64,000 nucleotides of DNA from Petrosia ficiformis (Eukaryota; Porifera; Demospongiae; Haplosclerida; Petrosiidae), in contig OX345649.1 of assembly GCA_947044365.1 (NCBI GenBank), forward strand, positions 3,302,633 through 3,366,632, given 5' to 3'. The translations under genes and the position numbers were made by a program. Under the pieces are notes generated by a model. That model was not told where the DNA came from. It did no database searches and saw only the letters and a program-made list of their open reading frames with translations. Position 1 is the stretch's first letter, and each line of letters starts with the position of its first letter. Shown here one piece after another: positions 1 to 64,000 of this stretch.

Positions 1-409
1 ACATGTATGTTGCAAATAATCATATCACCACCTTATTTAATACATCACAATATTGCGATATCACAAACAAAACTAAATTGACATTTAACTAATGTAACAT
101 GACATAAAATTAGTTTTCATACACACTATTGACTCTGTCTATTAGGAGGAGAAACAACAGTAAAAACTTTTTAATTTTGGCTAGCATCCTGTATATTAAT
201 TTGAAGTTACTACTATACATACCTCAAATTAAGGATACTATATCATATATAATAATGGCAATAATAGCATGAAGTATCTAATGTTATAGTCGCTCAAACG
301 TAGTCAGTAGAAAAGAAGATAAGCCTTTGTATAAATTAGTCATTCATCCAAGAGATTTTGTGATAAACATTAGTGAACATGATACATGTTATATTAAACA
401 GAGACTCAC
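1..409. other. intron of RAB3GAP2, no recognisable content
   Basis: This left-edge stretch is AT-rich and lies beyond the donor of the 410-479 exon. I see no further exon, RNA gene or clear repeat in it. The next RAB3GAP2 exon would lie to the left of the window. Confidence 0.5.
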
Positions 410-2504
410 CTTGTGTTAATTTGACAGATGGTACCTCAGTGATATAGTCCAATGCCAGTGATAACAGAGTGGATCTCTCCTATACATAAAATATAAAAGA
501 AAGTTAGTTTTAGTATATTTCCTTAACATAACCATTAAAGGTAATCAGGGGAACTAGAATAATTAAAATTTCAATAAAATCAAAGTCATGTAGAGATGAC
601 GAATGTATATATAACAAGGTGGGAATGATATCACTTTTCATTATTATTGTTGCAGGAAAGGTTTAAGTGATATACAGTGTATTTAATTATTGTTATCATC
701 TTTTGTTAGTATACTTTTCATACATTTAATTATATTCGTTATCACTACTCACCTGGATTTTTGTAGAAAAGTTTATATATTATACATATATGTGTCATAT
801 ACATGTTGTATATGTAGTTAAGGAAGTTGCTTTCTATCTGGAGGCTTGGTCAATTTATGGTATGGTAAATAAAAGAGCATACACTCAGTTATAATCTACA
901 AACAAGCAGAAAGAAGCACCTTATAGAAACTGCAACTGTATGTAAGGACTACTGTTGCAAAAATTATACAACAAACTTCAAAAATGAAAAAAGATAATAG
1001 TTTGTAGGTCAGTTTATTAAATATCAGCCTTCATCAACAATAAAGACTACAGTGATTGTAATGGTGAAGACATTTGTCTCTCATGTTCCTAAAAGTAACT
1101 TATCTTTCATACACTACATCTCTCACCTCTGATTTGGAATCACTCCATTGAAGGGCAGCTTGAAATCCACAATACAGTAATATATTACTAGTAGACAGAC
1201 TATGTGGTAGAGCATCAGATAGAGATTGTATACGCTGTATCACATTCTTAGATTCTCTTGATTCCTGACCATGGCTCTTTTCTTTGTTTATTTCTAATAT
1301 AAGTTTACTGGGTATTCTACGAGATATGAGACTTCTGGCAATACAATGACCAATAAGAGCAGGTCCACTAGTTTGTAATGTTGACACACACACTCCTTGA
1401 TCTTCATCTATGATTAGAAGTAAATGTACATCAGTCATTGTGAAAATAATAAATAGTGATTAAATCTATGTACAAAGTACAAGTACAAGTACAAGTACAA
1501 GTACATGTACATGTACATGTACATGTACCTGGTGAAGTACTTGTGTTCTTTTGGTATGGTCAGATGTATAGTACATGTGTATGACTGTATGTTCAGTTTT
1601 TCAAAATCTTTAGTGTTTGCAGTATGTCTACTTTCTCAAAATTTATAATTATTATAGTTATTATATTAGAAGGCATTTTACGTCTTAAAGTCAACAAAAA
1701 AGTGCTTTTTATTGGCTAATTTTCATTTTAGTTAGATGACTCATCAATTTGCTAAAGATCCATATTCACAATACTTAGTACATTATCACTGCATTTTTTA
1801 GAATATTTTTGCTATTATTACACTATGATGGGTTTTCAGAGAAGCCTCAAAATTGTGCTTGTGTAATGTGCATAAGTCTACCTACATTCCATTCTAACAA
1901 GCACTATATGCTCAACCAATTCCCCATTCAACCAAGGTAACATGGACACACTATATACATGTATGTTACATGTGGATCTGCCTATTTTCATTATCTATAC
2001 CTCCAAACAGCATCTTAATTCTTAGTTTATTCAAATCTAAACTTCCTTCTTCTTCCTCTTCTTCTTCCTCACAAGTAACAAAAAGTACAGGAGGTAATGA
2101 TTGAAGAGCTTTTGAACCAGTCAATAGTGACAGATTAGTTAATAATTCCAAATGTTCACACAGATTAGCCCATTGTTCAGTCTCAATAGTCAATGTTTCC
2201 CATTCTTCCTCCTCCTCCTCTTCAGCATCTGTTTCTTTCTCTCTCGGATCTACTTTTACTTCTTTGATAGTTGTAATAATCTAGTGAATATGAGGCTAGT
2301 AGTAACTTGAATCATGAACTAAATCTGCACTACCTCTGTGTTATGTACTGCTTTAGATAAGTGTTGACACAGAATGGCTGCTAAGAGGGCATGTCCTGAG
2401 AGACAACTATTAGAAATAATCTTTTGAAGCTCATACCAAAAACTTGTTTCATCTATTATTTGATATAATTATTAATAAATTATATATAATTACATATACA
2501 TATA

Positions 2505-2546
<42 letters not shown>

Positions 2547-4091
2547 CTAGCAGAGTGAAAGATCAGTCTACTTCCAACTCATACATGTATCATCAAGGCA
2601 TATTGACATCGGATCACCTAATAATAATTAATACATGATTATACTGTATGTAACGTAATAATGAACTGAAACTTGACACACAGAAAAAAAAAAAGAACAG
2701 AAAAGATAATAATTATTACAATCATGAAAGTGGCGCAGGTAAAAAGATTGTTGGTCATTCCATATTGACATTGTTCTGAGGTCAAGGTGAATAAGTTTAC
2801 AGAGTTCTAAAGATAGAGCTCTAAGGATATTGTAACAATAGAATTATTATAACAGTCAGATGAATCTATCATTACTGGGAATATTAGTATACTAAAAAGA
2901 GAAAGTGTGTAGGAATAATTATTATACAGTGCTATACCTTTTGATATTAAACCGAGTATAGACAATGTTAGAGTGCTAAGTGCTTGCACTAATAGAATAG
3001 GATTAGATTCAGAAATACTTCCATTTAGCCACACCTTCAGCAAAAGCATCTAAAGAATTGTTAACAAATAATTATAACTAATATTAATAGGAGAGGTGAT
3101 ATTAACTCACTAATAAATTAGAAGGTGAGATACAAGAATCTTCAAATATCATTTGTATGTCTTGACTAGAACTTGGAAATGTTAACAATTGCTGTACAAA
3201 AAATAGAATAAAATATTATGAAAGTCAAATTATAATTACAAGTATAAACCTATTATAAATGGTCAGGCTTTAATAATCCTCAAGCACACATGGGTCATCA
3301 AAAGATATTGTGAAATGGAATTGGGACTTTATTAACAAATCATCTATTTAATTTATTGGAATCGTAGAGCGGAAATCTATTTCATAGCATTATTTATTAT
3401 ACATCATAACATTACATTAGCACCATTAGGTATATACTATAGGTACGTGCTAAAAGCAAAGTCAATTCTCATTAATATACTGAATGATGAAGAAATTGAG
3501 TACCTTATAAGACCCTTCTACTCTCTTCATGTATCCACACTTACAATGTAGTTGAACTTCTCCACTTTACAATCATTATTATTCTCTTTTCTATCTATAA
3601 TTCACTAACCATGAATATGAACTCAGCCAAGTCTTTTAGTGTTGATTCTGCTAAATCCATTTTCAACGATACACTTTCTGTAGCTGAAATATTTTTTGTA
3701 TAATCTATAGCCTTCATTTGAGGTAGCAAGCAATCAACTACATCATCTAATGTACTAAAACACTTAATGAAATCACACAGGTGCACTTGCTGTCTAACAC
3801 GTTTAACAGGTTCATACGACTGGAAATACGGGTTGATCAATGAAGTGATATGTTTAGCAGGAAATGATGCCAAGCCACAGCATTGCTCCAGAGTCTGAGG
3901 TTATGAACAAATGAAAAGAACAATACAATATAATATGATCATACAAGTGTCCATTTGTTAATAATGATAACTATTAATTTTATGAGTTTACCACCATAAT
4001 TACTGCTAATTCAGATGAATGGACATGCTGATAGATAGAGGTTGATAGCGACATAAATAGAGAAATACACATGTATATAGATGCGATAGAC

Positions 4092-4145
<54 letters not shown>

Positions 4146-7100
4146 AAAATTCTGGATGAAAACTCGCACTACATTGTAAATGTGGAAAGATGGGATATAC
4201 ATACACAGAGAGGTATATATATAATTAACCTTGGTTAATGTTTCAGTAGATTCAACAATGTTTGCTCCTCTTTCATTAGTTGTGTTACATTCTTCAATAT
4301 TAAAATAGAACTGAGACAAGCACCTCAAACTCTTAAAATGATTATGCAACTTCATTGGAACTGTGTCTAGAACATAATTTAGTTTTGAGTTCATTAACTA
4401 GGAGGTACATGTATATACATGTATATATTTATTATCAATGTATGATGGATCATGCCTTTATGTAATAAATAGGTGACTATTGATTAGATTAACTGTACAA
4501 TATTAAAAGACTAATATGAAAATAGTAACTCTATACTTACAATTATCATCAGATATAGTTCTATACACAGAGATATTCAATATTTTCCTGACAACCTCTT
4601 TTGATATATTCGATCCAGAATTGGAATAACCATCAATTACAACTTTTATAATCTAATGGTGTGTATATATGTGTAAGTGATATAGCAATCCATGAAAGCA
4701 CTTGTTTATAGTTTAAAGTATTCAATGAAAACAGTAAAACATCCATGTACATGTACATGTATATGCAAAAAACATATTTGTCAGAGTGCTATGTACTGGG
4801 GGAGTGTGGGTTGCTCCCCCCAAACAAAAGTCTCTAGGTAGAACCTTGTTAATATAAACTATTGATACATGATGATAGTAATGCTTTGCCAATCTCACCT
4901 AACATAAATAAATGATAAATTCTGATTAATAAGACTGAAGGTCGAGTGGCCCTGTGTTTGATTCGCAGTGACTACTAGTATTTTACAGTCCTATTGACTA
5001 GAATTTAGCATTTGCAATGATAATAATAGTTATAACAGCACATGTACATTAAAATATGATATTTAAACACTCATTTATTAAATGTATGCATACATTTAAT
5101 AGAAGGTATGGTGCACAGTGATAATGATAACATAACTGGCTTTATCAATAATAGTAGTGTGTGTGTGTGTGCTTGCAACATACACATCAAAAAATATTTT
5201 AAATGTTGTCTGATATATCTTCTACCAAATATAACATTTTAAATTCTGAAAATCTAAATATTTGGAATCCAGGAAAAATTATTGTTTGTGGTGATAATTG
5301 CACAATTATTGGATACTTATTTATATTTCGTTCAACAATCAAATTGATACTTTTCGCCTCTAAAGGTATAGCATAATAACATGAAATAATTCATTACTTA
5401 TTAGCATTAAGGATAGGTAATTATGAAAATATGATTCAACCAATTTGGGAAAACCACACTTATGGTGCATAAGAAACTCTTACCTTTTAACACTCACTAT
5501 TCAGCCATTTTATATACAAAGTTGATGAACCTAAGAGGAACATTAACAAGTCTTCCTGGAACCACAATTCATTGGCTTCCTGTCCAAAATGGTTGAATAG
5601 CAAGTGTTTGAAGGTAAGCGTTTTTTCAAAATTACTATGCGCCACAAGTGTGGTTTTCCCAAACTGGTTTACAACTATTGTCTGTGGTGATAATTGCATG
5701 ATTATTGAATACTTATGTAGATTTCGTCCAACAATCAAATTGATACCATTTATATGCCAAGTAAGCAGTGTTAAAAAACCTGATTTAGATGTGATAGTAC
5801 TGAAAACATGAATTTATGGCACAATAATTCAATGACAAGAATATGGCATATGATTATAACAGGAGCACATCATGATAATCAAAATATTGACCATCCCTCA
5901 GTAGCAGGTATCAATATTAATAACACATTTTATAAGTTTATAAGTACATACGGAGTTTGGATATAAAAAAATGATAAGCAAAATAATGTAAAAATCTTGT
6001 TACACAATATAAACAGAACACAAATAAGATTAATGATATATAATAATTATGTCGAAAACATAGTTTTATATGAACTCAATTAATGTACCTAGTAGTATAG
6101 TTATAAGTGTTAGTTAGTGTTCATGTACCTCTTGTAATGTTTGAGAAGACTTGACAGATAAAGCAACTTCTTCTACAAGAGTCTCATCACCTGATTAATA
6201 AATATATACATTGTATTATCAGTTGAGCTCCAGCTATGATTTTGCAAAAAGGGAATTTTCCTGCAAAATATTTTTATCCTTTAATTTCTCGCTGTTCCAA
6301 CATTTTATACAGGAAGTCCATGAAATTTTATATATAAAATGGTGGAATAGTGAGTATTTAATTAAGGTAAGCATTTGATCAAAATCAATTTGCTGGAAAG
6401 ATCCCTTTTGAAACTTCGGTCACAATCGCTACATTTAATTAGCTCATGTGCAGTTTTTGTATTACATGAAAATTCATGTGCCTAGCATGCTAGTAAAAGG
6501 CATAGAAACAATTAACAAACAAACACATGCGACTGTTACAGTATTAGCTTTCTCACCTGCACATGCGACTGTTACAGTATTAGCTTTCTCACCTGAACAT
6601 ATTGCTTGATCAAGCTTGAGAATCATGTGAGAATCATGTGACCTTGGACTGCTACGTCTATAAAAGTGATGGAGTACAATAATTAGTTATATGTAACACA
6701 ACTGATCATCATAGAATCACATGTACAGTGATCATTAAATAGATTCATGTTTTAATTAATTCATCCCTATGATTGGTTTTGGTATACACTTTTGAAGAGC
6801 TGTTTTTATGGCCCGTAGGGCCATCCCTATGATTGTTTTCCCACGGGTTTGAACTATATATATATATATATTTTTTTTTTCTTGTGTCCACTTCGCGAGT
6901 ACGTGTTGTATACGTAGTTAAGGAAGTTTCGTCATTCCTGGATCCCGGGGGCTCGGTCAATTAATGGGCGTGGCGCGTAATAGAACGCGTGCTCGAATTC
7001 AGCAGAAAGAAAGCATACAGACCCAAGTAGCTTACATAGAAACTGGAACTAATAGCTAGCTATTCTGCCTGAAATATATTCCTAAAGTTCTACAAGGTCC

Positions 7101-7707
7101 TTTGAAAGGTAAGGAGAGTAGATAATCAAAATAATAACTATAATAGGGTGTTGTGTTTCAGTCATGATAAAGTCAGCCATGATTACTGAATGCTGGACAC
7201 CATAAAGCAATCATAGGGATACTTTTTTTCTCTATATACACTTGTTTTTTAGCCCTATGAACACAGTAGAAGTTAGCTTCATTAATAAAAAGTTCATCAG
7301 ATGGTGAACCATAAATCCCTATATACATGTATAATAGATTGTTGGTTTCAGACACGAGAAAGTCATCCTCATATGGTCACCACAGCCAATCATAGGGATA
7401 CTTTCCCTCCATCTTGTTTCCAAGTAGTTAACACCTTGTGTTGCTTACTTGATTAATGCTGGAAATGGTACACTGAATGTTAGTAATCTCCCATCAGCAC
7501 TCAACAGTAAGGCTCTATCTCCAACTCCTTTTGTATGTGAACCGAGTTCTCTAAGCAAATCTTCAGTACCAAACATACACTGAGTGGAATATAAGAGTCT
7601 GCAACCTTTACCAACTTGAAATGCAGCTACTCTGTCACCTGCTTGTACAGGCCAAAACTAGGGAGAAAAAGAGGAATGATAAAAACATTAGTTTTGTTAT
7701 AATAATT

Positions 7708-7791
<84 letters not shown>

Positions 7792-10715
7792 ATTATACAT
7801 TACCTCTAAAATTCCTCTTCTTGATGCATATATAGAGAGACATTGAGCTCTTCTGCTAATTTCTGATGGATCAGATACTGCTAGCCAACCACACTGAGCA
7901 TCTCTATAACCTGAATATAAATATAGAGCAACTGAATGTTGCATGACCCTCCCCAGTTGCTATAATTATAATTCAGAAGTTCAAAGACTCATATAAATGA
8001 ACATAATTATAATATATAGTTTGTAGCTATGTAGTGGATATATATACTATTATATAACCAAAACATTTACAATAGTAATTATAACTGTTTGGGTGGTGTA
8101 CATTAACATTTTAGTTGTGAACATTATATAAGTATTTATTACTTCATTTATAAGATATCTGGTTATGTTTTTGGAGGAAAAAATTCAAGTTTGATTTTCA
8201 CTATTATATTTATTTGTATTATAATTATTTTGCAACAATTGTACGAAATAATGAAAATCTTTTGCAACAATTGTTTCTATGAAATAGTGATTATATTGTT
8301 TTGCAACAAATCTTTATGTTACATATTCAAACCTTCTAACTTGCTTTGTTGGAAAGAGGAGTCGTTTAGACAGCCAGTGATGTAAACTCTTGCTTCGTTA
8401 GATGCAGGAAGAGTCTGGAAGACTGAACGAAGCCACACCTAGTGCCTTTCTTACCCTTTGTCAGCTTCATAACTTTCAAAGTATACATGTTCAAAGCTTC
8501 TAACTTGCTTTGGAGTCGTTAAGACAGCCAGTGATGTAAAACTCTTGCTTCGTTAGATGCAGGAAGAGTCTGGAAGACTGAAAGAAGCCACACCTAGCAG
8601 CTTTCTCGCCCTTTTCTTGCCCTTTTTGATAGCTTGTAGTATAGTGGAGAAAATATTAGTGAGTGCTCGTTCTTGCCACTTCGGAGGAGTATATACATGC
8701 CAAGTGTGGAAGTCCAGGAACGTCCAGTTTTTGCGGTAGAGCGGAGTAGGACACACAGACACACAAACAGAAAGTTTTCCAAACTATTTACTGTAACCCT
8801 CCCGAGGGGGAGGGTCAAAAATACATAAATACATAAATCAGTCATTTGTCAAATAATAATTTTATGAAACTCTTATCTTTAAATGATCATTACTGAGCCA
8901 TTCTGTACAGGAAACTAACCAAATTTGGAATTTAGATAGAGCTCTTCATGGATACCAGATATCATTGGTTAGCTGTACACAATCGCTGAATGATGAGCAT
9001 TTAAATATATGTGTTTTGACAAAATTCTTATTTGACAAATGACTAATTATTGCATCCACAGTCACAATTATTATAATATTAAACATGTGAATACTAAAGA
9101 GGAATGTTTAATGTTCATGAACAACTATAAATATAGTGTTTACCTTTCCAAATTCTTCTGATCACAAGATTTCCAGTGTCTAACAGCATAACTCTTCCAA
9201 ATTCATCCACTAATGCAGCAAGGTTTCCAATAGGAGATACAACTACACTATAAATCTGACGTCTTGGATCCGGTATATTAGTACTGAGTAAAGAGAATCA
9301 TTATGTTATATGGTGATACAAGTCACCATTTATATGTGAGGGGATGAACTTTAATAGTAATGAGGTGATGGAGTTATCAGGAATACTATGGAAATAAGGG
9401 TTTGTACACAGGTGGGGAGGGGCACCCAGGGATTCCCACATCCATAGCAAGTTCCCCCACTCCAGAAGTCCCAAAGTATAATACTGAATATTAGCTATTA
9501 TGACTGGTATTTAGAAACAACATCCGCAACTACAAGCCTTATTAGGCCCCAGAAGCAAAATCAAAGCTTTCAAAGTGTGATCTGGAATCTTGTTGGCACT
9601 AATGACTTTACAGTGCTTAAAATAATGTCCAGCAATTAACCACTTTCCGGATATTTTGGCTTTTTGTCTCATTATTTATAAGAATAATACAGAACAGTAA
9701 CCTCACAGCAAGGTTAATTATTAGTCAAGAGTAGTCATGGCCTAGTGGGTTACTTCTACATGTATATCTCATAAGCCATTACTCAGTGCTGGTTTTCTGG
9801 ACAAAATTCACAATTTACTGTTCTAATATTGTTTGTCCAGATGCTTCTGCTAGATACTTTCAAAAACTATTTTGAGTGTTGCTTTACAAATTATCCAGTT
9901 AGTGTTTGGTATATATCCCAATAATTTGGTCTCTTGTAATCTAACCTCATTGGTAAATTCATTGTTGGTTTCTGCTTTTCTTCAGGAGTTTTTGCCTTGG
10001 TAGGAGTTTGTGACACATTCTTTCCACTTCCCCAACCAAACCATCCACCAGCTGCAGATAGTTTACCCATAACTGCACTAGTCATACGTGAAGCTACAGC
10101 ATGTACTACTTCTGACATGTTAAGTGTACCAGCATCCTGAGAGATAAAAAGTGTGCAAATAGCTTATAATATTACAAAGATACTATATAAAGATAATGTA
10201 TCAATTGTACTATTAAACTAAAAACAAAATCATTTCTACAAAAAGCATTGCAATAATAGATGTGTAACAAGTGTATATAGAGAAAAAACATCCCTATATT
10301 TGCTTTGTGATGACTATGTATTAAGCATTGCTGATGGCACTAGTGTCTCTACCTTTCTGTGTACTCGAAAGCAGGAGCCTGAAGAAGTAAGTGTAAGCCT
10401 GATTGCAGTCTAAATACACAGATCTTTGATGAACTGACTGAAGTACTCCTTCAAGGTTCTAAATGATGACTTCCTCGTGTCTGAAACTCAACAACTTATC
10501 ATACTTACTTGTTAAAGATTCTTGCATAATATTTATACTGTTTCTCTGCTATATACAACAGTTATTAGCAGTTTTACATCCTTTCTGTAGCTTCCTGGCT
10601 GGTCTAGCTCAAATGCGCATTCTTTTACGCGCCACGCCCATTAATTGACCGAGCCCCCGGGAATGACGCAACTTCCTTAACTACATATACAACACATAGT
10701 CACGCAAGTGACACA

Positions 10716-10753
<38 letters not shown>

Positions 10754-13700
10754 TTCAACCCTGTGGAAAGCAATTATAGGGATGGCCCTACGGGACGTAT
10801 TTATGCCTTACCCTACATTATGCAGTATCAGTAGTGTAAGTCAATAATGTCCACATTACATCAAGTGCATTGAGTATACAATCAGGAAATATATTGATCT
10901 AATTCCAAAAAACATTCCTTAGTACATTTCCAGTATCCAACATGGGTTTCAATGACACAATGAAACATCTTTTAAAAACAAATGCTTCTAAAATACATGT
11001 AATAAATATTTTTGATCTATTCATGAGGGATTAGGCCACCATTAGTCTCGGCCATTCTATATCAACTTATCAAGTTTAACTAAAATTAAACCACAGAGAT
11101 ACGTATTTATTTGTTACCTTAGTAATGCGATATAATGCAACCATTGGTTGTTCCCCAACAGTAATTAGTCTTGCTTCGGGGGAGGGGCCTGATCTTATCA
11201 CTGTATCATAACCTCCTAATACACTAGCTTCTCTCAGATAATCAAATGCAGACAATGTTGACTGACCTGAATGTAATAAAATGAAGAGAATTTAAATAAA
11301 ATGGGACGAGAATGCTGAAAGTTATGTACCATAATAACAAGATTAATTTCTAAATTAAATATAACTTATATTTTATTACCACACAATGAATGAAGGGTGT
11401 GTTAGTTATAGTGAAGTTAAAGGTTTCATGTCATCCCCATGATAACTTTCCATGACGTTTAATACACTTGTATCATATATGCATCGCATATGTAGTTACG
11501 TAATTCTGGGGGCTTGATCAATAATGAATGTCACATGCAATGAACACCCACAATGAGCTACAGAGGTTATACAAAAATAGCTAAAACAAAAGTCAGAAAA
11601 ATGTAAACTATGTACATGCACACCGTAGGTATCAGCTGAAGGAGGCCTACAGACTGAAATGTTAATTTCAGAATTATTATGTTTTAATAAAGGTCAGTAA
11701 CAACCACAAAGGGTTGTTGAGTCTCAGAGAGAATATTCTTGATGCCACAAAGCAACCATCATAGGGATACATAGTTATATATCTTGTTATAATGTGTAAT
11801 CTAATTTATACAGAATTATAAGAGTCTGAGGTAGTATCCCAAATAGATAACTAGTAATCGGGTTGCTATGGCAACCTAATCAGTTGAGCTATAATGCATG
11901 AAAAAACTGCAACCTTTTATGGCATCCCTATGATTGCTTTCCCACATATGGATTTGAAGTATACATATATACATATGTATGTGTGTGTGTGTGTTTGTGT
12001 CACATACATATTGTATATGTGGAACTCAGTCAATTAATAGGCATGGTGCATAGTGGAATGTGAATTTGAGCTCTACAAATGCTGTTTGCAGCTCACATAG
12101 AAACTAGAACTAATCACTGTTCTAGGTTAAATACATTCCTAAAGTTCTACAAGAACGTTTTAAAAGTGGATAATTGAAACAGTGTGATGTGTTTCAGACA
12201 TGAGAAAGTCAGCCATGATTACTGAATGATGACGTACACAATGAAGCAATTATAGGGACACTTTATCCATATATCTTGTTTTGTGTGATGTATTAGATGT
12301 TTTGTGATTTACCAATCAGTGCAACATCCTGCGTTGTAGTCTGTTCCTGAATATGGAACTTCTTATAACTAACAGCCACAACTGTCTCTGATGATAGATC
12401 AAAATCATCTGAAGAAAGAAAAATAAATTATTATGCATAAATTAGAAATTTCAAAATCAATTACAACATCTTATAGATGTAGATAGAGATACTGATGGAT
12501 AGATAGATGTATGAACCTTCGCTATTTCTCAAGACATTATGCTTTATCACTTCAGTCAGACTTAAACCATCCACAATACAAACAATACTTCCCTTTAATA
12601 GAACAGCAAGGTTACACTGTGAGAGGTCAATGACAAAAAAAGGTTAATATATATAATCTAAGGGATTTAGACCAAAAGCAATATGACCTACTCAGTGGAG
12701 GGGTGGTTACCTCTCTTCTATAATTTGGTATCCAGGTAGAGTGGTTATAAGTCTTCCTAGATACTGAATTTAGTTGGTCACATGACCAAGTGAGCATCAA
12801 AACATAAACAATTAGTTGAAAATTTCAAAATGAGATAGCCACCTTATTCGAGAGTGGGTCACAAATACATATATAATTATTGTTATTATCAACAAAGTGA
12901 AGTAGCTAAATGCTGAAACATGCAAAATATGGTAATTAAAATTGTTTAAGGATTCTGACAACTGATCTCCACAATTTATTTCATCCATTACAGCTTCATT
13001 TACATATTAGTGATACATGTGATGATGTGACAGCTTACCACACACTTCTCATCAACATTTGTACAAACTGTCGATCAACACAGCACACAAATAAGTACTA
13101 CACTACAGTATACAATCATGTAGCTAAGTTGATATTCATATTTATTAGAATGATTAAAGTCTGTTTGTATTCATGATGACCTCAAAATTAGGATATGATG
13201 ACTTGATATGTACTATAGTGTATAGTTTAATGTCACAAGATTATACAGTAACTCATTAATGAAGCTATGGATTGAAATTTGATACACACAAAAAAGAATA
13301 GGAAGGATAATTATATGAAAATGGTGCAAGTATATATAAAGATTTTTGGTCATTCCAAACTAAAAATATGAACATTTTTCTGAGGTCAAGGTGAACATGA
13401 ATAATCATTAGTATACTAGACTACATGTCTTACAGGTTGTATATAAGAGCTTTGACCATATGATGGGGCTTGAGACATCACTACTAGCTTCACAACTGCA
13501 TCAGAATGAAGCTGTTGAACAAGAACAGTTTTTCCGGTCTGTAATTATAAATTGAGAGAAGAGTTGGTAATATACGTACGAAAGAGAAGCATAATCAAAG
13601 AAAGAAATGATACAGATAATATAAAAAGAAGCAATGCTTTTAATAAGGCTATCAAATACTCTATTGGTCCTTATAGATGTAGACCATGCTGGGTTTTAGG

Positions 13701-16700
13701 GATGGGCAAGTATGAAAATCACTGCACGATTATTGTCTTGTGCTGATATCACAATAATTGTGTACCTACAGTATGTAGAGAAATTGCTATGTCTGGTGCA
13801 ATTTCCTCTCCTGGGAGTAACAACAAACCTTTTCATTGTCTGTTTGGTAGTCTAATCTGTTTTTTTTTACTTCCTTATGAAAGAATTTAGAAGGCATTTG
13901 GAGACCCATCTATGATTACCTTAAAAGTAAAAAATAAATGTCCAGTAGCTTTTGCCTCCTTACCGTGTGTGCACAATCAAATTGATCCATAAGTTTTATT
14001 TGTCAAGTAGGTAGTGCTGAAGAACTGATTTAAATGTGATAGTACTGAAAACATGAATTTATAATCCATTATTTTTGTGACGATATGGCTATCATGGGAA
14101 ATGTTAACCACATTAAAATGTTACCCATCTTTACTGGGTTTCATAAACATTAACAACTACATTCCTATAACGAATATTATACACCTCTTTACAATTCTAA
14201 TGGTACAATTTCATATTCAGTTTAAGCAGGATTAGCCACATGAAATTTTGAATAGAAAGTAATGTTAGGCTTAGCACATTCTTAATTTAATTTCTGTACA
14301 ATTTGGTACCAATATAAATATGAGTCATTAATATAATATTATGACACTTAGCTATGAATTCAGTTTGTTGATGTAGGACACCTTCAGTGACCTTAATTAC
14401 ATCAGTCTCTAATCATAAAGTAGTCCATGTGTAATTGAACACCTGTGATGTTAATCACCAAAACTGTATATTATTAGTTAAAGGTCACAAAAGATCCTCC
14501 AGTAAAATCCCAAGTTAGTACTATCCCGACCTTGTATTTGCGGGTTTTGACATCCTTACATATTCTATCATTTTTATCAAAAACATTTATTAATACATTT
14601 AGCTATTACAATATTACTACTACAGGATAATGATAACATTATTGGAACTAACTAGGAGACAAATACTTTAACATACCTTTGTATATCCTCTGATGTATCC
14701 ATCAGTGAATCCTACTATAATTACACTCGATGTCTGTACTGTGTCTGGTCTAATAGTAGTAATTATTATAATTATAATATGAGGAACTAACAGTCTAGTG
14801 AATATAAATAGGTTATTATCATAATTATATGCATGAGGAGTAAGTATATTAGGCCAAACAAATGAGGTATTTGATTATTAAATAGAAAGGTAGTGTATGG
14901 AATAGGTTTTTATCCTACATGATGAGTATAATAGGTATATTAGTAATTTTAATTATAATAAATTATTATCATATATACTAACTACCCTCATTACCAGGTC
15001 TACTGGTCTAACAATTATCTTTGTCGAATATGAGGAGTGTATTATGAATAAAATTAACAATTAGATCTACAAGAACAATGCAATAACCAATTATAATGTA
15101 ATAATGTAGTATACCGGCACTGTTAAGAGTGAGTTATTACTTACCTTAATTCAATCGTTACAGGTATAATAGTACAAGCTGTAGCTGATGGTCTACAGAG
15201 AAGAGAAACTACAATTAAACAACATAATATAATTATATTTGAACCATACAAAATAATAATTATTTACTTTCAAGTACTCAACCATTACCTTGGGAGCGAC
15301 GGTTCTCTAACAACATGTAAAAGTCCTTCGTAACTGTTAACATATTGAGGAAGTGTCCCTTCACTCAAATTAATAGAATCTAAAAGAAATATTATAATTT
15401 ATATATACAGAGAATAACATATCTACATGATTGCTTTATTCATTGTTGAGAAGATTCTCTCTCATGCCTGAAACCAATCATCTTTTAGGCCATGAAAGTA
15501 ATTCTGCTACATATGATTCATGTTTGTATAATTCATTTTCTGTCCATAACTAGTAGTGTTCTTACCAGGAACGTAGATATTTCATGATTGCTTTCCCATA
15601 GATTCAAACTATATATATTGTCTACCACTGCTACTATTAATTGTGTCTACTAGATGTATCAGTTTTTAAATGCTCGGATTTAGCATGCATTAATTTTAGC
15701 GATTATTATGTTAGTCACTAAAATCACTAAAATAAGCAGTTAAAAGTAGGTTTAATGTATATGTTTGTGTCACATATGCACTGCAAAGTGTATATGTTGT
15801 TCAGGGTGGGTTTGGTCAATTAATGAGTGTGGTGCATAATATATATAGAATGCAAGATCAAGCTTTGCTGCTTGTAGCAAACTGGACTAAAATTGTTCTA
15901 CATAACGTAAGCGGATTCACAAACTCTATTTCAAAATGTACAATCTCCTTTGACAAAGCCCCCAAAAAGGAAAAAAGGACAGTAAACACATTAGATAGTG
16001 GGACATTTTGAAATTTTATTTGGCACAGTATTCCACCCGGTATCAATCAAGAAACTAACTATCACTAGCTATAAATTGAGCTTTGTATGATGATATGAAT
16101 GCCATTAATCTTCCTGTTGAACATATTGATACAAGAATCTCTCCAGATTTTGGAGATACTGCCTGAAAAGAAAATATAAAAATAAACATAGTTACTAGCA
16201 AAATTACAGTACTATATTTTGGAGGATAGATCATAATATGCACTACTATAGTCTAACTTGCCAGATTGTCCTCCTTTTTTTACTGACTGTACTGGTGGAG
16301 GAAGGGTCTTTGGCAATTACAATTATTCCAACTAATCAGATTTACTCGCCCACTGAAATGCTAAGCCAGTTTAAATTAGTTACGAAAAAAAACCATAGAA
16401 CACTTATGTGATCAAGCTAAATCATAAGAAGCTTTATAATATAATATGTATTAACCTTATGACATTAAATTACACATTATATATATTACATATTGAATTA
16501 TGAAGTCATCACAATGTAAACAGACGTTATCAAGAGCAATGTCCACATTTCATAATGTCTAGGCTTGCTTAAATAGATTATTTGCTTTGAGGCAACTTAC
16601 TTAAGTAATAGCTATGTAACTTCAGTGTTACAATTAATAATAATAATTAGGCTGTGTCTATTCAATCGACAGTTGGACGCAATTTTCAAACATATATGTC

Positions 16701-17259
16701 CATCCAGCAGAGGAAATACCGCTTTTAATAATAACTGTACTCACTTGGTGGTTGTATACATGAAACATGGGGTTTGCTTGATGGAGGAGATAGGTGGCTT
16801 ACTATTAAATTTTGAAGTGATTTCCCCTCTAACAGCAGGATTTCATACAGAGGGGGTCCCTGGGATTCCACCACCCCTCACAGTTCCCAAAGTTTAATAG
16901 TGAATATCAGTGAATATTAAGTTACAAGACGACAGCAATAAAATACTATTATTGAGTGTTTGAAAATCACGTACATCCAGGTCATGAAGACACAAATTAT
17001 TATACTGATATGAGGGTAACTCAAAACATGACAGAATATTTGGACTTTCCCTAATTTGACTTTAATTTTATCCCTTATTTTAATGGAACAACTTCTGGCA
17101 TTTAAAAACCCTCAACATCTCCTCTTTGGAATGGAAGAAAGACATTTTTAAATATTAATTATTATGATTCACCTCAACATTCTCTCCAGGATCATGAATG
17201 ATGGAAGAAGAAACAAGACCTTGAGGAATACGAGACAACTGAACTAACTCGACCTCCAT
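410..17259 (-). CDS. RAB3GAP2: RAB3GAP2 orthologue (Rab3 GTPase-activating protein non-catalytic subunit), 5' part, 3' end outside window
   Basis: In animals this protein pairs with RAB3GAP1 to act on Rab3 as a GAP and on Rab18 as an exchange factor, at secretory vesicles and the ER. About 23 exons read right to left in an order that matches the vertebrate protein from its N-terminus to roughly residue 1,050 of about 1,390. Diagnostic stretches are GYIRGYTK (about 14,700), EFGRVMLLD (about 9,190), YRDAQCGWLAVSD followed by SRRGILEV (7,804-7,910), and an acidic stretch followed by TIETEQWANL (about 2,190). The start is the ATG at 17,259, opening MEVELVQLSR, with a donor at 17,173. The leftmost visible exon is 410-479, and the last quarter of the protein would lie beyond the left edge. 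Exon joins were inferred by eye from GT/AG sites and homology, so individual boundaries may be off by a few bases. The identity is secure, while sponge-specific function is assumed from the family. Confidence 0.9.
780..950 (+). repeat. partial copy of the CCCTATGATTG MITE-like family
   Basis: The internal segment reads through GTTGTATATGTAGTTAAGG, then a GGTCAATTTATGG motif and an AGCAGAAAGAAGC stretch, in the same order as the fuller copy at 6,824-7,219. The terminal inverted repeats are not recognisable here, so it is a decayed fragment inside a RAB3GAP2 intron. Confidence 0.5.
1470..1528 (+). repeat. TACAAG/TACATG short tandem repeat
   Basis: About ten hexamer units run in a row, switching from TACAAG to TACATG partway. 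The tract lies in a RAB3GAP2 intron. Confidence 0.8.
2505..2542. repeat. (TA)n microsatellite
   Basis: This is a nearly pure TA dinucleotide run in a RAB3GAP2 intron. Reading frames through it are low-complexity artefacts. Confidence 0.9.
4091..4144 (+). repeat. (GATA)n microsatellite
   Basis: About 13 perfect GATA units lie in an intron of RAB3GAP2. The translated SIYL repeats on the other strand are artefacts of it. Confidence 0.9.
4925..4975 (+). other. possible tRNA-derived SINE remnant (B-box-like)
   Basis: The stretch TGTGTTTGATTCGCAGTGAC resembles a polymerase III B box with its flank, and GGTCGAGTGG lies just upstream. No complete cloverleaf can be drawn, so this is at most a remnant. 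Confidence 0.2.
5441..5670. repeat. imperfect inverted repeat of a dispersed family
   Basis: The left arm runs from GGGAAAACCACACTTATGG to CACTATTCAGCCATTTTATA. It pairs imperfectly with a right arm running from CAAAATGGTTGAATAGCAAG to CACAAGTGTGGTTTTCCC. Related fragments occur near 6,300-6,420 and 8,860-8,960. This looks like a short non-autonomous element; I see no coding capacity. Confidence 0.55.
5600..5820 (+). repeat. dispersed intronic repeat, copy 1
   Basis: The segment ending in GATGTGATAGTACTGAAAAC followed by ATGAATTTAT recurs at 13,710-14,065, together with the upstream ACAATCAAATTGAT stretch. A partial copy lies at 5,280-5,345. The family is unnamed and I cannot assign a class. 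Confidence 0.55.
6763..7398 (+). mobile_element. MITE-like element, apparently nested copies
   Basis: The clearest copy runs 6,824-7,219, opening TCCCTATGATTG and closing CAATCATAGGGA as terminal inverted repeats. A second pair of the same termini lies outside it (ATCCCTATGATTG at 6,763 and CAATCATAGGGA ending at 7,398), suggesting one copy inside another. The interior has a TA run, a GGATCCCGGGGGCTCGGTCA motif and an AGCAGAAAGAAAGC motif. No transposase is encoded, so it must have been mobilised by another element. Confidence 0.75.
7711..7790 (+). repeat. (GT)n microsatellite
   Basis: About 38 GT units lie in the short intron between the RAB3GAP2 exons at 7,804-7,910 and 7,449-7,657. Poly-VC or poly-HT reading frames here are artefacts. 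Confidence 0.93.
8325..8620. repeat. tandem direct repeat of about 155 bp
   Basis: The block containing GACAGCCAGTGATGTAAA, GCTTCGTTAGATGCAGGAAG and GAAGCCACACCTAG occurs at 8,340-8,455 and again at 8,498-8,612, with few differences. The downstream flank (8,740-8,815) contains a CACACAGACACACA stretch also seen at 52,650-52,670 on the same strand. It sits in a RAB3GAP2 intron. Confidence 0.75.
9400..9720. repeat. dispersed intronic repeat, copy 1 (second copy near 16,840-17,130)
   Basis: Both places carry a G/C-rich stretch ending in a near-identical GTCCCAAAGT or TTCCCAAAGT followed by AATACTGAATATTA or AATAGTGAATATCA. The similarity is moderate and the class is unknown. Confidence 0.35.
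10325..10800 (-). mobile_element. MITE-like element, reverse-oriented copy
   Basis: Read on the minus strand this copy begins GGGCCATCCCTATAATTGC (10,772-10,790). It then has a TA tract (10,721-10,752), then ACATATGTAGTTAAGG-like and CCCGGGGGCTCGGTCAATTA motifs, as in the 6,824-7,219 copy. Its distal part (10,325-10,455) is shared in inverted orientation with 17,390-17,490. It lies in the RAB3GAP2 intron between 9,946-10,136 and 11,118-11,266. Confidence 0.7.
11430..11770 (+). mobile_element. MITE-like element, diverged copy
   Basis: The left end ATCCCCATGATAACTTTCC and the right end CAACCATCATAGGGATAC match the family termini. The interior GCATATGTAGTTACGTAATT and GGGGGCTTGATCAATAATGA motifs match other copies. 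Confidence 0.65.
11923..12260 (+). mobile_element. MITE-like element, full copy
   Basis: It opens GGCATCCCTATGATTGC and closes GCAATTATAGGGAC, with the same interior order (GT/TA-rich tract, ATATTGTATATGTGG, CAGTCAATTAATAGGC). It sits about 150 bp from the 11,430-11,770 copy in the same intron. Confidence 0.72.
13710..14065 (+). repeat. dispersed intronic repeat, copy 2
   Basis: It shares with 5,600-5,820 the ACAATCAAATTGAT stretch and the terminal AATGTGATAGTACTGAAAAC followed by ATGAATTTAT. No coding capacity is visible. Confidence 0.5.
15570..15845 (+). repeat. MITE-like family fragment
   Basis: It contains TTCATGATTGCTTTCCCATAG and, further on, GTTTGTGTCACATATGCA and TTTGGTCAATTAATGAG. 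These match the left half of the full copies. Confidence 0.55.
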
Positions 17260-17732
17260 GTTTGAACGAGAAAACCCCTACTCTTAGGTTAATTATTTTA
17301 ATAATTTTTATGATTATTATAAATTATTATACTGAATTTTAATTTCCTTCTTCATGAGTGTGTATATGTACAGACTTGAGGAAGTCATCCCTTGAAGGAG
17401 TACTTTCGACTGCAGTTACAATTACTTCTTCAGGCCCCAGTTTTCAAGTACACAGAAAAGTAGACACTAGTGCCATCAGCAATAATTGATACACAGCCAT
17501 CGCAAAGCAATGATAGGGATACTTTTTTCTCAATTTTATAAGTAAAAGACACTTCAAAAACCCTTTGGGTACTATGCTATAATAATGCAGCAGGTATAAA
17601 AACAAAACAAAAAACCTTATATAATTATGTATAGGCAAAACTACACCGAAATATAATACTAAAAAAGGATAAAATACTTTGTAATAGGTACACAACACTT
17701 TACAATTATATATCACAATTCGTGAGAGCAAA
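17260..17732. other. short spacer between receptor gene A stop and RAB3GAP2 start, with a MITE fragment
   Basis: Only 473 bp separate the two same-strand coding regions, so any upstream promoter of RAB3GAP2 must lie here or within the 3' end of the receptor gene. About 190 bp of it (17,340-17,527) is a partial copy of the ATCCCTATGATTG family: it contains CTTGAAGGAGTACTTTCGAC and ends GCAATGATAGGGATAC. I see no clear core promoter element. Confidence 0.6.
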
Positions 17733-18490
17733 TCACAGAAAACTAAGTTCCTTCTCTTGTTTCTCTTCATTTTCTTCAAACTGCTTATTCATGGGTTCTT
17801 CTTCCTCCTCCTCTTCATAATCAGATGCTTGCTCATCCTCCGACTGTTCTTGAAATCCATCTGTAGAAGGTTAGCAATTGCACAGTTGTATCAATTTTGA
17901 TTGTGAACTCGAAGACATGTATAGAAATCAAGTAAATGACATTACAAAGCTATATAACCTACCTTCCTCTTCTTTTGGATCAGGAGTCTAAATAAGGGAT
18001 AAACTGATAATTATATTCTCACCATTAATTATTTATGCAACTGTTGCTGTACACATACCTCCATTTCACTCTCTGTGATTGTTATCAATCCATAGTCATT
18101 TTCTTCAACTGCTGAATCAGTTGTTCTATTTGTATGAAATAGAATATACAATGTTCATGAACACTAGAATCTGTCTATTCTAATCTAGTGGTTAAGTTGA
18201 AGAGCTCAGAACCACTGTAGTGAGTGTGCTAACCAAATTGAAGCACTGGAAAGTTTTGTATTACATTTAAAATTGGGCTACCAAATAGATAATTACTTCT
18301 GAAATTTTATTAGCTCCTCAAATAATGTTATCCTTTGTGGATTAGCCATTTCACTCTTAATCCTTCAATTATATACATTGTACCTTATTAAACTTCTCAA
18401 TGGAATATCTGGAGGGTTCTCCACCAAAGGAAGTTGAGATTCTTGTCGAGGAATATATCTTGGTGTATCATATATAGCAAAGCTAATTCA
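17733..18490 (-). other. Receptor A cytoplasmic tail exons
   Basis: Four exons encode about 95 residues after the membrane helix: about 18,400-18,482 (FAIYDTPRYIPRQESQ), about 18,057-18,122 (ENDYGLITI), about 17,964-17,988 (TPDPKEEE) and 17,733-17,860. The last encodes QASDY followed by seven Glu and a lysine/glutamate-rich end at ELSFL. Tyrosines sit in IYDTP, RYIP, NDYGLI and SDYEEE. YGLI fits the YxxI spacing of phosphotyrosine or sorting motifs, but the residue at -2 is Asn, so it is not a strict ITIM. No enzyme domain is present. Confidence 0.75.
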
Positions 18491-21400
18491 ATAAAAAGTA
18501 ATTCCATATAATACTAGCATTCACATCATCATAATTTATTTTCCAATTTCTCACCTTTCTTTATTTTTGTTTCGTCTTTTAACTGCTACAAAACACGCTA
18601 TAGCTAACAACAATATTACAATTAAAATAACTACAGAACCAACTGGAGCAGCTATAGTGATAATGATAGTGTTATCGCTTTCATCTTCAAGTCTGCTAGT
18701 ACTGGTTGTTGCTGCATGTGAAGAATCAAAAATCAATGAACTTGAACATAGGTTTGAGGTTGTGTCTGCATGCTTACTTGTAGCGGCTTCAGGTATAGTA
18801 AGTAGAAAACTACTATTTGTACCATAGCCAGCTCCATTTCTTGCTCGAACCTGAAATGGAACAAGCAGATAATAGCAGTTGTCTGTTTTCTGTGAACCTT
18901 ACCTTGAAGTCATAAAAGTAACCTTGGACAAGATCCATAATGAGGATTGGCTGCCTGTCTGATAGAGAGATGAACTTCACGAATGGACCATCAGAAACAA
19001 TCTATGTAATGAAAAAGAATTTTATAAACAAATTAGAATAAAATTATAATTATGGGCTGGCATACAAGTGATCTTTCATGACCAGTATATGTAATTTGAT
19101 AACCATCAATCACTCCGTTTGGACTTTCAGGAGGTTCCCATGTCAATTGAACATTATTCTCACCAATTAACTCAGCTCTCAATGCAACGGGACTACTTGG
19201 TACTAAAAATAAACAATAATTATTATTTGCTTGACGACTTCTTTAATATACCTTCTTCCAGAGTGAAGAATGAATATGATGATGAATATGGTCCCCAACC
19301 TTCTGCTGTTTTTGCCGCAATTGTTACACTGATGTTTTCATAAGCATGCAGACCTACATAAACCAGTCAATGACATGAATCTATAATATAAACTAGTTAC
19401 CATATTTGGAGAATGACAACTGATCAGCAGGTAATAAGAACTCAGTAGTCTCCTGTATTTCCTCTCTTGTAAACCTCAATGAAAACATTGTGATGATACC
19501 ATTAGCATCAAGAGGGTCAGGTGGTAACCACATGATTGTAACAGATGTCACAGTCACTTCTGAAACAGTAATATTTTGTGGTGGTCCAGAAGGTGCTGAT
19601 GCATAGGAAAAGAAGTTTCTAATTACACCAACAATGGATTTTAATTATACATACCTGCTTCAGGCATGACTTGTACCAATGGTTCTGAACTCATTCCAGT
19701 TCCTCCTTGATTCATAATACTAACAGAAAATCTGTATTCAAAGTTTTCTTCCAACTCTTCAACCAGATATTGTTCAGTGAGTAATGGTTCAGTAGCAAGA
19801 CTAGGATCAGGATTATTTGCTTGTGGAGTGAATAGAATTGTTTCTGTATGAGAATCATCTGCCCTCTTTGTAATTCCATTACTTGGAGAGTGTCTTGTGG
19901 CTGTAATGGCATAAAAGTCAATCTTGCCCTTCCATTTTGCTTTCTCTGGTGGTCTCCAAGAAAGCTCCACAGATGTTGGAGATTGAACATTAACGGATAA
20001 ATCTTTCACAGAAACATCAGGAGCTATAGTAATAAAGATTAGATGAAATTATACATGCCAGATATAATACTTCACATAAGTCATAGAAAATGTTTTTTTA
20101 ATAAGCCTGAAAACTGTAAATGAAATCATACCAACTGATTTAGTAAAGTTAACAACACTTGAAGTTCCAATGACTTCATCCTCAACGTCTAAAGATTTCT
20201 TATATCCAGATTCTCCTGATCCAACTATAGGATATAGTATACTCTTCAGCTCTACAATGTAACCTCCATATGGTAGAAGACCACTGATGTTATAGTGTTG
20301 TATATTTGGAGGAATGTCAACTTTTCCTAGCTCTTCTCCATAACCAGGATAATAATCAAATCCATCAATTAGTCTGTATTTCAGTTGATATTCTGTAACA
20401 TAATAATCTGCTGTTTCAGGATGCTTCCATGAACATGATAGTATTTCTGAAGTGGCTGCATGACATCTCAATTTCTGAACAGCATGGATTGCTAGGTAAC
20501 AAGGTTTAATTATATATAATGTTGTGTGCTGATATGAATGTTTTAATATTACCTGTTTCAGTAGTCTCCACTATCAATTCTTCACTCTCTGGTCCAACAC
20601 CTTGTTCTGTTATTGCAAATACTGCAATCTTGTAAACTGATGCTACTAATAGAGATTCAATGATGTATGAAGTATCAAAGATATCACGGACAATGACAGG
20701 AGGACGTGGAGCATGTATTGAAGAGGAAGTGCTAATCATTTGATAAATAATGCCATATCCAAGGATAGTTGATTCTGGATCAAATGGAGGCTCCCATTGT
20801 AATAATATTTCTGTTGCACTGGTGCTAGCAACAACTGAAGAAGGAGGGCCTACAGGGGCTATATAAACAAGAAAGAAAATTAAGTTGCAATCAAATGTTT
20901 ATAACACTCAAGAAAATTAATAACATACATTCTCCATATGTGCTGATATGTGTTACAGCGTTTGGTCCACACCCTACTGATGTGAAACCACATACAGTAC
21001 AAGTATAGTGAGTGTCACTGTTCAATTCATGAACGGTTATGGCAAGACCAGTCACATTCAGAGATATTGTGTGTCCATTTTGGGCAGTACATGTCACTTG
21101 ATATCCTAACAGTATGCCATTGTAGTCGCTTACAGATGGAGATTCCCAAGACAAGTATACTGTTAGGTTTTTCTCTAGTACAGCAACAAAACCTTCTGGT
21201 GATGAACTAGGCACTATATCGCAATAAAGTAGATTTTTAAAATAAATATATACACAGATTGAGACTCACCTGACTCTGGCATTTGTATACTGACTAAGTT
21301 GCTATAGGGACCTATATCAATGGTATATGCGGCTATTTTAATTTCATAAGTGTGAAATGGAGATAATTGTGATAGCACTGTACTAGTATCATTCACTGAT

Positions 21401-24400
21401 ATTTCTAGCACATAATCACTTTCTACATCTGTTACTGTAATCCTGTAAATTCTGATTATTCCATTATGAAGGTGAATCTCTGGAGCACTCCATGATATGG
21501 ATAAAGTTCTTGAATCCAAAGGACTTGCAACTACATCCTGTGGAACTCCTGATGGAACTGTAATACAAGGTAATAACTGCTGATAAGTATAAAACACTAA
21601 ATCTCACCATCTTCAGGCATTTGGAACATGTCTGCAGCTATAGGACCATCTCCAATTGTCACTGCCACAACATTGAACTCATACACATAAAAAGGATGTA
21701 AGTCTTCTATCGTGATGTAGAGGTCGGTGGTATTATAGTTAAAAGTAGTATTTGAAAACAGTTCTTCCATTAGTACTGAGTAGTACTTAATTACACCATT
21801 TTGTTTGTCTTTTGGTGGTGGACTCCACTGTACAATTATTGAAGAAGAGCTAATGAAGGAAACTGACACATTTTGGGGCGGAGAACTTGGTACTATATAA
21901 AAAAAAGATGAAAGCAATCAAACTCAAACTACAAATAATTACTTACCATCTTGATTTGTTATTGCACTAATATGAGTATCTGGACCTGGACCTACTGTAT
22001 ATGCTGCAACTGAGAACTGATACTCGTAATAAGGATGTAGATCAGTTATTGAGATGTTTGTGGTTACAACGTCTACTTCTGTAGAGGTATCTGTACTAAT
22101 TTCATACACTGTGACTATATAGTACTGAATTATTCCATTTTGTTCATGAACTAATACAGGGTCCCACGACAAATATATGGCAGTTGAATTAAGTACAGTA
22201 GCCATTACATTTTGAGGGGACCCACTTGGAGCTGAAAAACAATAGATAATAGTTATAGTTAACCAGAATATATTTTTCTTTCACTCACAATCTTGTGGAG
22301 TAGTAACTGAGTATTCAGAGGTAAATGGTCCAGGAGCTATTGTGACTGCTGCTATCATTACAGAATAAGTATAGTATGGATGGACATCATTTAGTAGTAG
22401 AAAAGTGCTGTTTGTCGTATACTGGAAAGTTTCCATAGTTTCAGTAACAGAAACATTCACTAAATACGATTGAATAATTCCATTAATATCAGTGGATGGG
22501 GGATCACTCCACAAAATACTCAATGTGTGAGAGCTGAAAGCTGTTACTGATACAATAGTAGGTGAACTACTTGGAGCTAAAAAAAAACAATTGTTTTCAT
22601 GTCATCAAAATTAATGTGAATGTGTCATACCAGCTTGCAGTGTCTTGATAATTACTGGATCACTAAATGGACCAGCAGCCACAGTAATGGCAGCAACATA
22701 ACATTGGTATGAATAATATGGATGTAGAGATGACAAAGTGATATTTGCATATGTAGTATTGTATGTATTTGTAGTGTTGGTATCTACTTCATATATCAAG
22801 ACAGTATAACCAGTAATGATTCCATTAACATCATCTTCCAATGGTGGCAGCCAAGTTATTGTGAAACTTGTTGAAGAAATTGCCTGGGCAGATACTTCAC
22901 GAGGTGCGGAAGAAGGTGCTAGAATTGAAGAAGTACATAATTATTTGAGGTACTGATAATAAAATTTTATACAACATACATTTCTGCTTTGTTCTAAAAT
23001 CAATGAAGTTAGAAAAGGGACCAAATCCATGGATTGTTCTGGCTACAAGAGCAAATGAATATTCTGTATGAGGCATGAGAGAAGACAAAGATAATGAATT
23101 TGTGTTGGATGAATAAGTCCATCTGTTTTCAGAATCAACTTCTAGTAACGAGATGTTGTATCCAGTAATGACACCATTCTGACCAGAGAGAGGTGGTGGA
23201 GACCAAACTAAAATAGCACTGGTTGAAGTGATTGATGATGCAACAAGATTAGTTGGAGCCTCAGAGGGAACTTTACAAGGAAATAAATATACATATGTGG
23301 TTTATATTGTGTCTTATTATACATACTATCTTCAAGCATTTGGAATGTTATGTTTATTTCTGGTCCAGATCCTATTGTTACAGCTCTAACACTAAATGTG
23401 TAAATATAGAATGGATGAAGATCCTGTATTGTGAGGATGGTATCTGTTGAAGTAAGTGTATTCTCAACATCTGTTGTTGTTAATGTGATTAAATAATGTT
23501 GTATGTCTCCGTTCTGTTGATGAAAGTCAGGAGGATTCCATTGTAGTACCACTGAGCTTGAGCTTGTGATATTCACTGTTAGATCATTGGGTGGACCACT
23601 AGGAACTATATATAATTATATATAAATGATTTTGTTTATTAATACAAAATTTAACACACCATCTTCCAATGTTTGTGTAGTCACAGATGATGATGGTCCC
23701 AATCCTACTGTATAAGCTGCTACTGACAAAACATATTGATAATTAGGATGAAGGTTTGTTAGTGTTACGGTATTATATATGAAATTCTGATGTTGCTGAA
23801 TGGTAGTATTTGTATCAATTTCATATATTGTGATTGTATATGATTGAATGAGTCCATTCTGTTGATGAATCAATGGAGGAGACCAAGAGAGATAAATCTT
23901 GGTTGAGCTTATCACAACACTGGAGACATTTTGTGGAGGACCACTGGGAGCTAAAAAAAAGACATAAAATTAAATAATAATAATATTTATTACACATGAA
24001 CAAATTCTTAGAACTAACAATCTGCAGGAGTTTGAACTGTATATCCCATTGATAGTGGACCAGGTGATACTGTAACTGCAGCTACAAGTACAGTATATGT
24101 ATAATATGGATGTAGTTCAGTTATCAGTAAACTTGTTTCCGAAGTTTGATAATCGTACTGCTCTGACACTTCAGAGACATCTACTCTAATAGAATAATAG
24201 TCTATAATTCCATTGATATGTTCTTCTGGTGGAGGGCTCCAGGTAGCATTCAAAGTGGTTGAATCAACACTTACCACTGAAAGTGAAGATGGTGCTGCAC
24301 TAGGAGCTACAAGTTAGATATTAGAAAACTGAATAAATCAAATATACTTTATCTTACCAGCTTCATCTGTTTGAACATATATCACAGAACTGTATGGTCC

Positions 24401-27400
24401 AGTGTCTATAGTGACAGCTGCAACTGAACACTCATAAATGTAATAAGGATGAAGGGAACTAATAGTTATTGTAGTTTCTGTTGTGTTATAAGTTGTAACA
24501 ATATTAGTATTTGTTTCTGTCAGTTTTACAATGTAGCTTCGAATTATTCCATTGTGGTTGTTGGACAGTGGAGGTAACCAATGAAGACTCAACGTAGTTG
24601 AAGTGACATCACTGTCGAAAGATAATGCCTCAGGAGCAGAAGAAGGAGCTAAATAATTATGAGAATATTTTTTGTGTGTGTGATACTGAATCTATACTAA
24701 CCAGCTTCATCAGTTTCAAAGTACAAATAAGTTGTGAAAGGACCCATCCCTACTGAGGTGTATGCAGCTACAGCACATCGATAAATTGTAAAAGGCTTCA
24801 ACATCCCCACTGTTATCTGAGTAGAGGTAGTGAAGAAGGACATCTGCTCTCCAGTGACAGTGTTTATTAAAGAAACATTATATTCAGTAATGATCCCATT
24901 TTGTTCTGACAGAGGAGGTGGATTCCATTCTAATAACACTCCAGTTGAATTATGAACTGTAATACTAAAGTCAGTAGGAGAGCTTGATGGTACTATATAA
25001 AACAATAAAATATATTATTAAATAATAATTATTATATAATATAACTACATATATTATTGTAATAATAATATCACCCTTTGCATTGAGAGTTTTATTATGG
25101 AACAAGGATGAATGGAGTCCGGAGCCCATTAAGGTAGAAATTACATAAATGAATGCAATATAATCAAGATTGTTTGTTAGTTCCCCCCAAGTTCACACAT
25201 AAAAATACACGTGGAGCAAAGGGTGCATGCTATGTGTTTTATTATTTATACATCAGTGGAATTTCTATAATTTAAATTTAAAACTGAAATTTTTATAGTG
25301 ATTACTATTATACAGAAACACTTGAACTTACCATCTTCGTTAGTTTTGTATGATGTTACAATTGAGAATGGTCCTAGTTCAACAGTGAATGCTGCTATTG
25401 ATATCATATAGGTATAGTATGGATGTAAATCATTCAGAAATGCACTATTAGTATATGCAGTAACTTCAAAATTGAGTCCATGGTCAGCTACAGTGATATT
25501 AATTATGTAAGATCTAACAATTCCATTTTCATCCTCAGGTTGTAATGGATTCCAAGAAATATTCAATGTAGTTGAAGTAATGCCATTAGATATTACATTA
25601 GTTGGAGGTGAGATGGGAGCTATAGTAAACAAAAACAGTTAATATACAATTATAATGTATCTGGTCACTTGCTTACCGCTTTCAGGCATTCTAAGAGTAA
25701 CTGTGATGAATGGTCCATTACCTATAGTCACTGCTGATACGCTGCACTTGTAAGTATAAAATGGATGAAGATTTGGAATGGTTATATATGTTTCAATAAC
25801 ACTGAGTGTTGAGAAAACACCTGTTTCTAATTCAATAACTGTCAAATTATAATATTGTATAATTCCATTTGTTCCAGAAGGATCTGGTGGGTACCACTGT
25901 AACTGTAATGATGTAGGATCCAATGATGATGCATTAAGCTGCTCTGGTGGACTAGATGGAACTGAGCAAATAATGACATTATATGAATATTGTCAAACAT
26001 TAATTTACCATCTTGTAATGTAGTGATATTGTATGTCTGTGAGTATGGTCCTGTCTCCACAGTAACTGCTGCTACTTTCACATAATATAAAGTGTAAGGG
26101 CTCAGAAGTGAAACATTAAGACTATTCTGTTGAGACTGAAAGGAAAAGCTTTGTTTATTGTCAGCACTAAACACAAGAACTGAGTATTCACGAATGATGC
26201 CATTCTGATCAGCAAAAGGTGGAGGAGACCATGTGATGCTAACAGTAGTTGAGTTTGTTACTGAAACTAAAACTGATTGTGGTGGTGACAATGGAGCTAA
26301 AGCCAAATTGAAAGAAAAATAAATGATATAGTGCATTTAAATATAATAGTAATTATTCCTTACCGGCTTCTTCAGTAACAATACTAATAGTTGTTGTGTA
26401 AGGTCCTTCTTCAACAGTGACAGCAACAATATGGCAGTGATATATGTGATAAGGCTTCAAACCAGTCACAATGATTTGAGTCTGGTTGGTAGACTCCTGA
26501 AAGAAATATCCAGTTGCTGATTCAGTTACATTCACACGATACTCCCTAATGATTCCATTATGGTCTTGTGGATCAGGAGGATCCCAAGTTATATGAATGC
26601 TAGTGGAACTCAGAGCAATTCCACTAGCATGAAGAGGAGGAGTACCAGGAGCTGTATATAGTAATCAAATATTAATAACAACTGTAATCCTGATCAGACT
26701 AGATCAAGTAATGTAATGTAACATTATTCACATTCTTAAAATTGATGGAGTTATTTATTTTCACCTGTTTCATCTGTTTGAATAAAATACAAGTGACTGA
26801 ATGGTCCTACTCCCACTGTTGTCTCTGCTGCTACTACACAAACATATGTAGTATATGGATCTAGTCCTGTTATAGTGATATATGTTAGTGCAGTCATGTA
26901 CTGCATAGTGTCCAATGTTTCTGTATGAGTCACATTGATAACATATTGAATAATATCTCCGTTTTGTTGGCTAGGAGCTGGTGGATTCCATGAAAGATAT
27001 ATTGAATAAGGGGATGTTGAGTTTCCTGTGACTTCTTCAGGAAATCCACTTGGTACTGTATCAGAAATGAAAGTATACAATAGTTAAAAAGTATATATAA
27101 CTTTCAATTACCATCTTCAGGCATGGTGATACTGAATACTGTGCTGTATGGACCAGCAGCTACAGTGAAAGCAGTGACTGAGAAATGGTAACTGAAAGAA
27201 GGAATGAGAAATCCTATTATGGCTACTCTACCCGTAAACACTTCTGTACGATTCATTCCAGTTTCCACTGTGTAGACATTGACCCAATATTGTCTGATTA
27301 TACCATTGTGATAATCCGGAGAAGGTGGATCCCACTGGATGGCTACAGTACTTGCGTCAATGGAATATCCACTTGTAATGACTGGAGGAGAGCTAGGAGC

Positions 27401-29958
27401 TGAACACAAAAATATGAAAATACTCTTAGGAACAATAATTCATTTACCATCTTCAGGTGTTGTAATTAAATATTCTTGTGTAAAGGGGCCTAGTCCAATG
27501 CTGGTTTCAGCAGCTACTATACAGGAATATGTGGTGAATGGAGTCAAACCAGTAACTTCAATGAATACATCACTTGTTGTGTAATTAAAATTGACTCCTG
27601 TTTCAAGAATCATTACTCTTAGCTGATATGAGATAATTACGCCATTTTGGTGATTTTTGGGAGGGGGATTCCAGTAGAAACTGATGGAGTAAGAAGAGAC
27701 AATAGTGCCATTGAAATTCTCGGGAGATTCACTGGGTACTGTGAAAGTCAATTTAATCAGTGAACAAAAATGCATGTACAATATAAGAGGCTAACCTTCC
27801 TCTGCTGTAGTAATGTTAATAGGAGTTGAGAATGGACCTAGACCTACTGTATATGCAGCTATTTTATATTCATATGTATATGCAGGATGAAGTGATATCA
27901 CAGATAGACTAGTAGTATATGAAGTATATTGTAAGATATCACCAGTCTCAATTTCTATAATTATTATTGTGTAGTGTGTAATAACACCATTTTGGTCATT
28001 GAAACCAGGTGGACTCCAGGTGATTGAAAATCCAGTAGCTGTTATTGATGGTGTTAAAGAGGGAACTGGTGGAGCAGACGGAGCTACAGGAATATTGAAA
28101 AAGATGATAGCGAAGCAAAAAAATAAAAAAATATTTCATACCATCCTCAGGAGTATTCAGTACAAACTGTGTACCAAAAGGACCTGTTCCGACACCTGTC
28201 TGAGCAGCAATTATACAAATATATGTCCTGAATGGTCTGAGTGCAGTAACAATCAGATATGTAGTATTTGAATAAAGCAGAAATGTTTCATTTGTCTCCA
28301 GTACTGACACACTAATGATATAACCAGTTATGACTCCATTTTGTTGATCAAATGGTGGTGGCTCCCAGGTTAGAATAGCAGAATAGGGAGATGTTGTAGT
28401 AGCATTAAACATTTGAGGTGAATTACTAGGAGCTGTATGATAGGGTAATTATTTATTAACAAATTTAATTGTTGCACAGAACATTACAAATGTACACATA
28501 CCATCTTCAGGCATTTCAATGAAGATCACTTCTGATGGAGGTCCAATAAGAATAGTTACAGCACTGATAGTGATGTTGTAGCGATAACTAGCATGAAGAT
28601 AGTTAATACTGACTGAGAGATTCTGAGATATCTCAACAAATACAGATCCAGACTCAATCTCAACTATGATAATCACATACTCTCTTATGATGCCATTCTG
28701 TTCACTCTGTGGAGGAGGAACCCATGATAGGTCTATTATATTTGGTCCCGAAACTGCTGTGGAAATTGCTGACGGTGGAGACGTAGGAGCTGTGTATATT
28801 GAATAAATGAAAAAACAAACGAATGATTTGTTATTAACAGATTTTATAGATATTTCATACCATCTTCTGGCATTGTCAGTGTGAACCCACTGCTAAATGG
28901 ACCTTGCTCAATTGTTACTGCAGCTATCTTGAAAGTATAAGTATAGTAGGCATGTAGAAAATCAAGATAAATATATGTATAATTAGAAGTAATTTCAAAA
29001 GTTGCATTTGTGTCCATTTCAGTTATGAAAATGACATAGAATTGTATAATTCCATTCTGTCCTTCAATTGGTGGTGGATACCAGGTCAGATTTAAGGAAG
29101 TGGAAGAATCATTAAACAGAACATATGAAGGGTTTTGAGGTGTTGATGTAGGGGCTAAGTAAATTTAAAATTGATTACAAATTCAACTTATACAATCACT
29201 ACGTTTACCTGCTTGAAGAGTATTAACTATGATTGGTACATTGAATGGGTAAGTTTCATTTCCAACTACTCTAACTCTGCAGCTGTATGTATAGTGTGGA
29301 TGAAGAGAAATTATGTTAGCATATGTCTCCACAGCATGGAAAGTCCAGTCACGATTTGTTTCAATTTCATCAATTTCTACAATGTAGTGATATATGACAA
29401 TTCCAGACACCATTAGAACATCCCACGAAAGATATATTGCTGTTGAACTTAATGCAACCCCTGTGAAGTTCACTGCAACTGCTACAAAGGTGATAATATT
29501 AACAATGAATAACTGAAACATACCTCGGTTGTTTGTTTACTGTTAACAAAATTCATAAAGTTAATGAATATGTTATTAAAATACTTACTTCCTGTGACTA
29601 CAAGTGTGAATGAACTGGAATGAGTGACTGTTCCATTTGGCAAAGTGTTTGATCCAGAACATTTGTATATTCCTTCATTGCTTATTGTCAAGGAAGTGAT
29701 GTATAGAACCGTATTGACAATTGTGCTGTTAACAATTGATTGAGTCAATTGAATGTCACCAGTTGAGGAAAGGATGATACCATCTTTGTACCATGTTATA
29801 GTGGGCTGTGGCTTCCCAACTGCATTGCAATTAACAGTTAATGTAGCTCCATAATATTCAGAAATTGAGGACTGAAACTGGGTTACAGTCACAGGTTCTG
29901 GAGTGCATATATATATATATATCATAATTGATCTATATATAATTATATATATATAATA

Positions 29959-30001
<43 letters not shown>

Positions 30002-30373
30002 ATATTATATATAATTATATGTATTAGTTAAAGCACCGGTTTCGCTCGTGTTGTCTTGGAAAATATAGCACTGGGGGTGGGGTCTCGAAGCCTCATAAAG
30101 CTTCTCGACCCCACCCCTCGTGCTATATTTTCCATACAACACTCGCACCGGTGCTTTAACTGGTTTATAGTACAGTATTAGTACTTTGGATTGATACAAT
30201 AGAGAAGAAGAATGAAGTACTTAGCGTTCTTGCACTAAACCCGAGGTAAGCGCGTTGTTTTCTAGTGTTATAAACAACATCCGGAAAATATAGAACAGGA
30301 TGTGGTCAAAAAAGTGTGCTATATGGAAAATATAGAACAGTCGGTACCTTTGATGTTAGGCGTGAAAGTGCTT

Positions 30374-30414
<41 letters not shown>

Positions 30415-32622
30415 CATAATAGATATATAAATATATAATCTATAGTATTCAAGGCACCCTAGTATTAGAGGCACCCTATCATTTATATATACTTTATACT
30501 GGAATTGCTACAACGTATAGCCATAATTAATATTATATTTATTGTGAACATACATTTGTAATATTAGTTAATTTAAAGGGTCATATACTGCCGGAAGTGG
30601 TATCTTACAAGCGACATCGTTGCTTTATCTAACCATAATCACATGGTTCCTATCAGATTCCACGCTGCATGCAGTAGTGGGCACATCTCTCTCCCACACC
30701 CTCTTAATATTCTAACTACAACTAATTATAAGTGCTGTGCCTCCCCAAAAATGTCAATGTTTCTCCACCTGTGAGACATAAGTGTGGTCTCTGCATTAGC
30801 AATACGATTATTACAACCCTAATCCTGAACATACCTGTTGAATTATCACCAGTTTCGACACTCAATTGTACGGTACTTGCTGAATCTTTACTTTCAATTG
30901 CTATGTACACTGTATCAGCAGAGTCAGGATTTGTGAGATCATCTGGATCAATAAAAACATCTTCCCATCCGTTAGTTTCCAACATAGCATCATGAAACGC
31001 CTCATTTGGGGTTGAAATAACAGTAGACACATACACGATAGCAGTCCCATTTGTGACTTGAAGTTTTACAGTGATTCCATCATCACTAAGAGGGTAGTTA
31101 ACATACTTTGTTTGATTGTCATGAATTGTGTCTGAAATTTTATCATCAATAGACAGGTCTGGTGAAGCTGAGAGTTAAATAAAACTATTTTAATTTTATA
31201 TTTGACAAATATAATTCACATACCTACACATGCTTCTTGACTGATGGTCACTTGGAGATTACTTAGTAGGTTTGAATCAAAGTTGCTTATAAAGGCAGCA
31301 TAGGATGGTTCAGAAGCTATTGCATTTAATTCATTTGTATTTGCTCCTGAAATCCCAATTCCAAACCCTATAATTCCTCCATTGTGTAAAGCATTGGCTG
31401 CAACTACAGTACTTGAATAACTATTTGAATAACCATCTGTAATCACAATAGCAATTCGAGGTATTCCAGTGCTAACTGGCCGTGCTCCATTTGATTCTGT
31501 AAATCCAATTGTGCGAACGGCATTCAATGCCGATGCTGTGTTAGTACCTCCACCGCTGTAAGGAAGTGAATTGACTGCAGAAAGCACTTCAGACTTGGTG
31601 GTGTAAGTGTTTAGATAGAAGTGAAATGTGTAGGAACTTCCATAAGACATTACTCCTACTCGGACATTGTCAGGACCAATCTCAAAACTGTCTACAATAT
31701 CATAAACAAATTGTTTCATCAGTTGGAAATCAGAGTAACCAACACTACCAGAAGCATCCATCACAAAGAATAGATCCAGACCATTCACATCACAATCTAT
31801 ATATATAATTATTATTATACATATATAATATATTATTTAGTATTATATTATATATAATATAATTAAATATATATATATATATATATATAATGATCAAAAG
31901 TAGTAACGAATTTACAGTGATATGCATGGTTGCTGCTTCTTCTGAGTATATATATAACCCTCATACCTCAACATTTATATAAGGACATGCAATAACAGCT
32001 TTAGCATTTTAATTTTCTATAGCTTGTAATATTGGATACAACAAGCCCGAGAGCTAAAATTCTTACCTTCATCGTCGTTAAGTGTGTTTACAGCAGTCAC
32101 AAAGTCTGACTGTGCCCCACCTGAGCTGGTGTAGTAGTTAGCCCAGTAGTTGCCTTGACCACTGATGTCAGTTGAAAAAGGGATGGCAGCCGATATCACC
32201 TCCAAGTAAAGTCTTGCAGCAATAGCTGAATAGAGTGGTTTTCGTAGATCAGACCATACGGTGGAAGCCCAGTTAATACCGAAATTCGTGGAAATCCCCT
32301 GAAGTAGTTGCGAAGAAACAGTTTTTGTCGAGGTAAATTTTGCTGAACTGAGCTGCCAAATTCCACCATCGTTGTTACTACCATCATAAGTATCTGAGTC
32401 AGTTCCATCTCGTGTCTCCACGTATGCGATTCGACGTAGGAGCTGTCTATCGCTCGAGAAAAGATTGTGGAGAGAAATCTTTGCTATACAGGCATGTACA
32501 ACAGATGTTCCATTCGCTTCAGGCACCAGGGTGAGGTCTACCGGTACCGATAGACTGACGGGATATGAAATAGTGAAAATAATTACTATTATGCTGAATG
32601 CAGCCATCTCCATAAACATCAC
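17733..32622 (-). CDS. Receptor gene A: giant lysozyme-like / vWA / Ig / 29xFN3 single-pass membrane protein
   Basis: This apparently complete gene of about 40 exons encodes roughly 3,500 residues. In order: signal peptide and lysozyme-like domain (32,067-32,622), vWA (31,224-31,796), unassigned domain (30,835-31,167), Ig (29,589-29,897), about 29 FN3 domains (18,777-29,481), membrane helix (18,555-18,711) and an acidic tail ending at the TGA at 17,733. The start is either the ATG at 32,622 or the in-frame ATG at 32,607. The second gives MAAFS, matching the paralogue's only start. Introns between FN3 exons are mostly 45-75 bp and phase 1. No stop or frameshift was seen in the exons I read. 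It resembles no single named gene; the tail carries no kinase or phosphatase. Adhesion or recognition at the cell surface is inferred from the domains. Confidence 0.82.
18555..18711 (-). other. Receptor A transmembrane exon
   Basis: The exon encodes a short acidic stalk (SRLEDESDNT), a hydrophobic helix of about 25 residues (IIITIAAPVGSVVILIVILL and following LAIACFVAV) and a basic stop-transfer sequence KRRNKNKER. This orients the FN3 array outside and the tyrosine tail inside. Confidence 0.85.
18777..20022 (-). other. Receptor A membrane-proximal FN3 domains 27-29 (two of them split by introns)
   Basis: Domain 27 is one long exon (19,654-20,022). Domain 28 is split into 19,402-19,596 and 19,252-19,353. 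Domain 29 is split into about 19,070-19,204, 18,905-19,003 and 18,777-18,850. Typical FN3 landmarks are VELSWRPPEK, TIMWLPPDPLDANGIIT and VQLTWEPPESPNGVIDGYQI. The intron splits set these domains apart from the single-exon domains further out. These are also the exons copied in the relic modules at 33,895-35,300 and 61,735-62,460. Confidence 0.75.
20132..20491 (-). other. Receptor A FN3 domain 26 with cytokine-receptor-like C-x9-C-x-W signature
   Basis: The exon encodes RCHAATSEILSCSWKHPE followed by YYVTEYQLKYRL. Two cysteines nine residues apart with the second followed by x-W is the signature of the N-terminal FN3 module of class I cytokine receptors. A WSxWS motif is not visible in the next domain. 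The paralogue has the same residues at about 38,780-38,850. Confidence 0.6.
20554..29481 (-). other. Receptor A FN3 array, domains 1-25, mostly one phase 1-1 exon per domain
   Basis: Exons, high to low coordinate (approximate): 29,209-29,481; 28,861-29,154; 28,502-28,789; 28,140-28,432; 27,797-28,083; 27,448-27,737; 27,111-27,402; 26,765-27,057; 26,363-26,654; 26,009-26,296; 25,676-25,963; 25,332-25,621; 24,703-24,993; 24,359-24,649; 24,020-24,307; 23,661-23,952; 23,328-23,606; 22,981-23,272; 22,632-22,919; 22,290-22,576; 21,947-22,232; 21,609-21,892; 21,271-21,558; 20,930-21,213; 20,554-20,858. Each opens with (A/V)PSxxP, has a W-x-P-P core with QNGII and a Y or F near LHPYYTY, and ends with a variant of MPEDG. 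Asn-X-Ser/Thr sites are abundant, so the array is probably heavily glycosylated. Confidence 0.85.
29589..29897 (-). other. Receptor A Ig domain exon
   Basis: A single I-set-like Ig domain opens EPVTVTQ, with Cys in LTVNCNAVGKPQPTITWYKDG, the invariant Trp in the same stretch, and the second Cys in GIYKCSGSN. The intron phases match the neighbouring FN3 exons. The paralogue's copy is 48,360-48,665. Confidence 0.88.
29908..30020. repeat. TA-rich low-complexity tract
   Basis: Alternating TA/TTA runs lie in the intron between the Ig exon and the unassigned-domain exon of receptor A. They flank the palindromic element at 30,026-30,161. Confidence 0.85.
30026..30416. mobile_element. palindromic hairpin element flanked by TA tracts
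   Basis: Arms of about 60 bp open AGTTAAAGCACCGG and close CCGGTGCTTTAACT (30,026-30,161), meeting around TCATAAAG. A second end, AAAGTGCTTTAAA, lies at about 30,363-30,377 before another TA run (30,378-30,416). A fragment of the same family, AACACTCGCATCGGTGCTTT, is at 53,262-53,281. There is no coding capacity; it is probably a non-autonomous DNA element inserted in a TA repeat in a receptor A intron. Confidence 0.65.
30835..31167 (-). other. Receptor A unassigned domain between vWA and Ig
   Basis: This 333 bp exon encodes 111 residues with alternating hydrophobic strands (VKLQVTNGTAIVYVSTVIST) and an acidic stretch with NGWEDVFIDPDDLTNP. I do not recognise the family; it looks like a small beta-rich module. 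The paralogue's exon (49,032-49,364) is the same length. Confidence 0.6.
31224..31796 (-). other. Receptor A von Willebrand factor A domain exon
   Basis: The exon opens DCDVNGLDLFFVMDASGSVG, giving the DxSxS part of a metal-ion-dependent adhesion site. The Thr of GGGTNTASALN and the Asp of IVITDGYSNS complete it. vWA domains with an intact MIDAS bind protein ligands through a divalent cation. The length (573 bp) is identical in the paralogue. Confidence 0.9.
32067..32622 (-). other. Receptor A first exon: signal peptide and lysozyme-like domain
   Basis: A hydrophobic leader (MAAFSIIVIIFTISYPVSLS) precedes about 155 residues with LLRRIAYVETRDGTD and NNDGGIWQLSSAKF. The Glu in YVET and the GIWQL segment are placed like the catalytic Glu and G-x-x-Q motif of goose-type lysozymes and soluble transglycosylases. 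LRKPLYSAIAARLYLEV follows. I have seen this type of domain next to vWA in other marine invertebrates, but catalytic activity is not shown. The donor after AATGATGAAG is at 32,066. Confidence 0.65.
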
Positions 32623-32745
32623 TGAGACAAACTATACTAGAGATAAAAAATGTGACTATATATACATAAATATGAATCACGGGAAAAAAAAACGATCTGT
32701 TAAAAACGTGACAATAAATGATCTTATAAAATTCACATATATAGA

Positions 32746-32821
<76 letters not shown>

Positions 32822-33890
32822 TTTCATTAAACTTAAGCATCTAAGAATACATGATAGTGACGATACATACAAATAATTATTGTTCTTTCTTGTTAATTAT
32901 ATAGAAGACAGATTATATCGAAATGTTATGAATGATTTGCAATTGGTGGATGCTGGCTGATCACTCGTACCAGGGGTATACAAATTTTGGTCCATGTAGT
33001 GCTACTATGTAATTATAATAATTATAACACATAACAGTACAGTGCTACAATTATAATTATATTAATTTTATATTATTATTGTTTAGTAACATCATTTGCA
33101 TCATCAGGATGTTTCTGTATGCTGCTCTATAATTATAATATATTTACTTATTAAGCTGCTCTGATCCATCATGATAAATATGTAAGTTACTGTAATGCAA
33201 GTATATAATTATTCATTGGAATTACAATCTCTTGGAGGTCTTCTTATTCACAATCTAAAATGTGATGACATTTAACAATTGAGTACAAGTTTAATTATAT
33301 TCATTCATGTAAACAGAATTACAAGCACATTACAAAATGATTAGATGAATATACTTTATGATACAAATGCCACCCAAAACATTAGTATTTCAAAATTTGT
33401 GAATGATGAATAATGTTCTTTATGGGAGAATAGCTTATCAATGTAAAATCACTCCAAATCTCTACTTTGCATGCCAGGAATAGTCTCACTTTTTTGACAA
33501 CCATGGCCCCGTTCTAGCTGAAAAGAGCAATCCTGTGATGGTGATGATGTGAATCAAATCAAATCCTGTAAAAGTATTTCCTAACACAATAAATTATTTA
33601 TATCAACTGCCAACCCATCAGCCGCTTTTAACTCGCCAAGCATTCAGTGACAATTTCAGTTGATTAGTCCGGCACTAACTGGTTGGTTAGAAGAGCAGGT
33701 AAAGTTGTGGCAATCGACTATATAAACATATTTGACCACACCCCTTATGTTGCTGGCCGGCCAGGCCTAGAAAAAGGAGAACTTAAATCTGTAGATTTGT
33801 AAAGTCAAAACAAATAAACTGAAACAATATATATAATGGAAAAATATTTGATACCGTTAGCAAATCAGAATGAAATTATAGTTATGGACT
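32623..33890. other. upstream region of receptor gene A
   Basis: It holds a long TA microsatellite (32,745-32,818) shortly upstream of the start codon and otherwise AT-rich sequence without exons I can recognise. The promoter of receptor A should lie here, but no motif is convincing. Confidence 0.45.
32745..32818. repeat. (TA)n microsatellite upstream of receptor A
   Basis: About 37 TA units lie 120-195 bp upstream of the start codon. A similarly long TA run lies beside the first exon of receptor B (53,739-53,802), but on the intron side. Confidence 0.92.
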
Positions 33891-33894
33891 GGCA

Positions 33895-34365
33895 TACATG
33901 ACCAGTATAAGTAATTTGATAACCACAAACCTCCATTTGGACGTTTAGGAGGTTCTAAGTCAACTGAACAGTATTATACCAGGTCTCAATGCAATAGGAC
34001 TATATGGTACTATATAAAAATAAACAAGGAACTATTAATCACTTCATAGCTTCTTTAATATACCTTCTTCCAGAGGGAAGAATGAATATAACGATGAATA
34101 CGTTCCCCAACCTTCTGTTGTTTTGGTGTAATTGTTATACTAATGCTTTCATAAACATGCAGACCTACATAAACCAGTCAATGACATGAATCAACAATTT
34201 ACCATATTTGGAGAATGACAACTGATCAGCAGGTAATAAGAACTCAGTAGTCTCCAGTATATCTCCTCTCTTGTATATAAACTTCAATGAAAACATTGTC
34301 CCATTAGGGTCAGGTGGTAACAACATGACTGTCGCAGTCACTTCTGTCCAGAAAGTGCTGATGTA
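33895..34365 (-). pseudogene. relic of receptor FN3 28-29 exons (first fragment)
   Basis: Blocks 33,897-34,020, 34,062-34,162 and 34,200-34,360 match the split exons of FN3 domains 29 and 28 in receptors A and B. They carry deletions and base changes that break the frame. The flanking exons of the gene are missing, so this is a dead fragment. Confidence 0.75.
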
Positions 34366-34440
34366 TAGAGAAAAAGGAGTTTCTAATTATCAGCAATCTA
34401 CAATGAATTTAATTATACATATCTGTTGCAGGCATGACTT

Positions 34441-35300
34441 GTTATCTTTCATGACCAGTATATGTAATTTGATAACCATCAATCGCTCCGTTTGGACTCT
34501 CAGGAGGTTCCCATGTCAATTGAGCAGTATTGTCACTAAGTAGCTCAGCTCTCAATGCAACAGGACTACTCGGTACTAAAAATATACAACAATTATTAAT
34601 TGTTTGACAACTTCTTTAATATACCTTCTTTTAGAGTGAAGAATGAATGGTCCCCAACCTTCTGCTATTTTTGCCGCAATTGTTATTCTGATATTTTCAC
34701 AAGCATGCAGACCTACATAAACCAGTCAATGACATGAATCTATAATATAAACTACTTTTTTTGGAGAACAACAACTGATCAGCTCTTGCAAACCTCAATG
34801 AAAACATTGTGATGATACCATTAGCATCAAGTGGGTCGGGTGGTAACCACATGATTGTAATAGATGTCACAGTCACTTCTGAAACAGTAATATTTTGTGG
34901 TGGTCCAGAAGGTGCTGATGCGTAGGAAAAGAAGTTTCTAATTACACCAACAATGGATTTTAATTATACATACCGGCATGCCTTGTATCAATGGTTTTGA
35001 ACTCATTCCAGTTCCTCCTTGGTCCATAATACTAACAGAAAAACTGTATTAAAAGTTTTCTTCCAACTCTTCAACCAGATATTGTTCAGTGAGTAATGGT
35101 TCAGTAGCAAGACTAGGATCAGGATTATTTGCTTGTGGAGTGAAATCAGTGAATAGAATCGTTTCACTATGAGAATCATTTGCCCTTTTGTATTTCAATT
35201 ACTTGGTGAATATCTTGTAGTTGTAATGGCATAAAAGTCAATCTTGTTCTTGCAGTTGTTGGATTGAATATGAACAGATAACTCTTTCACCCAAACATCA
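34441..35300 (-). pseudogene. relic of receptor FN3 27-29 exons (second fragment)
   Basis: Blocks 34,441-34,577, 34,623-34,715, 34,755-34,920 and 34,972-35,300 repeat domain 29 and 28 exon halves and then most of domain 27. Small deletions break the exons, for example in the end of domain 27. The order matches the intact gene. It directly follows the first fragment, so the same exons were captured twice. A related relic is at 61,735-62,460. Confidence 0.78.
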
Positions 35301-35484
35301 TATAATTACAGAAGAATAGAAGGTAGTATGTATGTTACTTGACGGTTAACCATTAATAATACATAGCTCAGTGTATATAATAGGACATAGATATTAAATA
35401 TTTGTGTATACAAATGAAATCATACCAACTGCAATCGTTCGTTACCCTAGGTAAAACAAATTTTTTTTATTTTCCTTTGTTTGT

Positions 35485-35583
35485 AGTGCAGCTAAACTTT
35501 GGAATTACCTTTCATATGATATTGTGCATGCTTTTACTGTTTATGCTTTCAGATCTCAGCTTAAAGGATATTTAGTCATGTAA
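35485..35583 (+). mobile_element. 3' remnant of a non-LTR retrotransposon reverse transcriptase
   Basis: The plus-strand frame reads SAAKLWNYLSYDIVHAF followed by FRSQLKGYLVM and a stop. An A-x-LWN-x-L...F-x-x-x-LK-x-YL ending is typical of the C-terminus of LINE reverse-transcriptase proteins. Homology with 62,642-62,767 begins near 35,435. No upstream domains are present, consistent with a truncated insertion or a captured fragment. Confidence 0.6.
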
Positions 35584-35938
35584 TTATCTTATTGTTTTCA
35601 GTCTGTTTTTAGTATGATTCAGAACTAATTTTATTTGAACTTAATGTGGACTTATATATATATATAATTATTTATACTGACAGAAACTCAATGTGTCAAG
35701 CAAATGAACAAGATAACAATAACAACAAGAATAAAAACGTCTTAGAACAATACATTAGAACAATACAAAGATAATATGATAGATAATGTAGAGTGAGCCA
35801 TAAGTCTTGTGATATTACAATACACTAGTGAGTCTCTATTACAGTTTACAAAATAAAAACTAAACTGAAAATATTTAAAAAGATAAATAGGCACACAAAC
35901 GCCATAACACGGATGACACAAAAAAATTATTTCCTTTA
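35584..35938. other. spacer between LINE remnant and receptor B stop
   Basis: AT-rich sequence matches 63,226-63,548 upstream of the third copy's stop, with about 460 bp missing relative to that locus (62,762-63,226). No gene is seen. Confidence 0.6.
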
Positions 35939-36915
35939 TTAATCTTCACTTTCTTCCAGCTGCTCATCATTGAGATCTTCTTCCTCTTCCTCTATCTCCT
36001 CTTCTTTGAGTGTATACTCACAATCTGATTCTTCTACAAATTTATCTGTGGAAGATGAGCTAACTATTATTTTACAAAATAATGTTTTTTTCCACTTTAA
36101 ATTGATAGTGAACTATAATAAAGATTGAATACAGCTAAGAATCAAGTATAAATTATAAAGGATACAAAGAATGTAGAAGCAATTTGTATAGTGGCATGAA
36201 GTGCATACATTGGTTATAAACCTTATTCCACCCATAATATATTTTGTCGGGCAAGCCACGAACTTCACCAAGAGGATGTTGCATTGACATATATCACTCA
36301 ATCATTAGATCTGCTACACAAATATTGCAGACCAGTCACATTACAGTAATTTCAAACCTTACCATAACTCATAACTCACATGCTATATAAAAATAATGTG
36401 TGTATTGATGAATTAAAATAATCAATGAATACTATTAATATCACAATGATAAATGACAAATGTCATACAGAATGAGAGGTATGTATGCCAATGCAACCAG
36501 ACCCTACCATCTCTTATAGCAAAGTGTGATTCGCTAGACTACCTTTAATACCTATATAATATATGCACTAATGTGTGACTTCTTGCCATACAAATGGCCA
36601 CTAGGTATACAGAAATACAACCTACCTTCTTCCTCAAAATCAGAAATCTAAATGAGTGATAAACTGATGTCATGTTTAATTTATAAGCTATTACTGCTAT
36701 ACACATACCTCCATTCTATATCCTGGATTTGTTATTCCATAGTCATTCCCCTCAAATAAATTAGTTCTGATAGTAGATTGAAACATAGTTTAGAGACTAT
36801 AAATGATATATATATATACATGGCACACACCTTGTTATATTTCTTAATGGAATATCCACCTTCAGAAACTGAGGTTTTAGTCGAGGAACATGTTTTAGTG
36901 TTTTATATTTAGTGA
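35939..36915 (-). other. Receptor B cytoplasmic tail exons
   Basis: Exons at about 36,834-36,913 (FTKYKTLKHVPRLKPQFLK), about 36,718-36,776 (GNDYGITNPGYRME), about 36,629-36,651 (ISDFEEE) and 35,939-36,045 (KFVEESDCEYTLKEEE to EESED). The NDYG tyrosine is shared with receptor A, but the IYDTPRYIP motif of A is replaced and the acidic end is different in sequence and length. The last exon is nearly identical to the third copy's at 63,549-63,655. Confidence 0.75.
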
Positions 36916-39900
36916 AACTAAAAGTTAATAACAAATTTCATAGTAATGTTGCATCTCCTTGTTTGCAGTTTCTCACCTTTCCTCATTCTCTGGCTTGTTT
37001 CGTCTTCTTACTGCTATGACAATACATGCTATAGCTAGGAACAGTATTACAACTAAAATTATTACAGATATAATTGGAACAGATATAGCAATGGTAGTAT
37101 TATAGTTTTCTTCTTCAAGTCTACGAGCACTGGTTGTAGCTGTGGAGAATTACAAATTGTTGCACGTGCATGAAATAACTTTCTGTGTGCTTACTTGTAG
37201 CAGCTTCAGGTATAGCAACTAGAATACTATTATTTGTTCCATAGCCAGCTCCATTTCTTGCTCGAACCTGAAATGAACTAGCATATAACAGCAGTTGTCT
37301 GTTATCTTTGAAACCTTACCTTGAATTCATAAATGTAACCTTGAATAAGATCTATAATGAGGATTGGCTGCCTGTCTGATAGAGAGATAAATATCACGAA
37401 TGGACCATCAGAAACAATCTATTTAATGAAAAAGAGTTCGATAAACAAATTAGTTATAATTATGGACTGGCATACAAGTGATTGTTCATGACCAGTATAT
37501 GTAATTTGATAACCATCAATCACTCCATTTGGACTTTCAGGAGGTTCCCAAGTCAACTGAACAGTATTATTACCAATTAGCTCAGCTCTCAATGCAACAG
37601 GACTACTCGGTACTAAAAATATAAACAAACAGTTACTAATTACTTCCTATATAATTATTTCAATCAAATACCTTCTTCCAGAGTAAAGAATGAATATGAT
37701 GATGAATATGGTCCCCAACCTTCTGCTGTTTTTGCCGCAATTGTTACACTGATGTTTTCATAAGCATGCAGACCTACATAAACCAGGCAATGACATGAAT
37801 CTATAATATAAACTAGTTACCATATTTGGAGAGTGACAACTGATCAGCAGGTAATAAGAACTCAGTAGTCTCCTGTATTTCCTCTCTTGTAAATCTCAAT
37901 GAAAACATTGTGATGATACCATTAGCATCGAGTGGGTCAGGTGGTAACCATATGATTGTAATAGATGTCACAGTCACTTCTGAAACAGTAATATTTTGTG
38001 GTGGTCCAGAAGGTGCTGATGCGTAGGAAAAGAAGTTTCTAATTACACCAACAATGGATTTTAATTATACATACCTGCTTCAGGCATGACTTGTACCAAT
38101 GGTTCTGAACTCACTCCAGTTCCTCCTTGATTCATAATACTAACAGAAAAATGGTATTCAAAGTTTTCTTCCAACTCTTCAACCTGATATTGTTCAGTGA
38201 GTAATGGTTCAGTAGCAAGACTAGGATCAGGATTATTTGTTTGTGGAGTGAATAGAATTGTTTCAGTATGAGAATCATCTGGCCTCCTTGTAATTCCATT
38301 ACTTGGAGAGGGTCTTGTGGCTGTAATGGCATAAAAGTCAATCTTGCCCTTCCATTTTGCTTTCTCTGGTGGTCTCCAAGAAAGTTCCACAGATGTTGGA
38401 GATTGAACATTAACAGATAAATCTTTCACAGAAACATCAGGAGCTATAAAAGTAGAGATTAGATGAAATTATACATGCCAGATTTTATTACTTCATATAA
38501 GTCATAGAAAAATGTTTTTCAATAAGCCTAAAAACTGTAAATGAAATCATACCAACTGATTTAGTAAAGTTAACAACACTGCCTAAAAAATTCTTATCTA
38601 CAGATTCCCCTGATCCAACTATAGGATATAGTATACTCTTCAGCTCTACAATGTAACCTCCATATGGTAGAAGACCACTGATGTTATAGTGTTGTATATT
38701 CGGAGGAATGTCAACTTTTCCTAGCTGTTTTCCATAACCAGGATAATAATCAAATCCATCAATTAGTCTGTATTTCAGTTGATATTCTGTAACATAATAA
38801 TCTGCTGTTTCAGGATGCTTCCATGAACATGATAGTATTTCTGAAGTGGCTGCATGACATCTCAATTTCTGAACAGCATGGATTGCTAGGTAACAAGGTT
38901 TAATTATATATAATGTTGTGTGCTGATATGAATGTTTTAATATTACCTGTTTCAGTAGTCTCCACTATCAATTCTTCACTCTCTGGTCCAACACCTTGTT
39001 CTGTTATTGCAAATACTGCAATCTTGTAAACTGATGCTACTAATAGAGATTCAATGATGTATGAAGTATCAAAGATATCACGGACAATGACAGGAGGACG
39101 TGGAGCATGTATTGAAGAGGAAGTGCTAATCATTTGATAAATAATGCCATATCCAACAATAGTCGATTCTGGATCAAATGGAGGCTCCCATTGTAATAAT
39201 ATTTCTGTTGCACTGGTGCTAGCAACAACTGAAGAAGGAGGGCCTACAGGGGCTATATAAACAAGAAAGAAAATTAAGTTGCAATCAAATGTTTATAACA
39301 CTCAAGAAAATGAATAACATACATTCTTCAAATGTGCTGATATGTGTTACAGCATTTGGTCCACACCCTACTGATGTGAAACCACATACAGTACAAGTAT
39401 AGTGAGTGTCACTGTTCAATTCATGAACAGTTATGCCAAGACCGGTCACATTCAGAGATAATGTATGTCCATTTTGTGCAGTACATGTCACTTGATATCC
39501 TAACAGTATGCCATTGTAGTCGCTTGCAGGTGGAGATTTCCAAGACAAGTATACTGTTAGGTTTTTCTCTAGTACAGCAACAAAACCTTCTGGTGATGAA
39601 CTAGGCACTATATCACAATAAAGTAAATTTTAAAAATAAATTACATAAAAATATGCTATATACATAGATTGAGACTCACCTGACTCTGGCATTTGTATAC
39701 TGACTAAGTTGCTATAGGGACCTATATCAATGGTATATGCGGCTATTTTAATTTCATAAGTGTGAAATGGAGATAATTGTGATAGCACAGTACTAGTATC
39801 ATTCACTGATATTTCTAGCACATAATCACTTTCTACATCAGTTACTATAATTCTGTAAATTCTAATTATTCCATTTTGAAGGTGAATCTCTGGATGGCTC

Positions 39901-42900
39901 CATGATATGGTTAAAGTTCTTGAATCTAAAGGACTTGTAACTACATCCTGTGGAACTCCTGATGGAACTGTAATACAAGGTAATAACTATTGATAAGTAT
40001 AAAACACTAAATCTCACCATCTTCAGGCATTTGGAAAATGTCTGCAGCTATAGGACCATCTCCAATTGTCACTGCCACAACATTGAACTCATACACATAA
40101 AAAGAATGTAAGTCTTCTATCGTGATGTAGAGGCCGGTGGTATTATAGTTAAAAGTAGTATTTGAAAACAGTTCTTCAATTAGTACTGTGTAGCATTTAA
40201 TTACACCATTTTGTTTGTCTTTTGGTGGTGGGCTCCACTGTACAATTATTGAAGAAGAGCTAATGAAGGAAACTGACACATTTTGAGGTGGAGAACCTGG
40301 TACTATATGAAAGAAAAAAAAGATGAAAGCAATCAAATTCAAACTACAAATAATTATTTACCATCTTGATTTGTTATAGCACTAATATGAGCATCTGGAC
40401 CTGGACCTACTGTATATGCTGCAACTGAGAACTGATACTCGTAATAAGGATGTAGATCAGTTATTGAGATGTTTGTGGTTACAATGTCTACTTCTGTAGA
40501 ATTGTCTGTACTAACTTCATACACTGTGACTATATAGTACTGAATTAATCCATTTTGTTCTTGAACTAATACAGGGTCCCATGACAAATATATGGTTGTT
40601 GAATTTAGTACAGTAGCTATTACATTTTGAGGGGACCCACTTGGAACTGAAAAACAATAGATAATAGTTAATCAGAATATGATAGTTCATTAACTCACCA
40701 TCTTGTGGAGTAGTAACTGAGTATTCAGAGGTAAATGGTCCAGGTGCTATTGTGACTGCTGCTACCATTACAGAATATGTATAGTATGGATGGACATCAT
40801 TTAGTAATAGAAAAGTGTTGTTTGTCTTATACTGGAAAGTTTCCATAGTTTCAGCAATAGAAACATTTACTAAATATGATTGAATAATTCCATTAATATC
40901 AGTGGATAGAGGATCACTCCACAAAATACTCAATACGTGAGAGCTGAAAGCTGTTACTGACACAGTAGTGGGTGAACTACTTGGAGCTAAAAAACACAAT
41001 TATTTTCATGTTATCAAAATTATTGCAAATGTGTCATACCAGTTTGTAGTGTCTTGATAATTACTGGATCACTAAATGGACCAGCAGCTACAGTGATGGC
41101 AGCAACATAACACTGGTATGAATAAAAGGGATGTAGAGATGACAAAGTGATGTTTGCATATGTAGTATTGTATATATTTGTAGTGTTGGTATCTACTTCA
41201 TATATCAAGACAGTATAACCAGTAATGATTCCATTAACATTATCTTCCAATGGTGGCAGCCAAGTTATTGTGAAACTTGTTGAGGAGATTGCCTGGGCAG
41301 ATATTTCACGAGGTCCAGAAGAAGGTGCTAAAATATGGATTAGTATTTGAGATAATGATAATGTAAACATTTATACAACATACCTTGTTGGCTTGTTCTG
41401 AAATCAATGAAGTTAGAAAAGGGACCAAATCCATGGATTGTCCTCGATGCAAGAGCAAATGAATATTCTGTATGAGGCATGAGAGATGACAAAGATATTG
41501 AGTTTGTATTGGATGAATAAATCCATCTGTTTTCAGAATCAACTTCTAGTAACGAGATGTTGTATCCAGTAATGACACCATTCTGACCAGAGAGAGGCGG
41601 AGGAGACCAAACTAAAATAGCACTGGTTGAAGTGATTGATGATGCAACAAGATTAGTTGGAGCCTCAGAGGGAACTTTACAAAGAAATAAATATACATAT
41701 GTGGTTTATATTGTGTCTTATTATACATACTATCTTCAAGCATTTGGAATGTTATGTTTATTTCTGGTCCAGATCCTATTGTTACAGCTCTAACACTGCA
41801 TGTGTAAATATAGAATGGATGAAGATCCTGTATTGTGAGGATGGTATCTGTTGAAGTAAGCATATTCTCAACATCTGTTGTTGTTAATGTGATTAAATAA
41901 TGTTGTATGTCTCCGTTCTGTTGATGAAAGTCAGGAGGATTCCATTGTAGTACCACTGAGCTTGAGCTTGTGATATTCACTGTTAGATCATTGGGTGGAC
42001 CACTAGGAACTATATATAATTATATATAAATGATTTTGTTTATTAATACAAAATTCAACACACCATCTTCCAATGTTTGTGTAGCTACAGATGATGATGG
42101 TCCCAATCCTACTGTATAAGCTGCTACTGACAAAACATATTGATAATTAGGATGAAGGTTTGTTAGTGTTATGGTATTATATATGACATTCTGATGTTGC
42201 TGAATGGTAGTATTTGTATCAATTTCATATATTGTGATTGTATATGATTGAATGAGTCCATTCTGTTGATGAATCAATGGAGGAGACCAAGAGAGATAAA
42301 TCTTGGTTGAGCTTATCACAACACTGGAGACATTTTGTGGAGGGCCACTGGGAGCTAATAAAGACATAATAATGATGCATCTATAAAATTATTGGAACTA
42401 ACAGTCTGCAGGAGTTTGAACTGTATATCCCATTGATAGTGGACCAGGTGATACTGTAACTGCAGCTACAAGTACAGTATATGTATAATATGGATGTAGT
42501 TCAGTTATCAGTAAACTTGTTTCCGAAGTTTGATAATCATACTGCTCTGACACTTCAGAGACATCTACTCTAATATAATAATAGTCTATAATTCCATTGA
42601 TAAGTTCTTGTGGTGGAGGGCTCCAGGTAGCATTCAAAGTGGTTGAATCAACACTTACCACTGAAAGTGAGGATGGTGCTGCACTAGGAGCTATAAATTA
42701 GATAATAGAAAACAGGATAAATCAAATATACTTTATCTTACCAGCTTCAGCTGTTTGAACATATATCACAGAACTGTATGGTCCAATGTCTATAGTGACA
42801 GCTGCAACTGAACACTCATAAATGTAATAAGGATGAAGGGAACCAATGGTTATTGTAGTTTCTGTTGTGTTATAAATTGTAACAATATTAGTATTTGTTT

Positions 42901-45900
42901 CTGTCAGTTTTACAATGTAGCTTCTAATTATTCCATTGTGGTTGTTGGACAGTGGAGGTAACCAATAAAGACTCAACGTAGTTGAAGTGATGTCACTGTC
43001 GAAAGATAATGCCTCAGGAGCAGAAGAAGGAGCTAAATAATTATGAGAATAGTTTACAATTGTTTTGTGTGATGCTGAATCCATACTAACCAGCTTCATC
43101 AGTTTCAAAATACAAATAGGTTGTGAAAGGACCCATCCCTACTGAGGTATATGCAGCTACAGCACTTTGATAAATTGTAAAAGGCTTCAACATTCCCACT
43201 GTTATCTGAGTAGAGGTAGTGAAGAAGGACACCTGCTCTCCAGTGACAGTGTTTATTAAAGAAACATTATATTCAGTAATGATTCCATTTTGTTCTGATA
43301 GAGGAGGTGGATTCCATTCTAATAACACTCCAGTTGAATTATCAACTGTAATACTAAAGTCAGTAGGAGAGCTTGATGGTACTATATAAAACAATAAAAT
43401 GTTATTATTATAATAAAATAAATAATTTTTTTATATATGCATAAATGACAAATAGCATTTTTAAAATGAAAGAGGCTGTAGGGATCAGTATCAAAACCGA
43501 AAAAGCACAGGAACAAGATTGGAAAGGTATATTAACAAAACATTAAACACCACTTCCACATAACAACCCTACATGCTTTCTTCTATTTTGTTGTTAAGGT
43601 AAATTTGTGCTAAGATTAATTTGATAGCACATGAAATGTAGAAATCTATTTTTGTGAAAAAGGTATTATCACTGATCTTGCAGTTTTGCTACTCAACAGC
43701 TAGTTTTCTACTTTAAATATCATTTCCGACCAGAAGGTGTTGTTAGTGATAAACATATTTGATATCAACATTTATATGTCTATCAAGATTTATCTGTATG
43801 TGTTAGCCGAGATTTCAGCTAATCTTTGCAATTGAAATGTATGGGTACGGGCATTTATTTTCTGGATCATCCCTATTAGAGAGTACATTAGTACTCTCTA
43901 ATAGGGATGATCCAGAAAATAATTAAATTATTAAATTACCACCTTTTGCAGTGTTTTAAGAGTTTAACATGAAACAAAAATACTTGGAGCCAATTTCGCC
44001 CATAGAAAAACACACATGCAGTAGAATGCATGCTATATGTGTTTTATTGTTTATACATAGCGAAATTTCTATATTTTTAATCAAAACTAAATTTTACAGT
44101 TATTACTATAACACTTGAACTTACCATCTTCGTTAGTTTTGTATGATGTTACAATTGAGAATGGTCCTAGTTCAACAGTGAATGCTGCTATTGACACCAT
44201 ATAGGTGTAGTATGGATGTAAATCATTCAGAAATGCACTATTACTATATGCAGTAACTTCAAAATTGAGTCCATTGTCAGCTACCGTGACATTAATTATG
44301 TAAGATCTAACAATCCCATTTTTATCCTCAGGTTGTAATGGATTCCAAGAAATATTCAACGTAGTTGAAGTAATGCCATTAGATATTACATTAGTTGGAG
44401 GTGAGATGGGAGCTATAGTAAACAAAAACAGTTAATATACAATTATAATGCATTTGGTCATTTGCTTACCGCTTTCAGGCATTCTAAGAGTAACTGAGAT
44501 GAATGGTCCATTTCCTATAGTCACTGCTGATACACTGCACTTGTAAATATAGAATGGATGAAGATTTGGAATGGTTATATATGTTTCAATAACACTGAGT
44601 GTTGAGAAAACACCTGTTTCTAATTCAATAACTGTCAAATTATAATATTGTATAATTCCATTTGTTCCAGAAGGATCTGGTGGGTACCACTGTAAGTGTA
44701 ATGATGTAGGATCCAATGATGATGCATTAAGCTGCTCTGGTGGACTAGATGGAACTGAGCAAATAATGACATTATAATTAATTTTAAACCTGTCAAATTA
44801 TTGTTAATTTATATACCATCTTGTAATGTAGTGATATTGTATGTCTGTGAGTATGGTCCTGTCTCCACAGTAACTGCTGCTACTTTCACATAATATAAAG
44901 TGTAAGGGCTCAAAAGTGAAACATTAAGACTATTCTGTAGAGTCTGAAAGAAAAAACTTTGTTCATTGTTAGCACTAAATACAAGAACTGAGTATTCACG
45001 AATGATGCCATTCTGATCAGCTAAAGGTGGAGGAGACCATGTTATGCTAACAGCAGTTGAGTTCGTTACTGAAACTGAAACTGATTGTGGTGGTGACGAT
45101 GGAACTAAAAAGACAGATAATTGATATATTTAAGCTTTTTATAAATTACTTACTAGCTTCTTCAGTAACAATACTAATAATTGTTGTGTAAGGTCCTTCT
45201 TCAACAGTGACAGCAACAATATGGCAGCGGTATATGTTATAAGGTTTCAAACCAGTCACAATGATTTGAGTTTGGTTGGTAGACTCCTGAAAGAAATATC
45301 CAGTTGCTGATTCTGTCACATTCACACGATACTCCCTAATGATTCCATTATGGTCTTGTGGATCAGGGGGATCCCAAGTTATATGAATACTAGTGGAACT
45401 CAAAGCAATCCCACTAGCATGAAGAGGAGGAGTACCAGGAGCTGTATACAGTGATATACATTTAGGATGTAAAGTATAACAATTATTATATATTGATGAG
45501 TATTTAGTTGTTTATTACCTGTTTCTTCTGTTTGAATGAAGTACAAGTGACTGAATGGTCCAACGCCCACTACAGTCTCTGCTGCTACTACACAAACATA
45601 TGTAGTGTATGGATCTAGTCCTGTTATAGTGATATATGCTACTGTAGTGATGTACTGCATAGTGTTCAATGTGTCTGTATGAGTCACATTGACAATATAT
45701 TGAATAATATCTCCATTTTGTTGGTCAAGAGGTGGTGGATTCCATGACAGAAACGCAGAGTAAGGGGAAGTCGAGCTCCCACTGACTTTCTCAGGTAGAC
45801 CACTTGGAACTGTTTGTAAGATAGAATTGAAAAATATTGACTGAAAGTTACACACATATACATTTCAATTACCATCTTCAGGCATGGTGATACTGATTAT

Positions 45901-48900
45901 TGTGCTGTATGGACCAGCAGCTACAGTGAAAGCAGTGACTGAGAAATGGTAACTGAAAGAAGGAATGAGAAATCCTATTACGGCTACTCTACTTGTGAAC
46001 ACTTCTGTACGGTTCACTCCAGTTTCCACTGTGTAGACATTGACCCAATATTGTCTAATGATACCATTGTGGTAATCTGGAGAAGGTGGATCCCAATGTA
46101 TGGCTACAGTACTTGGGTCAATGGAATATCCAAGTGTAATGACTGGAGGAGAGCTAGGAGCTGAATACAAAAGCATAAAAATACTATTCATTGATAATAT
46201 TTATTATAATTTATTTACCATCTTCAGGTGTTGTAATTGAAAATGCAGATGTAAAAGGGCCTAGTCCAATGCTGGTTTCAGCAGCTACTATACAGGAATA
46301 TATGGTGAATGGAGTCAAACCCGTAACATCCAAGAATTCATCACTCGTTGTGTAATTAAAATTGACTCCTGTTTCAAGAATCATCACATTCAGTAGATAT
46401 GAGATAATTATGCCATTTTGTTGATCTGGTGGTGGAGGATTCCAGTAGAAACTGATGGAGTAAGAAGAGATTGCAAGGCCATTAAATTGCTCAGGAGATT
46501 CACTGGGTACTGTGAAAGTCAAATCAATGAGAGTAAATAAAAATACATGTACAATATAAGAGGCTAACCTTCTTCTGCTGTAGTAATGTTAACAGGAGTT
46601 GAGAATGGACCTAGACCTACTGTATATGCAGCTATTTTATATTCATATGTATATGCAGGATGAAGTGATATCACAGATAGACTAGTAGTGTATGAAGTAT
46701 ATTGTAAGATATCACCAGTCTCAATTTCTATAATTATGATCGTGTAGTATGTAATAACACCATTTTGGTCATTGAAACCAGGTGGACTCCAGGTAATTGA
46801 AAATCTAGTGGATGTTACAGATGGTGTTAAAGAGGGAACTGGTGGAGCAGATGGAGCTACAAGAAAATTACAATCAATAAAGTGAAGCAAACAATGAAAA
46901 CACACATACCATCCTCAGGAGTATTCAGTACAAACTGTGTACCAAAAGGACCTGTTCCGACACCTGTCTGAGCAGCAATTATACAAATATATGTCCTGAA
47001 TGGTTTAAGTGAAGTAACGATCAGATATGTGGTGTTAGAATAAAGCAGAAAAGTTTCATTTGTCTCCAGAACTGATACACTAATGATGTAACCAGTTATG
47101 ACTCCATTTTGTTCATCAAATGATGGTGGCTCCCAGGTTAGGATAGCAGAATAGGGAGATGTTGTAGTAGCATTAAACACTTGAGGTGAATTACTAGGAG
47201 CTATAATATTATGATGGTGTAAGATTTATGAATAATTATAGTTATTGTGCAGAACATTATTACACACATTATGTAATATTTACCATCTTCTGGCATTTCA
47301 ATGAATATCACATTAGAAGGGGGGCCATTAGCAATAGTTACAGCACTGATAGTGATGTTGTAGTGATAACTAGCGTGAAGATAGTTAATAATAATCGAAT
47401 GATTTTGAGATATCTCAACGAATACAGATCCAGTCTCAATCTCAACTATGATAATCTCATACTCTCTTATGATGCCATTCTGTTCACTCTGTGGAGGAGG
47501 GAGCCATGATAGTTCTATTTCATTTGGTCCAAAAACTAATGCTGAATTTTCAGATGGTGGAGATGTAGGAGCTACATTAGCAAAAGAGAAACATAATTAT
47601 AGTGATGATTACTTATTGTTGATTTGATAGATAGGTCATACCATCTTCTGGCATTGTCAGTGTGAAACCACTGCTAAAAGGACCTTGCTCAATTGTTACT
47701 GCAGCGATCTTGATGGTATAAGTATAGTAGGCATGTAGAAAATCAAGATAAATATATGTATAATTAGAAGTAGTTTCAAAAGTTGTATTTGTGTCCACTT
47801 CAGTTATCAAAATGACATAGAATTGTATAATTCCATTCTGTCCTTCAATTGGTGGTGGATACCAGGTCAGATTTAAGGAAGTGGAAGAATCATTGAAAAA
47901 AATATTTGCAGGGTTTTGAGGTGTTGATGTGGGTGCTATGTAAAGTGATTGGAAATTCAATAAAGAAAATGTTATGTAATCATTATTTTTACCTGCTTCA
48001 AGAGTATTAACTATGATTGGTACATTGAATGGGTAAGTTGCATTTCCAATTACCCTCACTCTGCAGTTGTATGTATAGTGTGGATGAAGGGAAATTATAT
48101 TAGCATATGTCTCCACAGCATGGAAAGTCCAATCACGATTTGTTTCAATTTCATAAATTTTTACAATGTAGTGATATATGACAATTCCAGACACCATTGG
48201 AGCATCCCATGAAAGATATATTGCTGTTGAACTTAATGCAACCCCTGTGAAGTTCACTACACTTACTATAATAAGGAAAATAACATCAAAAATGAATAAA
48301 CAGACTTGCACGAGCTGTAAACTAAATTCACATGATATTAATGAATGCGATAGACTTACTTCCAACCACTTCAAGTGTAAATGAACTAGAATGAGTAACT
48401 GTTCCATTCGGTAAAGTGTTTGATCCAGAACATTTATACATTCCTTTGTTACTGTTTGTCAGTGAAGTAATAGTTAGAATGCTGATAGTTGTGCTGTTAA
48501 CAATTGATTGAGTCACTTGAATGCCACCATTTGAGGAGAGAATGACATCATCTTTGTACCAGGTTATTGTAGGCTGTGGCTTCCCAACTGCATTGCAAAT
48601 AAGAGTCACAGTAGCACCATAATATCCAGAAATTAAAGATGGAAGCTGGGTTACAGTCACATGTTCTGTGTAATGGAAAGCATACATGTATATAATATTA
48701 GTGATTATTCATGCAAAAAGGACAAAAATGGCAACAAGAAGGCAATTTGTTGAACATCATAATTATATAGCTGGAGGTAAAAACACGAAATATCTCTACG
48801 TTTTAACACTATTGTGTCCATATACTGCAATATGGTTGAAAGTTTCTATACACTTATTAGCCTTTCACCCAAATAATTGTATATTTGTGTTGTTTTGAAA

Positions 48901-51900
48901 TGTAAGAGCTAAACTATTAAGTGCTACATGGGAAATTACATTATTGCGGACCAAGGTTTGGTGCGTAAATAGCTATACACTTTTATCTATAGGAGTACTT
49001 GAGTCATGTTGAGGATTCATCGTGAACATACCTGTTGAGCTATCCCCAGTTTCAGCACTCAATTCTATATCACTTGCTGAATCTTTACTTTCAATTACTA
49101 TGTACACTGTATCAGCAGAGTAAGGATTTGTGAGATGATCTGGATCAATATAAGCATCTTCCCATCCATTAGTTTTCAACATAACATCATGAAGTGCCTC
49201 ATTCGGGGTTTTGACAACCGTTGAGGCATACACGACAGCAGTTCCGCTTGTAACTTCAAGTTGTACAGTGATTCCATTATTGTCAAAAGGGTAGTTAACA
49301 TACTTCGTTTCACCTTTATTAATTGTGTCAGAAATTGCCTCATCAATAGATAGAGTTCTTGAGGCTGAAAAATTAAATTAAAAAATTATGTATACATTGT
49401 ACAATATGATTCTATATTGTCAGGTACCTGTACATGCTTCTTGGCTGATAGTCACTTGAAGATTACTTAGTAGATTTGAATTGAAGCTAGATATAAATGC
49501 AACATAGGATGATTCATATGCTATAGCATTTAATTCATTTGTATTTGCTCCTGAAATCCCAATTGCAAACCCTATAATTCCTGTATTGTGTAAAGCATTG
49601 GCTGCAGCTACAGTATTAGAATAACTATTTGAATAACCATCTGTAATCACAATAGCAATTCGAGGTATTCCAGTACTAACTGGCCGTGCTCCATTTGATT
49701 CTGTAAATCCAATTGTGCGAACAGCATTCAATGCCGATGCTGTGTTAGTACCTCCACCGCTGTAAGGAAGTGAATTGACTGCAGAAAGCACTTCCGACTT
49801 GGTGGTGTAAGTGTTTAGATAGAAGTGAAATGTGTAGGAACTTCCATAAGACATTACTCCTACTCGGACATTGTCAGGACCAATCTCAAAACTGTCTACA
49901 AAATCAAAAACAAATTGTTTCATCAGTTGGAAATTAGAGTAACCAACACTACCAGAAGCATCCATCACAAAGAATAGATCCAGACCACTCACATCACAAT
50001 CTATTACGTGACAAAAAGGAGCATCATAACTTTTATTGCACTAGCAAACATGTTACTTGCAAAATACAATCTTAATTACATTCCTTCATCAAGAAGTAAG
50101 GGCAACTCCAGACAGGGGTTAGCTTCAGACACTTTTTACTATAACCAATAATAATTCAAAGCAATTAATAACAGCCTGGTGATATGGTATTTGGTATGTG
50201 CATTCATCATTGCAGTCAACATTCCTTTTTACTATATAATATTAAAATTGTCCATACATGTATGTTCCTATGTAAATATAAAGTGATTTTTTAAATTACC
50301 TACAATTAAGAGCCTGTAAGTATGCAATTGAGGTAACTGTGCATGGTCTGTTAAATAACCAATTCATTTTTACAGTGAAGATATCACTGCAAGTACTAGT
50401 ATGATTGCTTTGTGACTCTTAATTAATTTTTACAGGTTTTTGAATATAATATTATATATATATATCTTTTGCAATGTTTTTCAGACTGAGTTTCAGTCTG
50501 AAAATGTATTTTTTTAAAGTTTCTATTGCAAACCAGAGGAGGTTGTACACGTATCACTGCAATGCATTTGCATTATTGTGAAATTTAATCAATATTATAT
50601 ATATAGGGTATATTACATGAGGTTGAACAGTTCAACCTGCCGATTCAGCACATATATAAATATACCCCACTCTAGTGTACTAGCCCCTTCTCCTATGTTT
50701 CAAGCTGATGCATGGGTGGAGAAGAAGAGTCAGCTTTACTATATAGTCCATTTAGAATGTGTGAAAACTGCAAGGTTTAGTTGTTTACAGTCCATCGCCC
50801 ATGGTAAGTAATAAAAAATTATTGTATGTTTTTACATAGAATAATTACAATGATTTCTATTTGTATTTAATTTGATGCTGTTTGAAATTGTGTGCTGGGG
50901 TATATACTATACATTACAGAATATATACTCACAACAAGGAAGGTGCAAGGCAGTATACACTAGTGCTTGAAAGTGGTTAGCCCACCTCCTTCTGATAACC
51001 TATAGTCTTTTGCTATACAAAAATCAACTCAAATACTGGCATTTGACAGTCCTCCTTTATTTATAACTACATTCTTACATTTACCATAATGTAAACATTC
51101 CAAATGAAGAGACCCTCCTCACGCTAAATAGATTCATACATTCAGGAGATCACAAAATCCAAAAATGCTATTTACAAAACACTAGTAGCTGCAATGAAGT
51201 CGACATAGGAGTATCGACACAAAAGAAGGGTGTGGCTGTTTATTACTGCTCCTGAATGAAGCCAAAGATTATCTTTGATGGAGAAATACTGTCGTTTCCA
51301 GTAATTTTGCAACGGCGCTCTCAAACCGGAGATGACGTAATTATACTTACAATAGTAAACATTACAGCAAACACCACATGATCAGAGTAAATTGATTGGC
51401 TAAATGTTATACCACACCCATTCCCGCTTTGACATTTTTTGTTGCAAGATTGATGCAAATGACAGTATAAGTGGTTTTATTGCTGATCATGTGACCTGTG
51501 GCCAATCAGAGTGCAGATATTGCGTCACGTGATTGACCATTAAACACACTTTTGCGTGCAATAAATAGTTATTGCACACTTTGCTCACCTCTGCTGCTTC
51601 AACAACAGTGGTAGTTCACCAGATCGTCAATAAATCACTTAGAACACACTTGACAGTGCATCGTGTGTTTCAATGTAGCACTTGGGCGGTCAATAAAGGT
51701 CTCGTTTACATAACGCACTCGCCTTCGGTCGTGCATTATGTAAACTCAACCTTTATTGACCCGCCCTCGTGCTACACGTAATCACGGTAAAGTGTGTTCT
51801 AACTATTACATAGACTGCAGAGGTCAAAAAAATAATCATTTGTCCTTACTGTATAAGCTACAGCAAATTATAATATATCCGACAAGTGCAGGTTTTCTTG

Positions 51901-53668
51901 AGCATTTAGAAGTGTCTGCATGCAAAACCTATTATATACTACTTGTCACTTACCTGTGATATCATTGTAACTGTAATAACGAGCGGCTCGCCTACATGGC
52001 AAAGTAATACAAAGCACCACAAATTTTTTCAAAATATAATAAAGTTTGTGTATGAAACAAACAATACTTCTGTTACATGGAATAATTTGAAAAACATTTA
52101 TGAGCACTAAAACTGTTATAACTTTATATCCATAAAAGACAAAATAAGAATATCAATGGAAGAAATGTATAATTTGTATATGTATCTTACATCTTATTCT
52201 CTGTTTTCCTTCAAAAACAATGAAGAAGTTCTCAAGTCTACCTCTAAAGTCTCCAACGTGTGAAAACGTATTGAATCACCTCCATCACGTGTTTAGTACA
52301 TGACGCTTTCAAGGTGCACATACCTGTATATAGGTGGAGCTAGGTAGATCTCTATCGATCTTGCATCAATGGTGATGTAGTAGCAACCATACCTCGATTG
52401 TTTTTGGTTTGAAGTGTTTCTTGGCTAGCAACAGCCATGAAACAGGATCATTTGTGTTTTGTGTGTCCATATTTACTCTCGTTATTGCCCTCGTTTCATC
52501 TTAAAGTCATGAAACGGTAACTGTTGTCATAACTTTAGAACCAAAAGGTTTTAGAAGAATTCCTATGTTAGTTTTTTCCTTGTATAATTTGAAGTCTACC
52601 AGTACCCCGTTTGAAATGTCAATGTTTTATTTTTCCAGAAAATTTGCTAACACACAGACACACAGACAAAATGATTACCGTACCCTTCCGCCTACGCTAC
52701 GCGGTGGGGGTAATGAAGAGTCGTGCTACAGTGATGGATTTTTTTGCATTATAATTATATAAAATTCACGCCGGGCTCTTCTTGTATACATGTACAGTAA
52801 ACAGTGCTGGCTATACCAAGTAAAAAGTGTCTGGAGTTGTATTACACATATATATATATATATATATAATTATATAAAATTATATATATATATATATAGT
52901 ATGATGGTGACATCATCCCTTTGATTTGGTGAGTCCTATATATTGTATATAGACCTTCCATTTGCACACTATGCAGGAGATGTCACCATCATACAATATA
53001 TTGTATATAGTATGCTAATAGGTCCTATATACTGAATATAGGACCCTCGTTTTGTGCCCTTGGATGTGATATAGCCTTCGTAGGCTCGGGCTATATCACA
53101 TCCAAACTCAGGTCCTATATTTTGTATATAGGACGTATTAGCATACTATATAATATACATATATATCCCGATACGACGAAATATACTTATAATATATACA
53201 TATATATATATATATAATTATATTTATAGCACTAACATCAAAGGTTCTATATTTTCCATACAACACTCGCATCGGTGCTTTAACTAATACATATATATAT
53301 ATATATATTATTTCGGGTACATACTAGTATTAGCTAATAGCTATTAATGTATCCTTTGCTGTATTGCATAAATTATTATATAAAAAATAAAATTAAAAAA
53401 CATCAAAGTAAACCACAGGTTTATGTATCAGATATAGTCAGATATAGCACCCTGTGGTCAGATATAAAACCTGCCGTCGAAACAGACTACAAGCAAACAA
53501 CGCTTACCTTCTCCAAAGTGCCGACAAAAAGGTAGAAGTCAACAAAGGTTTTTCGTTCGTGATTATAACACGCCTACTCGTGCTATATAATTATAATCAC
53601 CTCTCCCTCGTGCTCGGTGATTATAAATCCGATATAGCACTCGTAGAGTGTTATAACATGTTATAACT

Positions 53669-53708
<40 letters not shown>

Positions 53709-53736
53709 GAATTGATCATGAAATTATTAATGTCCA

Positions 53737-53804
<68 letters not shown>

Positions 53805-54342
53805 CTTTACCTTCATTAAGTGCATTTATGGCAGTCACAAAGTATGACTGTGTTCCACCTGAACTGGTGTAGTAATTAGCCCAATAGCTGCCTTGCCCGC
53901 TGACATCAGTTGAAAGAGGGATGGGGTTTGACATTACCTCCAAATAAAGCCTTGCAGCAATAGCTGAATAGAGTGGTTTTCGTAGATCAGACCATACAGT
54001 GGAAGCCCAGTTGATACTGAAACTAGTCGAAATCCCCTGCAGTAGTTGTGAAGAAACAGCTTTTGTTGACGAATACTTTGCCAAACTGAGTTGCCATATT
54101 CCGCCATCATTGTTAGTACCAGTGTAAGTATCGACGTCGGTTCCGTCACCAGTTTCCACGTATGCGATTCGACGAAGAAGGTATTCATCACTTGAGAATA
54201 GTGCAGAGAAAGAAATCTTCGCTATACAGGCCTGCACGACAGCTGTTCCGTTTACTTCAGGCACAAGAGTGAGGTCTACTGTTAAAACTGGACAACAAAT
54301 GGCTAGTATAATTATCATCCAAAGTATACTGAATGCTGCCAT
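35939..54342 (-). CDS. Receptor gene B: tandem paralogue of receptor A
   Basis: The layout is the same as receptor A, exon for exon: signal peptide plus lysozyme-like domain (53,811-54,342), vWA (49,428-50,000), unassigned domain (49,032-49,364), Ig (48,360-48,665), about 29 FN3 domains (about 37,195-48,267), membrane helix (36,977-37,139) and an acidic tail ending at the TAA at 35,939. The start is the ATG at 54,342; no other in-frame ATG precedes it nearby. FN3 exons are nearly identical to those of A, whereas the first exon and the tail differ much more. The first intron is 3.8 kb against 0.27 kb in A because of repeat insertions. An AATAAA overlaps the stop codon region (35,935-35,940 on the minus strand). 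No disabling mutation was seen in the exons I read. Confidence 0.82.
36977..37139 (-). other. Receptor B transmembrane exon
   Basis: It encodes stalk ARRLEEENYNTT, a hydrophobic helix (IAISVPIISVIILVVILFLA and a few more residues) and the basic stop RRRNKPENEER. It aligns with receptor A's helix with many substitutions. Confidence 0.85.
37195..48267 (-). other. Receptor B FN3 array, domains 1-29
   Basis: Exons pair one to one with those of receptor A. From the outside in (approximate): 47,993-48,267; 47,642-47,935; 47,283-47,573; 46,910-47,201; 46,570-46,857; 46,220-46,510; 45,873-46,161; 45,520-45,811; 45,155-45,441; 44,816-45,104; 44,469-44,756; 44,125-44,413; 43,093-43,383; 42,743-43,033; 42,404-42,691; 42,065-42,356; 41,732-42,011; 41,386-41,676; 41,040-41,327; 40,700-40,986; 40,362-40,648; 40,019-40,303; 39,681-39,967; 39,323-39,608; 38,948-39,252; 38,550-38,885; 38,074-38,443; then the split domains 28 and 29 down to 37,195. 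Domain 26 keeps the SCSW motif but is about ten residues shorter than in A after GESV. The intron between domains 12 and 13 (43,384-44,124) carries a perfect palindrome. Confidence 0.82.
43855..43922. repeat. perfect 32 bp inverted repeat with 4 bp loop
   Basis: Left arm 43,855-43,886 (TTATTTTCTGGATCATCCC onward) and right arm 43,891-43,922 are exact reverse complements around ATTA. It sits in the receptor B intron between FN3 domains 12 and 13 and is absent from the matching receptor A intron (24,994-25,331). It could be a minimal palindromic element or a fold-back insertion. Confidence 0.9.
48360..48665 (-). other. Receptor B Ig domain exon
   Basis: Cys in TLICNAVGKPQPTITWYKDD and in KGMYKCSGSN flank the Ig core, as in receptor A. 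The exon is 306 bp, one codon shorter than in A. Confidence 0.88.
49032..49364 (-). other. Receptor B unassigned domain exon
   Basis: It is 333 bp like its counterpart in A, with NGWEDAYIDPDHLTNP conserved. Many substitutions separate it from A, more than in the FN3 exons. Confidence 0.6.
49428..50000 (-). other. Receptor B vWA domain exon
   Basis: The MIDAS motif is intact (DASGSVG, GGGTNTASALN, IVITDGYSNS). Length equals receptor A's exon. Differences cluster near the C-terminal part (YESSYVAFISSFNSN). Confidence 0.9.
50103..52839. mobile_element. possible non-autonomous DNA transposon (short imperfect TIRs)
   Basis: The left end CAACTCCAGACA, interrupted by 17 bp, continues CTTTTTACTATAACC. 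The right end in reverse complement reads CAACTCCAGACACTTTTTAC then TTGGTATAGCC. No clear target-site duplication and no transposase are visible. It contains a fragment (50,290-50,460) related to the inverted-repeat arms at 58,480 and 60,240. Confidence 0.35.
51641..51800. repeat. imperfect palindrome, arms about 75 bp
   Basis: The left arm opens AGAACACACTTGACAGTG and the right arm closes AAAGTGTGTTCT, with TAAAGG...TTTACATAACGCAC pairing to GTGCATTATGTAAA...CCTTTATTGAC around GCCTTCGG. It has the same overall style as the hairpin elements at 30,026 and 53,5xx, but a different sequence. Confidence 0.75.
52899..53151. repeat. two adjacent nested palindromes
   Basis: The first has arms GTATGATGGTGACATC (52,899-52,914) and GATGTCACCATCATAC (52,979-52,994). 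The second has arms at 53,005-53,043 (ATATAGTATGCTAATAGG onward) and 53,113-53,151. Inside it a hairpin pairs GGATGTGATATAGCC with GGCTATATCACATCC. The flanks are TA microsatellites. Confidence 0.8.
53162..53670 (-). mobile_element. hairpin element copy 1, apparently split by an insertion
   Basis: The end TATCCCGATACGACGAAATA (53,165-53,184) and the body from CATCAAAGTAAACCACAGG (53,401) to about 53,670 both match, in inverted orientation, the continuous copy at 59,300-59,594. The 215 bp between them, including a fragment of the 30,026 family, is missing there, so a later element has landed inside this one. Confidence 0.65.
53739..53802. repeat. (TA)n microsatellite at receptor B first intron donor
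   Basis: About 32 TA units begin 7 bp into the first intron of receptor B. Translation through it gives a YI repeat that is not part of the protein. Further TA runs are at 52,848-52,898 and 53,677-53,703. Confidence 0.9.
53811..54342 (-). other. Receptor B first exon: signal peptide and lysozyme-like domain
   Basis: The leader MAAFSILWMIIILAICCPVL is followed by LLRRIAYVETGDGTD, NNDGGIWQLSLAKY and LRKPLYSAIAARLYLEV. The candidate catalytic Glu (YVET) and the GIWQL motif are kept. The splice donor after AATGAAG is at 53,810, leaving a phase-1 end as in receptor A. Confidence 0.68.
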
Positions 54343-56400
54343 CTCATCATTAATTGATAGGAAAAGTTACCAAAGCGAAATGATCATCAGGTGCAGAAAA
54401 GCGAATGAATTCTCAAAACTATACTTGTTCACGTAGCGCCTTATTAACGCATATTAAAATACTGCAACCTGATTGGTCAATTAGATCCCGGCCTCCGCCC
54501 TCAGTAATTACACTAGAAACCTCTTTAAGAAAAAAAAACTCATCTGGATTACAAAAGCCTGTGTTGACTGCATATTAAATTATACTGTATGAGTCCATAC
54601 GGAATCTTTCTCGCTTCATGATCACTCCGTCTGAACACCTGTAGGACACATTTACTGCTACATTTTCTACTTTTCTCATTTTGATCTCCATTTAGACTAT
54701 AAATTATGCACACTTCTAACTGCAAGATTGTATTTCAGTGGATTGGAAAATAGACTTCATGCATGCATCACTTATAATCACAAATATGCAAAAGTGAGTT
54801 TAGTGAAGTATTTTCATCACTCAGAAACATTTCATGTCATATTATATCACTGCAAAAATGAAAGGTTAAAATAACCAATATGTTAGTTGTAATTCAGTTT
54901 GTCATACAGTGCATGCCGTGGTCATGACATAATTATAATGGTACACTGGAATAAATTAAATGTGTTTGTCAAACCTTTTTGTGGGCTGGATATACACATA
55001 CTCTAGAATAATTAAATTTAGTGTTTATAGTAGGCCAGATACAATTGCTTTAGTAGTAGAAGAGTTACTCTAGAATTAATTTAAATTATGTGTTGTAAAT
55101 TGTTGTTTCCAAACCAGATACAATGAATGCATTTGCAGTGCAGAACCCTCACCACAAGTGTGATTGGGAAACAAGAATGATTATTGACAAGAAAATAATT
55201 GCAGACAATACTTGACTATAATAATAATACTCATATGCTGAGATAATATTACAACTAGATGTTCCTAGAACACATAGCCCGCGCAATACTGCGTAATATT
55301 AGCTTAGTCATTGACAGAACAATAGAACATCTTCAGTTTCTTCAACTTTCTTGAATAGGTTAGATAAACGCCAAATTTTATGCAAAAAATATGGAAGCAC
55401 TATGAAACTTTATCACTTAAATGGGTGTGGCAGATAGATATTTAAATAGTAGTAGTAATGTATAATACAATACATATTGATATAATTAATGAAATATTGA
55501 TAAATGGGCAATGTAGCAAATTTTACACCTTGACAGTGCCATGGGCGGCCGCCCAAAGGGGTCCCTACAGATTTTTAATTAATATTCATTAAGACTTGTG
55601 GACACAAATGGCTTTATCAAAACATAGCTGATCAATCATCCATGTAGTTTCATGACTATTACTATAATGAAGCATTATATTAAAACTAAACACAATTAAG
55701 GTAGTAGTTGGTACAACATTGAGCACTGTCCAAGCAATCCTGCCATATGCATGTTGATTGCACATCAATTAAATATGGCCACATGCTTGCTCTAGACATA
55801 CCACTGCAACCAAATATAACAGGTTAACCTGAATAACATTGATTTGCAAGTTATTTCTTTTGAAGATTACAATGAAACAGCCATTCTTCATGTTTTATCA
55901 AAATTCTAAGTATTTTTCTGAAAATATTAAGCTAGCGCTGCACTAATATTACACAATTGGGTATATTGTATACACATTTGTGTTCACAGGTTGTATCTTA
56001 TTAGTATGTGAAGTTCTTAAACTTTAAAATATATTGTATTGCTTTTGTTACCATGCTTTATTATAATTATTGTATATAATTTGTATACCGAGCAATCCAC
56101 ATCAAGATCAAAAGAAACTACTACTTGTTCATATCACATATGATAACAAACAAATCAACATTGTTTTTACCCCAGGGAGAATATTATACATTGAAACTCA
56201 TGTGATCAAATGAGTCATTAATGGTTTACACTTCCACTAGAACATGTAGAGGAAAGACATTCAAGTATAGATGCTAATGAAGGTCAAAAACAATAGTAAG
56301 GTATTATCAGTACTGAATTTATTTTTCTTTCTTACAGATAATTATAATGTATTTCATCATAAGTGCCATATTTTGCAGATGTAAGTTTTCTTGTAAGGTT
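54343..56400. other. intergenic region upstream of receptor B
   Basis: AT-rich sequence with no exon, RNA gene or strong repeat that I can recognise. The receptor B promoter should be in its left part. Confidence 0.45.
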
Positions 56401-56429
56401 GTTGTGGTTGAAGTGTTTGCATCAATCTA

Positions 56430-58040
56430 ACGTTTCTAATCCTGTAGTGTGTACATGGGACTAATTAAGTGGAAGACATATTGACCAATTCATTTCCATC
56501 CCTTATAAAGATATAATGTTAGCTTACATATAGTAGTGTTTTTCATGTACAAATTACTTTTCTGCATTAGTGTCTACACTTGTATATGAGTATTATAGTA
56601 ATTAATAGTAACAAATCCATTTATATTTTATTACAAAAATGCTCTCAAGTGTCACATATAAAAATAGTACATGACACTTACCATTTGTTAGAAATACTAT
56701 ATATTAGTTACTAATATTCAATTACCAAATGTAGACACTAATGCAGAAAAGTATTTTAATTGAAAATACTGCTAACGTTTCTATAATTCCAGTAGTATGT
56801 ACATGGGACTAATTAAGTGGAATACATATTGCATTTCCATCCTATAATGTTAGCTTACATAGTATAGCAACATTTTTCATACACTAACTACTTTTCTGCA
56901 TTAGTGTCTACACTTGTATTTGAATATTATAGTAACTGATAGTATTTCTAACAAACGGTTTATTACAAAAACATTATACAAATATGCTCTAAAGTGTCAC
57001 GTATAAAAAGATACTTGAAGCTACTATAATATTCAAATACAAAATGTAGACACTAATGCAGAAACGTATTTTAATTGAAAATACTGTCACTATAAGCTAA
57101 CATTATATCTTTTAATATTTGCATAAATGAAATTCACTGTACGTAAAAATTAATGGATTATTTTAACCTTCATTTGGTTACATGAGCTTCAATACTATAT
57201 TAATAATATGTTCCTGAGACAATTACTCATTCCTTCTCTTGCTGGGTATAATATTTATAGGTAATAATTTATTTCTTTTGATATTGATTTAAATTGACTA
57301 GTAGTATATGATGTCATAATAAAGAATTGAAATCCCATATAACAGTAATTTAGGTACAATGATGTGATATTATAATCAGACATCCATGATCATTTCAGAT
57401 GTCAAATATATTTTATTGGACATCCAATATATCAGATGTCGAATCATCAAATAAATATCCAATGTAATATCAGATCATAGACATGGGTATTGGAATTTAT
57501 GAACCTGGCCTTTGATGCACCCACTATTGCTTTATGTTCAACTATCTGTTAATTAATACGCCATAAATAATTAATGAGCAAAATGTTTTCCCGCACACAT
57601 TATACATGAATTCTTCCCCCTGGTACCACTAAAAGTGACAATCTCTGGATACACCTATATATTATATATCAGATGTGAGATATAATACATTATGTATATT
57701 GGATGTCCAATATCATCAAGTCAGTTATAACAGATATCCAGTATTATATCAGATGTTAACTTACATAGTAGCAGCATTTTTCATGTACAAACTACTTTTC
57801 TGCATTAGTGTCTAGACTGGTAATTGAATATTATAGTAATTAATAGTATTTTTTATTAACAAATCCATTTATATTTTATTACAAAAATGCTCTCAAGTGT
57901 CACATAAAAATAGTACATGACACTTGCCATTTGTTAGAAATACTATATATTAGTTACTAATATTCAAATACAAAATGTAGACACTAATGCAGAAAAGTAT
58001 TTTAATTGAAAATATTGCTACTATAAGCTAACATTACATC
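56430..58040. mobile_element. three copies of a short TIR element (about 175-205 bp)
   Basis: Copies at about 56,562-56,748, 56,891-57,065 and 57,792-57,997 each open TTTTCTGCATTAGTGTCTA and close TAGACACTAATGCAGAAA. They have a shared interior (TATTACAAAAATGCTC and GTGTCAC stretches). The TIRs are near-perfect and the copies lie within larger shared flanks, so some spread may be by segmental duplication. No coding capacity. Confidence 0.75.
57380..57740. repeat. region with repeated GACATCC / CAGATGT-type short motifs
   Basis: Short units such as TTGGACATCCAATAT, TCAGATGT and ATTGGATGTCCAATAT recur in both orientations. I cannot assign a family. Confidence 0.45.
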
Positions 58041-59299
58041 TTCCAATATTTGCATAAACCCGACACTGTAAAATTTAATGGGTTGTTTTAACCTTTATTT
58101 GGTTACGTGTGTTTCAATTCTATATTAATAATATGCCCCTGAGATAAATACTGATTTTTTTTTCTTGCTAGGTATAATGTTTACAAGTAGTAATTTATTT
58201 CTTTTGATATTGATTTATATTGACTAGTATATAAAGTATATGCCATCATAAAGAATGGAAAGTTCCTTATAACAGTAATTTATAGTATTATTAGGTACAA
58301 TGGATAAGTACAAATTCATGTACATACTATTTACCTCGAAATGAGCAAGTAACATCTATTGTTTTTGAATTGGAATGATAATAATACACCACAAGTTATA
58401 CCTACCATGTAAGTATGATTTGGTTAATATAACATACCAGTAGTTATATACTGTAATTGCATACTTATATACAGGCTCTTAATTGCAGATCATTTTAAAA
58501 TCATTTCCAATAATTATAATCATAGTTATTTACACAATACAATAGGTTTTATAATTATCAGAATGCATTATACATATTTATTTAGCTGATATACATATTT
58601 ACTATAAGCTTATATTAGCACTTCTACAAATAGAATATGTTGCCAAAAATTGTAAAGCCAGATGATAACACCGTCCATGCCACAGCAAAAAATTAGTAGG
58701 ATAACTGTGTTTGTTCTTGTATTGATAATTATGTTAGTTGAGGACAACTAGACAAGAAATTTTCAATTACTGTAATTATAACTATTATGCTTATCATAAT
58801 ATTTCATTGTATAAATTATATATAATATTTTAAAATTATTATATACTATATTATATTAATTATATATTATATATATAATATATATGATCGGCTCAGCGAA
58901 AACAGGGTCTTATGGATCAAAATATAATTTGGAGATATGATCGAAAATAGACTCAGGTGATCACTGTTTTATTACATAAAAGCTTCACAAATGTCTTACC
59001 TGTCTTCTAATACCTTTAGCAAGTCTTAGAGGCATCTCTGTGCTTTGCTAGCCACTGCTAAATAAATTTTTAATCATTAATTTTCATTGTTAAAAAATTG
59101 TGTTTTTCTCCAAATGAAGTATTTGTGACTAGAGTGGTTTTATTGCTCGCTGTAGCTTTGTCTTTTACATGATGTATAAAATATCATTCTAGAGCTAATT
59201 TAATGCTCTATTCAGGCAAGGCAAAAAATCAATTTTGAAAACTTGATCCATAAGACTGGTTTTTGCAGAGCTGGCCACATATATATATATATATATGTA

Positions 59300-59585
59300 T
59301 AGGTTATATCACAGCATGAGTGCTATATCAGATTTATAAAACCCGAGCCCGAGGGCGAGGTTTTTATAAATCTGATATAGCACGAATGGCTGTGATATAA
59401 CCAATATATATCACGAAAGACAAAACCTTTGTTGATGTCTGATGCTTCTCCTACCTTTTTGTCAGCACTTTGGAGAAGGTAAGCATTGTTTTCTTGTAGT
59501 CTGTTTCGACGGCAGGTGCTATATCTGACCGCAGTGCTATATCTTATATATATCCCTGTGGTTTACTTTGATGTTTCGCCGTATC

Positions 59586-59594
<9 letters not shown>
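59300..59594 (+). mobile_element. hairpin element copy 2 (continuous)
   Basis: A palindromic part (59,310-59,400) with arms TATATCACAGCATGAGTGC and GCACGAATGGCTGTGATATA is followed by a unique segment ending GTTTCGCCGTATCGGGATAT. It is the inverted counterpart of the split copy at 53,162-53,670. Confidence 0.7.

Positions 59595-59653
<59 letters not shown>
59590..59653. repeat. (TA)n microsatellite
   Basis: About 30 TA units directly abut the end of the hairpin element. The same element's split copy also borders TA-rich DNA, suggesting insertion into TA repeats. Confidence 0.9.
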
Positions 59654-59657
<4 letters not shown>

Positions 59658-59925
59658 TATGTATAAAATTATAAGATACATTATAATAATTAATTTTAAT
59701 AAGGAATAATTATAAAATTGCTAAACTTTGGGTACTGTCTCTGTCTTCTAGACAACTTACTCCCACTGAAATATTAATGCTGTTAATGAAACAGAATAGT
59801 CATCACATTTGACACTGAAATACATAAATATTGATTCATTGGATAGCATTCAAATTGAATCTCGTCTGACTGTCTGAACACCTTATACTTATTATTATAA
59901 CTATTGTATCATATTTATTTCATTT

Positions 59926-59927
<2 letters not shown>

Positions 59928-59957
<30 letters not shown>

Positions 59958-59961
59958 TTCA
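59928..59961 (+). repeat. (TTTA)n microsatellite
   Basis: About eight ATTT units lie in the spacer of the large inverted repeat. Confidence 0.8.
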
Positions 59962-60867
59962 TTTATCTTTACGTTTATTATATTAAAATATGTGCCATGT
60001 TATTCAACTATGAAATGGTGTACTTCAACAAATTATTGTACTGAAATTGACTAATTTTTTGCCATGGCATGGATGGTGTTATTATCTGGCTTTATAATTT
60101 TTGGTAACATATTGTAAGCTTATAGTATATATCTTCTACATATATTAGCTATATGTAAATAATAATTATGTGTAATGCATTGTGATAATTATAAAACTAT
60201 TTTGTGTATAATAATTATAATTATGATTATTAAAATGATCTACAATTAAGAGCCTGTATATAAGTATGCAATTAGAGTGTATAACTACTGGTTTGTTATG
60301 ATAACCAATTCATACTTACATGGTAGGTATAACCTGTGGTATATTATTATCATTCCAATTCAAAAAAACAATAGATGTTACTTGCTCATTTCGAGGTAAA
60401 TATTATGTACATGAATTTTTACTAGCACAGATATCACATACATTGTACCTAATTATAATTACTGTATACTAGTAAGGGATTTTCATTCTTTATTACGGCA
60501 TATACCAGTCAATATAAATCAATATCAAAAAAATAAATTATTACTTGTAAACATTACACCTAGCAAGAAAAGAAATCAGTAATTGATTGATATAGTCTCA
60601 GGAGCATATTATTAATAATATTATAGTATTGAAACACATTTAACCAAATGAGGGTTAAATAACCATTAATTTTTACAGTGCATTCACTGTAAAAATTAAT
60701 GGGTTACTTTAACCTTCATTTGGTTACATGAGTTTCAATACTATATTAATAAATTTATTCCTTTTGATATTGATTTATATTGGCTAGTAGTGTATTCCAT
60801 AGTAAAGAATGGAAAATCCCATATAACAGAAATTTAGGTACAATGATGTGGTATTATAATCAGACAT

Positions 60868-61700
60868 CCTATTATGGCTACTGTACTCGTGAACACTTCT
60901 GTACGGTTCGCTCCAGTTTCCACTGTGTAGACATTAACCAAATATTGTCTAATTATACCATTGTGGATCCCACTGGATGGCTACAGTACTTGCGTCAATG
61001 GAATATCCACTTGTAATGACTGGAGGAGAGCTAGGAGCTGAACACAAAAATATGAAAATACTTTTAGGAACAATAATTCACTTACCATCTTCAGGTGTTG
61101 TAATTAAATATTCTTGTGTAAAGGGGCCTAGCGGGTTTCAGCAGCTACTATACAGGAATATGTAGTGAATGCAGTCAAACCTGTAACTTCAAAGAATACA
61201 TCACTCGTTGTGTAATTAAAATTGACTCCTGTTTCAAGAATCATTACTCTTAGCTGATATGAGATAATGACACCATTTTGGTGATCTTGGAGAGGAGGAT
61301 TCCAGTAGAAACTGATGGAGTAAGAAGAGACAATAGTGCCATTGAAAGTCTTAGGAGATTCTGTGAAAGTCAATTCAATCAGTGAACAAAAATGCATATA
61401 CAATACAAGAGGCTAACCTTCCTCTGCTGTAGTAATATTTACAGGAGTTGAGAATGGACCTAGACCTGCTGTATATGCAGCTATTTTATATTCATATGTA
61501 TATGCAGGATGAAGTGATATCACAATCAGATATGTAGTATTTGAATAAAGCAGAAACATTTCATTTGTCTCCAGTACCGATACACTAATGATATAACCAG
61601 TTATGACTCCATTTTGTTGATTAAATGATGGTGGCTCCCAGGTTAGGATAGCAGAATAGGGAGATGTTGTAGTAGCATTAAACATTGAGGTGAATTACTA
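60868..61700 (-). pseudogene. relic of receptor FN3 exons 4-7, with a chimeric domain
   Basis: From right to left: a fused exon (61,419-61,690) joining the first half of FN3 domain 4 to the second half of domain 5; a domain 6 exon (61,086-61,360) with an internal deletion after GGGGCCTAG and loss of its acceptor region; and the N-terminal part of domain 7 (60,868-61,040) with a deletion. The relic stops abruptly at 60,868 against repeat DNA. It is a collapsed, non-functional fragment of a third receptor copy. Confidence 0.78.
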
Positions 61701-61734
61701 CTAGGAGCTGTATAATAGGGTAATTATTTATTAA

Positions 61735-62460
61735 TGAATGAATATGATGATGAATATGGTCCCCAACCTTGTGTTATTTTTGCCACAATTGTTATACTAA
61801 TGTTTTATAAACCAGTCAACAACATGAATCTATAATATAAACTAGTTACCATATTTGGAGAATGACAACTGATCAGCAGGTAATAAGAACTCAGTAGTCT
61901 CCTGTATTTCCTCTCTTGTAAACCTCAATGAAAACATTGTGATGATACCATTAGCATTAAGAGGGTCGGGTGGTAACCACATGATTGTAATAGATGTCAC
62001 AGTTACTTCTGAAACAGTAATATTTTGTGGTGGTCCAGAAGGTGCTGATGCATAGGAAAAGAAGTTTCTATTTACACCAACAATGGATTTTAATTATACA
62101 TACCTGCTTCAGGCATGCCTTGTATCAATGGTTTTAAACTCATTCCAGTTCCTCCTTGGTTCATAATACTAACAGAAAAACTGTATTCAAAGTTTTCTTC
62201 CAACTCTTTAACCAGATATTGTTCAGTGAGTAATGGTTCAGTAGCAAGACTAGGATCAGGATTATTTGTTTGTGGAGTGAATAGAATTGTTTCACTATGA
62301 GAATCATCTGCCCTTTTTGTAATTCAATTACTTGGAGAATATCTTGTAGTTGTAATGGCATAAGTGTCAATTGTGCCCTTGCATAATTCTGCTTTCTCTG
62401 TTGGTCTCCAGGACAGCTCCACAGATGTTGGTTGAATATGAACAGATAACTCTTTCACAC
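61735..62460 (-). pseudogene. relic of receptor FN3 27-28 exons
   Basis: Blocks match FN3 domain 28 (61,735-61,810 and 61,855-62,050) and domain 27 (62,105-62,445). They carry frame-breaking changes, such as a lost base in the domain 27 stretch near 62,325. It is the counterpart of the relic at 34,755-35,300 and occupies the same place upstream of a terminal receptor exon. Confidence 0.75.
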
Positions 62461-62641
62461 AAACATCATATAATTACAGAAGAATAGAAGGTAGTATGTA
62501 TGTTACTTGACAGTTAACCATTAATATAATACATAGCTCAGTGTATAGGTATTAAATATTTGTGTATACAAATGAAAACATACTAACTGCAATTGTTCAT
62601 TACCCTAGGTACAACAAATTCTTTTATTTTCCTTTGTTTAT

Positions 62642-62767
62642 AGTGCAACTAAACTTTGGAATTCACTTTCATATGATGTTGTGCATGCATCTACTGTTTA
62701 TACTTTCAGATCTCAGCTTAAAGGCTATTTATTCAATTACCTTTTTGTTTTCAGTCTGTTTTTTTAA
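62642..62767 (+). mobile_element. 3' remnant of a non-LTR retrotransposon reverse transcriptase (second copy)
   Basis: The frame reads SATKLWNSLSYDVVHAS then FRSQLKGYLFNYLFVFSL and a stop. It is the better-preserved twin of 35,485-35,583; its frame stays open upstream for about 45 bp (VQQILLFSFVY). The 3' tail, with AATATTAAAAAAAGG at about 62,864-62,878, looks like the end of the element. Confidence 0.62.
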
Positions 62768-63548
62768 TTTTTTGTATTTTTCTTTATATTTCATTTTTTG
62801 GGGATTTCCTCCTTGGTTCAGTGCTTATTGAGATTGTGCCTTGATGTTTCTGCATCAAACATTAATATTAAAAAAAGGCCACTGATCATAATTATACATC
62901 CTATATATACAAATCTACAATATAACCGTTCCATCCTGTACATCCCTACCACAAATCTTTATACTTTATTTTGAGGAAGAGTTAAAAATACACATCGTGT
63001 ACTACAGACAGCAAGATACGCAACCATGATAATATCTACTTGTTGTATTACAGTGATGATTCTCTAAAGTAATATTAGCCACTTAGTTGAAAACTAGGAT
63101 ATTTGTATCACTATTTTCTTTTAAGAAAATGCAATTATCATGATGAACTTGAGAAACACGATTCAAAGTAGAGTGAGAATCTCTTATCATACACTTCATA
63201 TGTGTTGCAACCTTAGTGACAATTTTAGTGTGATTTAGAACTAACTTTATTTGAACTTAATGTGGACTTATGTGTAATTATACTGACAGAAAATCAATTT
63301 GTCAAGCAAATGAACAAGATAACAATAATAACAAGAATAAAACCTCATCATAGAACAATACATTAGAACAATACAAAGATAATATGATAGACAATGTAGA
63401 GTCAGCCATAAGTCTTGAGATATCACAATACACTATTGAGTTTCTATTACAGTTTACAATATAAAGACTAAACTGAAAATATTTAAAAAGATAAATAGGC
63501 ACACGAAAGCCATAATACGGATCACACAAAAAAAACTAATTTCCTTTA
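62768..63548. other. spacer between LINE remnant and third receptor's last exon
   Basis: It includes about 460 bp (62,762-63,226) absent from the otherwise matching locus at 35,600-35,640. From 63,226 on it parallels 35,610-35,938. No gene is seen. Confidence 0.55.
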
Positions 63549-63655
63549 TTAATCTTCACTTTCTTCCAGCTGCTCATCATTGAGTTCTTCTTCAACTTCT
63601 TCTATCACCTCTTCTTTGAGTGTATACTCACAATCTGATTCTTCTACAAATTTAT
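63549..63655 (-). CDS. Receptor gene C: terminal exon of a third paralogue, rest outside window
   Basis: The exon encodes KFVEESDCEYTLKEEV to EESED and a TAA stop. It is nearly identical to receptor B's last exon, with the same 107 bp length and acceptor context. In receptor B the next exon lies about 580 bp upstream, which would be just beyond the right edge, so a further gene of the array may continue there. It could also be an isolated duplicated exon. Confidence 0.65.
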
Positions 63656-64000
63656 CTGTGGAAGATTAGCTAACTATTATTACACAAAATAATGTTTTTT
63701 CCCCTTTAAATTGATAGTGAACTATAATAAAGATTGAATACAGCTAAGAATCAAGTATAAATTATAAAGGATACAAAGAATGTAGAAGCAATTTGTACAG
63801 TGGCATGAAGTGCATACATTGGTTATAAACCTTATTCCACCCATAATATATTTTGTCAGGCAAGCCATGAACTTCACTAAAAGGAGGATGCATTGACATA
63901 TATCACTCAATCTTTAGATCTGCTACACAAATATTGCAGACCAGTCACATTACAGTAATTCCAAACCTTACCATAACTCACATGCCATATCCAAATCATG
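63656..64000. other. intron upstream of receptor C terminal exon
   Basis: It matches the intron at 36,046-36,390 of receptor B almost throughout, with small changes. No exon is expected here by comparison with B. Confidence 0.65.

Follow-up and report, generated by a model that had tools for sequence, protein, structure and literature searches.

What use would a sponge have for a row of giant membrane proteins with a lysozyme-like domain at one end and a very long fibronectin type III (FN3) stalk? This question is raised by a 64,000-nucleotide stretch of the Petrosia ficiformis genome (hereafter the window; C14:3302633-3366632 of a 191-Mb assembly in 29 contigs), which carries two such genes and the last exon of a third in a tandem array, here called A, B, and C.

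Gene models and domains of the array

Gene models were built with a small gene finder trained on obvious exons, and the splice sites, which are predictions, were inspected. Gene A (32607..17733, minus strand) and gene B (54342..35939, minus strand) share a 41-exon layout and are modeled as proteins of 3,591 and 3,565 aa, each with no internal stop, GT-AG at every intron, and phase-1 introns in 35 of 40 cases. Read in either of its alternative frames, the spliced coding sequence is full of stops (248 and 284 in gene A, 258 and 291 in gene B), versus none in the coding frame. The original prediction of two complete paralogues lying head to tail with the last exon of a third is borne out by these intact models, as are the broken copies between them (35299-34065 and 62467-60858). 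The features of the window, all on the minus strand, are as follows.

32067..32607, minus: gene A exon 1, signal peptide and predicted lysozyme-like (LL) head (fold prediction, phrog_3108 match)
31224..31796, minus: gene A exon 2, von Willebrand A (vWA) domain with DxSxS...T...D metal site (Pfam PF00092, E 2.4e-47)
30835..31167, minus: gene A exon 3, eight-stranded beta-sandwich without a Pfam family
29589..29897, minus: gene A exon 4, Ig domain (I-set; Pfam)
18778..29481, minus: gene A exons 5-36, stalk of 29 FN3 domains (Pfam)
18555..18711, minus: gene A exon 37, membrane helix (hydrophobic helix in the translation)
17733..18482, minus: gene A exons 38-41, acidic cytoplasmic tail with four Tyr, without NPxY
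34065..35299, minus: relics of 3' FN3 exons e31-e34, broken, between A and B
53811..54342, minus: gene B exon 1, signal peptide and predicted LL head, 79% identical to that of A
49428..50000, minus: gene B exon 2, vWA domain
49032..49364, minus: gene B exon 3, beta-sandwich
48360..48665, minus: gene B exon 4, Ig domain
37195..48265, minus: gene B exons 5-36, stalk of 29 FN3 domains (homology to the exons of A)
36977..37139, minus: gene B exon 37, membrane helix
35939..36917, minus: gene B exons 38-41, cytoplasmic tail with NPGY
60858..62467, minus: relics of e31, e32, and e33, then pieces of e8, e10, and e11, between B and C
63549..63655, minus: gene C last exon (e41); the remaining 90 exons lie upstream of the window (C14:3407809-3366873)

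The metal site of the gene A vWA domain is complete (DASGS at 14, plus T and TDG), DxSxS-T-D being the metal-site motif of this domain, and solved-structure relatives include collagen VI alpha-3 and PTMP1. Between vWA and Ig lies a domain of about 110 residues, a PPC/SID1-like beta-sandwich (here, the beta domain) that the original prediction had missed. The Ig domain of gene A matches Ig_3 at E 2.1e-13. All 22 of the single exons e8-e29 scored above the Pfam cut-off for FN3, and a scan at E up to 0.1 added three stretches in e5-e7 and four in e30-e36 (whole pieces above the cut-off), which gives the anticipated total of 29. At the level of gene models, the proposed joining of a lysozyme-like domain, vWA, Ig, FN3 stalk, membrane helix, and tail in one protein holds.

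Past the membrane helix, no kinase or other signaling domain was found: the frame of gene A ends at 17733, and RAB3GAP2-like pieces lie beyond it. These pieces are open reading frames (ORFs) at 1103-10163 (minus strand) that resemble the RAB3GAP2 C-terminal family (E 9.2e-8), with a match to the N-terminal family just below its cut-off (E 8e-6). The expected tyrosine-containing tail exists in gene A but is not a conserved feature, as the tail of the relative in the demosponge Amphimedon queenslandica has no Tyr. NPGY, a motif of the uptake/adaptor type, occurs in the tails of B and C and is absent from those of A and Amphimedon. PTPRQ or another phosphatase was rejected as an identity, since Pfam finds no PTP family in the last 603 aa of A or in its Amphimedon relative; an integrin alpha subunit was rejected likewise, no beta-propeller family being found in A scanned piece by piece.

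Exon mapping over C14:3292633-3426632 completed gene C outside the window. The model starts at C14:3407809 and comprises 91 exons and 8,383 aa, more than twice the length of A or B, with no stop and GT-AG at all introns. It has one head, one vWA, and one beta domain, followed by three Ig-FN3 blocks (each an Ig and then 19, 24, or 34 FN3 domains, for 3 Ig and 77 FN3), a membrane helix, and a tail. dS among the blocks is 0.067 to 0.070, versus 0.150 to 0.156 to A and 0.082 to 0.086 to B. Since the blocks are closer to one another than to A or B, the stalk probably grew inside gene C after its split from the other copies. Are the three blocks one gene? The second Ig exon comes after a gap of 1.9 kb and the third after one of 3.4 kb, so that three neighboring genes, two of them without a head exon or membrane exon of their own, could be imagined. 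This division is unlikely, however, as all 91 exons are intact, in phase, stop-free, and bounded by GT-AG, a single head exon and a single membrane exon were found, and gene B too contains an intron of 3.8 kb. We therefore treat gene C as probably one gene, which would make it a very long single-pass membrane protein.

The receptor head and phage family phrog_3108

The predicted fold of the head is lysozyme-like, with middling scores. The head has no family in Pfam or NCBIfam and no sequence match in PDB, where g-type (GH23) lysozymes likewise gave no match to it. The SLT/GH23 family PF01464 hit 1 of 32 head sequences (E 0.065, below the curated cut-off) and nothing in the genome at E<=1. A glutamate, E64, is kept in 55 of 57 aligned relatives, in 12 of 12 sequences of a second comparison, and in all 17 unique phage or metagenome-assembled genome (MAG) segments that cover the site (50 of 67 segments do not cover it). 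Two features, its place where a helix ends and the way the aligned ranges are offset (as opposed to superposed atoms), make E64 the putative catalytic glutamate.

Within the genome there are 15 head matches, representing 14 copies (one in two pieces) in five places, and a stalk of the A/B/C type occurs only in the C14 array among the stretches read around head copies. E64 is kept in the seven tested head loci on C14 and C16 and is replaced by Met in five on C5 and C1, indicating that loss is possible, yet the receptor heads retain Glu. The five Met-bearing heads (C5:7768540-7774752 and C1:20502178-20504922, L026-L028), one of which has a stop, are possible noncatalytic paralogues. Three head copies at C14:4737823-4806751 (L022-L025) stand in a different setting with no vWA match nearby: IgGFc_binding (PF17517) follows the first, and Ig follows the second (Pfam) and the third (by translation). 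Three head-beta loci at C16:2314418-2461866 (L016, L018, and L020), two with an intervening vWA, show no A/B/C-type FN3 stalk in the stretches read. Separately, a very large set of FN3 exons lies at about 0.17 to 2.4 Mb of C12, with about 108 of the 150 FN3 matches scored (1,376 candidates), many in runs spaced about 350 bases apart.

The phage family phrog_3108 (PHROGs, function unknown) matches the gene A head at 7.1e-10 (residues 54-173, profile positions 28-152 of 160), the gene B head at 1.8e-7, and a MAG ORF at 1.7e-15. Conversely, a profile of 32 heads matched 81 of 2,837 ORFs in 86 loci (best 3.6e-43) and 0 of 2,837 shuffled ORFs; as these loci had been picked by similarity, the count of 81 speaks for consistency, not prevalence. 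Among 170 exons, a reverse profile of 16 phage/MAG ORFs picked out the three that encode heads and none besides. The phage proteins also share the glutamate and a G-I/L-x-Q motif with the head. By sequence comparison, then, the head of these animal receptors is homologous to phrog_3108, a relationship that is new.

Unlike the receptors, phrog_3108 members mostly stand alone as ORFs, with a minority forming the C-terminal part of large virion-type proteins; no vWA was seen in them. Since 80 of 170 relatives were taken in, phage counts are neither complete nor random; among the loci taken in, 72 of the 81 matching ORFs are shorter than 300 aa and 7 have at least 700 aa. In two podovirus-like IMG/VR loci, L030 and L031, the head-type domain forms the C end of a 1,005- or 462-aa protein. 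The order in L030 is a nozzle protein, an internal virion protein, an unmatched 190-aa ORF, and then the protein with the head-type domain; in both loci another internal virion protein follows, and in L031 a T7-type tail fiber comes after it. In a T7-like phage the corresponding module consists of internal virion proteins B, C, and D, of which D carries a lytic-transglycosylase motif and is thought to open the wall, according to the accessible parts of PMC5384007. The neighbor in L042 has a match to "internal virion protein with endolysin domain," as, more weakly, does that in L039, and the aligned part of the profile does not begin until position 290 or 315. The enzyme in that family lies at the start of the protein, and the arrangement looks as if the head-type domain replaced the missing enzyme of the neighboring virion protein. 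Among eight phage neighbors scanned, three had no match, one is itself called an endolysin (L043), and two had weak structural matches. In the Klebsiella phages the phrog_3108-type ORF has a DNA adenine methylase and hypothetical genes as neighbors, and in phage B8b it lies among hypotheticals. As most copies are small ORFs in other or unread contexts, a wall-penetration context is found for a minority of phage copies.

Two further observations concern the phage and MAG loci. In L038, L039, L042, and L044 (IMG/VR) the phrog_3108-type domain is part of a 796- to 942-aa protein near a lysine-rich ORF of 360 to 464 aa, followed in the first three by a very large ORF with virion-type matches. L029, one of 25 candidate stretches in a genome contig scan, is a stand-alone head-domain ORF of 232 aa in a MAG labeled Zetaproteobacteria, a label that may be wrong given a neighbor with a RING-like cysteine pattern.

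Animal relatives and evolution of the array

How widespread is this architecture? A head-vWA search gave 231 matches, 120 of them listed, of which alignments A2 and A3 took 55 and 30. Among the matches listed, the closest named relatives come from Amphimedon queenslandica, and the head-vWA pair recurs in echinoderms, molluscs, a brachiopod, an annelid, and a tardigrade, covering 95% of the query in Amphimedon, 94% in Amphiura and Asterias, and 87 to 100% in Owenia, Haliotis, Lingula, Octopus, and Hypsibius. A second search added further starfish matches; these and the full-length relatives were scored only among the candidates sharing most words. The bilaterian proteins keep the same domain order at 32 to 42% identity over 87 to 100% of the head-vWA query, and several also align to the beta domain (14 to 28% identity). 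Those read lack the FN3 stalk and the Ig domain, and some end in a hydrophobic stretch; some molluscan and annelid proteins carry CBM14 chitin-binding domains. Their listed names give no function.

Full-length relatives with an FN3 stalk are P0121 (2,905 aa), P0122 (Amphimedon, 2,830 aa), and P0123 (2,231 aa), which are 38 to 46% identical to gene A over 61 to 78% of its length and share its head, vWA, beta domain, and stalk, as well as Ig except in P0123. P0121 (contig of 10.1 kb) and P0123 (contig of 10.8 kb) each have an unbroken frame and are thus transcript-like. The joining of head and vWA exons to FN3 exons therefore finds support in related species, from these frames and the P0122 gene model, and in P. 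ficiformis from gene models. P0122 has the whole layout, including membrane helix and tail, but differs from A in its shorter stalk (19 FN3 stretches by Pfam) and is named "phosphatidylinositol phosphatase PTPRQ-like" for a phosphatase it does not contain. The statement that no named receptor has this combination needs qualification: database models are called PTPRQ-like, collagen alpha-1(XII)-like, and integrin alpha-1-like (Asterias), all misleading names.

No description of the architecture was found in our literature search, nor in the accessible portions of PMC5242461, PMC5336234, PMC6208332, PMC8242945, PMC4772301, PMC5384007, PMC12785254, and PMC12855814. Available text of PMC12855814 describes g-type (GH23) lysozymes of early animals as lysozyme enzymes without this architecture and contains neither "Willebrand" nor "fibronectin." R3 receptor tyrosine phosphatases, including PTPRQ, resemble the present proteins in their long FN3 ectodomain and single membrane helix, but, as far as the sections consulted of PMC5242461 and PMC5336234 go, they require a cytoplasmic PTP domain and an FN3-only ectodomain, whereas here PTP is absent and vWA and Ig are present. 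vWA genes of the sponge Aplysina aerophoba change after microbial elicitors, with no link to this receptor family shown in the accessible text of PMC6208332. We conclude that this is a well-supported conserved receptor family with no description found in the literature searched.

Between paralogues of the array, dS by exon group ranges from 0.04 to 0.77 (the gene C tail taken from one exon of 28 codons and its repeated exons represented by the first copy). A and B differ strongly in the head (0.73), Ig (0.44), and membrane exon plus tail (0.48 to 0.62) and little in FN3 groups e5-e29 (0.07 to 0.18); the B-C head stands at 0.04, and A and C are closest in vWA (0.05) and the beta domain (0.04). 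Identity varies among exons much more than chance would allow (chi-square 492, 357, and 204, 40 d.f.; last copy of gene C used from e24 on). Because synonymous differences this large are unlikely to come from differing constraint, the pattern points to gene conversion or unequal exchange among the paralogues. Haplotype duplication is unlikely, as the copies share one contig with dS up to 0.77. Between B and C, at 56427-60869, AT-rich direct and inverted repeats (79 to 90% alike) are possibly remains of mobile elements.

Omega lies between 0.15 and 0.62 in the head, vWA, Ig, and large FN3 groups of all three pairs, these being domain averages that could mask single diversifying sites. The head is the lowest group in A-B (0.16) and A-C (0.15); its B-C value, 0.31, is based on few changes. 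Values of at least 1 come from small counts: the beta domain in A-C (1.06), e30 in A-C (1.24) and B-C (1.64; 2 synonymous versus 11 nonsynonymous changes), and one tail exon in A-C (1.22), while a B-C tail exon has 0 synonymous and 6 nonsynonymous changes. A pseudogene array was rejected for A, B, and C, since their frames are intact and the large exon groups have omega values well below 1.

Candidate functions of the receptor

We favor, at a probability of about 0.42, a giant single-pass surface receptor whose peptidoglycan-directed head serves bacterial capture or sensing. Peptidoglycan is the target that best fits the predicted fold, the conserved Glu, and the phage context, and capture or uptake would be a step further. 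The beta-1,4-linked glycan of bacterial walls may be what the head binds and perhaps still cleaves, as it belongs to one sequence family with phage proteins, some of them placed like the wall-cutting enzyme of T7-like phages. Gripping a protein or matrix ligand would fall to the vWA and beta domains. An FN3 domain is about 3.5 nm long, and the stalk may hold the head off the membrane by about 100 nm in A and B and by close to 300 nm in C, with the tail possibly linking capture to uptake or signaling. The most likely role would thus be that bacteria are captured or sensed at the cell surface of a filter feeder. The copies would have arisen through tandem duplication and the long stalk of C through in-frame duplication of [Ig-FN3] blocks via phase-1 introns, while gene conversion may homogenize the middle of the paralogues and the head and tail persist as two old types. 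The microbe-binding role suggested by the original prediction is plausible in light of the homology to phage proteins, some in a virion module.

Adhesion to matrix or skeleton is a serious rival and quite possible, though we think it short of probable. Here the vWA domain and beta-sandwich would bind collagen-like matrix, the head would be a lectin-like remnant for matrix glycan, and the FN3 stalk would act as an elastic tether. A mere spacer or remnant would, however, have no need of the putative catalytic Glu that nearly all relatives keep, and some phage homologues of the head sit among internal virion proteins. Self/non-self recognition, the other role once suggested, is very improbable: a tandem array with relics, Ig and FN3 domains, and length variants would suit an allorecognition family, but the array has three copies, omega well below 1 in the head (0.15 to 0.16 between its two types), vWA, Ig, and large FN3 groups argues against fast-evolving recognition with the higher groups resting on few changes, the paralogues are homogenized rather than diversified, and the head-vWA pair is ancient in animals.

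Extending the bacterial-capture reading, one doubtful scenario is that a phage-virion-type module for cutting peptidoglycan passed to early animals from phages or bacteria. Joined to an integrin-like grip domain and set on a giant membrane tether, it would serve as a "harpoon" that opens or samples bacterial walls 100 to 300 nm from the cell; sponges would scale its reach by Ig-FN3 block duplication, and conversion would keep the copies uniform.

The array thus leads to an unnamed animal surface module, found from sponges to starfish and molluscs and tied to a phage family of unknown function. Both the animal module and phrog_3108 gain a testable role, the binding or cleavage of peptidoglycan. 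If this is true, the heads of these sponge receptors would be wall-directed domains, and this would bear on the ways in which the first animals dealt with bacteria, whether as food, as symbionts, or as threats.
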